Of a DNA stretch of 64,000 bases, positions 1 through 64,000 are shown piece after piece. This DNA is from Climacium dendroides (lineage: Eukaryota; Streptophyta; Bryopsida; Hypnales; Climaciaceae). A program made the position numbers and the translations under genes. Numbering within the stretch: the first letter of the stretch is position 1; every line of letters begins with the position of its first letter. The stretch is from NCBI GenBank assembly GCA_950106755.1, contig CATNNA010000007.1:682001-746000 (forward strand), read 5' to 3'. Below the pieces are notes generated by a model. It was not told the origin of the DNA. It saw only the letters and a program-made list of their open reading frames with translations, and ran no database searches.

Positions 1-92
1 TCAAAACCCTAATTAAACTAAAACTAACATCATCCTAAAAATCCCACAAAACATTCCTATTGGTCCGCTAGATTTCCGGTAAATCCTAGATC
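1..92. other. Unassigned left edge
   Basis: AT-rich sequence downstream (on the minus strand) of the broken gene at 93-755. No gene is seen. Confidence 0.4.
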
Positions 93-755
93 CTATTTTT
101 TTGGCTTTTGGCGGCCGGACTCCAGGGTTGTGCATAGATCGCTCTCCAATCTAATGCACTTGGATTCCGATTCTTGGACTCGATCCAACAATGTACGTTT
201 CTCCACCCGTAAAGCCCCCAACTCCGTCACCATCCACTTCTGTTCCTCTATCAAGAGGGTGTTTTGCTTCTCCGCCACCACCAATGCATTTGTCCTCCGG
301 AAGATGGTGTTCCGGTCGGTCAGTGCCATCTTCCGGCACACCCGTTGAGGGTCTCCTCGTAATTATCGAGAAACTTCATGAGATCATCTACCCGCCATAC
401 AATGTGCTGGGCCATTTCCGCAATATCCTCCATCAGCGTTCCCTCTAATTGCATTTGGGTTCTATTTCCCTCATCTGCCTCCATAAGTCTGGTCCGGGAG
501 GGTCCGGCCTCGGTCTGAGCAGGACCAGCTTGTTGCTACACCGGTCCAACCTCTTGTGAAGAAGGTCGGACTTCTTGCGGAGCCGGTCTGGTTTCCGTCT
601 TCCGGTCCGGAATTTCTTCCTCTAGTAGCTCCAACGCGGGAGGATCCTCTGTTGGCTTTAATGGTGGAGTACTATTCCGCCGTCGCCTCTTTGTTAGAGG
701 AGTGGCCGGCTCCTCGTCCTCTGTCTCCTCGTCGTCTGGTCCGTCACGGGGAGAA
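93..755 (-). pseudogene. 3' half of a gene split by giant Element 1
   Basis: This is the downstream part of the gene that starts at 54240. If Element 1 and one copy of AGAA are removed, the minus-strand reading from 53484 runs on in an open frame into 755. That stretch is acidic (DDEETEDEE) followed by a basic run (KRRRR), then a TAG at about 525. A frameshift near 340 leads into the last segment (341-93), which is charged and helical and looks like a coiled coil. I do not recognise the family; it could itself be an old transposon ORF. The extra stop and the frameshift show the gene was decaying apart from the insertion. Seen: the frame continuity. Inferred: that both halves were one protein. 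Confidence 0.5.
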
Positions 756-781
756 AAGGCCTTATTCGTTAAATTGAGACA
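752..781 (+). repeat. Element 1 left terminal inverted repeat with target duplication AGAA
   Basis: AGAA (752-755) is followed by a 26-bp repeat identical, when reverse-complemented, to 53458-53483. Base 19 of the repeat is T at both ends of this element; Element 2 has A there. Inside this end GAGAC recurs in direct orientation (797-801). Confidence 0.9.
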
Positions 782-1228
782 GAATGGTAGTTTTGAGACT
801 TTGAAAACACATGTTAAAGTTTTTTGGGGGAAGAAGTTGCAGGCTCAATGATAAAAAATAGTTTAGTTTTTAGAGTTTCAGGTACAATTGAGACAACAAT
901 TTCAAAGAAGTGCACAAATAAGGTGAAATACTTTACAACAAAAAATGTCCGGTTTAGGGTTTGGAAAGAAAATTCAAGCAAATTTACACTTGGAAGTTGA
1001 ATGTATTTCAAGGATTTGAATTCAAGTCGTGTAATTTTGCCTTGATTGGCTTATGTAGTTCTCAAAATTTAATCTCTTAATTTCTTATGAGTCCTATGTA
1101 TATACGAAGTGACTGCTTAAATGCAAAGCACTTCACTTTGATGAATATGGGGCTATAGGCATGATGTATACGCCGTATGTATAGTACAAGAGAAATAGCC
1201 TATAGCCTCCAAAACTTCCATTTTTTTC
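782..1228. other. Subterminal region of Element 1, gene X side
   Basis: AT-rich DNA between the terminal repeat and the end of gene X. Element 2 has an equivalent stretch of similar length (52374-52890). No reading frame is supported. Confidence 0.5.
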
Positions 1229-2149
1229 CTAAGCATCGCTATTGTCTACACAACTCTTTTGTTTAGCCTCCAATGCCTTAAGGTCTGCTAGGCCTTTCAA
1301 AATATCCTTGCGTCGCGAAGCAAAATGCCATGCTCTTTCACTGAACTATACACTTGAGACCTCCGTACTTCTAGCTCTAGCCTCACTGCGAAGTAGCTTG
1401 CAGGTACTAGGAGGAGCCTCGGAGGCAGAAAGGGATTTTGATCCTCGTAACGGCTTTGGCACCAAGAGTTTGACATTGGATATGCACACAGTACCGGATC
1501 CACTAGACTTGGAGCCCGAATGCCACCGACGGTTTTGAAGAAACCTCTTTGTATAGATATTCTCTCGTGAGGGAAGCAATCGTCTCGCTCCAACACCCAC
1601 TATAGGGCGAGGCCAATTATCTCCAAGTTGAGGTACCCGAATATCACTTGTAGACTTCCGATTCACTGGAAAACCAGAGGAGTCGGTACTCTTGTTCAAG
1701 TTTGAAGGCACTATGGATGTTGTCAAACGTGTAACATCGTCGAGTCTATGATATCCCGCACCAAGTTCGGGGATGAGGTGGAGTCTCCGACTTGTCGCGG
1801 CCTCCGACCGCAGAGGAGATGAAAACGAATCGGCTGGAGTCGAAGACGCCCGTTTGAGCGGCAACGGGGAGTAGATGGGAGTTATGAACGAGCCTTTACT
1901 TGGTGGACTGTCGACCACACCGTCCTTTACGTCCTCCTTCATGTAGTCTATGGCCGTAGATGCTGCATCCGTGGTGGAGTGCAACAAGTACGGTTTGGAT
2001 ATAGGAATGGTGTCGCAACTCCCGTCTGCTAAGTTGCAGCTCCTATCCACTGACTCGTTGGAGGTTGAGATTGATTTCTCTGATCCGGAAAGGAGACTCT
2101 TCGTCAGCCTCTGCCTTTTCGGAGGACATTCACCAAAGGGCAGTCCAAC
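1229..2149 (-). pseudogene. Gene X, last exon (Element 1 copy)
   Basis: A splice acceptor (CTCTAG at about 2150) opens a frame of about 300 codons that aligns with 51452-52373. Shared blocks are SLLSGSEK, SKPY-LRS-ADAAS-AIDY, DGVVDSPPS, and near the end SRR-DIL-GLA with EA. A TAG at 1346-1348 interrupts it, but the following codons still match the other copy and end at a natural TAG at 1229-1231. The sequence is Ser/Pro/Arg rich with no fold I recognise. Codons at 1734-1754 form one of the element's palindromes and read YHRLDD. It may be an alternative last exon or a separate protein, because the preceding FCP1-like exon has its own stop. Confidence 0.55.
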
Positions 2150-2329
2150 CTAGAGCAAGCACAAAATACAAGTGTCAGGGATGTACTTTTCAAGTAATCC
2201 TTTTGCAAGGCCAATAACTCTTGACCAAGCGCCACAAGAAAAAAACCCAGCTTCAAAATCAAATATTAGGTGTCAAGCTCTCTTGAATGGAGTTTATTAT
2301 TTTACCACAAAATGTATCATACATGATTA

Positions 2330-2428
2330 ATTTACAACAAGTAGGCGGCATTTACAACAAGTAGGTGACATTTACAACAAGTAGGCGGCATTTACAACAA
2401 GTAGGTGACATTTACAACAAGTAGGTCT
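2330..2428. repeat. 20-bp tandem repeat, about five copies
   Basis: Units of TTTACAACAAGTAGG plus a 5-bp tail alternate between CGGCA and TGACA tails. They lie just downstream of the FCP1-like exon of Element 1. No equivalent was noticed in Element 2. Confidence 0.8.
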
Positions 2429-2449
2429 CTATGCGGGGACTAGTGAAGT

Positions 2450-3283
2450 CTACTTCCTACGACGACCTCGCCCTACCACTAATTCTATCCTAGGAAGCTC
2501 GTATCGAACACCTAGGTTTCTACTAGACTCTCTCATTGCTTCTACGATCTGTTGCATTGAGAGGTCACGGGCACCCAAAGGGTTCAGGCCAATCTGTTTG
2601 TCTTGGACGTAACCCCGCAAGTCCCCGTCGTTGCAATTCAGATGGAGGTGTCTAAGCCAGGGTAAGAGTTTGTCCATAAGAATGTTGTCCCTCCGTTTCA
2701 CGCAACTCCAAGTGTCCAAGAAGATGGAATTGCCGTTCATATTGCAGACGCTCTTGGTAGGAGAGTCGTCAATGAGGAGGGTGTTATTCATTGAGAACGG
2801 ATCCCCGCCACTAGGACTTGTGAACAGGGTCTCCAACAATACTTTCAGGCAATGGACTTTGCCCCCCATATGAAAGTGCTTTTCCTTGGAGACCTCAATC
2901 TTGAGACATTGCTCTTGACCTAGGATGTCAAATGGGTACTTGACACCGTGGAAGAGATGTTCTACGATAGGTTCTACATTGCGCCTCATCATCGTGGTCC
3001 ACACTACCACCCTCTTCGCAATGTCAGAAACCTCATGGAGGAATTGCCCAACATTTGGTCGGGCAAATATAGCCTCGGTCCCAATTACTATTGGGATTCT
3101 ATGGCATAGAACATGGTCTTCGACTTGCAAGTGCTTTAACTTTGCAACAGAGGACTTTGAAACCACTTGGCAGAGAACGCCGTTCAAGTCCAAGACAATG
3201 TTCAACCGCTTTGGCCTAGTTTCTGGCCCTATCACTGGGACGTTCCTCAAGACGATGTCTCTTGCTGCTCCCTCCGATTCTAC
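2450..3283 (-). CDS. Gene X, FCP1/NIF-like HAD phosphatase-like exon (Element 1 copy)
   Basis: A pyrimidine tract and acceptor TTTGGTCAG precede an open frame of about 277 codons. HAD motif I appears as DLNGVL, where canonical FCP1-type enzymes have a second Asp (DxDxT/V). A motif II-like VVVWTTMM and motif IV LLIDDSP follow in the expected order, and a DILGQEQC segment sits between them as in plant TIM50/SCP-like proteins. The family removes phosphate from phosphoserine or phosphothreonine, classically on the RNA polymerase II tail. Loss of the second Asp makes activity doubtful, although plant paralogues with DLNG are common. This exon is intact, unlike its neighbours, and aligns end to end with 50397-51239. 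Confidence 0.75.
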   Translation of the reverse strand, partial: VESEGAARDIVLRNVPVIGPETRPKRLNIVLDLNGVLCQVVSKSSVAKLKHLQVEDHVLCHRIPIVIGTEAIFARPNVGQFLHEVSDIAKRVVVWTTMMRRNVEPIVEHLFHGVKYPFDILGQEQCLKIEVSKEKHFHMGGKVHCLKVLLETLFTSPSGGDPFSMNNTLLIDDSPTKSVCNMNGNSIFLDTWSCVKRRDNILMDKLLPWLRHLHLNCNDGDLRGYVQDKQIGLNPLGARDLSMQQIVEAMRESSRNLGVRYELPRIELVVGRGRRRK

Positions 3284-3788
3284 CTGACCAAAGAAAAAAA
3301 ACAGAGAATGGAGTTACTTGATTAAATGTAGAGGATGGACTTCCAAATTGCGGAAACACCAACCGAATCCCACTAATCTCTTGGCTGCTGTCAGGCAGAG
3401 CCTTCATAGGCAACGGACGGTGCATGCTTTGATGTTTTTGGAGCTAAGGGAAAAAACATGAATTGAATGAAATTAGATGCATATGCACAGTCTATAAAAG
3501 AAAATCCTTTCTTTATTTACAAAGAAAATGATACATGTTTTGATCTACGGCCGACTAAACTGTACACTCAAAACAGTATGCTACACTTGACTAGACGCAT
3601 CCTCTCCGCGGACGGGTTCGCCGTCCGTGCGAAGAAATCGAGCCATCAAGGATTGGCGCTGCCATCCTGTCACGCAGCACGAATACGAATAAAATTTCAT
3701 AATAGAACTAGCCCACTCTAACACTGCAATTTCCTAACAAAATAAAAGAGATCAAGCGTCCAAAGTTCTAATGACCTGTTCGACATAC
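3284..3788 (-). other. Intron 3 of gene X (Element 1)
   Basis: Donor GTATGT at 3788 and acceptor CAG at 3286-3284. It contains a GC-rich hairpin near 3607-3629 (GCGGACGG, loop, CCGTCCG). No palindrome of the main family was seen here. Confidence 0.55.
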
Positions 3789-5381
3789 CTGCGAGGAGGC
3801 TGCTGCTGTGCCATCCGTCTGGGCTTCACCGCCGACTGCGACATTTTTGCCTTGCCCACCTGAGACATCCAGATCTTCATAAATGTTGTCGCCTTCTCCA
3901 TAGTCAACACTATCTTCATAAGGCGAAGGGGAGGTGACACCCTCCCTAGTGGACGTATCGACTTCATCCCCTGTCGTCTCAGCCGCAGGAAGCGAGACGC
4001 TTTGCGTGTTATCATCGGGCCGATGATAACTCTCGGATTCCTAGGGAGCTCGAAGAGCCTCTGCATGGCCAACTACTTTCGAAACTTGAACTCCAGAGTG
4101 CCGAGCCTCTGGAGAAGACGCACTTGCAATTTGTAATGCCGGGGTTGACTGAACTAAGTCAATATCACCAGGAGGATTCGACACGACTTTATCGTCAAGT
4201 CAATGATATGGTAGTTGCGGCACCAATTGTTGTTCTGCTTGAGGGATCTAAGGGGTGGAGGAAGGCTGCGGAGCGGGAGTGGAGATAGCGACGGGGAATG
4301 TCATTGCTTGGCTTGAAGGCCTGCCCTGCGCTTGAGCTTACATGGCCATGATAGCAGCAATTTGCTCTTGAAATTTCAAATAATCCGCTTGCCTTTGGAC
4401 TTCTAATTAGGCCAGTCTGTCCTCAGCAGCTTTAATGTCTGCTTGTCTTTGCTGCTCTATTCTAGCCAACTCTACCTTCGTTGCCTCCAGCTCCCTTTGA
4501 GTCGCCTCACGCTCGACTTTCCGAGCGATTCTGCGTTCCCGCATTTCCTGGTCCTACTTCCACCAATCCTTTTCTACCTTCACGGGTCTACCATCAGGGG
4601 CAATGACGACTTTCTTTTCTCGGACCTTGGGAATGCCATCGTCGTCGTCTTCATCCGATTCATGCCTGTGGTCGATTTCCTCGTCGCTGTTGAGAACATG
4701 GACTTCAGGCTCAAGCAACTGTGCCTCCACTTCAGAGGCACCAAGAGTGCCGGTGAGGACAACATCACCTTCCTCAGCCGGGACAGGAACGCTGTCATCT
4801 TGGAGAGCATCATCCAAGACATTGTTGAAAGCCTTCTCCACAACCGCATCGACAACGAATTGCAGTGTGGCTTCCACGTCGGCTTCTTCGATGTGGAAGC
4901 GCGTAGGCTCAGGTCTTGCCGACACACTAATGTCCTCACGGTGCTTTGTGCGCAGCTCCGGAGATGGACTGTCGTCATCGCCTCCGTCCTCCGAATTGCC
5001 TTCGTCCTCTGATTGGCTTACGTCCTCCGACTCGCCTCCCTCCTCGTCCGGATCGCTTCTCGGGGAGTTCCTACCCGCTACTTGCTTTCGGAGCTCCCAC
5101 TCTTCGTCTGTCTCGACATCGTCGTCGCCTACACCTGGTTCTAAAACGACGTCGTCCTCGGTTGACTCCTTTGAAAGAGAGACTCCGTCGTCACCTTCCT
5201 CTCTGAAAGGAGGCGCCTCCACCCTTTGAAATTCACGATGGGGTTTCGTAAAGTCCAGGGAGTAGGGCGAATTGGAGAAAAGTAAATCGTTCATGTCCAT
5301 TTTGTCAGCGACGTCGGCCATTTTCATATGTATAGAAACCAAAGATTTGTCGCAGAATCCATAGAAAAAAGCTCCAAACAT
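3789..5381 (-). pseudogene. Gene X, exon 3 (Element 1 copy): acidic tail and coiled coil
   Basis: The acceptor TTGATTCAG precedes ATGTTTGG, giving MFGAFFYGF, conserved with Element 2. The first about 278 codons are open and very acidic (runs of D and E), ending in a VKVEKDWW motif shared with VKVEKDYW of Element 2. After a TAG at about 4556 the frame carries a heptad-like coiled coil and a Ser/Pro-rich tail with further stops, ending at the donor GTATGT. Two family palindromes lie in the coding sequence, at 4008-4030 (encoding YHRPDD) and a degenerate one at 4189-4209. Stops: TAGs and at least one frame break. The first codons probably complete the methylase-like domain of exon 2. Confidence 0.6.
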
Positions 5382-5573
5382 CTGAATCAAAGGCAGGAGG
5401 TTCAGTTAGTACAATAGTTCAAGTTATCGTCGGGTCGATGATACCCAGTCTCGAAATACAACATATTCAAAGGAAACGCCGAGGAATTATCGTCGGGTCG
5501 ATGATACCCACGCACAGAATACAACAAATTATGCATTAACAAGCGCGAGGTTCATATGATTAAATGAATTTAC
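5382..5573 (-). other. Intron 2 of gene X (Element 1) with two palindromes
   Basis: Donor GTAAAT and acceptor CAG. It carries two copies of ATCGTCGGGTCGATGAT, at 5424-5444 and 5487-5507. Intron 2 of Element 2 also carries exactly two. Confidence 0.8.
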
Positions 5574-6898
5574 CTTGGAGGCCATCATGAACTTCGTTCC
5601 CGTGTAAACTCCAAGGACATTTTCTTCAGGCGTTGCAAAAGACTGCAGCACATCGAGGTAGAACTCAAATCGGAGTTCGCTTGCAAACATCCTGTACTTG
5701 TTTTCAGTGCACCTCGCGGGGTCCTTATAGTACACACAATCCGGGGAGGTGTCATACTGAGCTCGCATCAGTGGGCGCACGGAAGATGCAAAATCGTTTC
5801 CTTTCTTAAAAAGGAAGAGGAGTGGTAGGGGGTCTATCCTCTTACGAACAGGGAGGCAGTTGAGGTTCTTGGCCCTACAAGGTATGTACATTGAATGCAC
5901 GACGTCGAATTCTTGAAGGTTGTGCGCTGCAAATTTACAGGCGGCTCCCCTTTGGTTCTCGCGCTTAAAAATAAAGAGCCACACGTTTGGCTCTGTCATA
6001 GAGGGCTCAAGCTTCTCTTTCAGGAAGCTGAGAAATCGGTCAACAGCTCCGACATCGTCAATGTGAATGTGCCTTAAAATTTCCCTAGAGTCAAACACCC
6101 CCAAGTTGATTGTCGACGCCATGTACTGGTACGTGCTGTTTGAAACAAGTGAACACGCAACCTTGTCTATTGCGCGCATGTGAACCTCGCCTACGATAAC
6201 CGGAAGCTTGTACTTTAACGTCATAAAAGTTTGGAACATGTACATCACTTCTGGAAATTGATCCTCCAAATCTGTCACCCGCTTCAGACGAGCGTCGTTC
6301 TGGAGTCGCTTCTTGAAATATTCTTTGTTTGGGTGTGAAAGCAAGAAATCCCAAGATGCTGACGAGAACCTGTGCCTCAACTTCCAGTCCCCCCACATGA
6401 AGTCATTGACATCCCCAGCGGTATCAAAGAACTCTAGGCGCGGCTTCACGTCTACCAAATCCTGTATGATAACTTTCTTCCGCTTTCTTCTTTCGACCCA
6501 ATCGGAAGCCACATAGTTGTCGCTTATTGGGATCCTAGTCTTCGAGACGGAGACTTTTGGATACCCACATGTGCGGTTGTTTGTTTGCAAGATGAGATGT
6601 TTTGCAAAGTCCCTAAAGTCTATGTCCATGAAGTGACCGCATCGTCTACAAAACTCCCGCTTCAAGTTCTGGTCATTTTCCTTGAAACCTTTGAAGTCCT
6701 TGAAAGGTTCTTCAGTGATAGGGTCAATCAAATTTCCTACGGGGTGCCATTGGAAGAACTTCTCCCACATCAACTAGTAATCGTCAGGGAGAGTTGTTAT
6801 CTGAATCTCATTCTTTAAGTCCTTCAGAAGTTCACCTTGGCTCCGTCTATGATTGGATTTATGTTTTGAAACCGCTGGAGGACTGCCATAGAGAAACT
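5574..6898 (-). pseudogene. Gene X, exon 2 (Element 1 copy): methylase-like domain
   Basis: The acceptor CTTGCAG opens a frame homologous to 46740-48068 (SF--AV--RFQNINP). A frameshift near 6830 and a TAG near 6775 interrupt the first 45 codons. The remaining roughly 400 codons are open. Conserved blocks: RRKRKK-IQDL, FSSA-WDFLLS, YFKKRL-NDA-LKRV, KLEPSM--NVWLFI, YIPC-A, FLFKK-N-FASSVR, ELR-EFYL--LQ-FA-P-ENVLG-YTG. The last block resembles motif I of beta-class N4/N6 DNA methylases, with the catalytic pattern lost. Where DPPY would be expected there is FDSREI. See the Element 2 copy for the full argument. Confidence 0.6.
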
Positions 6899-7031
6899 CT
6901 GCAAGCATATCAATCGCGTATGTCAGCTTTGGGCACAATAACCGGAATATTCACAAGATAATCAATCAAGGAAAAGAAACAAGCTAAATGGGGATTTATC
7001 GTCGACTCGATGATAAGTTGGGGAGCTTTAC
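6899..7031 (-). other. Intron 1 of gene X (Element 1) with one palindrome
   Basis: Donor GTAAAG and acceptor CTTGCAG. One palindrome (ATCGTCGACTCGATGAT) at 6996-7016 matches the single palindrome in intron 1 of Element 2. Confidence 0.8.
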
Positions 7032-8417
7032 CGCGTATTTTGTTGGACTGTAAATTGACAAATTCTTTCTGTCAGCAGGCTTTGTCTTCGACAATGCTGG
7101 GCGATCCATCAATATCCAAATGTTGCGGCAACTGATTAACTGGTTGCCCCACGTGGGTTGGGCGTGGTGCAAGTGGTTGGTCAGATTGTAGAAGGATGAG
7201 ATGCACCTAAGCTTGTTTACGTCTTGCGTCCAAACAATAAGAGCTTCCCAAGTCTTTAAGTCCTCTTTCCTGTCGACGAAGCAATTTTCTTTTTGTAGCT
7301 CCTGTGAAGCTACAATGTTGTGTTGGCCATTGATGATCATGAAGCGCATTCGTTTGATGTCTTCCCATTTTGACGGTTTGGTCTTCAATAGCTTATTGAC
7401 ACTACCAACCGGAGTGAGACAAACCTTCTGGCGTTGGTCTTTGTGCACCATTTGAATGAGAAACTGCTTCATGTTGGTGACTAGATTTTTTTGCAGTGTC
7501 CGAATGACGTACTCATCGTTGGCAAGTATGCACTGCTTGATGTCTATCATCACTGTCTTCATATTAAAGAAGAAGTGGTCTTTTTGGTTTGCCCAGAATT
7601 CTTGTTGAACTTTGCCAATAGCCAAGAAGTCGGGAACTGGATCTCGGAAGGGAGCCAGCCCAGAGTTTGTAGTCAATGCCGAGCCTGAATTGCCCCCCGC
7701 AGCGATATTCCTACGCTTCCGACTTGAATTCGTGGGTGTCGTTGCCACTCTTTTCTTCTGTTCAAATTTTGTTTGGTCGGGCTTCCGTTTTCCTCCGGAA
7801 GTTGAAGGAGCAACAGGCGGGGTCGAGATAGAGGTTGCCTTCTTCTTCTGGAGAGTGGCCGCTTGTCTGCCAAAGTTAGGTTCTTTTTCCACCAAATCGT
7901 GTGCGTACCGGTCCAGGCATTGAAGAATTGAGCGAAGTCTTCTTGCAATTGACTCGGCACTAGTTGTATGCCAGGGAAGGTACTTCTCACTGAACTGTTG
8001 AACCAACGATTCCAGCTTTGTACCTTCCAGCAACATCAAGAGATTCTCCAGGTCAAATTACCCATGGAGCTTAGTCACGTCTATCACAATAGAGTGACAG
8101 TGATTCATTTGCTCACTAAGGTCGTTCACCTCCCTCACTACAATCAGCACGTAATTGTGGTGGTGTTGCTCGATCGTCGTCACCTTCTCCTTCAAGTTTA
8201 GAACTTGATATGTCAACTGGTTTTTTATTCTGTACCGGAGGAAGACGAAGTTCTTGAATCGATTGACCCCAAAACACCAGCTGTTGATATGGTCCTTGAA
8301 TTCCCATAGCGTTTCGTAGGACTCCCGGTCATCAACGATGAAGGGATCAATTGGATTCACGAAGTGTTGGATGTGGGGACTGCTGATCGAGTAGTCGTAT
8401 TTGTCGCTGGCTTCCAT
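7032..8417 (-). pseudogene. Gene X, exon 1 (Element 1 copy): possible ParB-like domain
   Basis: The ATG at 8417 follows an acceptor-like CATTGCAG, so a 5' untranslated intron is likely. The protein aligns with 45138-46550 throughout (YDYS, FVNPI, WCFGVNR, HCHSIV, LLEG--ESL--QF, LPW). A TAA at 8058-8060 breaks it after about 119 codons, but the same frame continues to the donor. The central part is low-complexity, with Lys/Arg-rich likely nuclear localisation segments (KKRV, SRKRR). The C-terminal third has MIINGQH-I-AS-ELQ followed by W-A-IVWT-D-NKLR-IS-FYN-TNH, which resembles a ParB/DGQHR-type core. Function is not established. Confidence 0.6.
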
Positions 8418-8549
8418 CACTGCTGCAATGAGATTGGGGATTGAATGAGTTAAATGTGTTTTAGCTTGGGCGTAAAATTCTACAGAAGTTCTATTTTCAG
8501 AGACTCGTCGATGTTAAACATTAGACATTGAAGTTTTACGGAGGTTTTG

Positions 8550-9414
8550 TTATCGTCGCCCCGACGATAACCTTCATGAACGGTTGAAATGTTTACTGGT
8601 TTCTGGTCCTTGGCATTACTTATTGTCGACTCGACAATATGTTTTATACGTTCTTGAGCTTTTGATACTGGATTTGGTTTCACGCATGGACTAATCGTGG
8701 ACTTGACAATAACTGCTATTGATTCTTAGAATTTGTTCACTGGGTGTTGAATCCTGTCTGACTTATTGTCGACCCGACGATAATCTTCCTAGAAGCTCGA
8801 AATATTGCTAATTATTGGGTTCTAACTCGGGCCTTGACTTATCATCGACTCGACAATAAGTTTCATGGATTCTCGAAATTGGTTTACTGGGTTTGGACTC
8901 TCGGCTGGACTTATCGTCGATAAGCTTCATGGATTCTCGGTATTACTATACTAGCTTTGTACGCCCAACTTTACTTATCGTCGACTCGACGATAACTCTC
9001 ATTAATTGTTGAAATCCGTTATCTGGATTTGGTCTCTCGGCTAGACTTATCGTCGACTCGACGATAGGCTTCATGGTTGCTCGATACTGTACTGGCTTTT
9101 TACGCCCGACTTGGCTTATCATCGACTTGACAATAACTTTCACTAATTCATTATCTGGCTTTGGACTCTCGGACTGACTTATCGTCGACTCGACGATAAG
9201 CTTCATTGTTGCTCAAAATTTTATACTAGGTTTGTACGCTTTGCTTGACTTATCGTCGACTCGATAATAACTTTTACTAATCCCTAAAGTTCTTGATCTG
9301 GGTTTGGACTCTGGGCTGGACTTATCGTCGACTCGACGATAAGCTTCATGGTTGCTCAAAATTTTTGAATTGGGTTAGGACTCCAGCCTAGACTTATCAT
9401 CGAATCGACAATAA
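8550..9414. repeat. Palindrome cluster A, upstream of gene X (Element 1)
   Basis: About 13 sites of the form TTATCGTCGA, one central base, then the reverse complement. They start near 8550, 8620, 8692 (poor), 8763, 8839, 8911 (13-bp collapsed), 8975, 9047, 9116, 9179, 9250, 9322 and 9394. The spacing is about 63-76 bp and the DNA between sites is itself a degraded tandem repeat (GCTTCATGGTTGCTC, GGTTTGGACTC). The consensus is exact at 8975, 9179 and 9322. The cluster sits immediately upstream of the gene X start. Likely protein-binding sites, possibly for an element-encoded protein (inference). Confidence 0.9.
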
Positions 9415-9423
9415 CTTGAAATT

Positions 9424-9449
9424 CTAAACCCTAAATCCTAAACCCTATC
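9424..9449. repeat. Short telomere-like CCCTAAA run
   Basis: Degenerate CCCTAAA units beside palindrome cluster A. In plants such telo-boxes are common near promoters; this is not a chromosome end. Confidence 0.7.
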
Positions 9450-10139
9450 ACAGCAATCAAACAGCTCTAAATACAAACTTCAATGAATTCAAAAAAGAAA
9501 CGAAGCAAAATGGAAAATGGAAACAGAAACAAAACAGCAGAATTACAAAATTAATCAAAAGAGCAAACACCCTAAACCGGAAACAGAATGGAAAATGGAA
9601 ACAAAAAACAAAGCAAACAAATAAGCAATCTACGAAAACAGAAAACAAACCCTCACCTGCAAACTTCTACCAAAGCGGAAAAGCACCAACAATCCGCAGC
9701 ACCAGCACAAGTAAATGACCTCAGTGTTTCCAAAACAGAAGCCTCAAAATACAATCTCCCTCTGTCCTCACGAACGAAACCATCTGCCTCCAAAGGAAAA
9801 GTTGGCAACCCTAAACCAACAAAACACAATCCACCGCAGTGCTCCAATACACAAGCTCCTGGTAAATCGCCGCCTGCCTACCTCCAGAATACGAAGTCGC
9901 GGAAAGTGGCGGAAACCCGTGGAAACTCGCGCCTGCCTCCTCCACAACACAAACTTGCGAAAAAACACTAGCAAAATACAAAATTGCTCCGTCGTTCTGT
10001 CCTCACGGGCAACAACACCGTAATGCCTAAAAACACAAGTTCAACTCGCACCCTAAACACATTCACAACCACATGCCTCAAGTCGCTGAACGCGCAGATA
10101 TGATTCTCAAACTCCGGTGCTTAGGGTTGCGCCCCGGGA
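9450..10139. other. Probable 5' leader or promoter region of gene X (Element 1)
   Basis: A-rich to mixed sequence with AAACAGAAAC-type simple repeats. Overlapping open frames on both strands have low-complexity translations and no counterpart in Element 2, so no gene is called. Confidence 0.35.
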
Positions 10140-10330
10140 GAGATGACCCCCGACCCTCGCACCTGACCCCGACCCCGACCCTGGCACCCGAGCCCGACCC
10201 CGACCCGGCCCCGACCCTGGCACCTGAACCCGAACCCGAACCCGACCCGAGCCCGAACTAGACCCCGAACCCCGACCCCTGACCCAAGCCCAACCTAGAC
10301 CCGAACTCGACCCCGACCCCAACCAAAGCC
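10140..10330. repeat. GC-rich hexamer-like repeat
   Basis: Reiterated CCCGACCC and ACCCGA words over about 190 bp within otherwise AT-rich DNA. It translates to Gly-Ser or Pro-Glu repeats in long frames that are not credible genes. Confidence 0.85.
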
Positions 10331-13300
10331 CGACCCTAGTCTCAAAAATCCAACCCTAGTTTCGAAAGTCCGAACCTGATCTTGGAATCCCGTAATCACG
10401 AAGAATTCTGTAATTTTGTAAACCTACGCGTTCACGAAGAACTGTACACTTCAATCGAAAGAAATGATCGAGTGAAATCAAGACAAATTGCGTGCACTGT
10501 AAACCCTTGCGAAGTCCGGTAGCATCAAATATCAGGACGTACCCGATTGACCCCCCCCCTCATACCCGGATCCATCTTCACTAATAATACCCAGACTATG
10601 CCCAGCCAAATCAGCCAATGACAGTCGAATCCGCCAATACCTACCAATACCCGGATTCCACATCCTACCAAAATGACACCCGCTAATGAGAGCCAAATCC
10701 ATCTTTGCCAATGATGCCCAAAATAATGCAAATCATACCCTTACACTACGACATGTGCAAATGCATATACTTAGAATACTAAAATTAGATTTCTCATCTT
10801 CATTTCTAGACATTCAAGTAGAACCACCCTCAGCCGATAACCTAAGCAATTATAGCATGATGTGGAGTACTATAGGGTATAGTAAATATTTTCAGAGGTG
10901 CCTCAATAGAAATGACAGGGATTGCAAAAAAAATTTATAATTTGATCGCTTGAATTGAAATTACAGTGAATTTTGAGAAGCAAAAAGTGCTTTGGATCCA
11001 TGGCCAATGTCTACATTCTTCAAATTCCGATCATTCAAGAAATATATTTTTACTCATTGATTCCTACTTTCTTTCTCACTCATTTGGGACATGTGTCATG
11101 AAGTAATTAGTTCCAACCTTGACAAGTTCAAAAAATCACATTCCAATCTTTAGAATATGTGGTCGGAAATAACTACACCTATAGGTTGAATAGGAGTCAT
11201 TGGTCAGAAATGGGTGGTTCTACCTTAGACTATATATGTATACAAGAACGCACTACTTTTGCTGAAGATATTGATGTAATTGGGACTTATTAACCCTCAT
11301 GCATACAAATGCAATCCTAACTTTAGAAGTTCAATTTTATTTGAATGGCTTGTAAAAGATCTTTCTCGGAGTAATTCAAGGCATCCTAATTGTTCAAACA
11401 AATGAATTTCAGTATTTCTTGCATAATGCATACTTCTATTTCTAAATTTTAAAGAGGGAACAAAATGGAGCATCTTTTATTGCCTCCTTAGTGACGCTAA
11501 AAATCATCCCTACACTTCTAGGACTCCATAATCTCATTTTCTTTGAAGACACCATTTTTGCTAATTAGAGGTACTTTGCATGGGTTTTGTTTTGCAAGAT
11601 AATGCAAAGTTGAACTATTGCACTTTAGTCCTAGTATATGCCAAAAAATTTGGTCATTTACTGGCCAACTGAAACTAAGGCTTATCATTGTTTTGAGAGT
11701 TTTTCGTAAAAAACAAGGTCTCATTATAATATAACGTATTTAAAATATTTATGGTTAGTTGATTTCTTTATGACCTTAAAGCACAAATTGAACAACTTCA
11801 TCATTAGGATTTATATTGGTAAAACAATTGCATGTATTCAATAATTTTACATATTCAATATATCTACAATATTATTATTTACAATTACATGCAATTGTTT
11901 TACCAATAATCATTCGTTGTAGGAAGAACTAAAAACTCATAGAAGTTGTAAATTATAATTGTATCCATTCAATTCAATCATTGTATTTAGTCAAGCAAGT
12001 CTTTAAACTCCAATAAATAATTCATGAAAATTCATTGAAAGCAGACTTTGTATTTAATGTATCTCATTCGAAAAAATGTATACATATTGTATTCATCTGT
12101 TAATTACAAAAAAATAGTCACACAAGTTCTAAGGAAATTTTGCCATCAAAATTGATCATTGTATTTAGTACAACAAGTGTTTAACTCAATTAAATAAGGT
12201 ATTAGAAGATACTTCAAAAATTACTAGTCATGTACAGATTATGAATGTTTGAAAATTTATAGAGAAAGCCATGTATAGGGATGTCCCTCCTAGTACTCAC
12301 ATTTGCAACAATATGAGCCTAAAGACTTCAATGCATGAGCCTAAGAGCCTAGGCTCTTACATTATAGGTACTGATGTTATGGGCACCTTCTATAGTTTTC
12401 GTACATTTAAATTATTAGTCTCTATGTTATAAGAAGCTTCCATTTTTATAAGATATTTAAATTAAAAGAGGCTAGGTTAGAAGCACCTTCTATGCTCATT
12501 GAATAGTTATATTATAGGTTTCAATTATTAACACCTTCTATACATGATTATAGGAGATTTATTTTATAGATATCTATATTATGGATAAAAATCTAAGGAA
12601 AATGCATGAAAAAATATAACCTTGAAGTTTATATCATTTGAAAGGTGCACTTTCATGGAAATGTTGAACCAAATTTTTATTTCTTTAAATAAAAACAAAC
12701 AAACAAACATTCATTTATTCATCCATTCTACTTAAAGCATTTAATTTGGCAAAAGTCATAGAGCTCCTAAAAACATAGAAGAAAAATAAACACAACTGGA
12801 AAAAGTTGAAAATATTAGTAGGAATTCAAATACATGAAAAAATTGAACTAATATGTTCTAGGCTTGTCCTACGCTTCTTACAAGCACCTTCAAAAGTTGT
12901 AGAGTGTCTCTTTAAATTTAGACTCACATTTCTAGACTCACATGGTAGCATCGTTGCTCTCCCACCTGCCCGGTGTTTTTAAAACATTCATGAAAAAAAA
13001 AAAATAATTGTCACAATATTTAATGAATCCCATTGAAAAAAATATTGACATCTAATATTCATTTCTTGAAATCAATCAAAGATCAAAGTTGTAAATGATT
13101 TTAGGAACTCAAAGTGAACATTCATTTAAATTTTTATATTTTAAATGATCAACATATTTGCAACTTCCCCATTTATTTTAAAAGTAGGCTTTACATTTTT
13201 AAAGGAAGTTGGAGTTTTAAATTAGAACAAAATCCTGGCTAATTTCATTATTATTTTGGAATAACCAAGTGTTGAATTTTCTCCAAAATTTACAAGTTGA

Positions 13301-13370
13301 TATAAAAGTTGATGGTTCCCCGCTGTACTTTAACCACAACATTAAAATCTTCCTTCTCTTGAAAAATTTT
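10331..13370. other. AT-rich core of Element 1
   Basis: About 3 kb with no supported gene. It holds an inverted repeat at 11814-11908 (listed separately) and weak direct repeats of an ACCTTCTATA word around 12385-12545. Confidence 0.5.
11814..11908. repeat. Hairpin with 23-bp perfect arms
   Basis: Arms 11814-11836 and 11886-11908 (core GGTAAAACAATTGCATGTA) are exact reverse complements around a 49-bp AT-rich loop. It could be a miniature element or a structural site. Confidence 0.85.
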
Positions 13371-13402
13371 GGAGGACATTCACCAAAGGGAAGTCCAACC
13401 TA
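13371..13402 (+). repeat. 32-bp copy of part of the gene X last exon
   Basis: Matches 2121-2152 with one mismatch (GGAGGACATTCACCAAAGGG and following bases), in direct orientation about 11 kb away. It may be filler DNA copied during break repair. Confidence 0.8.
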
Positions 13403-13539
13403 TTTTGAAGAAAATTGCAAAACTTTCCAATAGTTGTAACTAATGTCAAAGATGCATGATCCCAAATTCAAAAATGAGACAAACTCACACTATTTCTAAA
13501 TTTTTTTAAAATATATACTTAAAACATTCAAAAAGTTAG

Positions 13540-13586
13540 AACCCTAAACCCTAAAAAATTTTAACCCTAAATCCTAAACCCTAAAG
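13540..13586. repeat. Telomere-like CCCTAAA run upstream of the DUF7869-like gene
   Basis: Several CCCTAAA and TCCTAAA units lie at the start of the presumed promoter or leader (13.6-14.3 kb) of the plus-strand gene at 15701. Confidence 0.75.
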
Positions 13587-14310
13587 CATCGAAGTGCAAA
13601 GTTTGGCAAACTTTGATCCGCTACGTGTCATGCGCTCTCACAGGTAGCGTGTACGTAGTAAAGGCGCTGATTACAAAAAGTTGACACAGAATCTAGTTCC
13701 CCGAAGTCAACGCGCCTTTTCTGACAGCCATTAATGTAGAAATTGGAGGGGGATTCGAAATTCCAGAAATTGGCGCTCAAGATTGCAAAACTTCACGCTT
13801 TTTTTTGCCGCGCTTACGTCCTCTGTGTCACGGACTTTCTTCGCCGGAAAATCCATCTTCTCTGCCACTCCGCCGTCAACATTCTTCACTGTCGCCGTTG
13901 CTATGCTGAATTTTTTTTGTTCTTGTAGCATCTGTCTTGTTAAACACTGCGTTTCTAATTGTATTCTAGTATCTTCTCGTCCAAGGTTAGAAGTTTATTT
14001 GGTGAGCGTGTACGTTGCAATTCATTCGCAAGTAAGTTCTACTTACTTACAATCTTGAGCATTTGTTTTCTTACGTCGTTTCTTGCTCTGAAGTGTACTC
14101 ATCTAATGATTTTGGCACACTACTTCAGTCTTTTGAAAGTGATATGAGAGAGTTTCTTGTTGGGTTCATGTTTTCAATTTTTTTGTTGTCCTGTCGGGGT
14201 TGAAGGCCTCCTATTTTTACGCCGATAAATCCGGAAACTTCCTTCGTGCAAAAGATTTTTCCTTACCGTCACTTCAATAATAACCAAATTCTGATGACTG
14301 CAGCTTATAG
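13587..14310 (+). promoter_or_regulatory. Presumed promoter and leader of the Element 1 DUF7869-like gene
   Basis: It is GC-richer than its surroundings and lies between the telo-box run and palindrome cluster B. Short frames here have no homologue in the mirrored region of Element 2 and are treated as non-coding. No clear TATA box was fixed. Confidence 0.35.
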
Positions 14311-15503
14311 TTATCGTCGACTCGACGATATTTGTAGGTAGTCAACTCCCTATAACTATGTCCATAATGAGTAGAAGTGTTGTTCAACACGAGAAATATA
14401 CCGTCACGAGACCAAAGACGTCATCTTTTCTCATCCATTAGATATCGTCGGGTCGACGATATAACTATTTAGTTAAGTTAGTTCTTTCACAAAATTGGAG
14501 TGCAAAATAATTTGAATTACAAATAAGTAATTGTTATAGACTTCTCACAAGTATCGTCGGGTCGACGATGACTATTCAGCCTTGTTCAACCGCATGGGAA
14601 TTTCAAAGTCAGTTCTTTCACAACATTGGAGTGCTCCATAATTTCTTGTAGTAAATAAATGATCAGAAATCGGCAGTGCCGTCTCGCTAGTATCATCGGG
14701 TCGACAATAACTATTTAGTCTTCAACTGCGTGGGATTTTTTAAGAGAATTACTTCACTACATTGAAAAGCCAAGTAATTTCTTAGAGTGAATCAATGATC
14801 AGGAATTGCCATAGTCATCTCGCTAGTATCGCCGACTCAACGATAAGAGATCAGTTTCTTGAGATGTATGTTATGAATCTGGAAGTTATTCACATAATTA
14901 TTTTTCAAAATAGTTTTTTGAGCAAAGCAATTGTAATTGTTGCCCATTGGACGAGAAGACCTGATTTATCGTTGAGTCGACGATAACTCGCTGAAGTTCA
15001 ATTTTAATTGATTTCAAAGACAAAGTCATCTTCAAGTAAACCCTTATGGAATTAGTTAATATTGAGTTCATTGTTCTTTATCAATGTAAATAAAGTTATC
15101 GTTGAGTCAACGATAACTTCCACAAGAAGTCAATGCCATTCGACTATATTTCCATCATGAATTTTGTACTTATTGTGCCGTGGATCTGAACTGATGAACA
15201 ACTTTAGAGTATATTGAGGGACAGGATTTAGTGACACAAGGTATTCCTAGGTTTCAGCTGTCATCCTCTCAATGAGAACTTATAGAGAAATGAAACAAAG
15301 GTTCTCATGACCTTAGTGTACTTGTAATGGTCGAGTCAAGGATATGTAAACTGATTCTCTGGATATCTGTTCAATTGAATTAATCGTCCGAAGTATAATA
15401 AACTGACTTGCCGTCAACTCAAAGTAAACTTTCATAACAAAGAGGATTTTGTCGATGATCAATCACTTATTACGTGTCTTCTTATCGTCGAGTCGACGGT
15501 AAA
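14311..15503. repeat. Palindrome cluster B, upstream of the DUF7869-like gene (Element 1)
   Basis: About nine sites near 14311, 14442, 14551, 14690, 14824, 14966, 15094, 15329 (poor) and 15482. Forms include ATCGTCGACTCGACGAT, ATCGTCGGGTCGACGAT and ATCGTTGAGTCAACGAT. Spacing is about 110-150 bp, wider than in cluster A. The bases between sites share words such as TTCACAACATTGGAGTGC, a sign of old tandem duplication. The last site is about 200 bp before the ATG. Confidence 0.88.
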
Positions 15504-15700
15504 GCATTCTGATGAAATACAATAATGCCTTCAGTTCACTAGTACATGCTACATAGACTTCATGTATAAGAACACCTTGTCTAGATTCGATGCTGCAAAA
15601 TTGTGAAACTTATTTGGTCATTTTCATTGTGTTATGGAATGGATTCTTTATCTTCGAGTTTAAGATGTCCTTGACGAGTATATGAATTTCTTTATTCAGA

Positions 15701-18700
15701 ATGGATGTTCATGGACCTGAAGAATTTGCAAATCCAATGCCTACCTTACCTCCTGGAATCGCCGAGTGTGACGGGATTCCTAGGGCGAAATGGCATCCTC
15801 GGGCTGTCACGCTCCGAAATGAAGCGGGAGTTGATGTTGCAAATGGAATTTGTCAAAATGTTGATCCAGATCTCGTCGTAGATATGGATGGAAGGCCTCT
15901 TGGTGACGATAGAGTGGCTATCCAAATAGCAAAGTCTTTGTGTGAGGAGGAAGTCCCGTACGCGTGGATGTGGTCAATCCATTCTTGGCACATCAAACAA
16001 GTGTTTCTCGAAGGTGTCAGTTTGTATGACCATGACTAGACAAACATTTATAACATGGCCATCAATTACTCGAAGGGTTCGGAAAGGGGTTAGGTCTTAC
16101 GAAACAACTTGTGAAAGGGTGGAGCCTGATCTCCCTCCCAAAAAAGAGTCCCTTCTCACTGTTCAAGCAATCACTTATGTTTCCACCAAAACATGTTGCA
16201 GTAGTAATTGTTTGCAGCCATTTCTGCGTGGGCAAATTCAAGCTCTCCAAACTCAACTCCATGTAAACGACGGAGTTTATAATCGAAAGAGGTGTCTTCT
16301 CGATGTGCATGGTCAGATCCACAAAGACCCTTTTGGCAAAGAGTGGATTACCTTGAAAGGTAGAAACGTGTGCCCCACTGCATGGTGGACCATTCATGGG
16401 ATTTCGAAAGCTACGTTTTATAGATACAAGGAAATGTCCAAAAACGGGAAGAAACCGGAGTAACATGGAAATCTGGGGTCCAAAAAACCAAGGATGCATA
16501 CCTTGCAGGCTACTGCCACGTTTAAAACTATGATTTTACCGGATGCTGAAAAAATGCCACACAAGACAAGGACGCTGGAATCAGGGGAGAAAGTCTCGGC
16601 AATGGTTTTGCCATCGACATTCTTGTGGAGTCACCAGTTGCCAAAAATCAATGAAGCCAATGCAACACTGAACTTGCCGCCAATTTCTTCTAGTGGTTTG
16701 AGCAACATTCGACAGGCTTCTTTCCCAAAATTTGCTCCGAAGGCTCGTAGGGACACTTTTGCTCGATGTGGTTTATGTGACCAATATAAGCAATTGAGGG
16801 CTGCATGTACTCCGCTTTCGTACGCCCAAGAGAAGTAGTCGCAAATTCTAGATGCTCATAATGTCGGGCAAAGGGCCCACAGACTATTGTACTATGCTAA
16901 TCGATATATGTCCGAAAAATATCCTCAGAAGATGCTAACCATCATCCATGATAAAATGGATCACTCCAAGACCGCTTCTCCGCACTTCTCTCACAAGACC
17001 AAAGCAACTGATTCCTTCATGAAGATGCCTGTTGCTGTGACGGGTATGATTGCCCATGGTCATGGGGACGTTCAATACGCACATTATGGATTGGATATTT
17101 TTCCAACAGATTCCAATCATACCATTGAGTCCATTGCAAAGTTGTTGCGTGATCTTGAACAAGAACCACAGAATTCATCACGCAAATTATTTTCTCAGGA
17201 AGAGACGCAATCCATATTAACGAAGGCAATCTTGAACGGCTCGGAGATTTGTTTAGACTCCCTCCTTCTTCCTCCAGAAGCAATCCCTGCTCATCCTCTG
17301 CCACCAATATTGACTCTACAGCTCGATAATGCATCTGGTGACAATAAAAATAGATGGGTTTTTGCTTTCTGTTCACTTTTGGTTTACAAAGGCATTTTCC
17401 GCGAAGTGTACATCAACTTCCTCATTCACTAGAAGAAAAAGCAGGGTTTTGCGACTGTGGTTTGCGACTGGTTTGTAGTCGTATCGGACGTTTGCGACTT
17501 GGTGATATTCTGGAGTCCGCAGTCGCAGTGGACAAGTCGCATGAGTTGCACTGCAGTCGCGAGGTTGTTTGTCATTCGATAGGCAATGGAGAACTTCGTC
17601 GATGAACTGCTGTGACGTGGTTGCTGATGTGGAAGTTATTTCACTTATTTGTGTGCAACTGGTTTGCAACTAATGTGCAACTAGTTTGCGATTGACATAC
17701 AACTAGTGTGCAACTAGTTTGAGATTGATGTGCAACTGGTTTGCGACTAGAGTGCAACTGGTTTGCGATTGACATACAACTGGTTTGCAACTAGTGTGCA
17801 ACTAGTTTGCGATTGATGTGCAACTCGTTTGCGACTAGTGTGCAACTAGTTTGCGATTGACATACAACTGGTTTGCAACTAGTTTGCGACTTGGTTATAA
17901 TTTATAGAGTTGTAGATTATAGAAATCTACAAATTGTAGAAATCTACAAAGTGTAAAAATCTACAAAATATATAAATATTAGAATTTCACTATCAAAATT
18001 CATTATACAAGAATGCTATAACTTACCATTCTTATCTGTTCAAGCTGATGGTATTCTTGACAATCGATATGGGACAATTGAATCGATTTTCAATCATATT
18101 CTAGTTGCATTGCACTTGTTCTCTAGTTGCATTTGAATCGTTTTTTAGTTGCACTGTAGTCGGGCTCTAGTTGCATTATAGTTGATTCCTAGTTGCATTT
18201 GAGTCATTTCTAAGTTGCAATCTTCTAGATTTTAGTTGCAGCCTGTAATCAAAGCGATTGCATTTTTCCACGGTGGACTCTACTTCGCGGATAGCTGTCC
18301 ACATGGACAATTGCGATGAATATTGGATGTAGAATACCTCATGTTAGTTCTTCTGTTACAATATCGTAACCCTATTCTTCATTTTCCGACTACTTTGCGA
18401 CTACAACTACATACACGTGAAATTTGATGCAAATACAGAGGGCTACAGTTGCATCTCAGTTGTATAGGACACATAGTCGCATCTCAGTGGGTTGCAACGG
18501 ACACGTTTTTCTTCTAGTGATTGTTGGACACACCCACGAAGACATTGATACTCTTTTTGGCCGTTGGAGTAGTCTATTGAAGACAAATAACTACCTTACA
18601 CTTCCGAGGCTTATGAAATCCTTCATGGATTGTGAAAATCATCTGGTCATTCCTCATTTGATCGAGGAAGTACCTGGTTTTAAGCGATTTGTGCATGGGT

Positions 18701-19647
18701 ACATTGGCACCGACGGAGATTTTTTGGAAGGCCATTCGAGATCCCAGCAGTTCAAGTTCTATATGGATTCAGCTACTGGATGGCCTTTGATGGAGTATAA
18801 AAATTTGTGTACGGATAGAGGTTGGTTGCTAGATCACAAAAAGGGAATTCGTTTGTGGTTAGAGACCGAAGACGGACTTCCGAAAGTGCCAAGCGGTGTT
18901 CCACCACCTCTATTTCTGCGAAATATGAAAGCGTTGGAAGAGATCAAGAAGGGTTTGAATGGGTTCATTGCGGGATGGAGTGCAATGGCAGATGATCCGT
19001 TATCGGGTGATTTCCGGAGGGTGAATGGTCCTATTAAGGAGTACTGGAAAAGTGTGAGAGCTGCTTTGGATGCACCCTTAGAACCGCGCGCAACATTATT
19101 AGATGGTTTTTGGCCTACTACAGAGGTCATTGAAGAAGATGAGGCAATTCGCTGGCAAAGGGAGGTCATGGCATCTCAATAGGATGTACAAGATGTGCCA
19201 TTTTTTGGACGTAGGCGTGATCGCCCACGTCCTTCATTTCGTGTTGATCGCGATATGTTTGCAAGTTACTTTGTCGTAGTGCACCCTGTAGATGGTGATC
19301 CAAAGCCATTCTGGCTTGCTAGAGCCATTACAAATCCAAATCCGGATCCAGGGCATATGCATATGATTGAAATTCAATATTGGATGCCTGCTACAGAAAA
19401 ATACATTAATATGGAGACATATGATGGATGGGACACCAAAAAAGGGAATGTGTGGCGTGAAGACCGAGTAATATCTCCAACATGGTCAAACATGGATTGT
19501 ATCATGACAGCTTGGAAGCCCCGTATTCGGGAAGGGACTTCAGGTGCAAGGGTGGCAATTCCAAAGCCGCAAATTAATATCATCAAAGCATCAATCGTAG
19601 CCTTTACTGGTGATACGAACAACAGTGAATCTGCAATGGAAGGTTGA
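15701..19647 (+). pseudogene. DUF7869-like putative transposase (Element 1 copy), broken
   Basis: A DUF7869-like gene of about 950 codons whose N-terminus starts MDVHGPEEF. It aligns along its length with the Element 2 copy. Signatures: CC-x3-C near residue 170, CGLC, IIHDKMDHSK, LQLDNASGDNKNR, and VGHTHEDIDTLF. The three acidic blocks could be a DDE-type active site (inference). Lesions: TAG at 16037-16039, a frameshift near 16050, TAA at 16461-16463, TAG at 16836-16838, TAG at 19180-19182, and a 1.1-kb CACTA-type insertion at 17427-18519 exactly between LI and VGH. Without that insertion the length is 2851 nt, consistent with one net indel. The C-terminus (19183-19647) has a W-x-A-rich region shared with Element 2. 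Confidence 0.8.
17424..18522. mobile_element. CACTA-type miniature element (17427-18519) with duplication ATT
   Basis: The ends are CACTAGAAGAAAAA and its reverse complement, flanked by ATT at 17424-17426 and 18520-18522. It is 1093 bp with no coding capacity of its own. The left half is filled with TTTGCGACT and TGCAACTAGTTTGCGATTG-type direct repeats; the right half has TAGTTGCAT repeats. These resemble the subterminal transposase-binding repeats of CACTA elements. Removing it with one ATT restores the reading INFLIVGHTHED found in the other copy. Confidence 0.92.
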
Positions 19648-19817
19648 ATAGTTTGTAGTTACATAAGTAGACTTGATTGTAGGGTAAAGGGAGAATAGAC
19701 TCTACATTCACATGTGTTGATATATTTTCAAGCTTCTATTGTGTTCATTTTATTATTGTAAGGTTTCAAGTACAATGGACTCTATATTTACATGTTCTGA
19801 TATATTTGTTAGCATAC
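19648..19817. other. Element 1 subterminal DNA interrupted by Element 2
   Basis: Short 3' flank of the Element 1 DUF7869-like gene, with two copies of a CAATGGACTCTA / ATAGACTCTA word. It continues at 52923 on the far side of Element 2. Confidence 0.6.
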
Positions 19818-19849
19818 ATAGAAGGCCTTATTCGTTAAAATGAGACAAA
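19818..19849 (+). repeat. Element 2 left terminal repeat with duplication ATAG
   Basis: ATAG then the 28-bp repeat. Base 19 is A at both ends of this element. Just inside, GTCTC appears in inverted orientation to GAGAC, making a small hairpin. The same arrangement occurs at the DUF7869 end of Element 1. Confidence 0.9.
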
Positions 19850-20363
19850 TTGCAGTCTCATTTTAATTTTTCATACATGCAAGGTGGAAGAAGGGTTCAT
19901 TAAATTGAGACTTGAAAATGTCAAATATGTATTTCATTAATTTTATACTATTAACTAAAGTAGCACAAACTCAAAAGTACATCTCGATTTACTAATTCCT
20001 TTGTAAAAAAGAAAACAAAATAGTCAAAGACATTATGAAGTGAGACATTTTTTAAAATCAAAACTTTCATATGTCAAAAAACTAATGTATACATGGAGGA
20101 TAGCAAACTTTAACATGAAATTAAACATATGAATTACCAAAAATTCACCAAAAACATTTAGAATACAATACTTGGAGACGCAATAGTAATAAAAAAATTT
20201 ACTATTAATAGAAATAAATTTCTCATACATAAGCACACTACCATAATAAAAGTAACCAATACATATATGAATGTAAACATGCCCAAACTTGTTAATCATT
20301 ACAATGAGTGCTCTAATTGAACTACCAAAACAACATTTGTCTAATAAAATTATGAACTATAAG
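19850..20363. other. Subterminal region of Element 2, DUF7869 side
   Basis: AT-rich, about 510 bp, between the terminal repeat and the stop codon of the minus-strand gene. It includes further GAGAC and GTCTC words. No gene is supported. Confidence 0.5.
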
Positions 20364-22490
20364 TCATTCTTCAATCATAGAACCATCGTTATTTGCAGTA
20401 GTCGTGAAGGCTGCCACTGATGCCTTAATAATTTGAATTTGTAGACTTGGAACCGTCACCTTTGGATTTTTAGTTCCATCACGAAACCGTGGCTTCCAAG
20501 CTGTCATGATACAATCTGTGCTTGACCATGTTGAAGGTATAACGCTATCTTCACGCCACACATTTCCTTATTTGGTGTCCCAACCCTCATATGTCTCCAT
20601 ATTAATGTGCCGATCCGAAGTAGGCCTCCAATATTGGATTTTGATCATATGCATATGCCCTGGATCGGGACTCGGAGCCGTAATAGCCCTAGCGAGCCAA
20701 AATGGTTTTGGATCACCATCAGCAGGACGCACTGCAACAAAAGAACCTGCGTGTGTATCACGAGCAACACGAAACGAAGAACGTGGACGATCACGCTTAC
20801 GTCCAACAAAGTTGGCATCCTCTGCATTTTCTTCACGCAATGTGCCATTTCTTTGCATTTGATCTGTTTCATCATTGGCAATCCTTAAAGCTGGCCAAAA
20901 TCCATCAAGTAATGCCTCTTGCACTTGAAGAGGTGCATCTAGAGCAGCTCTGTTGCCTTTCCAATACTCTTCTAGTGGACCATTCTTCCGCCTGTACTCT
21001 CCACTATGATCATTGTTTGCCATTTTGTTCCAATGTTTAACATAGCCATTCAAACCTTTCTTTATCTCTTCAAGAGCTTTCATTGGAACTGGAGCCAAAG
21101 GTTTAGGGCTACCACTTGGTACTTTAGGAAGTCCATCCTCAGTCTTTGACCACATTCTTATCCCATTGCCGTGCTCTGGCAACCACTTTGGGTCAGTACA
21201 CAAATTTTTATACTCCATCAAAGGCCATCTTGAAGAATCCATAAAAAACTTGAATTGTTGACTTTTCGAATGCCCTCCTAATTCATCTCCACCAGTGCCC
21301 AAATAACCCTCCACAAATTTCTTGAAATCAGGGAGCTCCTCAATGAGATGAGGAATCACAGGGTGCATTTCACAATCCATAAAGGACTTCATGAGCTTTG
21401 GAAGTGTTGGATAGTCATTCGTCTTCAATCTTGAACTCCATCGACCAAAAAGAGCATCAATGTCTTCGTGAGTGTGTCCCACAATAAGAAAGTTGATGTA
21501 TACCTCACGAAAAATGCCTTTGTATACAAGCAAAGAGCAGAAAGCAAAAACATATCGATTCTTGTTGTCCCCTGACGCATTGTCCAATTGCAATATTAAT
21601 ATTGGTGGGAGAGGTTGAGCTGGAAGTGGCTGTTCTGGAGGTGGAAGGAGGGAGTCCAAGCAATTTTCTGCTCCTTTTAAAAGTGCCTTTGTCAATGTGG
21701 ATTGCCCCTCCTCAATAGAAAATAACGCCCTCGATGAATTTTTAGGCGGGCCTTCCAAATCCCGCAACAACCTTGCAATGGACCCAATGGTATGATTCGA
21801 ATCTGTTGGGAAAATGCCCACACCATAGTGTGCATATCGTACATCGCCATGACCACGAGCAATCATACCTGTGACAGCAACAGGCATTTTCATGAAGGAT
21901 TCCGTCGACTTGTTCTTGTGAGAAAAGTGTGGAGAAGCCGTTTTTGAATGATCCATTTTATCATGAATGATGCACAACATTTTGTCCGGGCATCTCACGG
22001 AAAATTCCCGATTTCCATAGTAGTACTCTCTATGAGCCCTCTGACCTGCAACATGGGTATTCAAAATATTGGTATACTTATCAAACGACTCTGATTTCCA
22101 ACAAGTGCTCCTCAATTGCTTATACTCATCGCACAAGCCACACCTAGCAAAACTATCCCCACGAGCCTTGGCAGCAAATTCAGGGAAATTCTGACGGCGA
22201 ATGTTGCTCAAGCCACTGGAAGAAATCGGCTGCAAATTGAACTCTGCATTGGACTCATTGATTTTAGGTAATTGGTCACTCCAACGAAAAGCAGAAGGTA
22301 GAACCATCGCTGCAACTTTCTCCCCAGACTCTATTGTCCTTGTTTTGTGTGGCATTCGATCGGCATTAGACTCAATAAGAGTTCGAAGCGTGGCAGTAGC
22401 TTGAAGAGTATGCATGCGGGGTTTTTTAGATCCCACATTTCCATGCACCTGAGCTTGCTTCCCAATTCTAGCCTTCTCTTTGTACATATA
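20364..22490 (-). pseudogene. DUF7869-like putative transposase, C-terminal part (Element 2 copy)
   Basis: This is the larger part of an intronless gene split by the CACTA element. The reading resumes right after the target duplication with MYKEKARIGK and continues about 640 codons, then TAA at 20565-20567, then 65 more matching codons to TAA at 20364. Motifs in joined numbering: CGLC near 360, HDKMD at about 418-422, QLDNASGDNKN at about 544, VGHTHEDID at about 580. The last third holds WPLMEYKNLC, DGLPKVPSG and a PKPFWLARAI segment. The family is annotated in plants and animals as DUF7869, with no experimentally fixed activity that I know of. Apart from the TAA this copy is the better preserved. 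Confidence 0.82.
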
Positions 22491-22502
22491 CACTATAAGA
22501 AA

Positions 22503-23685
22503 TCAGTGTTTTTTTTAACAAGGGAAAAAACGTGCCGTGATGTCTAATTTAACAAGGACGATGCCTGTAGTGACGTCTAAAAAAATCCGTTTAAAAAAAC
22601 GGGCCAAAAACGTGCCATGTTATGTGCTGAAACGTGCTTAAATTTTTTGTGACATCGAAAACAACAGGGTCACCCAAGAGTTTCTGAGAGTGCCATGTGG
22701 AGAGGTTTTGGCATCCACGTAGGATTTTTAACGATGGGTAGGGACACGTTGGACAACTTTTTCATCCACCGACGTTGTGACGTGTCCAATGACGTGGACC
22801 CCTAAATATCCGACGTGGAAAATAATTTCCGGTGCACGCAGCCTACGTGGCAGCTGACGTGGCACTCTTCTGCGGTACATGCCGGTGTTCTGTGTGATGT
22901 TCTCTGGGACGTCACATTTGACAAGAGGATGTTTTAAATGACATCAGAGTCAACGAGAATGTGCTTTAGGAAACGAGTTGGGTGGATAATATTGTGGAAT
23001 TTATTCTTTGCTGAAATTGCAGACATTGTCCACATACACGTCTATTGTGACATTAAGTAGAGCAACCCGTGTATTGGGGTATGCATTGCTTTGCGCTCAG
23101 TGTTCCGTTCGACACGCACAATGACATCTGTAGTGTTTTCTTGAGCATTACAGAAGACATACAATGCGAGAGGAAGGATGTTTTCTCGAACGAAATGAAC
23201 AACGTGAATCATAAACCTCAACATCAAAGACGATGTCCTCTACAGCCCATACACATGAGTGAATGGAAGATTGAGATATGCCATTAGAAGATGAATTATG
23301 TGTCTTTGTAAGAGATGTCCAAGCATAGAAGCCTGTGTTTTCAATGGCATTGGGATTATAAGGCCACTTGCCAACTTCTGCACAAAAATGCCATAGTCTA
23401 GTACTACGAAGAAATCCACAACAACATTAACTACAGCACTTTCGATGAAAATATGGTGCGTTCTACTCAATGTTCTGAATAACATGCTTGACCATTATAT
23501 ACGATGTGAAGTTGGACACGCTGTGGCAAATAGAGACTCACTTCTTCCGAGGTGCATCCGATTTCTTGACAACAGCAGCCTGCATCGTACCACACCAAGT
23601 CAAAACCAACAGTACCTACTCATGCATATTTATTGATGGGACTCTTATACAGCCACAACAAATGTCAAGGAATGCTACACTTGCA
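22503..23685. promoter_or_regulatory. CACTA left subterminal repeat region
   Basis: Many ACGTG/TGACGT words, such as AACGTGCC, TGACGTCT and GACGTGG, recur on both strands between 22520 and 22960, thinning out afterwards. No credible coding frame. Confidence 0.7.
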
Positions 23686-26600
23686 TTATTCTTTTAAGTT
23701 GCATATAGAAACAAATGAAAGTATGGGTGAATGGAATGCAGCCTTCCTAACCTTTTTAGTGGGTTGGGTAGGTTTAGGAAGACCCACCGCTTTGGGAATT
23801 GCTGCCTTCGGTGTAGCCTTCGTGCCCTTCGCACCTTGCGTGGTCCTCACAGCACGCCGAGGCCGGCTTGAGGACTCACCAAGGACTTCAATGTCTTCCT
23901 GCAACACCATCACACAATTATTATTCACTTCTGACATCCTCTAATCACCTACACTTCCTAGCCTTACCTGAGCACCATTGAGGCACTTGCTTTCCTGTAA
24001 GATGCACATAGTTATTGTAAAACATTCCTGCGCATTCAATGGAATGGGGGACTGAAAGGAAACTTCGACTTCTGCTTACATAGTATTTTGATGTACTGGC
24101 TTTCAAAAGAGTCACACTGAGCTCTAGAGTGCATTACCGTCTGCCACTAGTGACGTTCACTTGGATGTCCAATTAGACACGCACTTGTAAAAAAAAATTG
24201 AAGCATTGCAAGGCATCTGCTACTACGCTATGACACCATCCTCATACAAGGCAATTCATGGAAATAACGTCACTAGCCTAACAAAGGGAGTGCTTCACGT
24301 CAATCACTTGGCACTTAAAATGGAAAGAGAGACGTCGCATCACCTGTTGCTCCGTGGAGGTCTCCATCGTGTTTTCTCGCCTCTCAGATGTTGCCTGCAC
24401 CCCGGAGTCTTTCACTATGGCGTACACATCTTTCACTCCTTGCTGACCTTCAACAGTTTCAGGGATGGCAACTTCACCGGCGCCTTGTACCTACTCCTCC
24501 TCAGCGTTAGCTACAACGTCGTGAACAACATCGTCTTCAACAGCCCGCTTGTCGGCGTTAACGTCAACAAGAACATCGTCTTCGACATTGCTTTGGACAG
24601 CTATGGGGACTGGCTCAACGATATCTACAGGAGCTGTGGGCTACAACACGGGCACAGGACAGTCCTTCTGTGCCATTTTCGATGCCTCTGCCCTAGGTGA
24701 CGTCAGAAATGGTGCATTCCCTGCCTACATTGGCGAGAATGGCTCCGGGGTCCCCCCAGCACTTGCTTTACACTGACTTGCGAGGATCTGACGTAGCATT
24801 TCTTCCATGCTTTTGTGGGACGTGCTCACGGTCTCAGTAAGGCGACTTACACTGAGCTCAAGCTCATCCAGCCGACTGCGCATATCTTGCAGCTCTTTGC
24901 CATGGGGACTTCGACCTCTGCACTTCTCTTCTTCCAGACGTTGCAACTCCTTGGCCATTTCTGCGTCCACCTCTGCTTCAAACGGTGCTCTGTTCCGCAA
25001 CAAAGTCTACAAGGGGAAGAAGAATATGCACTTAGAGTTCACATGCAAAGGTTACATGCTTCAATGGCACCGTACAAGGGGAAGAAGAATATGCACTTAG
25101 AGTCCACATGCAACGATTACATGCTTGAATGCCACCCGACAAGGGGAAGAAGAATACGCAGTTATAGTTCAAATGCAATGATTACATGCTTCAATGCCAC
25201 CCCAAAAAGGTCCTTCCACGTGCAAAGAAGAAGGCCCAGTCCTCCACATCTACCACCAGAGCGGACATTTTTTGGAAAAACAAACGCAACATGTGTGATG
25301 AAAGTGGTGTCGACTTGGGCAAGTAGGTGGATGTCTGTTACTACATACTTACCAGCCTCGAGATGACTTCTCTCTCGACGGCCTTATGTTGGATTGTGCT
25401 GGATGCCTTGCCCTTAGAAATGGCAGACATATGGGCTGACTTCTCTTGGGAAGCATCGGTCGCACGAGCCTCCTTCAATGCCTCCCACACATCGTCATTC
25501 ATTCCCATTGGCTTGGGTTTTCCGCCATCAATCAATCGATTGAGCTTCCAACGAACATGAATGAGCGCTTTTGTGATGAACGGCTGCATCCACTTCTCCG
25601 ACACGCGCTCCGACTCTCCCTCTATACGCCAATCTGCAAGCCAGAGAACGTAGTATAGCTACCTCTGCATTATGTATGACATTGATGTGCCAAAGAATAA
25701 CAAGAGAATTTACATGGACAGTACTATGTCTCCAGAAACTCACTGCACGTCCCTGTGGTGCGGACGACCATAGGGAGCACCCCTCACTGTAGAGGATCCT
25801 ACACTGACGTCAGTCGTGACATTGTATTCGACGTCGTTGTGGACATTACAGGTGACATCCACTGCCCCGCCTCATGGCCAATGAGCTACCTTCCACAACA
25901 TTTACAGTCTTTTGAACTACATGCAACAGTGAACTACAAGGTCTGTAGTCGTCTTCATTTCACAGAGAAGGACTGAATACAAACCTGTATAGAGGCGCCT
26001 AAATAAGCGCCGTCTGTCTTTTTTGGGCTGACCCTCCCATCCAAACCTGGGGTCAAGGTCTCTCGCATATTTCTTAATGTCGTTGGAGAAAGGAACCCTC
26101 ATAGGTCCGAATGGTTCCCCCTGTCGGTCGATTTCCACAGGTTTCTTCATTACAGTGCTTACGCCTTTTTCGTGAGACTGTTCGGGGATCAGCTGCTCGA
26201 TCATCTCTTCAGTATCAGCATCCGAAGCTGGTTCATCAGACCCTGTGTTGTAGCCCTTACTGTAAAAAGGTCAAATGCACTATCAGCTTGGGAAGAAAAT
26301 GGGGCTACGTCAGCACAAACAAATCAATCCCGCAACTGGACCCCCGCAAAAGACATCCACATACGCTATTTTTGGCTTCACACTTCTGTACATGCGACTC
26401 TGTTGCTCACGACGTTGAACCTAACGTCAATGTGAACACACCTGGACGTTGTTTTGAACATGACAGGAACTTCCTCTTGATAGAAACTGGGAAGCCGCCG
26501 TGGTTTAGGGTCTGCCACCCTTGTAGAGGGATGACTCCCGAACGTCTTCATTGATCACTCCGGAATTCAATATCATTGCTCTCTGAGGAACAAACAATCA

Positions 26601-27228
26601 CCTTTCTTTGTACAGAGTTCAACTCAAAGAACATGTCCTTCGTGACGCAGACATGAACGTCACACAATTTATGCGGACGTCACATTAAACGTCTATGACG
26701 TTGAACATGATAGAGTCGACGTCAGAAGCAACATGGTGTGTGTTGCACTTGACGTCCGTACCAACGCGCGCCTCCCCAAAAACCTTGAATACCAGTGGTT
26801 CTATACTCAAATTATGTCTGCTCCAAAACTTACCTCCAAGACTGCTCTCCGAGTTCCTCCTCTTCCTCTACGTCGTGCCCTGCCTCCTCCGACAGGTCCA
26901 ATTGCACTTGAGGGGTCCTCTTCCTCTTCGCTGGAGGATTGCTGTCCCGATTTCGTCCCTTCCCCGCCGATGTAGCAGGCCAAGGGTCTCCTCTGGCCTT
27001 GGAGCGGCGCTCATGCTCCCCGTGCATGCGGATTGGCTTTGGCGGCGGCGTTTCTTCATGTTCGCTGGAGTCCTCTTCACGCCACTGACTCGCGTTCCTC
27101 TTCCGCGCAGGGGCCTGAGCGCGAGGCATGTCCACACCTGCCTCTCTCCACTGCACGTAGAACTCACCGTTCTGTACCCTCCTCAAACACAAACGCGCAC
27201 ATGAGCGTCCACAACAAAGGTCACACAT
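23686..27228 (-). CDS. CACTA second gene, TNPA-like (Ptta/En/Spm plant transposase family)
   Basis: Minus-strand exons inferred from frames and splice signals. Exon a, 27228-26834, is acidic and basic with KRKR and EEEEE runs and ends at donor GGTAAG. Exon b, about 26204-25985, holds DRQGEPFGPMRVPFSNDIKKYARDL-style text typical of this family. Exon c, 25633-25353, has WMQPFITKALIHVRWK then a KP-GM-DDVWEAL block. Exon d, 25006-24725, is a coiled coil (RLDELELSVSRLTETV). Exon e, about 23937-23686, is basic, Ala/Thr/Pro rich. TNPA-type proteins bind subterminal repeats and help TNP2-type transposases. The joins are approximate and some may be wrong; the family call rests on the b and c exons. 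Confidence 0.55.
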
Positions 27229-28895
27229 TGGGGAGGCATCCTGGCAACCTGAAAACCTGCGCGCAATCGACTTGGTGCAAGGCGTGTTCTAGCCTCCGAT
27301 GAAGCTGTGGCAGAAGATTGGAACCCTTGTGGCTCCAGATCGGTGGAGAGCTACGCCCCTTGCAACTGCATGTAAGAACGCCGCCCTTGCCAAATTGACA
27401 CAAAAATGAAAATTTCAAACTACAAAACCGATGCCGATTAAGGAGCACCTACCTCACCTCTCTCACATTAGCAAGGCTGGCTCTAAAGACGAACGCAATT
27501 GAAGGATTACACAAACGCTGAAATTTCAGGGTTGTGCAAGGCCGCGCGTTCAAAGCAACGTAGCGTGGCGGTTGTGACTCTGCTGTGGAATTGAAGGCCC
27601 GCCCCCACGTACAGTTGAGGTGGCCCCCTACGAGCCCCCTACGACCCCGCTACGAGCCCCTATGGCCGTCACGGCACAGGCCTCAGTCGCGACCGCGCCA
27701 TTGGAAGCCCGTGCAGGAAACCCTAACTCCGCGCGGAGCGGCAGCGGCAGTCCTCCCTGCAAACCCTAATGTGACCTGCGAGGGTCGTCATTATCCCAAT
27801 TACACGATATTTCATCGTTTCGTGCAAGAAGTTGTGTACACTGGAAAGTAACTGCTGGACGGCACCTTCCTTTGGAATGCCCTCATGCCTTGGAGGCAAT
27901 GTTTGAAGTGGGAGAGCATCTTGGACGGTGTGGCGAGAGCTGCGTCGAAGGATTCCTCCAGCAGTACTTCTTCGTGGAGTCTTTAGAGACTGACCTTCGA
28001 GATTGGTACATATATGCCCATAGACAAGACTAGTGACCAACGAAGCCGCCTCAAAGTCTTCCGCCGGGACGACAGACTCCTCCTGGCAAGGCTCCGCAAA
28101 TCGTACCACCCTACGACGTAGTGGCACTTCACAGTATACGGCCATATTGGTGAGGAACGTGTACACTCTATGGTATAAGGTGGTGCGCCCTCAACTCATG
28201 AGACACAGAAGATAGTAGTCATGGGCAATGTGGTCACCTCTGTCATTGTGGGCCAGCCCTTAAACACGTGGGGAAAGTCCTAAGCTTGGACTCTGGTCGT
28301 ACGGACTCCTGTTGTCGATGATGTCACAATGGACATCCAGCCTGTCATATTCGTGTTGAAGAATATGTCTTCTTGTGCACAATGCTATCACTTACAACAT
28401 GCTTTGTAAGGACTTCGTATGAGGCATCTACAGTTTGTGTTTATACAAACTCAGGTTGACGTCATTGTTGACGTCACTTTTGACATCCTCTTTGACAGTC
28501 AATACAGGGCTCGAAGTGCCATCAATGGAAATTTACATTTCGATCCTTGGATGACATAGTATGGGCCTAGAAGTAAAACAATGAACTCATTTCCAGTAAT
28601 GCTTGCATTGAGAAAGGCACGCTAATTGTGAAGGAATCTTAACGCACGTCTTTAGTTGTGATTTGAAGATCGAGGTTGTTTTGCAATGACGGAACTTGGC
28701 CATGGAAGCAATGTGCGTTGTATGTCACAGTCACATTTGTATCATTCTGAACCTAAACACTCTTTAATACTTGGTTGCGACCTTGTATTTACTTCGTAGA
28801 TGGCATGGCGTCTCAATTCCCAAACCCGCCGATAAGGTGCAACTATCCGTATTTCAGAAGACGGACTCACGTTACGCCACATTCCACTTGGTGAC
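27229..28895. promoter_or_regulatory. Intergenic region between the two divergent CACTA genes
   Basis: About 1.6 kb, with a GC-rich part (27.5-27.8 kb, repeated CCCCCTACGA) and ACGTC words. Open frames on both strands here conflict with each other and show no family. Probably the divergent promoter region. Confidence 0.45.
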
Positions 28896-31800
28896 TTGAT
28901 TTTGCACACTGAGTTGAGAGTCGCCACAGAGGAAAACATTCGATCATTCAGGTGTCCCTGTAGGGATTGCAAGGGCGGTTTACAAAAACCATTCAGGTTA
29001 TTCGCCAACACCACGAAGAGGTTGGTCGGGATCCATTTCTCACAAAATCCGTACTGGGTGGAGACCCCCCCGAGGGCTATCCACGGCGGGGAATGTGGGT
29101 AGAAGACATTGCTTATGACGATGATGTCATTGACAATGCTCCCTCTGACATTGAGCTTGACATCAACCACAACGTCGCACAGCCTGAAAATGCAGGGCCA
29201 GCTGATTCGGAGCCCCACATCCCTTTAGATGCATATCACGAAGTCCACCGGTAGGTCCTTGAGGCATTGGACAGAGGAGACGCACTACACGGAGAGGCTG
29301 AAGGTAGTGTGGAGTTTCCCGAAAACGATGACGTTGGTGGTGATAGCATGGACGGATTGGAGGACCTTTACAGACAAGCTACTACCCCGTTGTACAATGG
29401 ATCAGGGACAAGTGTTGTCTCAGCCACCATCATAATTATGAACATGTGTACGGTGTTTCGGGTGAGCAATAGGTTTAGTGATGAGTTGTTCCGGTATTTG
29501 TCTGTGGATTTACTCCCAAGAGGTAATAAGCTGCTAGGATCCCATTACGAAGCACGAAAGACCATTAGAAAATTAGGCTTGCATTACAACAACGTGCATG
29601 GGTGTCCAAATGGTTGTATCCTTTTTGAAGATGAATATTCATCATTGGAGATTTGTCCCCATTGTAGTAGCTCCCGGTGGATGGATGGCTCAAATAACAT
29701 TCCCTCCAAGGTCATTCGGCACTTTCCACTCATTCCTCGACTCAAACGAATGTGGCGCTCACTAGAGATAGCTCGGATGTTGACTGGCTACCTCAAGCAT
29801 ATTAGTGATGACGGGATCATGCGTTCCGTTGTCGATAGTCCTGCCTGGAAGCACATCGATACAGACGTCGCGTTCGGCACCTTCAGCTCTGAGGTCCGAA
29901 ACATGCGGCTGGCTCTAGCTTTAGATGGTGTGAATCCATTCAAGTTGAACAATAGTAATTGGTCGACTTGGCCAGTGCTAATTCTAATATACAACTTCGA
30001 GCCTTGGTTAGTGACCAAGAAATTTTTCATTTCACTATCCATACTAATTTCGGGAAAGCACTCACCTACATCTAAAGGCGTTGGTGTCTTCATCCGTCCA
30101 TTGCTGAAGGAGCTCGAAGAATTATGGCAAGGTGTTCCAGCCCTTGATTTCTCCCAAGTACAAGGGAGTCGCAGTTTCACCTTACGCGCTGTCTTGATGT
30201 GGACGATCTCTGATTTTCCGGCCTTGGGCCTCATATCCGGCTTGTGCTATAAGGGATACAAGGGTTGTCCTTGTTGTGGAAAAGACACTGATGCAAGGAT
30301 GGCTAAACTGGGAGACGTTCTTCCTAACAGGCGAACAAAGGGCTCAAAGATTGTGTATGGTGGTGTTCGTCGTTATTTACCGCGGCATCACCCTTACCGA
30401 CGCAATTTGAGGTTTAATGGTCGAACGGAGCCTCGTGATAGGCCCCGGAAACAAACCACCGAGGAAACCATCGCATACGCAGCGTGGCGGCAATCGTACT
30501 TGGATCTAGGAGGCAGAGAAAATGGGCCTGATGACCCAGTTCATGTCACTGGGGTGAAGCACCTGTGTCCTCTGTTCCAGTTGCTGTATTGGAAGGTCAG
30601 TGGGTTTCTAACCATCTGTATGTCCCAGTTGTTATTCCTGACGTCTATTGGGACATTATGGTTGACGTTATATCAGACATTGGGAGTAACGTAGTTGTCA
30701 CTGCCTTCGATGAACAGCACTCTGTTTTGAGAAGTGAAGAGTACGTCAGCACTTGAACAGTACCTGCTTGACAGTAGTGGTACACATGTTTTGGAACTCT
30801 GCTTTCTTTTCTTTAATTCCCAATTTTTTTTTTGCTTGTGGCCGCATCTGTTGGAGCCTCACATCTTGGATGTCATGCATTGCGAAAAAAATATGTGTGA
30901 AAACATAGTCAAAACTTTGTTGGGCATGAAGGACAGTGCTGGAAGTAGAGTAGATGCAGAGGAATTGGGCATTCGAGAAGAGATATGGCTACAACCTCCA
31001 CGACGGCAAAATGATCAATACTACATGCCACGTGCACCTTTCATACTCACACCAAATGAGCGCAAAGAATTTGTAGCCATTGTCTCAAACATTCGGACTC
31101 CTACAAACTATGTGGGTAGCATTTACAAGCGCTTAGAGGACGAGAAGCTGCAATATATGAAGACACATGATTATCATGTCCTCATGCAACAAGTGAGGGA
31201 ACCACCTGCACTCCTTTCTTGGTGTACACCTCAATGTCGACAATATCCAACAATTCAATAACTTTGTTTGTGTGCGTCCACATATTTTGCAGATTCTTCC
31301 CATTGCGGTTCAGAACATATTAGATGAGAGGGTCCGCCTAGCTATTATTAAAATGAGCAGGGTTTTCCAAAGGCTATGTGCAAAGGAGGTGCGACCTAAT
31401 GACAAGGAAGACAGGATGCGCGATGTTGTCATGGCGACATGCGAGATTGAGAAGGAGTTTCCAACAACGTTCTTGAACATCATGTCTCATTTGCCTGTGC
31501 ATCTAGTAGAGCAACTTTTCACTTGCGGTCCTGTGCATTGCCGGTGGATGTACCCAATTGAGCGATATATGAAAACACTCAAAGACTATGTGCGGACGTA
31601 TGCACACCCCGAGGGTAGCATTGCTGAAGGCTATCGAATGGATGAGACGTTAGGATTCTGCACAGAGTACATGCAGCAGTATGGAGCAACAACGCAACGG
31701 GTGTGGGATGCTACCGAGGAACCCATCATGACTGATGAAATTATTTCAAGCAAGAAGATGCAAAAGCGGAAAATGTCCAATGAGTTTCGCAACAACGCGC

Positions 31801-32950
31801 ATGCCTTCGTCCTAGACAACGCAGCGTGCTTAGAACCATGGCGGGAGTGAGTGCTCTTTTCAACCTTCTTGACATTGTTTCCCTGGAGTTTACTATGAGA
31901 TGATATTTGTACTTCTGTTGTCTAGGGACCTGGACGGTAATGTGCACAATGTCAGAGATCATGTCTTCATAAACATTTATTATAACGTTTCAGCTATATA
32001 CGTGTTCGTGTAGACGTCACAGTGAACATCTCTGTCAATGCATAAAACTTGTAGTCCACGTCAAATTGGACATATGGTACCTTCACAATGCTTCTTCACT
32101 GTGCCTTGGCATTGTAAGCGTCGTCTAACAATGCATGATCTGAATGCCTTGTAGGGAGTATGTGTTAGCGAGAGGCCACATCTGGGAAGACAGGGAGGCC
32201 TTTCGAAGACAATTTCGGCGTCAACATCCGTTAGTGCCAGTGCGGTATCCCAGCGAGCTCTCCGATTTGCCTCCATTTGCATTGTGGCTGAGTGAAAGAG
32301 TTCAGAGTCTGCGACATGCCAGTGAACATGTTGACCCCGATGTTGTAGAGTACGGGCAACCTCCAGAGCGGTATGCAGTCTCACATTGCCAAATGTATGC
32401 GTTTGGCATGCACCTCCGTGTTCGTAGTGCAGAGAGGGGCCGTGTTACATGCGACTCCGCAATTGTGGCCTCATTCACTGAGCAACTGCGTTGGGAGCTT
32501 CGCAATGGGCGACCCATAGAGAGAACCAATGAGTGCGTGGGGTATATTCAGGAGATATTGGAGTTGGACTACCGGAATCATTGCACGACAATGCTGGTGT
32601 GCGATTGGGTTCGATCAAACGAAGATGCTCGATATGCAAACATCCGCAAAGACCAATATGGGTTTACAAGAGCAAACTTCACTCGCATGGATGGCAGAGT
32701 CCACGCTGACTCTTTTGCTTTCCCATTGCATTGTCAACAAGTATTCTTCTCCGATGATCCGCACAAGCAAGGTTGGAAAATTGTGTGTCGCACAGATGTC
32801 CGGGGCAGACGTGGGCAGCTACAGGTGAACCAACCTATGCCTACCATAATTAATGTTGGCAGTGACACAGACTTCCCCGGTTTGCAACCTCAGTTGGTGG
32901 ACGTGGAGCCTCAAAGGCAACCGGCCAAAGATGGTGGCACATACATTTGA
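28896..32950 (+). CDS. CACTA TNP2-type transposase (multi-exon)
   Basis: Domains in order: a transposase-associated segment with CPCRDCKGG (about 28950, then a frameshift near 28970); Transposase_21, with GCPNGC, CPHC, ALDGVNPFKL, STWPVL, YNFEPW, TISDFPALGL and CPCCG; then PHILDVMHCEKN; DUF4218 with MSHLPVHLVEQL and CRWMYPIERYMKTLK; and DUF4216 with DWV, GF, FAFPLHCQQVFF. Probable exons: about 28896-30595, 30857-31192, 31293-31846, 32155-32950; all joins have GT-AG and keep frame (LLYWK to PHIL, MQQ to ILPI, EPWR to EEY). A TAA/TAG near 29254 and the early frameshift suggest it is damaged. The Asp residues in ALDG and SDFPA match the known catalytic region. The nuclease cuts and joins CACTA ends. 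Confidence 0.88.
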
Positions 32951-33716
32951 CCGTGGATGCGGTTTTGAAGTGAGTAGGAGAGAGATGGACGGCAGTAGGC
33001 AAATGGAGGCTAATCTGTTATGAAACGGCCGCTACACACTCATTGTCGATGTTTACATTGCACATGATGTGCGAATGGATGTCAAGGAGGACGCCCATTC
33101 TAACACGCTTGTTGAAAAGGACGTTGGATATAACATTCCAATGGACACATTTAAACCAAGGTCGCAGGCATGCTCGTTGGAATTGGGGCACCTTCCATTC
33201 TGAATGTTCTTTTCGCTACAGTAAAAAAGTTTTTTGTTTCCTTCCCATGGAGTTCTGAGGTGAAAGTTGCATGGAGAATGTCTCAAACACCATATTTGCT
33301 ATTGCGTTCACCCCAGAACCAGGTCTAGGTACTTGCATGTGCTAGCCCAAGACCTTCTCATAGATCTTAGGAAGATTGTTTAGTGGAGCATGGTGATGCA
33401 ATGGAAGAAGTCGTCTATGCATTGAATAGAAGGATTATCAATGTCTTGTATAGAATGGAATGTCACACCCCATGTTCCGTAGTAGTGAGAGGAGTTGTAC
33501 TTGTAATTATTGTGTTCTACCATATTCTAAGAGTGGAAAATAGTAATGAATCAGATTGGGCTGAGTACATAATGTGCTCTGTATTTTTCTGTAGGCAGAG
33601 ATCTCCCCACCTAGAAGCCAATGGAATGAACTTGGCCGGAACCCCCCCATGTTGTCCCCATTTAATTTTCCTCCCAACTCCCTAAATCTGAAAAGCAATG
33701 GAAGGAATGCACTATG
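32951..33716. other. CACTA 3' flank, non-coding
   Basis: No supported gene. Its end (33600-33716) is the first of three related segments with the words CAATGGAATGAACTTGG and AACCCCC. Confidence 0.5.
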
Positions 33717-35560
33717 GGGTGAAAGCACACTACACTGAATACACGTTCGTCAAAAATCAGGAGTACTTTCAAGTGGACATGAAGTACTTGAAGTATATAA
33801 AGTACCTTGGTGGAAGTACCATTAGAACTTAAGGAAACTTTAAATGGATGCTCGTACATTCTTGCCATTACAAAATAACATACTTATAGACAATAGTTTC
33901 TTAATGAACATCTTCATTTGAACTTGAGTTTATTGGAAGTGCATTTTAGTGTATTAACACAATTTCTAGTTTTTCATGTCACTTCGAACCTTAGAAAACT
34001 TATATGCAAATTCTACTTCCTACAATAATCTCACTATTTGGATTAGTGCAATTGAAAGCTATCCTGGAGGTATTAATAATGTGAATTTGCCTTGTATCTT
34101 GATGTTTCTCCTATTTATGAATTTTTTGAAAATGAGAATGAAGTGCCACGTGGGAATTTTTTCCCTTAGATTCTCAACTCCATTTTCCAACATAAAGATT
34201 TAAAGTTCATAACTCTGTAGTACCCAAATTTCAGATTAAGATTAATATTCAAAGTCAAATATTTTAACTGTACAATACATTAAAAGATAAACGAAGCCAA
34301 AAAAAAAAAATTCCTTGAAGTTCCTAGATTGTGGGAATTCGCCACATTAGCATTTAATGCAAACCATGCCACAGTACATAATATTAATTCATAATTTTTT
34401 TAAAATAAAATTGTAATTTTTAAAAAAAATTTAAAATTTAAAATTATAAGAAAGTAATTAAAATTATTTGACAGCAGTGCCTAATTCGAAATTCTTAGGC
34501 AACAAAGGGAAATTGAACAACCTTGAAATGCCCCTCCCTTGCCTTCAGAAATCTCTTTAGTAGTGTTGAAGAACTTATGTTTTAAAATTTGAAAACAAAG
34601 AGTGGAGATGAAGTTGAAAGTTTAAAACTACCCTGAAGTACCATAAGTAATTCTTCACGAATAGAAGCAAGGAAAAAAGTCAAACAAATATTCAAAATTT
34701 TGGAGATTTAAGCAGTAGCCATGCTACAGTATGTGAATGTAGTGCTTTACTCATAAAAAATTGAACGTAAATATTATTTTTTATGTCTTTTTCCTCCGCA
34801 AAAGATAATACCCATCTGACTTCCACATTCCAATAGATATTGTAATTATAGTTCTACTATCACCAAGAAGTCCTTGCATAGTATATATATTCTATCTTTG
34901 TACAAACTAATGTGCTTTTTGTATCATTCATTTGGCCTGTATAAAGTCATTTGTAATTATTTTGCAAACCTAACACACTTTTATTGTTGGTAAAGTACTT
35001 TGTAGAAGATGGATGAAACACTAAATTGGATTAGAATGTGGTAGAACAGCTTCTCTACATAGATACCTACCAATTGGATCAATTGAGATGTGAAAATAAT
35101 GTTTATTTTATCTAAGAAAAAGTACGTTATATAAATACATCTTGAAAAAGTACTTTTTGGACGTACTTTGTAGGGGGGTGTAATGTGCTTTCACCCCAAT
35201 TTTTTGGAGAGAACCCCCGAGCCCGAACGCAATGGAATGAACTTGGCCATAACCCCCCTATGTTCTTTCCATCTAAATTTTTTCCCAACTCCCTAAATCC
35301 AAAAAGCACTGGGAAGAATTCATTGTGGGGACTTCAAATTACTCCCAAATTGTTTGGGCCATCCACGAACCCCCAATGGAAAGCACTTCTTCGCACTCCC
35401 CGTACTACCATCCCCCCCATATTGGGGGGGACCCCCAAGCCCCATCCCAATGGAATGAATTTGAACCAAACACCCCTATATTCTCCCCATTTAATTTTAT
35501 CCCAACTCCAAAAATTCAAAAAATATTGGAAGGAATTCACTATGGGGACTGCAAGTCACT
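33610..35560. repeat. Three diverged copies of an about 120-bp segment
   Basis: Copies at about 33610-33716, 35225-35330 and 35440-35550 share AATGGAATGAA, then CCCC-ATGTT, CCCAACTCC and GGAAGGAATTCACTATGGGG. The first two flank the 1.48-kb inverted-repeat element. Confidence 0.75.
33717..35197. mobile_element. 1.48-kb non-coding element with 19-bp inverted ends, nested in CACTA
   Basis: GGGGTGAAAGCACACTACA at 33717-33735 is the reverse complement, with one mismatch, of 35179-35197. Inside both ends AAAGTAC words recur. The body is very AT-rich with no gene. A target duplication could not be fixed. It looks like a non-autonomous DNA element. Confidence 0.65.
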
Positions 35561-36249
35561 CTCCATTTTATGGGGCCTAATTTGCAATCCCAAAGCCAAT
35601 GGAATAATGTCACATTGATCCCAACACTCCCAAGTAATCCCCATTTTCTGTTCTCAAAACCCATCTCCAAATAATATTGCGTAACTTCACCTCTATGATA
35701 AGGTTATCCCAATGAGTCTCCATTTTTATTTCCCATCTTTCATGTTTTAGAACCTAAAGTATTTCATTCTGTACATCCTTTTCATTTTGGCATACCCTAG
35801 ACTTGTAACACCAAAACACATTTGTGGAGTCATTACATGTGTCTATGTCACTTTCATCCTACCTCGTACCCATGACTTCACATCCTCCCAGAAAGCCTGA
35901 ATTTTACAGCCTGGAGCTCTTTCCTATATTGATCAGGTGTTTTCCCTGTAGGGCAGCACCCTCCCTGCCCTGTCAGTGACAGCAGTGCACCTGCCCGTAG
36001 TGAAAGACGCACCAGTGGCTGACGTGGCCGATTCGTGTTTTTTTGGACGTCATCTAAAACGTCCTTTATTTTTTCTGACATAGTGAAAAACACGTCCGTT
36101 CAAAGTGACATCCCTATATTTCCTGACGTCTATTATGACGTTTCAGATGACGTCACAAAAAATTGTCCCTAATCTGCGCGTTCATCCAAAAACGTAGTGA
36201 CGTCAAAAATAACGGGGATGTCACAGCGTAACGCAGTAAAAAACAGGGG
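35561..36249. promoter_or_regulatory. CACTA right subterminal repeat region
   Basis: Repeated GACGT/ACGTC words (GACGTGGCC, GACGTCATC, GACGTTTC) are concentrated in 36010-36240, mirroring the left end. Confidence 0.7.
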
Positions 36250-36261
36250 TTTCTTATAGTG

Positions 36262-36990
36262 ATAGAACGTAGCTCTTGCAATCCCATGAATGATCCACCA
36301 TGCAGTGGGGCACACTTCTCTACCTTTCAAGGTAATCCACTCTTTGCCAACACTGTCTTTATGGATTTGCCTATGCACCTCCAAAAGTGTCTTGCTACAC
36401 GCCTTGAAGTCCTCACCTAAATATAGTTCAGTCCTTATCGCTTGGATTTGCCCACGCGGAAAAGGTTGAACACAATTTTTCTGACAACATGATTTTGTGG
36501 ACACTGATGTGATCGATTCCATAGAGAGGAGAAGTTCTTTCTTGGGTGGAATCTCTGGATCAATCCTTTCACGAGTTGTTTCGTACGATCGAACCCCCTT
36601 ACGAATTCTTCTGCTTGATGGGTTCATAGCTGCGTTATATACATGGGTTTGGTCATGGTCATATAAGTTGACATCGTCATCTAAAAAAACTCTCTTGATG
36701 TCCCAGGAACGAAGTGACCATACATTGCCAGATGAGAAGAGTTCCTCGTTCAGAGACTCAGCAATTTGAATGGCAACCCGGTCATCGCCAAGAGGCTTTC
36801 CATCTTGGTCAATGATTAACTCTGGGTCAACGTTTTGGCAAACCCCCCTTGCAAGGTCCACCCCATCTTCGTTTCGAAGAGTGACAAATCGTGAGACCCA
36901 TTTTGCACAAGCAATCCCCTCGCATACCTGAACATCAGGTGGAAATGGGGGAACTGGATTCGCGAACTCATCAAACCCATGGAAATCCAT
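36262..36990 (-). pseudogene. DUF7869-like putative transposase, N-terminal part (Element 2 copy)
   Basis: Reads from the ATG at 36990 (MDFHGFDEF; an upstream in-frame ATG exists at 37023) for 243 codons up to the CACTA insertion at TFY. It matches the plus-strand copy from MDVHGPEEF onward: CEGIACAKW, RNEDGVDLARG, LGDDRVAIQIA, RKGVRSYETT, CCQKNC, GKEWITLKG and CPTAWW. The start at 36990 is preferred because it coincides with the start of the other copy. With the 708 codons at 22487-20364 the gene was about 951 codons. The CC-x3-C with later CGLC may form a zinc site (inference). Confidence 0.82.
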
Positions 36991-37248
36991 TCTGCAAGCA
37001 CGAAGACCAATCCTTAGATTCATTGTTGAGTCAAAGATATAGATGTTCTATTGCAGCAACTTCTAGTATACTAGAAACTAAACATACTCTATATTCACTA
37101 ATATTAACATCATGTCTCTATAATTTCTTACGAATACAACATCGTTGAATGGATGATCCAATGATTTGTGCTATGATTAAGTCATTCATCTTCATCTAAG
37201 TAAATACTTTTCAATGCAAAGTTGCAAACACTTTATTTATAGTTGACA

Positions 37249-38340
37249 TTATCATCGCCCCGACGATAACCGGAAGTTGTTGTTACTCAGAGTTATTGTT
37301 GACTCAATGATAACTTTCCTCAACAAAACTCATTTTTTGATTCGTTGGATGTGATGAAAAAATAATTCAACCCAATACACAATCTTGTTTGAAATCATAA
37401 GAAATTGAAGTATCTACACCTTTGAAAATTTCTGACAAGATTATCATCGACCCGACGATAACTGGAACTCGAAGAACTCAAAGTTATCGTTGCCACAACG
37501 ATAACAATCTTCAATGAAACTCCTCTCATGATTCGTTGGTTGTCACGAAGGAAAAATTCAACCCAATGCACATTCTTCTTTCAAATCATAAGAAATTGAA
37601 ATAGCTACACATTTGCTAAGAATGCCAATTGAAAACATCTGACTACGTTATCATCGACTCGACGATAACTAGGAGCGAAAGAATTCAGAGGTATCATTGA
37701 CTCAACGATAACTATCCTCAACGAAACTCCTTTCATGATTTGTTCGATTTGACGAAGAAATAATTCAACCCGATGCACAATCTCCTTTGAAATCATAAGC
37801 AATTGACATACCTACACATTTGCTAAGAATGCTAACTGAAAATTACTGACTACGTTATCATCAACTCGACGATAACTAGAAGTCAAAGAACTCAGAGTTA
37901 TCGTTGACACAACGATAATGATCTTCAATGAAACTCCTTTCATGATTCGTTAGTTGTGACTAAGGAAAAATTCAACCCAATGCACATTCTTCTTTCAAAT
38001 CATAGGAAATTGAAGTACCTTCAAATTTGCTAAGAATACCGATTGAAAAAATCTGACTACGTTATCATCGACTCGACGATAACTAGGAGCAAAAGAATTT
38101 AGAGGTATCATTGACTCAACGATAACTATCCTCAACGAAACTCCTTTCATGATTTGTTCAATTTGGCAAAGAAATAATTCAACCCGATGCACATTCTGCT
38201 TTGGAATCAGAAGAAACTAAAGTAGCTACACATTTGCTATGAATGCCGATTGAAAAAATCTGACTACGTTATCATCGACTCAACGATAACCAAAAGTCAA
38301 AGAGGTCACAGTTATCGTCGACTCAACGATAAGTACCCTC
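37249..38340. repeat. Palindrome cluster C: six about 205-bp units, two sites each (Element 2)
   Basis: Strong sites (ATCATCGACTCGACGAT type) start near 37249, 37440, 37646, 37854, 38060 and 38268. Each is followed about 42 bp later by a weaker partner (ATCGTTGACTCAACGAT type) near 37292, 37482, 37690, 37897, 38105 and 38310. The 205-bp period includes shared words such as ATTCAACCC-ATGCACATTCT and ACACATTTGCTAAGAATGCC. The cluster is upstream of the minus-strand DUF7869-like gene, mirroring cluster B. Confidence 0.92.
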
Positions 38341-39060
38341 AATGACAGTATTGAGGTAATGGAATTATCCATGAAATGCTCCGACATTCACGCCGCAAAA
38401 AATGGGCATTGCAAACAACTTTGTTACAACTGTCTTCACCAAAAGCAAGAGTAACCAATTCCTTATAGTCTACAGGCTCGCTCAACAAATATAACGTCTT
38501 CACGCATTGAGATGTCACAAACATGGACCTTCAATGACTAGTTTCACGTACTTCCTGACATCCATATGTACAAAACTAACTCACCACCAGACGAGGTCAA
38601 TGGCAACTAATTTAAATACAAACTACACCTTCTATCTAAGAACTCACAAACAAGAAGAAAAAACTTTGAGGACCTAAACTTGTCAATGTGCTATGCAGAC
38701 ACACTTGAAGCGCAAGAGAATAGCAAGAGCAAAAGAGTCTCCTCGGCGTGTTTGTGGAAGAAGGCGTGTCTGGCAAGTAAAGTTGTCCGTGGCAAGAGAT
38801 GGGCAAAAAGTTGGAGAAAGCGGGAATATTTTAGCGGGCAATTCCAAATTTCAAAATTCCTGCAAACTCCTTGATTCCTGGCTGTTCAATCATTCGCTTG
38901 AAGGCGCTTTTGCCAGCTTTCTACAAAAAAGATGTGGCTCCACTAATGCTTTTTCCAAAAAAAAATTGTCTATATACAGAATTGTCTGCTATAGTTCTAG
39001 TAGGTTGACTTCTCAGGTCATATGTCCATCGATTGCTCAATATTTTTAGGCCTTTTCTGG
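38341..39060. promoter_or_regulatory. Presumed promoter and leader of the Element 2 DUF7869-like gene
   Basis: Lies between cluster C and the TTTAGGG run, as 13587-14310 does in Element 1. Open frames on both strands are short and unmatched. No gene called. Confidence 0.35.
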
Positions 39061-39099
39061 GTGGCTTATTTTCTATCAAATCCATTTTTGGGTTTTAGG

Positions 39100-39430
39100 A
39101 TTTCGGCTATTCAGGCTATGAATTTTTAGAGGTTTACGGCTTCTAGGGTTTAGGGTTTAGGGTTTAGGGTTTTCAGGCTATGAATTTGTAGGGGTTTAGG
39201 GTTTAGGGTTTTTAGGCTATGAATTTTTAGAGGTTTATGGTTTCGGGTTAACGCTTTATAGTTTAGGATTTGTAGGTTGTGAATTTTTAGAGGTTTAGGA
39301 TTCGGGGTTTAGGGTTAATGCTTTTGGGTTAGGGTTTGGAGCATGACAAATGGGTTTTGAATATATTTAGGGCTGTAGGTTTTAAGGTTTATGTTCTGTC
39401 ATTTCATCATGCAAATAGGGTTTAGGGTCG
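39100..39430. repeat. Telomere-like TTTAGGG region
   Basis: Short runs of TTTAGGG (up to three perfect units near 39149-39172) within degenerate GAATTTTTAGAGGTTTAGG-type repeats. Same relative place as 13540-13586 in Element 1. Confidence 0.8.
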
Positions 39431-40420
39431 CATTGATGATAAAAAATGGAGATACTCTTCTATTTCTTCATGAAGGTGCAATGGAATAATGTACCAATGA
39501 ATAAGATGGAAAATAGTATTGTTGAATTTATATTCCATTTATACATGCACGTTTGATGGAATACTTGAGAAATGAAAAAAAATTGGGACATTTTGTTGCT
39601 CAATTATTCTCCCATTTTTTCATGCAAGTGTGATGGAATAATGTAGCAATGAAAAATATTGGGAAACAATGCAGCTTAATGTATTTTCCATTTAGTGATA
39701 TACGTTTGATGGAATACCAGAGGAATGAAAAAAAATGGGGAGATAATGTGCTCAATTACTCTCCCATTGTTTTTTTCATGCAAGTGTTTTGGAATACCAT
39801 AGAAATGAAAAGAAATGGAGAGATAGTGTTGCTCAATTAATTCTTCATTTATTTATAGAAGAGCCAGAGTCTTGGCTTAAGGATAAGGGTTTATGCTTTA
39901 GATAATATCATATAATCAGGGGTATGTTGTACGTTGTGGATTTGTGGGCATTTAAACTAAAAAAATGTGGTGTAAATAAGATATTTCACTTCTAAATTTG
40001 TCCTTTTCTTAAATATATAATAACCGGAAACACCAAAACAAAATGGGTCATTATGAATCATGTAAGCATAGCGTAAAAATGAGCTCCCGCTCATTGAGAA
40101 TATTTTTGGTTCAGTGCTTAACGTGACTTATTAGTGTCATAATCATTTATTTGGGTATGATTCAAAAGTGGATGACATCCACAAGAATGAGAATTCATTG
40201 CAAAATTTGAAGACTTGTGAGTTATGAGATTCAACCTAAAGTAGTAGTACATCCATAGTTCTCTTAATACCCCCCTAAACCATAACATGGTTAGGGGCTA
40301 ATTAACAAAAACTAAAGACTTAAGCGAACCATCTTCAATAATAAGTCCAAAATATACTACTAAAATTGATTTCGTTTTTAGAATGAAACATTTCAATTCC
40401 AAAGACAATGGTGTAGTCAT
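39431..40420. other. AT-rich core of Element 2, left part
   Basis: Contains loose direct repeats of TGATGGAATA / GAAATGAAAAAAAATGGGGA (39470-39850). No gene supported. Confidence 0.5.
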
Positions 40421-40996
40421 TTACAAAGAATTTTTGGAAATATGCATTTGGTGGACTTTGGTGGCATATCCATCTAATCCTATCGAAACAAGACCGAATT
40501 GGTCATTAAAAAATTGTTGTAATTGCTTGCCAAATTGATCCAATTGCATCCAAATAGAGGAAGCAATGCTATCACCAAGTCCTTTAAAACTTTTTTGAAT
40601 AGAATCTGGTATTTTATTTTGATGGTACTTTACTACATTGCCTTTTGATTTTGCTCTACCATGTGCAACATTGCCGTGACTTACAGATTTGTATCTCCTC
40701 CGCTTTGGATTTTTTTGATTATCTTTTGCTAGATATTGGGATGTTTCATAATAGTGATTTACTTCAACTAGAGTTCGTTGGTAATCAAGGTCAGTAGTCC
40801 ACATATTGGGAATATATATCATTATGACATGGTCAAACTTTAAGTCTTCAATGTTCCTAATTCCCATTTGTATAATATCAACACCATTCAAGATCATTAA
40901 ACTTTTGTTCAATGTTCGAAATACTATATTGTTGTCGTAAATGTCTTGCCAATTTTCTTGGAAAGTTAAAGTACATTCATTAATAGAAAAGACCAC
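40421..40996 (-). CDS. Hypothetical 191-codon ORF in the Element 2 core
   Basis: An unbroken frame with protein-like composition, including a basic stretch (NPKRRRYK) and an amphipathic C-terminus (QLDQFGKQLQQFFNDQF). The function is unknown. It has no counterpart in the core of Element 1, which argues it is either a gene fragment gained by Element 2 or a chance frame in AT-rich DNA. The ATG at 40996 is the only basis for the start. Confidence 0.35.
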   Translation of the reverse strand: MVFSINECTLTFQENWQDIYDNNIVFRTLNKSLMILNGVDIIQMGIRNIEDLKFDHVIMIYIPNMWTTDLDYQRTLVEVNHYYETSQYLAKDNQKNPKRRRYKSVSHGNVAHGRAKSKGNVVKYHQNKIPDSIQKSFKGLGDSIASSIWMQLDQFGKQLQQFFNDQFGLVSIGLDGYATKVHQMHISKNSL

Positions 40997-41032
40997 AACA
41001 TTACTGAACTGCCAAGCTAAAATGATGCTTTA

Positions 41033-41181
41033 CTTTGGGGCCCAGTTGTAGCACTTCGGGCCCTGAGTGTAGGAATTGGGGCCCCAAGTGCTACAACTAC
41101 GGCCCCAAAGTATCTCAACTGGGCCCCAGTTGTAGCACTTGGGGCCCCGAGTGTCTCAACTGGGGCCCCAAAGTGTCTCTA
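41033..41181. repeat. Tandem repeat built on GGGGCCC palindromes
   Basis: Seven or eight units of about 19-25 bp with the words TTGGGGCCCCAA, GGGCCCCAG, GTAGCACTTGG and GTGTCTCAACTG. GC-rich island in AT-rich DNA. Confidence 0.85.
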
Positions 41182-41280
41182 CCTTTTACATTTCTAATTA
41201 AAATAGAGATGCAGAAGTTCTAACCCTAAACTTAAAAATCTCTATATAAATAGCTTGTATTATAAATTTATAAAACCTAA

Positions 41281-41515
41281 ATTGAATGAAGAGATGTATT
41301 GAAGAGCAAGTTTTCTAAAAGAATTATAAATTTGCTTTAACCAAACTCAACAAAGAGATGTATTTGAGTGAAGTTATCTAAAAATATCTTGAGTTTACTT
41401 TAATCAAACTCAACAAAGAGATGTATTTTAGAGCAAGTTATCTAAAAACATCATGAGTTTACTTTAATCAAGTTCAACAAAGAGATGTATTAAAAAGCAA
41501 GTTATCTAGAAAGAA
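41281..41515. repeat. About 63-bp tandem repeat, nearly four copies
   Basis: Units share AACAAAGAGATGTATT, GCAAGTTATCTAAAA and GAGTTTACTTTAATC. Confidence 0.85.
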
Positions 41516-41689
41516 GTCATTTTCTATTATTGCAAATATATTAAAACTTTTATATACAAAATATTATAAGAAGACCTTTGAAACAAACTACTGATTTAAT
41601 TTGTCTTATTTGTTTGTCTTGTTTGTGAGAAGTTCTTTTTATACAAGTTTCTTTTATAGGATGCAGGTTACAAATCCAATGGAGGTTTG

Positions 41690-42180
41690 CTCTAAGTAAG
41701 AGGCTTTATTACCTACTTCCATCTTGTATGCTTATATGTATGTATTAACTGTTTCTGAGTTACAAATTTGTAATGAAGTTATTGTATAAAAACTAAGAAG
41801 ATAAGTTGCCATCTTACCTTTCTTTATATAGATTATAATATAGTATATGTAGGTTTAATGATTTGTACGTTTAGGGAAAGTAAGAAGGTAAGAGGCCTCT
41901 TTACCTTTCTTTATGTAATTTATTTTGAAGTACATTTAGGTTTGCTAAGTTTTAAGTTTAGATTGAGGAAGTTTGAAGGTAAGAGGCCTCCTTACCTTTT
42001 TTTATATAGTTTGTTTTAAAGTACATCTAGGTTTAATAAGTTGTAAATTTAAAGAAAGTAAGAAGATAAGAGGCCTCCTTAGCTTTCTTTATGTAGTTTG
42101 CTTTGAAGTACATTTAGATTTGCTAAGTTTTTAAGTTTAGAGGAAGTAAAAAGGTAAGAGGCCTCCTTACTTTCCCTAGT
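41690..42180. repeat. About 90-bp tandem repeat around AAGAGGCCTCCTTAC
   Basis: Near-palindromic GGTAAGAGGCCTCCTTACC cores at about 41890, 41981, 42067 and 42156, with a poorer one at 41694, are separated by CTTTATGTAGTTTGTTTTGAAGTACATTTAGG-like text (period 86-91). Confidence 0.85.
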
Positions 42181-42189
42181 CCATAAGAA

Positions 42190-44351
42190 CCCTTCTCACT
42201 AAGTACCTCTCGGTACCGAAAACACCTTTTCAATAAGTGGGCCATGCATACCAAATGATTATGGCCCAACTATTGTCATAACAATTTTAATTTTAGAAGA
42301 AAAATATTATGGAAATTAGATGATGAATAGAAAATGAAATATTCAAGAAAATAAAAAAAATTGGAAATGAAAAAATATAGGTATTAATAAAAATTTAAGG
42401 TTCATAAATGCTTGACTTTTTTTCACACTAATGTGTTGCAATGCTAGTTTTTGAACAAAATGTGATTGTTTTCCAAACTTTTTATGTGTGAGTTTTCAAG
42501 TCCTACTAATTACAAATAGAACCCTAGTATGCCAGACTCCGTTTAAAAATTCATAAGTAATTCATAAATTCTCCAAAACTTATGAAACGACTTGGGCTAG
42601 AATCCTCATCAAATTTTCTTTAACTGAAAAATGAGCTAAAAATATTCCAGTCCAAGGAAATACATGAAAAAAGGGGACTGGCTTAGAAACCTCCTCCCTT
42701 AGTTACCCTGACAATGCCATCTTGAAATTTTCTTCTAGTGAAAGAAAGGGCAAAATAAATTTAAATCCTCCAAAATCTCTAGAAGGCCTAATTTCCTTTA
42801 GGTGAGCACTTTCAGGACCTTCTACCTTAGGTAAGTCATAGGGAGGTTCGGGTGTTGTAAGGGGAGGTTCGGATACTAGCGCAGGAGGTTTGGGAATGTA
42901 GGACGAGGTTCGGGACGAGGTTCGGTTCGACCATCAGGTTCGTGTATTCGTCGTCGTCGTCGTCGTCACGCGGTGCAAGTTTCCAGTTGCCCCGACTCTT
43001 GCGGTGCGTTTTCAGCTGCCTCAGTTGTGTGCGCAATTGTGTTTTAGGATTGCGTGAAGTGCGAGCGATTGTGTTTTCAATTGTTGCATTGACGTTTGTA
43101 AGGGATGCGTCAGTTGTGTGAGCTCCATTTTGCGAGTTGATTGAGGGTTTAGGGTGAGGAAGCTGAGCTCCAGCCCGCGACTTTGTGAGCGGTTCACCTT
43201 GATTCTGCGAGTTTGTAAACGGCTGAGCTCGATTCCACGAGTTCAATCGGGAGCGGTTAGGATCTGCGAGTTCAATTGGGAGCGGCAACAATCCATTTTC
43301 TGAGGTGAATTGGGGTTTCCAGTGCTTCGCAAGGTATGAGGTTCTTGGTGTGACTTGTGAGCTCCATTTTACAAGTTGATTTAGGGTGTACAGTGAGTGA
43401 CGGAGAGCTTCCACGAGTTTAAGGATTAATGTTTTCAATCTATACATGCTTGTTTCTGAGAAGTTGGGTTTGTGAGTGAATTTGTGAGTGAATTTGTGAG
43501 TGCTCACATTCTTTTGGGCGCTTGTTTTTGCGGTTTAGGGTTTGTGTTTGGCAGCGATTGTTTTAAGCGCTTTTGTTTGTGTTTGTGAGCGCTCATGAGT
43601 TTGAGGGCTTCTGCTTCTGCATGCCGCGTTCGTCCCAGCGAAGTGGTTTAGCATTCATGGCTGTTTTTTAGGGTAACATGTCTAGTTCTCTACTTTGTGA
43701 ACGCTTGTTGTTTCAACCAATTGTTTGCTTTATTTATTGTTGCGAGTTGATCATGTTCAGGGTTTAGGTGCTAACGTCAAGAAGAGGGGCACGAGATTGC
43801 TGAAATTCTGGAGTACCGTCACCTTTTTCTTCGAACAGCGTCAAGGCAGGAGTTTGTAACAGGTGCTCCCAATCTTTGCTTCATGTACAGGTATAGTCAG
43901 TTTCTGAACCGTTCCTATTGTGGTTCAAGACTTGATGTTGTTCAATTCTATAGTTGCATGTGTTTAGGGTTTAATTTTAATTTATACAGATGTGACGATA
44001 GCTCTGCAAGTAGGTAAGACCTGACATACTCGTTTTGGATTCCAGGTTGTAGTTTGTAGTATCTTGCATGGTTTAAGACTTGAATTGTGCATAATCACAT
44101 CGTTTCCATGTCATGCATCTTACATTTCTCTAATGGAATTGCTTTGTGGCCATGGCATTTTCAGAGTTTGAAGGGTACGTTGAGCATCTACTGTTCAAAC
44201 TTGACACAAGCAGCGTCTCCCAACTTCCAGGTTTGTCCACTGAAGTAGAGAAACAAAAAGCTAATTCTTTTCATCATGCAAGCATTTAGGGTTTAGATGC
44301 AGAAATTAGGGCTTCCACACAATGCCCAGTCAAGTCCACGACAAAAGTCTG
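42190..44351. promoter_or_regulatory. Presumed promoter and 5' leader of gene X (Element 2)
   Basis: The region becomes GC-richer from 42830, with a short CGT trinucleotide repeat at 42949-42967. It holds GAG-TTG words between 43120 and 43400 and scattered TTTAGGG boxes (43532, 43760, 43976, 44285). Donor-like CAGGTAT and CAGGTTT sequences and the acceptor directly before the ATG at 45138 suggest introns in the leader. The minus-strand open frame at 42836-43507 is not believed. Confidence 0.4.
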
Positions 44352-44714
44352 GGTTATCCTCGAGTCGAGGATAACCTAGGACCACCGTCGAACTTAGGGT
44401 TATCCTCGAGTCGAGGATAACCTGGTTCTAACGCAGAACTGAAGGTTATCCTCGACTCGAGGATAACCTACATCCATTGTAGAACTCAGGGTTATCCTCG
44501 ACTCGAGGATAACCTAGGTCCACCGTCAAAAATGACGACCCTTAAACTGTAGAACTCAAGGTTATCCTCGAGTCGAGGATATTTTGGTTCAGCCTAAAAA
44601 TTGAAGGGAATCCTCGAGTCGAGAATAACCTGGGATACATCACCGCTATCTACAATTCCAGAATTCATTGGTACATGAGAAGTCTCCCTGGTTATCCTCG
44701 ACTTGAGGATAATT
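44352..44714. repeat. Palindrome cluster D, upstream of gene X (Element 2)
   Basis: Perfect or near-perfect 25-bp palindromes: GGTTATCCTCGA, one central base, then the reverse complement. They start at 44352, 44398, 44444, 44490 and 44560 (44352-44490 perfect); degraded copies lie at about 44606 and 44690, and a single site at about 45001. The first four are spaced exactly 46 bp apart. The core is ATCCTCGAGTCGAGGAT instead of the ATCGTCG form of cluster A. Confidence 0.93.
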
Positions 44715-45137
44715 TGGAAGAATTTGATATTAGCCAATAGGAAGCAAACAATCATTCATAGAAGATAATCAACAAATTAATATCAAATGTTCAAAACTGA
44801 ACTCAAATAGAGTTGAAGAACAATATTCTACAAATTATTAAAAAAACTTCAGAATGTTCTATTATACGATCATCGATACAACAAACAGAACAGAAAATCA
44901 TATTGCTTCTTAGCCACGAACGTCCTCAATGTATCATTCAGTCATTCACATGAAATGACCATTGAAATTTGTAGTTCATGCTACGAGTCCCCTCACTCCA
45001 ATTATCCTCGAGTCGACGATGCTCTGTCCAATAATGCGATTCAAACAACAGCAAACAAATAAGACTTCCTTTGAAAATTAAGTATAGCGACCTATAACTA
45101 AATGCCAATAATGTACGTCTTTTGACAGGACCTGAGA

Positions 45138-46550
45138 ATGGATTCAGAGGATGCGTACGACTATTCAGTGACAAAGCACCACCTTGAACCCTTCGTCAAT
45201 CCTGTCGAAGATGGACCCTTCATTTCGGAAATGGAGGATAGCTACGGGAAACTATTCCAGTTCAAATCGCATGTTGCGAGCTGGAGTTTTGGTGTGAACC
45301 GATGGAAAGACTACGTCTTTCTCCAGTACAAAGTCTTTGGGCAGCCGGATTACCTAGTGTGGAATTTGAATGAGAAGGTGATGTTCATAGATGCTCACCA
45401 CAACAACTACGTTGCGGTCGTCCTACGTGAGGTAGATGACGCTGGGAAAGCCGGAAAACATTGTCACTCAATAGTGCTCAATGTCAACTCAAATCAAGCA
45501 GAGTTTGACCTTGAGAACCTCATGACATTATTGGAGGGCTCTGAAATGGAGTCCCTCAATCAGCAATTCATAGATAGCGGATATCTTCCATGGAAAACCG
45601 GGACCAGCAAAGCTACTGCGACCAAGCTCAGCCTTATCTTCCAGACATTAGATAGGTACGCTTTGTCAAACGTTCAAGCTCCTCCAAGTGTGGGAGGGCA
45701 AATATGTAATATTCAACAACGAGAATCGACTGGAAAGCGGAACCTGCCATCTGGGAGCGGAGGAGGCAGAAGTAGGGGGACTCAACCTAGTCAACCCATG
45801 CCGGAGACTCAAACTCAGGGTTCCATTGATCCGAGCCCAACACCACCAAGTAAGAGAAGAAGGAAAAGTTTAGTGGGAGGTGCCACGGGTGCAGGTAGCT
45901 CGGGGTTTGCATTGACATCAGTTGGAACTCAATCAGAAGAGCCGATGGAAGAGTTTCAGAGGCACGCACTCATTCAGAGGGAGTTCTGGGCAGAACACAA
46001 GCAGTGTTTTCTCTTCGATCAGAACACTGTTAGTGTGAACATCAAGCAATGTGTGATTGCAAAAGAAGAGTATATAATCCGTGCATTGCAAGAGGACATG
46101 GTCAAGTCCGTGAAAGAGCAACTCATCCAACTCATCGACATCAAGCAGCGGCAGAAAGTATGCTTGACTCCAGTGGACAGAAATAATCAACTCTTGAAAA
46201 TGAAACCCCAGAAGTGGGAAGACATTGAAAATGGCCAGTTCATGATTATCAATGGCCAACACAGTATAACAGCATCCAAGGAGCTTCAAAAGCAAGGGTG
46301 CGGTGAAAGCAGGCGTGTGGAACTGCAGAGGTGGGATGCATACATTGTTTGGACGTTGGACCCAAACAAACTTCGACACATTTCGCGCTTCTACAATGCA
46401 ACGAACCACCTAGATCATGCGCAGCCGACGTGGGGGAATCAAATAATCAGCTGTAGGAACATCTGGATCGCCTGCAAGTGTCCCACTCTTGAAGTGACCG
46501 ATCATGTGGTGCGACAGAACAAGGCTGTATACAGTCCGGTCAACTACAAG
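45138..46550 (+). CDS. Gene X, exon 1 (Element 2 copy): possible ParB-like domain
   Basis: 471 intact codons from an ATG just after an acceptor (TTGACAG) to the donor GTGAGT at 46551. Residues 1-180 are a conserved globular region (YDYS, FVNPV, WSFGVNRWKDYVFLQY, HHNNYVAVVLREV, HCHSIVLN). Residues 190-260 are low-complexity and basic (PSKRRRKS), a likely nuclear signal. Residues 290-460 form a second domain with VSVNIKQCVIA, QKVCLTPV, then MIINGQHSITASKEL (residues 369-383) and KLRHISRFYNATNH. The IINGQHSI-AS-EL pattern is like box II of ParB/DGQHR proteins, where a Gly-rich loop with His or Arg contacts nucleotide. This is motif-level similarity only. Confidence 0.7.
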
Positions 46551-46739
46551 GTGAGTGAGAGCATACCACCATCATCGACTCGACGATACTTGCTGCACTA
46601 CAGCATTGAATTCCTTTAGTCTTGTATTCATTGATCAATAGTTTGAATTTTAAATAGAACTCAATTTGATGATGGGCTCTATGTTTTTCTTATCATCCTC
46701 TCTCTCTGTCCTTATTTCTCCATAACCTCTTCTTTATAG
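46551..46739 (+). other. Intron 1 of gene X (Element 2) with one palindrome
   Basis: GTGAGT to TTTATAG, phase 0, joining NYK to SFTDAVVDRFQ. One palindrome, ATCATCGACTCGACGAT, lies at about 46570-46590. Confidence 0.8.
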
Positions 46740-48068
46740 AGCTTTACCGATGCAGTTGTAGATCGTTTCCAGAATATTAATCCTAAAGGAGACGGTGCAA
46801 CAATAAGGGGGCCATCGGACCTGAAGAACGAAATCCAGATAATAACCCTCTCGGACGAGTTGTGGGATCATTGGAAACTCTTCCTGACAAAGCACGGTGA
46901 AGGCGAGCTCATTGACCCAGCTACCCTTAAAATGTATAAGGAAAATAAAGGGTACAAATTGAAGCCTGCCGGATTACGAAGGGAGTTCTTTAAACATGCT
47001 GGCCATTTCACTGACAAGGATTTCGGAAAACAGGCACAACATCTGCTTGGGATTACTCCTGGTCGGGCTGCACCATATCCCAAGCTTTCAATTTCAAGAA
47101 TGAAGGTGTTAGCAGTGGACAACATGACAAGTACAAACTGGACTGAGCGAAGGAAGAGGAAGAAAATCGTGATTCAAGACTTGATGAGCATCAAGCCTGA
47201 CTTAAAGCTTCTAGATAGCCGGAAGGACATAATCGATGAGCGGTGGAGGTCTTGGAAGTCTCGCCACCAATTCTCTTCTGCTACATGGGATTTCCTCCTT
47301 TCGTACATCAAGGCCGACTATTTTAAAAAGCGCCTACGAAATGATGCATGGCTGAAGCGCGTAGCGGACCTCGAAAAAGAATTCCTAGACGTTCTGCACA
47401 TGTACAATCGCTTCATGAAGCTGAAATACAATCTTCCTGAATTGAGCGGTGGAGTGGAGATACGCGGCATGGATGTCACGGCGAAGGCGCTTGTCACCAC
47501 TAACCGATTCACTTACTGCCGTCGGGAGGTGAATCTTGCAGTGGTTGACACGAGAGAAGTCCCTCGATCAAAACCCACAGCAGTCGAGGCAGCCATAGAC
47601 CCATTTCTGGACTTCTTGGACGACAAGTTGGAGCCAAGTATGAGTGCAGCCAACGTGTGGCTTTTCATATTACGTGACAGTGAGGATGTGAGCGCGGCTG
47701 TTAGCTTCGCTGACTTGAACATGGCGGAGTACGACATATTGAAGTCCAAGTACATCCCATGCAAAGCGGAAATGCTCAACAACGTGACGAACCGAGGCGT
47801 TGCCCCAGATGTGCCTCTTTTCTTCCTCTTCAAGAAAGAGAACGAATTCGCTTCATCTGTACGGGATTTCATGAAGCCAGAGTATCGAGCGCCTTCGGAA
47901 ACATGTCCGTATTACAAGGATGCGCACAGGAACACAGAATGCAAGTGGAGAATTCACCCCACTGAACTCCGAATGGAGTTCTATTTAGAGATCCTCCAAG
48001 CATTTGCAGTCCCTGGCGAGAACGTGCTTGGAATTTATACTGGAGTCAAGCTCATGCTTGCTGCAAAG
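46740..48068 (+). CDS. Gene X, exon 2 (Element 2 copy): degenerate DNA-methylase-like domain
   Basis: 443 intact codons between acceptor TTTATAG and donor GTAGGT. Its C-terminal part follows the layout of beta-class N4/N6 DNA methylases (e.g. ParB-methylase fusions of phages and bacteria): a strand ending in Asp where DPPY is expected (here VVDTREV, about residue 740 counting from exon 1), then a helix-strand NVWLFI, an IPC/K segment, then HPTELRMEFYLEILQAF like the HPTQKP block, then PGENVLGIYTGVKLMLAA (about residue 896) where active enzymes have VLDPFxGSGTT, then FFYGYVDK at the start of exon 3. Both catalytic motifs are altered in both copies, so any role is probably binding rather than methyl transfer. 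This is inference from pattern; the lineage-specific fold could be something else. Confidence 0.6.
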
Positions 48069-48356
48069 GTAGGTCACGTTATCAATGTCATTTACTACCA
48101 TTCACTCGAGAATAATGGTCACTTTGTGGAGTGGATTTGTTAGGCTGCTGTAGTTCGTGAATCTATCGAGGAATTGTCTCGTTTATCCTCGACTCAACGA
48201 TAATCACCTAGTTTGTATAATCCGTTTTCCTGTCATACTCTTGTCTTTGCTCTTCATACAAAACAAAGGCTGTAGGATGCTCTTATTATCCTCGACACGA
48301 CGATAACCTCTCCTTGCTCCCCTACGACTCACTAATGTCCTCTTCTCTTGATTCAG
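48069..48356 (+). other. Intron 2 of gene X (Element 2) with two palindromes
   Basis: GTAGGT to TTGATTCAG. Two palindromes, at 48183-48203 (ATCCTCGACTCAACGAT) and 48286-48306 (ATCCTCGACACGACGAT), match the two in Element 1. Confidence 0.82.
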
Positions 48357-49876
48357 ATGTTTGGGGCATTCTTCTATGGTTACGTCGACAAGCACGATGC
48401 AAAGGGATATAGAAGTATATCATACTTTGCTGATAAACTCGACAAGAATGACTTCATGCATTCAAACTCGCCGTACTCGCTCACGTATGTCCAACCCCCT
48501 CGTCGTGGACCCGTCATGGTGTTGTCTGACTCGCCTCCGTCGCCTCCCATGACACTGGAATCACCTGTTGGGACCTCCGTGACGGAAAATCGAGTGTAGA
48601 TTGAAGAGCTCGTTAGCTCTGATCAGGGATTGGATGGAATAAACGAGTTCGGAACAAATACGTTCCAAATGCGTGCGTGGTTGTCCTTGGTGTCGATGCC
48701 AACTCTGGATCCGACTACTGATCTCGTCACCTCTGAGAATTTGAACATCCAACCTTCCTCTCTTGGATTGGTAGATGTGTTTGGTGTGTCTGACAAGAAT
48801 GAACCTGCCCAACCTCCTTGTAGTGAATCACAGGCACTCGCGGGTGTGGATCCTGTTGCCCGTCCTATTGTGGAGGATATTGAATCAGACACGGAATTTG
48901 ACAAGATGATGGAGGACGACGCAAAGAGGACTGAAAATGTTGAGGATGTCGGCCGAGCAAGGGCGGAAGAGAATGTTGGGGCGGATGATGAACTCATAGT
49001 TGATGCCCATGTTTCCAATTTGCCCAACTTCATTGACCTAGGCAGTGATGATGATGTTGCGGATCATCCTCGAGAATCTGATGACGATGAAGAAAACGAT
49101 GATGGCGCTCCCAAACAGAAGGAAATGAAGCCACTGCTCTTGCCCACGGGTTCCATCATTAAGGTGGAGAAGGACTATTGGAGGCTAGAAGAGGACAAGA
49201 GGACCAGAAGAATTGAACGAATAGCAGCAAGGGCAGCAAAAGACAAAGAGTTGGCCGATGCGAATGCAAAAATAATGGAGTTGCAGATAAAGTCTCAAGC
49301 CCAAATCTCGGATCTATCGTCCTAGTTTGAGCAACTCAAGTGTCATCCCAATCTAGTCAACAACCTGGAAATCCCTTGGTTGTATCCCAAGTTGGGCCTT
49401 CACATCCTCCACTACCTACCTCTACATCACCAATCGTGCAGGAACTGGTTGTTGGGCTCCCTCATCCTCGTATCGATGATAATGAGGGTGGTCGTGCAGT
49501 GACACCGGAAGATGTCATTGTTTGCACACCAACTTCGCAAGTGCCAAGGATATCTTCGCCAATACCTTCAACATTTGAAGTTGTTGTTCCGGAGCCACAG
49601 ATTGCCCTACAAGATGCAGGACATCATCCTCGTGTCGACGATGCTGATCGTGTTGCAGAGGTCCCAGCGTCTCCGATTGAAATGACCTCCGTCCCTGAGT
49701 CGGCGAAGGTTGTTGTGGAACGCCATTCTCCCTCCTTTGATGAAGAGGAGGAGAAGGTGGACTACGGCAAGGGCAAAGAAGATCTTCACGATACTCCTCC
49801 GGACGAAGAGAAAGGTCCTTCATCTAAGCCCGCTGAGGGGGAAGACGATTCCACCCAAGCGGGTGGATCTTCACAA
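48357..49876 (+). pseudogene. Gene X, exon 3 (Element 2 copy): acidic tail and coiled coil
   Basis: Begins MFGAFFYGYVDK, completing the exon 2 domain, then turns Pro/Ser and Asp/Glu rich. IIKVEKDYW precedes a coiled coil (RRIERIAARAAKDKELADANAKIMELQ). A TAG at 48597-48599 interrupts the frame but matching-frame sequence continues. A TAG at 49323 and a frame change near 49330 lead into the last 180 codons, which run to the donor GTAAAC. Two family palindromes are in coding sequence at 49462-49482 (HPRIDD) and about 49623-49643 (HPRVDD), as in Element 1. It may work as a flexible nuclear tail. Confidence 0.6.
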
Positions 49877-50396
49877 GTAAACTCCTCAAATCCAGAGTAT
49901 TAATTTAAGGTGGAGACTGTGATAGTCGTTTGATATTGTGTGGATGTTTGGAATGCGGTGCGCATGAACTGCCGACTCTTATTCGAGTTCATGATGCTTG
50001 ACAGGATGGCGTGCCTATCCTTGAATGAATTGCGTGGACGGATCCTGTGTCCGTGGTCGACATGCGTGTAGAATAGTATAGCGTAGGCCTCAATGCGCAA
50101 TCTTGACGATCCATACTTAAACGAAATTTTGACATGTATTTTATAATCTACCTTAAATAAAGTATAAGCGTTTCAATAGATTGTGTACAATGACGTCTAA
50201 TTGATCCGATTTGTGCATGTGTTCATGCTCAGCTCAATACACATAGAAATGTGCAACGTCCGGTACCAATGAAAGCACTCCCTCGCGGAAGTCCCCAGTC
50301 AATTAGTGGAATGAAATGCATCTGTCCGCTTGCTGGCTCTCCCACTTCTGCATTTATTCAGGTAACTCCAATTCTCATTTGTTTTGCTTTGATCAG
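49877..50396 (+). other. Intron 3 of gene X (Element 2)
   Basis: GTAAAC to TTTGATCAG, about 520 bp, similar in length to intron 3 of Element 1 (505 bp). No family palindrome noticed. Confidence 0.55.
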
Positions 50397-51239
50397 GTAG
50401 CATCGGAGGGGCGAAGAGAGGTCTTGCGAACGAGCTTGCGTCCTTTGATGCCTTCGCCGCGGAGAAAATGGCTGAATATTGTCTTAGACCTGAACGGCGT
50501 GCTTTGCCAGAGCATGCCGAGGGCGTTTGCTGATAAATTGAAGTCTTATAGGCTTGAAGACAACGTTCTTAGCCATCAGTACCCGACTGTCATCGGATCG
50601 AAAGCAGTATTCGCTAGACAAAATGTCAGGGAATTCTTGCGGCAGGTGTCGAAAATTGCGCATAGGGTCATTGTATGGTCCACCATGATGAAGCATAATG
50701 CAGAACCGATTGCTAGGCACCTGTTCAGCAATTGCAGGGCCCCCTTCGATATACTAGGCCAGGAACAGTGTTCGAAGGTAGAAGTCGCTCTTGGAAAGTT
50801 CTTCCATCGCAGAAACAAAGTGTTCTGCTTGAAGATTATTGAGGATGGCCTGTTTTCCGTTCATAGTCAGGACCCGTTCTTTAACGATCGGAACACCCTT
50901 CTCATTGATGATTCTCCTGAAAAGAGTATTTGCAATGATAATGGAAATGCCTTGTTCCTCGAGACTTGGAGTCATTCCAAGCGGAGGGACGACGTGCTCA
51001 TAGGCGAGCTGCTCCCTTGGCTCCGGAGGTTGCATTCCATCTGTCTGGACGACGGGATGCAACAATACGTCAATGAAAATCAGATTGGGTTAGACCCGCC
51101 CGGTCCCGATGACCATGCCCTCCAAGATATCATTGAGGCCATGAAAGAGTCCGCGAAGGTCATGAATTGCTCATACGAGCTTTCCGCAGTAGGTCTACGT
51201 GTAGAGACGCGTCGCCGTAGAGTTTACACTTCGACTTAG
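50397..51239 (+). CDS. Gene X, FCP1/NIF-like HAD phosphatase-like exon (Element 2 copy)
   Basis: 280 intact codons. WLNIVLDLNGVLCQ carries motif I as DLNGVL (second Asp replaced by Asn). VIVWSTMM is motif II; DILGQEQC and a conserved Lys region come next; LLIDDSPEKS is motif IV. Family members dephosphorylate Ser/Thr-phosphoproteins; here catalysis is uncertain. The exon has stayed open in both copies while exons 1-3 and 5 have collected breaks in one or the other, which hints at use or recent capture (inference). It has its own stop codon, so it may end one transcript form, with the next exon used in another. VASEG at its start matches VESEG of Element 1 right after the acceptor. Confidence 0.78.
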   Translation, partial: VASEGRREVLRTSLRPLMPSPRRKWLNIVLDLNGVLCQSMPRAFADKLKSYRLEDNVLSHQYPTVIGSKAVFARQNVREFLRQVSKIAHRVIVWSTMMKHNAEPIARHLFSNCRAPFDILGQEQCSKVEVALGKFFHRRNKVFCLKIIEDGLFSVHSQDPFFNDRNTLLIDDSPEKSICNDNGNALFLETWSHSKRRDDVLIGELLPWLRRLHSICLDDGMQQYVNENQIGLDPPGPDDHALQDIIEAMKESAKVMNCSYELSAVGLRVETRRRRVYTST

Positions 51240-51451
51240 AGTTTACACTTCCGTGTGATTGAGCATGCAGGGGTCCAGGCATTTTATACTATGTATTTCA
51301 AGTGAATGACCATTCGTTGTAATTAATATATGAAGCTCTTTTTTTATCAATCATCTTCTGGCTCAATGTTTAAGAATTTGTTTGCCCTCGAAGTACTACT
51401 TGATCAATGCAAATGGCAGGAATTGAGCTTATTAATAATTATTTAGTGCAG

Positions 51452-52373
51452 GTCGAAGGTGTTCGCTTTTTGGGATCACTTGTGAAGCAAAAAATCACAA
51501 GGAGCCTCCTCTCTGGGTCGGAAAAGGCACGATCGAGTGACTCCAAATCCGATGGTGGAAGCTGTGAAATGGCTCCCTTCTCTAAGCCCTATATGTTGCG
51601 CTCTGCCGCGGACGCCGCGTCGGCTGCCATCGACTATTCAAAGGGGGATATTGAGGACGGCGTTGTGGACAGCCCCCCGAGTCGTGGACCCGGAAGGACT
51701 CCTATCTGTTCTCCGTCGCCGTTGAAGCGCACGTCCTCGAGCCACGGACGATCCGCATCACCAACTTCGTGCATGGGCACTCCCACTAAAGCTCCCGGTC
51801 GACAATGTTGTGAGATATCCTCGGCTCGAGGATGACGTTCAAACTTCGACTCGGTTGGCTTCTATCCCCATTGTTGGAGTGGAATCAAAACTACTTCTAA
51901 AGGGAGAAGACGAGATTTTACTTCACGGGAAGGCTGTTTCATTCTGTAAAACATCGTTTGATGGTAATTCATCACCTCGTTTGAAGTCTCGCGGAGCGAG
52001 TCGAACGCCGTCATCGGATAGTCTTTTTCGACAAAGAATTGTTAGAGAGCAAAGGCTAAGTATGGGCTCAAAATCTACCAAGGCTGTAGTTGTAGACCTA
52101 AACCCTAAACCGATTCTACCAAGGCCGCCCCTCAAAGGTCCAAAATCTCATTCTGCTTTGGAGGTTCCCGAAAACATGAGGAGGCCAAAGCGGAAAGCTA
52201 GGGCTACGCAGAGTTTGAATGATTGGGATACTTTTGATAGTCGAGGTTGGCCGCATTATCCTTCGAGGCGTGACGATATCCTACGAGGGCTTGCAAAAGT
52301 GCAAGCAATGGAAGCAGCAAAGATTGAAAGTTCGGAGACCAAAGAAAAAAAGTGGGAGAAAATGTGCAAATAA
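51452..52373 (+). pseudogene. Gene X, last exon (Element 2 copy), frameshifted
   Basis: Acceptor TTTAGTGCAG, then an open frame homologous to 2149-1229 (SLLSGSEK, PFSKPYMLRSAADAASAAIDY, DGVVDSPPS). A one-base frame change near 51800 leads to the second half, ending SRRDDILRGLAKVQAMEA and a stop at 52373. The palindrome at 51813-51835 reads RYPRLEDD, in the same place as YHRLDD of Element 1. Ser/Arg/Lys rich, no known fold. Confidence 0.55.
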
Positions 52374-52890
52374 CAAAGACAAGTTTTAGAATCCATCAAT
52401 TTTGTAGTCTCTTTTACCATGAGTAGAATGATTGTCAAATTGTAAGTACTCAGAGAAATTGAGTATGTACGGGCATATTGTAGTTACTATAAATAGCATA
52501 GCAAATATACAAAAACTAGAACACAGAGGAGGTGCTATGACATGTAACTATGAAGCACTTTATTTTTTTCACATGGATTTGGGAAAATAAAAAATAAACT
52601 CAATGATTCGTTTGTTTTCACTGTAAATGATCTATTCTATTGCAAATGACACGGTTCCTCCAAGCTTCTTAATTGATCGTGAACTCATTCGCTTGATTAA
52701 TTTCCTTGAAAGCACCTTTTGAACCATCGCATTATTAAATTGATTGTCATCATATAAAATCACCTCTTCTATCTCTTTAGATGCAACTTCTTGTTGATGT
52801 TGACAAAACAGTTCTATTTATCATTGAGTTCAACAACTCTTTGTGAAATGGGGCTTTGGTTTTCAATTTTTGAAGTCTCAGAATGACCAT
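52374..52890. other. Subterminal region of Element 2, gene X side
   Basis: AT-rich DNA, no gene. Near the end a second GAGAC copy lies in direct orientation to the one in the terminal repeat (GTCTCA at about 52876 on plus), as at the gene X end of Element 1. Confidence 0.5.
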
Positions 52891-52922
52891 TTTGTCTCAT
52901 TTTAACGAATAAGGCCTTATAG
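52891..52922 (-). repeat. Element 2 right terminal repeat with duplication ATAG
   Basis: 28-bp inverted match to 19822-19849, followed by ATAG at 52919-52922. Confidence 0.92.
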
Positions 52923-53120
52923 TGTTTAGTTTATTATAGTACTGCTAAGTAGGGTGTTTGTGTAACAAATGCTGATTTCTGTTTATTGAAAATGGTTATC
53001 CATAATATTTCTTCTCTATATTCTTCAATGAATGTATTCATTTTGAAATGTCTTTGATTTTATTTCTAAGAAACAAAATGCATAAATGTTGATTGTGATT
53101 TTTTAAATTTTTTTGCTTTT

Positions 53121-53436
53121 TTAAACTGTTGCACCATAATTAGACATGTATATTGAGTCTTTGAAGTCTCAATTTCTTGAGTAGTCTCAATTTCATGAAC
53201 TCTTTTTAAATCTAAATATGCTTTTTAAAATTGTTGCACCATAATTAGATATGGATATTGAGTCTTTGAAGTCTCAATTTCTTGAGTAGTCTCAATTTAA
53301 TGAATTCTTTTTAAATCTAAATATGCTTTTCTAAACTTTTGCACCATAATTAGACATGTATATTGAGTCTTTGAAGTCTCAATTTCTTGAGTAGTCTCAA
53401 TTTAATGAATTCTTTTTAAATCTAAATATGGTGCAA
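53121..53436. repeat. 105-bp tandem repeat, three copies, in the Element 1 right subterminal region
   Basis: The word GCACCATAAT starts at 53131, 53236 and 53341, exactly 105 bp apart. Each unit contains two or three GTCTCAATTT words, the complement of the inner part of the terminal repeat (AAATTGAGAC). Probably transposase-binding sites multiplied near the end. Confidence 0.9.
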
Positions 53437-53457
53437 AATTAAAATGAGACCTCCACT

Positions 53458-53487
53458 TGTCTCAATTTAACGAATAAGGCCTTAGAA
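53458..53487 (-). repeat. Element 1 right terminal repeat with duplication AGAA
   Basis: 26-bp perfect inverted match to 756-781, followed by AGAA at 53484-53487. Confidence 0.92.
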
Positions 53488-54240
53488 GGTTCTTCTCCTC
53501 TGTACTACTGGAGCTGAACTAGCTCCTGGTAGGCAATCTCCTCGTTCGCCTTGAGCAGGGAGTGCTGGGCATACAGGTGGGAGAGGTACGCCGGAAGATG
53601 ACTCTGACCCTTCTTCCCCAGCCAAAGGGAACGCACAAGGTCTCCTATTAACTCGTGGATGATGGCTACCCAATCCATCATCATTTTACCTTGAAGACTC
53701 CCCAGGATGGCGGAAGCCACCTTTGCTACCACTCGCCTTGGCTTGGTCGGGTGAAGGATAGGGTTAAGAAACGCTATCACATCCCGATACTCCGGATTCA
53801 CAAGGTCGGATACTTGGTGACCCTCCTTCGGAATGGCTAGCGCCCGGAATTCGCCCTCCATAACCTCCTGATTCTTCTCCATGACCTTGTCCGGCGCCTC
53901 CCGGAACTTGTAGACGGCTCTCCACTCGTTAACCAACCACAGTTTTGGCTTCGCCCGGAGGGTGCTATCCAAGATACCGCTTTCCGAACGAATTAGATCA
54001 GACACTAAACTCTCCTCTCTAATGCCCCAAGGAACCTCCATGAGACCCTCATACCCCATGTTGATGAGGTTCCGTCACAAGCGTTCCAACCGGTCCTCCT
54101 CGGTGGGAACTTCCGGCACCACCTTCATCACCGGAATCGTCTTCGGCCAAGGTGGTGGCGGTGGAAGTTCTTCGTCTAAGTCTTCGGGCAGATCTTTCAA
54201 CTTGCACCGACTTGCCCTAGAAGACATCGTGCTCATAGGA
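53484..54240 (-). pseudogene. 5' half of a gene split by Element 1
   Basis: The ATG near 54236 (MSSRASRCKLKDLPED) gives an acidic and Pro-rich start. A TGA near 54075 interrupts, then 184 open codons follow, with LVNEWRAVYKFREAP and RRVVAKVASAILGSLQGKMMMDWVAIIHELIGDLV, a region of regular amphipathic helices. A TAG at 53505-53507 is followed by an open reading into the AGAA target site and on into 755. A TATA-like GTATAAGAGG lies at about 54423-54432 on this strand. Family not recognised; such single-exon genes in repeat-rich plant genomes are often old retroelement or transposon proteins. Confidence 0.5.
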
Positions 54241-54540
54241 AAACCTCACACAATCTCTCCCTACCTCTCCTACTCACAAAGATTCACTCCAGTAACCCTT
54301 GCACGATCGCAACTCACACAGTCCCTTAGTCTACCGGAATTCTCAAAAAGCTAGGAAGACGGAAAACACAAATGTAAGGAAAATAAGGAAGTACTTGTGT
54401 CTTCCGCCGGCTATAGTTCTCCTCTTATACTGGCCAGACGGATGGTCGGTCGAATGAATGTACGGGAGAGGTTTTGGCGGCAAAAACCTAATCCTAGTAC
54501 GGATCCGGTTTCCGACTTTTAGGGCCGGCGCTGTCATTCG

Positions 54541-54763
54541 ATTTCCGAAACTTTCTAGGGTTCCAAAATTAGGTTTTTTTACCTAATGGAATTAGATTTA
54601 TACAGACAATGCAAAGAACATGTTCCAGAATTAGTTTTTTTACCTAATGGAATCCGAAGATCTGATATTCCTAAGTTTTCCTAATTTCTTATGAGAACTC
54701 AAGAACTTTCCTTTTTAAGGGGACAATTTTCGAGATTTCCCGTCAAATGCTAGTGTTTTGGGT
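54541..54763. other. Junction DNA with a duplicated ACCTAATGGAAT block and a copied hAT segment
   Basis: TTTTTTTACCTAATGGAAT occurs twice (about 54573 and 54636). Between them, 54594-54623 is an inverted 30-bp copy of the hAT transposase at 55123-55152. The hAT reading stops just beyond, at 54764. Confidence 0.7.
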
Positions 54764-56051
54764 TTAGCATGTGGGATCACATTCCCACAGTAGCATTGCA
54801 ACATAGTTCAGTACACGTAGATGCCTTATCAATTGAGTCAATACGTGCTTCAATGACAACAACCGCTGCATCATGAGGAAATGAGTCCCAAATCTTGTAT
54901 CGTTGCGGACTAACAACTGCAACTTTAGACTCAACTTGCGGAAAGTAGCCATTGTTGCGTAGTGGTTTTTGATGTATTGGCAAGCCCTCTTTGCCCTCGC
55001 CAATAACTCTACAAAACATGGCAATTTAGACCAATCTTCCAGCAACAAATCCAATGCATGCGCCATACAACCCTGTTTAAAGATGTGTGGATATGTCCCA
55101 ATAACGTCCTCAATTGCTCCAGACATGTTCTTTGCATTGTCTGTATAAATCTGGGTTACGTTGTTCGGGGCCCACCCTCTCAATGAAGACTTTCAATTGG
55201 TCTGCTATGTATACCATGGTTTTATTTTCACCCGTAGTGTCAATGGATCCAAGGAAGACATCTCCTATTGGACAGGACATCATCACATTCATCAACGGCC
55301 GTCAATTAACATCGTCCCAACCATCAGTGCATATTGTGACTCCGTAATTCTACACTGCAACGACTGTTTTTTCTTTAATCTCATTTTCAATCTACATCTT
55401 CCTAGGTTCAATCATTTGAGTCCTGAGCTGATGGTAAGAGGGCGGAGAATATTCAAATCGTGCCAACGAGGTTGCCCTCACTGCCTCAATGAAGGCCGGA
55501 TGTCTTACCACATTGAACGGCACATTTGCCTGATAGAAAAAACTATCCCATTTTTCATCCAATGCCTTCCTCTTTGCAATGTTTAGTGCATCTGCCATTT
55601 GCTGCTGACGTAGTGTCCCTGATCCAATGGAATTTGATGCCGCAACGCCACTAGGCCCTAGTGGCACATTCATTGCTTCACGTCTATGGCCCACACCTAT
55701 GAGTCCCTCCCGTGCCACTTCATTCTGGACTGACTGGTTTGAACCTCCATCTCCAACATTAGGGACTGATATAGATGGCTCACTCGGACCTAATTCTGTA
55801 TCCGGGGGATTTTCTATATTCATCTATTGTGGTACAAAGTTTGCACAATTGGCAAATTTGTGTCTTACCACTCGAGATAGTTTTGAGCACACTGCTCGCT
55901 CCGACTTTGCCCGGAAACCGTAGTGGGCAAAAGCACGCTCACGTTTGTAGCTAAATGTCCCGCCACAATATGCACAAGTCACCTTACTTCCATCATCAGA
56001 AAAATTGAACCATGGTTCCCATTCTTTTGTTTGTTTTCGCCCTAAAGTCAT
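54764..56051 (-). pseudogene. hAT transposase, truncated (BED finger plus DUF659-like domain)
   Basis: From the ATG at 56051: a BED-type zinc finger (WFNFSDDGSKVTCAYC, then H and C-H spacing), TAG at about 55824, a linker with FFYQANVPFNVVRHPAF typical of plant hAT proteins, then TAG, and a DUF659 region: ICTDGWDD (first catalytic Asp), RPLMNVMMSCPIGDVFL, SIDTTGENKT, a frameshift near 55170, then IYTDNAKNM (second Asp) and GCMAHALDLLLEDW. The C-terminal catalytic Glu and the hAT dimerisation domain are absent: the frame ends at 54764 near the junction DNA. At least three stops and one frameshift. A TATA box for this strand lies at about 56284-56295 (GTATATAAAGAGC). Confidence 0.85.
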
Positions 56052-56768
56052 CTTGATAGGCAACAACTTTCAATAACCCTGGCCCCGGCAATTTGATGTT
56101 CTCCACGACAAAGTTTCAGTAACCAAAATCAAGATAGCACTCATCCACTGCTGGAAGCAACTTTAACATCACCTTGAAAGTGAACCAATGCCGTTTTCAG
56201 CCAATGAACCCAAGCAAGAAGCTCAAAAGAAGTCCAAGATCATGAGGCCAAGTTGGAAACATAGCCTCCTAATGGCAGCCTGCTCTTTATATACCTGGAC
56301 GAGGTAGAGGCGGGGATGCTGTGGAAAGGAAGGCAACGGCGGAAGATCAAGCGAGGACGCAGGAGGGCCAGGTAGGGACGTTGATCCTAGATTGGGCAAG
56401 GACGTACTAGGCGGGAACGCAAGGGGTGTGGACGTTGTCGAACCAGCTTGTTTTTTATGTGTAGGTAGTTTTAGTTGTTGTCTGCGCTCAACATCCGCGC
56501 CATGACCATCTGCGCCCCAGCCCAACCGTCTGCGCCCCAACCCGAGTGCTTGCGCTCCTGTCTGGGGTATAAGTACCACCCTTGACAATTCTGCCGTGCC
56601 ACCCCAGCATTCTTGGACTTCACATTTGAGCTCTCCAAGTTGGGGTGGAGTACATAGGCTTTACAACTCAAGGTTCACAACTTCTCGTATTCTCTCATTC
56701 ATTATTTTGGATAAGAGGAAAATAGGATTATTTCTTTACATACTATTCGGGACACTAATTTGCAAAAG
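56052..56768. promoter_or_regulatory. Bidirectional promoter between the hAT pseudogene and a plus-strand gene
   Basis: Two outward TATA-like boxes: TATATAAAG on minus at about 56286 and GGTATAAGTA on plus at about 56566. Between them are repeated GC-rich words (GAGGACGC, GGGACGTTG, AAGGACGTA, GGGAACGC, TGGACGTTG, CTGCGCCCC). Same layout as 63092-63575. Confidence 0.6.
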
Positions 56769-57158
56769 ATGTCACAACCCAATGTTGAAGCCAATGTAGT
56801 TGCACGGAAACAAAAGGCTCAAGATAAGGGTAGGCTTTGGAACTGTAAAAATTCAAAGAAGCGCTTGCATATTCTATTTGATCATGAACAACTCCCCTTC
56901 CTTGGTTGGGAAAATGAAGCGCAACCTTGGACAAAACGAACGTGTGAGAAATATATTGCTTGGTACCACATTGATAAAAAGTTCCCACAAAACATACATG
57001 AAAAACACTGTAAGTTTCAAGTAGCCAACCTTCACCACTACAGGGACCCTATATATGTAGAAGTCCAATTTGTTGTATTACATTTTGTATATTTGGATTA
57101 CATCGTTGCAGAAATTCTCATTCATGTCATTGTAAATACACTTTTATGTTCTCAATAA
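56769..57158 (+). CDS. Transposon partner gene, copy 1 (N-terminal part)
   Basis: From MSQPNVEANVV, about 130 codons. Residues 25-100 match copy 2 on the minus strand near 62.9 kb: KKRL-IL, L-F-GW, PWT--TC--YI-W-HI-K-FP---H--HC-F-VANL--Y-DP. The Cys/His spacing (TC, HC) may bind a metal. The match ends near 57060 and the rest is probably decayed. Divergent to the hAT transposase across a shared promoter, so it may be the element's second protein (inference). Function unknown. Confidence 0.5.
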   Translation: MSQPNVEANVVARKQKAQDKGRLWNCKNSKKRLHILFDHEQLPFLGWENEAQPWTKRTCEKYIAWYHIDKKFPQNIHEKHCKFQVANLHHYRDPIYVEVQFVVLHFVYLDYIVAEILIHVIVNTLLCSQ

Positions 57159-57218
57159 AGTGATCATAACATTGTGATGCCCAAATAGCTTTTACATGTA
57201 CTTTTGCCCTTTACTTAA

Positions 57219-57545
57219 AACGGATTGCATGCTTGTAATTTGGAGGGCCCTTTGCTCATGTACACTTAAAATGAAATAAAAAATTGTGGATTGCATGATT
57301 TGGTGGCCCTTTGCTAATGTAGCCTTCAAATAAAATAAAAAATAGTGGAATGCATGAATGGGTGGTCCTTTGCTCATGTACACTTAAAATAAAATAAAAA
57401 ATTGTGGAGTGCATGATTAGGTGGGCCTTTGCTAATGTAGCCTTCAAATAAAATATAAAATTGTGGAATGCATGAATGGGTGGTCGTTTGCTCATGTACA
57501 CTTAAAATGAAATAAAAAATTGTGAAATGTATGATTCGGTGGCCC
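57219..57545. repeat. About 64-bp tandem repeat, five copies, with 128-bp alternation
   Basis: Units share TTTGCT-ATGTA, CTTAAAATAAAATAAAAAATTGTGGA and TGCATGA. Two subtypes alternate: GCTCATGTACACTT and GCTAATGTAGCCTT. Confidence 0.88.
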
Positions 57546-59900
57546 TCTATTCTAACATCCTCCTTATTTTATAAAAATAGGGAGGTCATTACAAAGCATA
57601 CTTTCATCTCATACAAATGAATATTCAGAAATCCATACATATAAAGGTTAGGAAGGTCAACAAACAAACTCATTGGGAATTGGACATTCATGCTTAGAAT
57701 TACTAGTTTAGGGGTTGTCCTTGAAGGATTAATGATAGAAGTGGCCCATTGTAACTGCCCTGAACATAGTTTGGCAAACCTTCTTTAGGACGTTTCAAGA
57801 AAACAAAATTTACAGTTGAAGCTGCAAGCAAGTCGCCCAACCCTGGAAGTGGTTCAGTGAAATGGGCAGGGCGGACACGTTGGAGCGAGAACGCAAAGAC
57901 CAGGCGCGAACGCTGAGGGGAGGCGCAGAAGTACTGTCTGGGCGTAGACGCTCAGGCGAAGACGTATTGTTAGGGCAAGGACACTAGACTACGGGTCGGC
58001 CTCTTGGGCTGAGTCGTTGGGGCACGGACCTCCAAGAAAGTCAACAGTGCATTGGCTGTGATTTTTTTCCAGATTTCGAGGCAACAAAGTTTACAACTTC
58101 CACCTACTTGCTAACAGGTGGTGGCTGTACAACTCATAAAACTCTGAGACATGACGAATTTGGAGTGTCTTTCATAAAGCACTTCATCTCCTTTGATGTT
58201 TTGATGCATTGTAAGGATAATTCAAAATTATGCTACGTTCAAAGCCTAAGTTGCAATTTAAGTTCCCACATTTTCCACGGAAATTGTCATTTTTTGTCTA
58301 CTTGCCAAAAGGTAAGAAGGGAAAATAATGACTGTCACCCTTTTTTCCAACGATGTTGTTCAAACACATGGAGAAAAAATTGTTTTGAATGAATAGACAA
58401 TGTCGAAGCCTAAGGCACAATTGAAACCATTTATTCTTTAATTCATTCACTTGCTTCAATACTCGTGGAGTTAACCTGAAAATGACCTTAGGGATAGAAT
58501 TTGTCCTCAAACATTTTAAGAAGACAAATAAAACCTACCCAAATCATTTGTATAGTTTTAACATTCCCATGATCCAACATTATGATTTTCCAATCTGTAA
58601 TTGATATTTTTGTATTTTCTTTTCCTATGTACTCCCTAATATGTCTAGTTTTAATTTGTACAGTTATAATTTTATTAAGAATGGTACAACTTATCAAAAT
58701 GTTAGCATTTTATTCAATGTAGAGTAAACTTCTTGAAGCTAAAGAAATCTCAAGATCATTCTATGGTTCAACAAAAAATTGTGCTTGTAGAAATCACTCT
58801 TTTTAATTTAAGGTATACAACTATACACCTAAGTTAAGTCCCACATTTCATGTGGGACTATTTCTTTTTGTTATTGTATTTTGGAGAACCTGTATTTTAC
58901 ATGAAAAAGTATTGGAGGCATATTTTTCATACCCTATGATTTTCCATAAAGTCGATCAAGCAATCTTTATAGTTGGGCCATCTTGGATATAAAACTTATG
59001 TCTTTGATTTTGCCATGCACCTATACATCCTAAACCATGAAATCAATGGCCTATATGGAAACTAATTTTTTTAATATATATGCTAGTAGTACCATGTTAC
59101 AATTCCGGCTGATAATAAATAAAGATGTGCAATCTTGGCATCTTATAAATTCTATGCCAAGTATTCTACTCAACCAAGAAAGGAAAAAACAACACCATAG
59201 AAGCACAAAACACAGTCATCATGTTGAAATTTAAAACAAAACAAAACACTAGTAATATGAATTATGAAATGAACAAAATAAAAAATGACATTCAAAAAAC
59301 GCTACAAATCCACATGAGAATATGACCTTTAGCATAGCATGGAATCACAGAGAGCATACATTATATCTAGATGTGATCGTGTATGCGATAGCAATGGTTT
59401 ACACTCTAGGATCAGAAAATAAAACAATGCTTATAATATACTAGTATGGAAAATTGATTCTTACAATTTACAAATTATATTGGTACAAACAACATGATAA
59501 CAACAACATGATAACTTCTTCATAGTACTTAATATGCATAATTGTTCAATTGAAAAATAAAGCATTATTGAGGAGATGTTTTGCAACTTACTCCAAGAAA
59601 TCCTTCTTTGTGAAAGTACCTTCAGTTGAAGATTTGTTACTCCACAATGCTTTGTCCATTTTCTTTTAAAAAATACAACATAGTTACCATGTAAACTAAT
59701 ATTAACTACATTATACACATTACACTACCCTCATGCCAAGTGTTATAGGTAATAAAAATTTCTCTTCAAAACTTTCCATTTTTGAAAATGGAATGAGGAA
59801 AAAAATAACTATGTGAGGTACTTGATTTCTGATTTAAGTACCTCCGAAAAAACAATGTTCCTAAGTACACTTCTTACTTTACAAGGTTCTACAATTTCAA
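57546..59900. other. AT-rich intergenic region
   Basis: No gene supported. At 57850-58010 a short stretch carries GGGCGGACACG, GCGTAGACGCT and GGCGAAGACG words like those in the two bidirectional promoters, probably a decayed relative. Confidence 0.5.
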
Positions 59901-59908
59901 GTTTGGAG

Positions 59909-59946
59909 TTTAGGGTTTAGGGTTTAGGGTATAGGATTTAGGGTTT
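59909..59946. repeat. Telomere-like TTTAGGG run
   Basis: Three to five TTTAGGG units, partly degenerate. Interstitial. Confidence 0.8.
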
Positions 59947-60039
59947 TTACGGTTCAAGAATGAAGGTTTCTATTTTAATGGGTTGTGCCGTTCAAGACTT
60001 GCCTCCCTCTCTTATGTAGTCTTGGAGCACATGTTAAAA

Positions 60040-60480
60040 AATTGACGCTGGGGCGCGGACATTGAAGGGCGAGGACGTTAAAGGAAGGGTGGGGATATCC
60101 GGGCGGAGACACTACTGGAGGGAGGAAAGGGAGAAGTTTGTAGCTTCTTCTAAGCCTTCAGAATTAGAGAAGTGGTGCAAGTAGAAATTGCTTTGAATCC
60201 TGCATACCTATGACAAAATTAATTCTAAAATCACGTGCATTTACGGTGTCAAGACATTGAACAATAAGAGCACAAACATAGAATTTATTGCTAAAGTCAA
60301 ATGGATTTTGGGAATCACGACGCGGAGCACACTTCAGAACATAGTACTATGGGGGAGTGGAGGACTCCCATTGCTTTGCTGTTCAAAAGTGCAGGGCGTG
60401 GACGGTGGAGTTGAGAAGACTGATTTTGTTTTCAGAAGTGCAGGGTGTGGACGCTAAGGCGCGGACGTTGGGATTCAGGT
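60040..60480. promoter_or_regulatory. Decayed promoter-like stretches with GGCG-GGACGTT words
   Basis: GGGGCGCGGACATTG, GCGAGGACGTT and GGCGGAGACAC at 60045-60110; GGGCGTGGACGG, GTGGACGCT and GCGCGGACGTTG at 60390-60475. No gene follows that I can support. Confidence 0.4.
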
Positions 60481-61341
60481 GCGGGATGCCCACTGCTTGT
60501 ATTTTGTTAAAGACACTGAAAACCAAGTGCAAGTTAATCCTTACGTGTCCGCGCATCTAAAAAGTGGATGCAACCTTCATTGCAACTTCTGGAATATCCA
60601 TTTTTTTAAATTTATTTTAAACTAAGGAAATAAAGCTTCATAAGTTCTACTTGTACTCTATTTGAAATTTTTTGAAATATGTCAGAAATTGAGAGAATTA
60701 TTTGAAGTAGAGGCTCCATGTATTAAAATCCAAATAACACCATGTAAAGTGTTTTCTATTCATATTTGATTTTAATTTTAATTTAATTTATAAATAATTT
60801 ACATGTTTGTGTTTCTCATCCTTGTTTTTATTTATGGTAAGAATTATAGGTTATTTTAATATATATTTTAATTGATATAAACTTTTTACTAATTTTAGCT
60901 TTAAAAATTCACTATAATTTTATTTTTCCACCAAAAATATTGAAAAAAAATAGAAAAATAGAAAATGCATTCATCTACTAGCAAAAACTATCAAAATTCT
61001 TTCTACTTATTCAATAAAAGGATAGATTTGCTTTAACAATTGAATTTGACTTCAAGATCTTTGTTGTTATTGTTTTGGGTATAAAAAACAAGACATTCAA
61101 TTGAAATTTTTTCATACTAATCTCTCTTTCTCCTTGTAGCTCTTGAAAAAATTTCAAGATATTTAGATTGTTTTTTTAATTTTTATTTATTTATGTTAAT
61201 TTTTTACATAAAACATTATAACAATTTCAATTCTTCATGAAACAAATTGGAATTTCTTACAATGATATGGAATTCATAGGTTGAACTATTTAAAATATAT
61301 ATATTTTTTTCTACGGTTCAATTTAAAAAGATGGATTTAGC
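60481..61341. other. AT-rich region without a gene
   Basis: Strongly AT-rich, no open frame of note. Confidence 0.5.
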
Positions 61342-63091
61342 TTAGACTATAAGTTTGACTATTTTAGAATGGATCATTTTCCCAACCCCATTGATTACAG
61401 AGTCGGGACTTCTCCAATGAGTAGTACTTGTACCGCCAATTCTAGACAAGGTCTTCTCCCCATTTGTTAGGATGGTCAGGTGCATTGTTGGCATCAAATT
61501 CCCAACTTGGTGGCATGAATTCGACCAAGACAAACAACTCATATAAACGCTCGTGGAAAGGAGCTTTGCACACTGCACAGCGTCTACGGTTGACCATTAA
61601 GCTAATCAAGCAAATTGGGTGATACAAGTGCCCACACGTTCCCAAATGCATTCCAGGCACCTTCCGGGCCAAAGTTATTTAAACAAATTATACACTGAAT
61701 TCCATCTTCAATAAAGGCAGATGGTTTTGGCCATAATAGTTTACTGGGGATGGTCACATGGGCAGATATGGCATTCTGAAAATCCCAACCACTTTGAGCC
61801 CAATCAATGACAGTCTGATTTCCGGAGATGACTTTCGTTGCCATTTTCTCGGGCTGGAAGAGGTCATCCATAGGGGCCCAAGAAGTTAAGCCGAAGACAC
61901 GTTCTTGATTGTGTTCAAGATATGTGTTAAAAGTTTTAGTGAACTTGGCAGCCATTTGCCGGTTCCTATCCACGGTGAACACGCATGCCAACTTCCACTA
62001 ATAATACTGCGAGACCAATGCATCCAAACGCTCTTGGAGCTCCACATTCCATGCAAGAAGGGATGGAAGGTCTTCGTCCTCTGCTGTGACGTCTGCTATA
62101 GGAATATCTTGAGGTTCTACAACTGTGGAACGAACCTCATAGTTATCGTGGTCGCTTCAAGAGCATGTTGCAAGCGACCAATTTATTGGGATTGTCGGGT
62201 GATGGTATTGTTTTTGCCTTCCAACTCCACCCTCAACCTATAACTATCTTCATATAGTCCTTGAAGTTTGCTGATTTTGTCATTCAACTCCTTCTTCAAA
62301 CTCTCAACCATATCCACCTACGCATTTATTTCTTCTTGTATTGGCATAAGAGGTTCTTCTTCACTTGCTTCAGGAACTGGTTCATTTGGTGCTTCAATGA
62401 CCGGTTCATCAGGAACTGCTGGTGAAACACCTTCTTCATGCTCATCCATTCGTATGGCCCTCCGTCTTCTGATGCGTTGCTGACTCTGAGTAGTTGGTGG
62501 TCGTGGAGGCATACGTGTGCCATCGGAATCATTATCTGTAGAGAGATCTTCGGTCACATAATTGTCGTGAGGCACTTCCACTATTGTTCTGAAATGTCCC
62601 AATCCACTCTCTAAATACCTTCTCGCATTCATCGGGATTAATCCGTTTGTGGGATGTGGCACTTTGATTTTGTTGCCTCTTTTCACCATAGTAGACCAGT
62701 CCACCCTCTTTCCAAGTTTGACTTCCGCATGTACGCCCCGCGCAATGAAAAGATGAACCTTGTTGTGTTCCACGGTGGGTCGGTCATACAATACTTGGTA
62801 CACGTCAATGTATCGGTTCTTGAATGCATCATCTGTGCAATACCTCAAATTTGCTTTGTTGAATCGGCAGTGATGATTATGCCGATCTTTTGGGAAGGAT
62901 TTGCCAATGTGGCACCACTCGATGTAAGAGGCGCAAGTTTCCATGGTCCATGGATCAGGTATGTCTTGCCAACCTCTGAATGCAAGTTTCGTGGGATTTT
63001 GTAAAACGTTTATACGCTTGCGTTGTTTTTGGCCTTGACGTTTGCGGGTTCTGTCTCATTCCATCTTCGTCATCCTTGGTGGCGTGTCCAT
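61342..63091 (-). pseudogene. Transposon partner gene, copy 2, with coiled coil and RING-like finger
   Basis: The ATG at 63091 (MDTPPRMTKME) is followed by a TGA, then an open frame: KRINVLQNPTKLAFRGWQD, PWTMETCASYIEWCHIGKSFP, HHCRFNKANLRYC (matching copy 1), a basic patch (QQRIRRRRAIRM), and an acidic tail to a TAG at 62318. Past the stop, the reading goes on as a coiled coil (VESLKKELNDKISKLQGLY), further stops, then 61991-61602 with QCIICLNNF. A frameshift near 61665 restores GTCGHLYHPICL and CAVCKAPF. C-x2-C, C-G-H-x2-H-x2-C and C-x2-C is the C3HC4 RING pattern of ubiquitin ligases. Ends near 61342. Decayed, but the ancestor joined the partner domain, a coiled coil and a RING. Confidence 0.55.
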
Positions 63092-63575
63092 GGTGATGAT
63101 AGCCTTCAAAATAACTGAGTGAATTTGGTACTATAGAAGGCCCACAACTGCCCGGGCAACCAGCTCAATAGAAGTGGAGGAACGAGGGAAGTTGTGAGGT
63201 ACAATGAATAGGGCGGAGGCGCCTTATATAAGGGCAGGGGTACAGGCGGTGAGGCGGGGACGTTCTCGATGGGGGCGGAGACGTTCTCGATGGGGGTGGG
63301 GACATTCTCGATGGGGCGGGGACGTTCTTGTTGGACGGACGGGGACGTTCTCGATGGACGGGCGGGGACATTCTCGATACGGGCGGGGACGTTCTCGCCC
63401 CTCCGGCTATAAAAAAACCCCTGGGCGACCTCTCATTTGCCAAGCCTCCTCTTCTAGTGCCCCATGTTGTAGCTTGCTCCGCGGCCTATGTAGTGCGTTG
63501 GTGGGTGTGCAGATTTGGCCCACAACACGCACTTGCTTTCACTAATTTAAAAAAAATCCAAAACCTCTCCAAAGC
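63092..63575. promoter_or_regulatory. Bidirectional promoter with seven GGGGACGTTCTCGAT-type repeats
   Basis: Between an outward minus TATA (TATATAAGG, about 63224-63232) and an outward plus TATA (CTATAAAAAAAC, about 63407-63417) lie about seven copies of G-CGGGGACGTTCTCGATGG, spaced 19-27 bp, at 63237-63398. Leaders of about 100-160 bases separate each TATA from its ATG (63091 minus, 63576 plus). Confidence 0.75.
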
Positions 63576-63881
63576 ATGGCTTCATCGGGAAGTGGTTCAT
63601 TTGGAAAGCGTCCTCTACATGTTGATCTCGATAGACCTGAGGAAGGTGGGCCTTCGGTTTGGGACATGTCTTGGACAATCCCATCATCAAATCCTTTGTC
63701 ATTGAACCCTTCATCATCAAGCAAGAAGTCCAAAAAGCCGCCAAATCCAAATTGGCCTCCTCTAAAGTATACAAAGGAGGCAAGGTCCTTTGGCATTGAC
63801 TTCTACAGGGTACAAAGTCTTTCAATGTTGAAGAGAACGTACGTGAATAAGAATGAAGATGATTACCATCAACTCACTTAA
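63576..63881 (+). CDS. Unknown gene, N-terminal part, divergent to partner gene copy 2
   Basis: The ATG in a good context (AAAGCATGGCTTC) opens 101 codons: a Ser/Pro-rich start, SSSSKKSKKPPNPNWPPLKYTKEARSFG as KK/PP blocks, then FYRVQSLSMLKRTYVNK. A TAA at 63879 may be a lesion, because the same frame continues (DMRYKLEVKLEASEKYNNFVEY) before another stop near 63950. No BED finger, so it is not the start of the hAT protein seen at 56051. It continues or decays beyond the window. Family unknown. Confidence 0.45.
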   Translation: MASSGSGSFGKRPLHVDLDRPEEGGPSVWDMSWTIPSSNPLSLNPSSSSKKSKKPPNPNWPPLKYTKEARSFGIDFYRVQSLSMLKRTYVNKNEDDYHQLT

Positions 63882-64000
63882 GATATGCGGTACAAGCTTG
63901 AAGTGAAGTTGGAAGCATCGGAGAAATATAACAATTTCGTTGAGTATTGATTAGCCTCGGAGTGGCTCGATAGCATAGTGAAGTCCTTGACCACCAATAT

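What the first reader, a model, noticed from the sequence alone, without database searches (positions are those of the whole stretch)
756..53483. Two nested giant transposons of one apparently undescribed family
Seen directly: two pairs of perfect 26-28-bp inverted ends starting AAGGCCTTATTCGTTAAA, each with its own 4-bp target duplication (AGAA; ATAG), and the same gene order in mirror image. With later insertions removed they are about 18.5 and 19.3 kb. Each pairs a DUF7869-like gene with a multi-exon gene X and palindrome clusters. I know of no described plant element with this cargo. It could be a lineage with a DUF7869 transposase.
Basis: partly seen in the sequence, partly recalled or inferred. 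Interest (0 to 1): 0.95.

Follow-up and report, generated by a model that had tools for sequence, protein, structure and literature searches.

The report
Nested giant moss jumping genes
Two giant "jumping genes", one inserted inside the other in what looks like moss DNA, each carry a probable cut-and-paste enzyme and a bacterial-type DNA-binding protein, with arrays of a private palindrome in front of both genes that may be how the element recognises and controls itself.

Summary
An outer element (756-53483, TSD AGAA) holds an inner one (19822-52918, TSD ATAG). Each pair of ends is identical for 26 or 28 bp, cross-pairs only for 18. CACTA insertions split the DUF7869 gene of both copies; without later insertions the elements are about 18.5 and 19.3 kb.

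DUF7869 is probably the transposase: three conserved Asp sit at RNase H-fold positions and its model resembles Mos1 and retroviral integrases (sub-threshold scores). A 4-bp TSD, a DDD enzyme, size over 15 kb and a moss host match the described Sola superfamily, so "undescribed family" is probably wrong; no Sola sequence was at hand for the direct test.

Gene X has a ParB-fold domain, a degenerate methyltransferase-like part and an NIF-phosphatase exon. A 21.5-kb brown-algal Sola1 element is reported to carry a ParB-methyltransferase gene.

New here: 50 copies of a 21-bp palindrome lie only inside the two elements, arrayed upstream of both genes in both copies; none lie in the CACTAs or flanks. 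A third, moss-like locus keeps the arrangement with a changed palindrome. I propose these are operators of the ParB-like protein. The genome-wide copy search did not complete.

The parts
756..53483 (.). Outer element (TIR to TIR), interrupted by the inner element
   Evidence: 26-bp identical inverted ends, TSD AGAA
19822..52918 (.). Inner element, inserted in the outer one, opposite orientation
   Evidence: 28-bp identical inverted ends, TSD ATAG
15701..19647 (+). Outer DUF7869 gene (probable transposase), broken by frame changes, stops and a 1.1-kb CACTA
   Evidence: homology to the inner copy and to P0001
20568..22502 (-). Inner DUF7869 gene, 3' part, 644-aa open frame; ends earlier than relatives
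   Evidence: PF25273 E 2.2e-44; homologs
36262..37047 (-). Inner DUF7869 gene, 5' part, beyond the CACTA
   Evidence: homology to outer 15697-16421, 70%
22491..36261 (.). CACTA element inside the inner DUF7869 gene (later insertion)
   Evidence: CACTATAAG...CTTATAGTG ends, TSD ATA; PF02992, PF13952, PF13960
17427..18519 (.). 1.1-kb CACTA-ended element inside the outer DUF7869 gene (later insertion)
   Evidence: CACTAGAAGAAAAA...TTTTTCTTCTAGTG ends, TSD ATT
45126..46619 (+). Inner gene X, ORF A: ParB-fold domain at residues about 300-430
46740..48143 (+). Inner gene X, ORF B: methyltransferase-like C-terminal part, probably inactive
   Evidence: hhalign with 20 viral methyltransferases and controls; motif reading
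50307..51239 (+). Inner NIF/FCP1-type phosphatase exon
   Evidence: PF03031 E 1.8e-12
6996..8513 (-). Outer gene X, ORF A region (two ORFs, 6996-8057 and 8058-8513)
   Evidence: blastn to inner
5529..6773 (-). Outer gene X, ORF B
   Evidence: alignment with inner ORF B
2450..3313 (-). Outer NIF/FCP1-type phosphatase exon
   Evidence: PF03031 E 4.7e-13
8550..9414 (.). Palindrome array upstream of outer gene X
14311..15502 (.). Palindrome array upstream of outer DUF7869 gene
37249..38332 (.). Palindrome array upstream of inner DUF7869 gene (207-bp tandem units, two palindromes each)
44354..45022 (.). Palindrome array upstream of inner gene X (TTATCCTCGA version)
53114..53483 (.). Subterminal 105-bp tandem repeats carrying TIR-like motif GTCTCAATTTAAyGAA, and right TIR of the outer element

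Best explanation
Two nested, now defective copies of a giant cut-and-paste TIR transposon, most likely of the Sola (Sola1) superfamily. DUF7869 is the DDD/RNase H transposase; it acts on the 26-28-bp ends and subterminal repeats and leaves 4-bp TSDs. Gene X encodes a ParB-like protein with a degenerate methyltransferase-like part and probably an NIF/FCP1 phosphatase. It binds, probably as a dimer, the 21-bp palindrome arrays upstream of both genes, so recognising its own element and regulating or de-silencing it, much as VANC does for Arabidopsis VANDAL elements. Shown: ends, TSDs, nesting, domain matches, palindrome distribution. Inferred: transposase activity, Sola membership, that X is one protein, palindrome binding, de-silencing.
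Confidence: 0.6

Rival explanations
1. The elements are TIR transposons of a new superfamily with a DUF7869 transposase, separate from Sola.
For: No paper in the held library names DUF7869. Sequence kinship with Sola1 is untested here.
Against: 4-bp TSD, DDD pattern, size over 15 kb, moss host and ParB-type cargo are each reported for Sola or Sola1.
Confidence: 0.2
2. The palindromes are not ParB-type operators: they are transposase sites, hairpins that make small RNAs, or promoter elements read by a host factor; gene X is unrelated cargo.
For: No binding data. Sites also lie in introns and between genes. ORF A's GxxR motif is altered, and its DNA-reading part is not identified.
Against: Sites are private to the elements and stand before both genes in both copies; the sequence changes symmetrically between families; the element encodes a ParB-fold protein. 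TIR-like repeats, a separate motif, cluster near the ends and are the better candidate transposase sites.
Confidence: 0.3
3. Gene X and the palindromes form a partition-like (parABS) system that holds copies or ends together.
For: ParB fold plus palindrome arrays.
Against: No ParA-like ATPase among the 20 ORFs scanned with Pfam; the GxxR motif is altered.
Confidence: 0.05

Closest known systems
Sola superfamily of DNA transposons, Sola1 in Physcomitrella (PMC10741241 and PMC9033089, passages only)
   Same: 4-bp TSD, DDD-type transposase, TIRs in the reported range, some members over 15 kb, moss host
   Different: sequence kinship untested; ParB-type gene and palindrome arrays are not mentioned in the passages seen
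Sola1-1_Ec32 of Ectocarpus (PMC12477816, section 5 part 2 and passages)
   Same: giant element (21.5 kb) with a ParB plus N4/N6 methyltransferase gene on the strand opposite the transposase
   Different: here the methyltransferase-like part looks degenerate, an NIF phosphatase exon follows, and palindrome arrays are present; no array is mentioned in the passages seen
VANDAL/VANC anti-silencing of Arabidopsis (PMC5735166, abstract and section list only)
   Same: element-encoded protein; target motifs in tandem repeats that differ between related elements (for VANC shown, here inferred)
   Different: different superfamily and no Pfam match that would suggest VANC; here palindromes; no methylation data
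Bacterial ParB/parS, Noc and KorB systems (solved structures)
   Same: ParB N-domain fold; palindromic site arrays
   Different: GxxR motif altered, no ParA found, extra methyltransferase-like and phosphatase parts, eukaryotic transposon

Membership tests
Sola (Sola1) | 4-bp target site duplication | tested here: met
   AGAA and ATAG, 2 of 2 elements
Sola (Sola1) | DDD transposase: three conserved Asp | tested here: met
   Asp423, 549, 591 in 97.4-100% of sequences; which acidic residues are catalytic is inferred
Sola (Sola1) | RNase H-type catalytic fold | tested here: inconclusive
Sola (Sola1) | Transposase sequence related to known Sola1 transposases | not testable with these tools
   no Sola sequence held; founding paper not held
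Sola (Sola1) | TIRs of 11-1124 bp | tested here: met
   26 and 28 bp identical; range from PMC10741241 passage
CACTA/EnSpm | CACTA-type termini and 2-3-bp TSD (recalled) | tested here: not met
   termini AAGGCC, 4-bp TSD; the CACTAs found are separate later insertions
KDZ/Zisupton | 8-bp TSD (PMC12730594, passage) | tested here: not met
   4-bp TSD
Ginger | Gypsy-integrase-like transposase (4-bp TSD also reported for Ginger1) | tested here: not met
   only PF25273 matched the DUF7869 ORF in Pfam at E up to 1, no integrase family
ParB family (gene X ORF A) | ParB N-terminal domain fold | tested here: met
ParB family (gene X ORF A) | GxxR nucleotide-binding arginine (recalled) | tested here: not met
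   NGQHS nearly invariant in the alignment, NGQHN in the outer copy
ParB-methyltransferase transposon accessory protein | Amino-methyltransferase domain with ParB, opposite strand to the transposase | tested here: inconclusive
   opposite strand met; methyltransferase-like by profile but weak in another mode and catalytic motif not recognisable (my reading)
VANC-type anti-silencing | Element protein removes DNA methylation from its own element | not testable with these tools
   no methylome or expression data

The most novel reading that the evidence does not exclude
A giant plant transposon has captured a bacterial-type ParB/operator pair. The ParB-methyltransferase-like-phosphatase protein binds element-private palindrome arrays in front of its own gene and of the transposase gene; protein and palindrome co-evolve between families, giving each family its own self-recognition and anti-silencing or copy-control code.
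Probability: 0.4. Interest if true: 0.82.

Novelty: new variant of a known kind. Interest (0 to 1): 0.6.

Why it matters
It links an unnamed Pfam domain (DUF7869) to a likely transposase. It suggests that giant elements with a ParB-methyltransferase-type gene occur in land plants as well as algae. It offers a concrete, testable candidate for what such ParB proteins bind: palindromes found only in the element, in front of both its genes, whose sequence shifts symmetrically between families. If true, this is another type of sequence-specific transposon self-control beside VANC, and a possible tool for targeting chromatin states in plants.

Tried and rejected
The genome search for the 18-bp end in the window's own genome: the same request 19 times, never answered.

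TIR motif in IMG/VR: 0 matches. DUF7869 and ORF A in IMG/VR: no relatives confirmed. In genome contigs 1 of 40 candidate stretches was a relative, L001; it has no such TIR in its 4.3 kb, so the tip is not shown to be shared beyond these two copies. An alignment-based protein search meant to reach beyond mosses listed 120 of 399 hits, those listed all with PF25273, and scored only the 7995 candidates sharing most words, so the spread outside mosses stays open.

Full report
The observation. The 18-bp end AAGGCCTTATTCGTTAAA occurs exactly four times in the window, in two inverted pairs, with no further site at up to 3 mismatches. The outer pair (756 and 53483) is flanked by AGAA, the inner pair (19822 and 52918) by ATAG. 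From the tip, partners are identical for 26 nt (outer) and 28 nt (inner); all four cross-pairs stop at 18 nt. This fixes the pairing: one element inserted about 0.56 kb from the right end of another. Joining 300 bp of each outer flank with one AGAA copy gives a minus-strand frame that runs on across the site apart from one stop codon about 20 bp away. By chance a shared frame comes about one time in three, so this is weak support.

Gene order and decay. blastn shows mirror-image order: DUF7869 blocks 70-73% identical, gene X and phosphatase blocks 65-84% in pieces. The two copies are thus clearly diverged members that share tips. Both DUF7869 genes are split by CACTA elements: a 13.8-kb one with TNP2 in the inner copy (TSD ATA) and a 1.1-kb one in the outer copy (TSD ATT). 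The outer gene also has frame changes and stops, and the inner frame ends earlier than its relatives. Neither DUF7869 gene in the window is intact; full-length relatives of about 935-986 aa exist in the protein database. Between the copies, DUF7869 pieces show dS 1.77/dN 0.15 and dS 1.09/dN 0.24, the phosphatase dS 2.49/dN 0.41: past constraint on the proteins.

The host. The named relatives of DUF7869 among the 120 of 321 listed are from the mosses Ceratodon purpureus and Physcomitrium patens, at 44-53% identity; unnamed sources reach 83%. The window is therefore most likely moss DNA. This is inference.

Linkage outside the window. Contig lengths listed for DUF7869 relatives (132 distinct lengths) and ORF A relatives (66) share four values: 46150, 80586, 460842 and 556257 bases (lengths). 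I take these as shared contigs; the 46-kb one is the most telling. Many of the other contigs are only a few kb long and cannot test linkage.

The palindromes. The 21-bp motif TTATCsTCGAnTCGAsGATAA (up to 6 mismatches, at least 7 of 10 symmetric pairs) has 50 sites: 24 outer, 26 inner, 0 in 14.8 kb of CACTA, 0 in 11.3 kb outside; five block shuffles gave 0, 0, 0, 1 and 0. Because that choice favours symmetry, I also chose sites by one half only: 51 unique sites, all 51 inside the two elements, 44 with the partner half. Arrays stand directly upstream of gene X and of DUF7869 in both copies; single sites also lie in introns and elsewhere in the elements. Similarity between arrays is limited to at most 42 bp in five of six comparisons; the two inner arrays share up to 72 bp at 72%. 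Of ten symmetric pairs, pairs 6 and 8 keep complementarity well beyond expectation (27 against 20.5; 44 against 34.9); the others are near expectation, mostly because they hardly vary, and the selection caveat applies.

Independent support. L001 is a 4.3-kb contig filed under a cyanobacterial bin, probably moss contamination (inference), with a 51%-identical DUF7869 gene. It carries TTTAGsTCGAnTCGAsCTAAA: 5 sites, 3 of them upstream of the gene and 2 downstream, against 0.025 per shuffle in 200 shuffles. The centre TCGAnTCGA is kept and the outer part of both halves has changed symmetrically, as a co-evolving dimeric binding protein would leave it. It is one locus.

Comparison with what is known. 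A plant-transposon guide states that Sola elements encode a DDD transposase, have 4-bp TSDs and TIRs of 11-1124 bp, that some exceed 15 kb, and that they occur in Physcomitrella (PMC10741241, passages). A review table lists Physcomitrella Sola1 (PMC9033089, passages). The Ectocarpus paper reports the 21.5-kb Sola1-1_Ec32 with a ParB-methyltransferase gene opposite the transposase, and suggests that such proteins bind and epigenetically modify their own transposon (PMC12477816, section 5 part 2 and passages). VANC targets in Arabidopsis often form tandem repeats that vary between related elements (PMC5735166, abstract). The present element therefore fits a known kind. The palindrome arrays, the degenerate methyltransferase part and the phosphatase exon are not described in the passages I saw. 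'DUF7869' gives no paper in the held library; ParB with DNA transposon and TIR terms gave 2 papers; giant transposon with moss gave 4, judged from the listing only. The Sola founding paper is not held, so absence from print is not claimed beyond these searches.

Verdict. The fresh and testable part is the proposed ParB-like protein with element-private operators.

Noticed in passing
L001:1-4327: A contig filed under a Synechococcales cyanobacterium bin carries a moss-type DUF7869 gene with its own palindromes; probably moss contamination of that bin.
   Followed up: partly
L001:114-134: The L001 palindrome half TTTAGC equals the operator half of plasmid KorB, TTTAGCsGCTAAA (recalled). KorB is a ParB relative with an odd-length site; possibly coincidence.
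   Followed up: no
53505-54074: A 189-aa minus-strand ORF without a Pfam match ends 20 bp from the outer insertion site; the joined flank continues the frame with one stop, so the outer element may sit in a gene or an older element.
   Followed up: partly
53114-53430: Three 105-bp tandem repeats near the outer right end, each with TIR-like GTCTCAATTT motifs; not seen in this form at the other ends.
   Followed up: partly
41775-42174: An 87-91-bp tandem array of unknown role inside the inner element, without the palindrome.
   Followed up: no
57241-57594: A 59-bp tandem array in the right flank, outside both elements.
   Followed up: no
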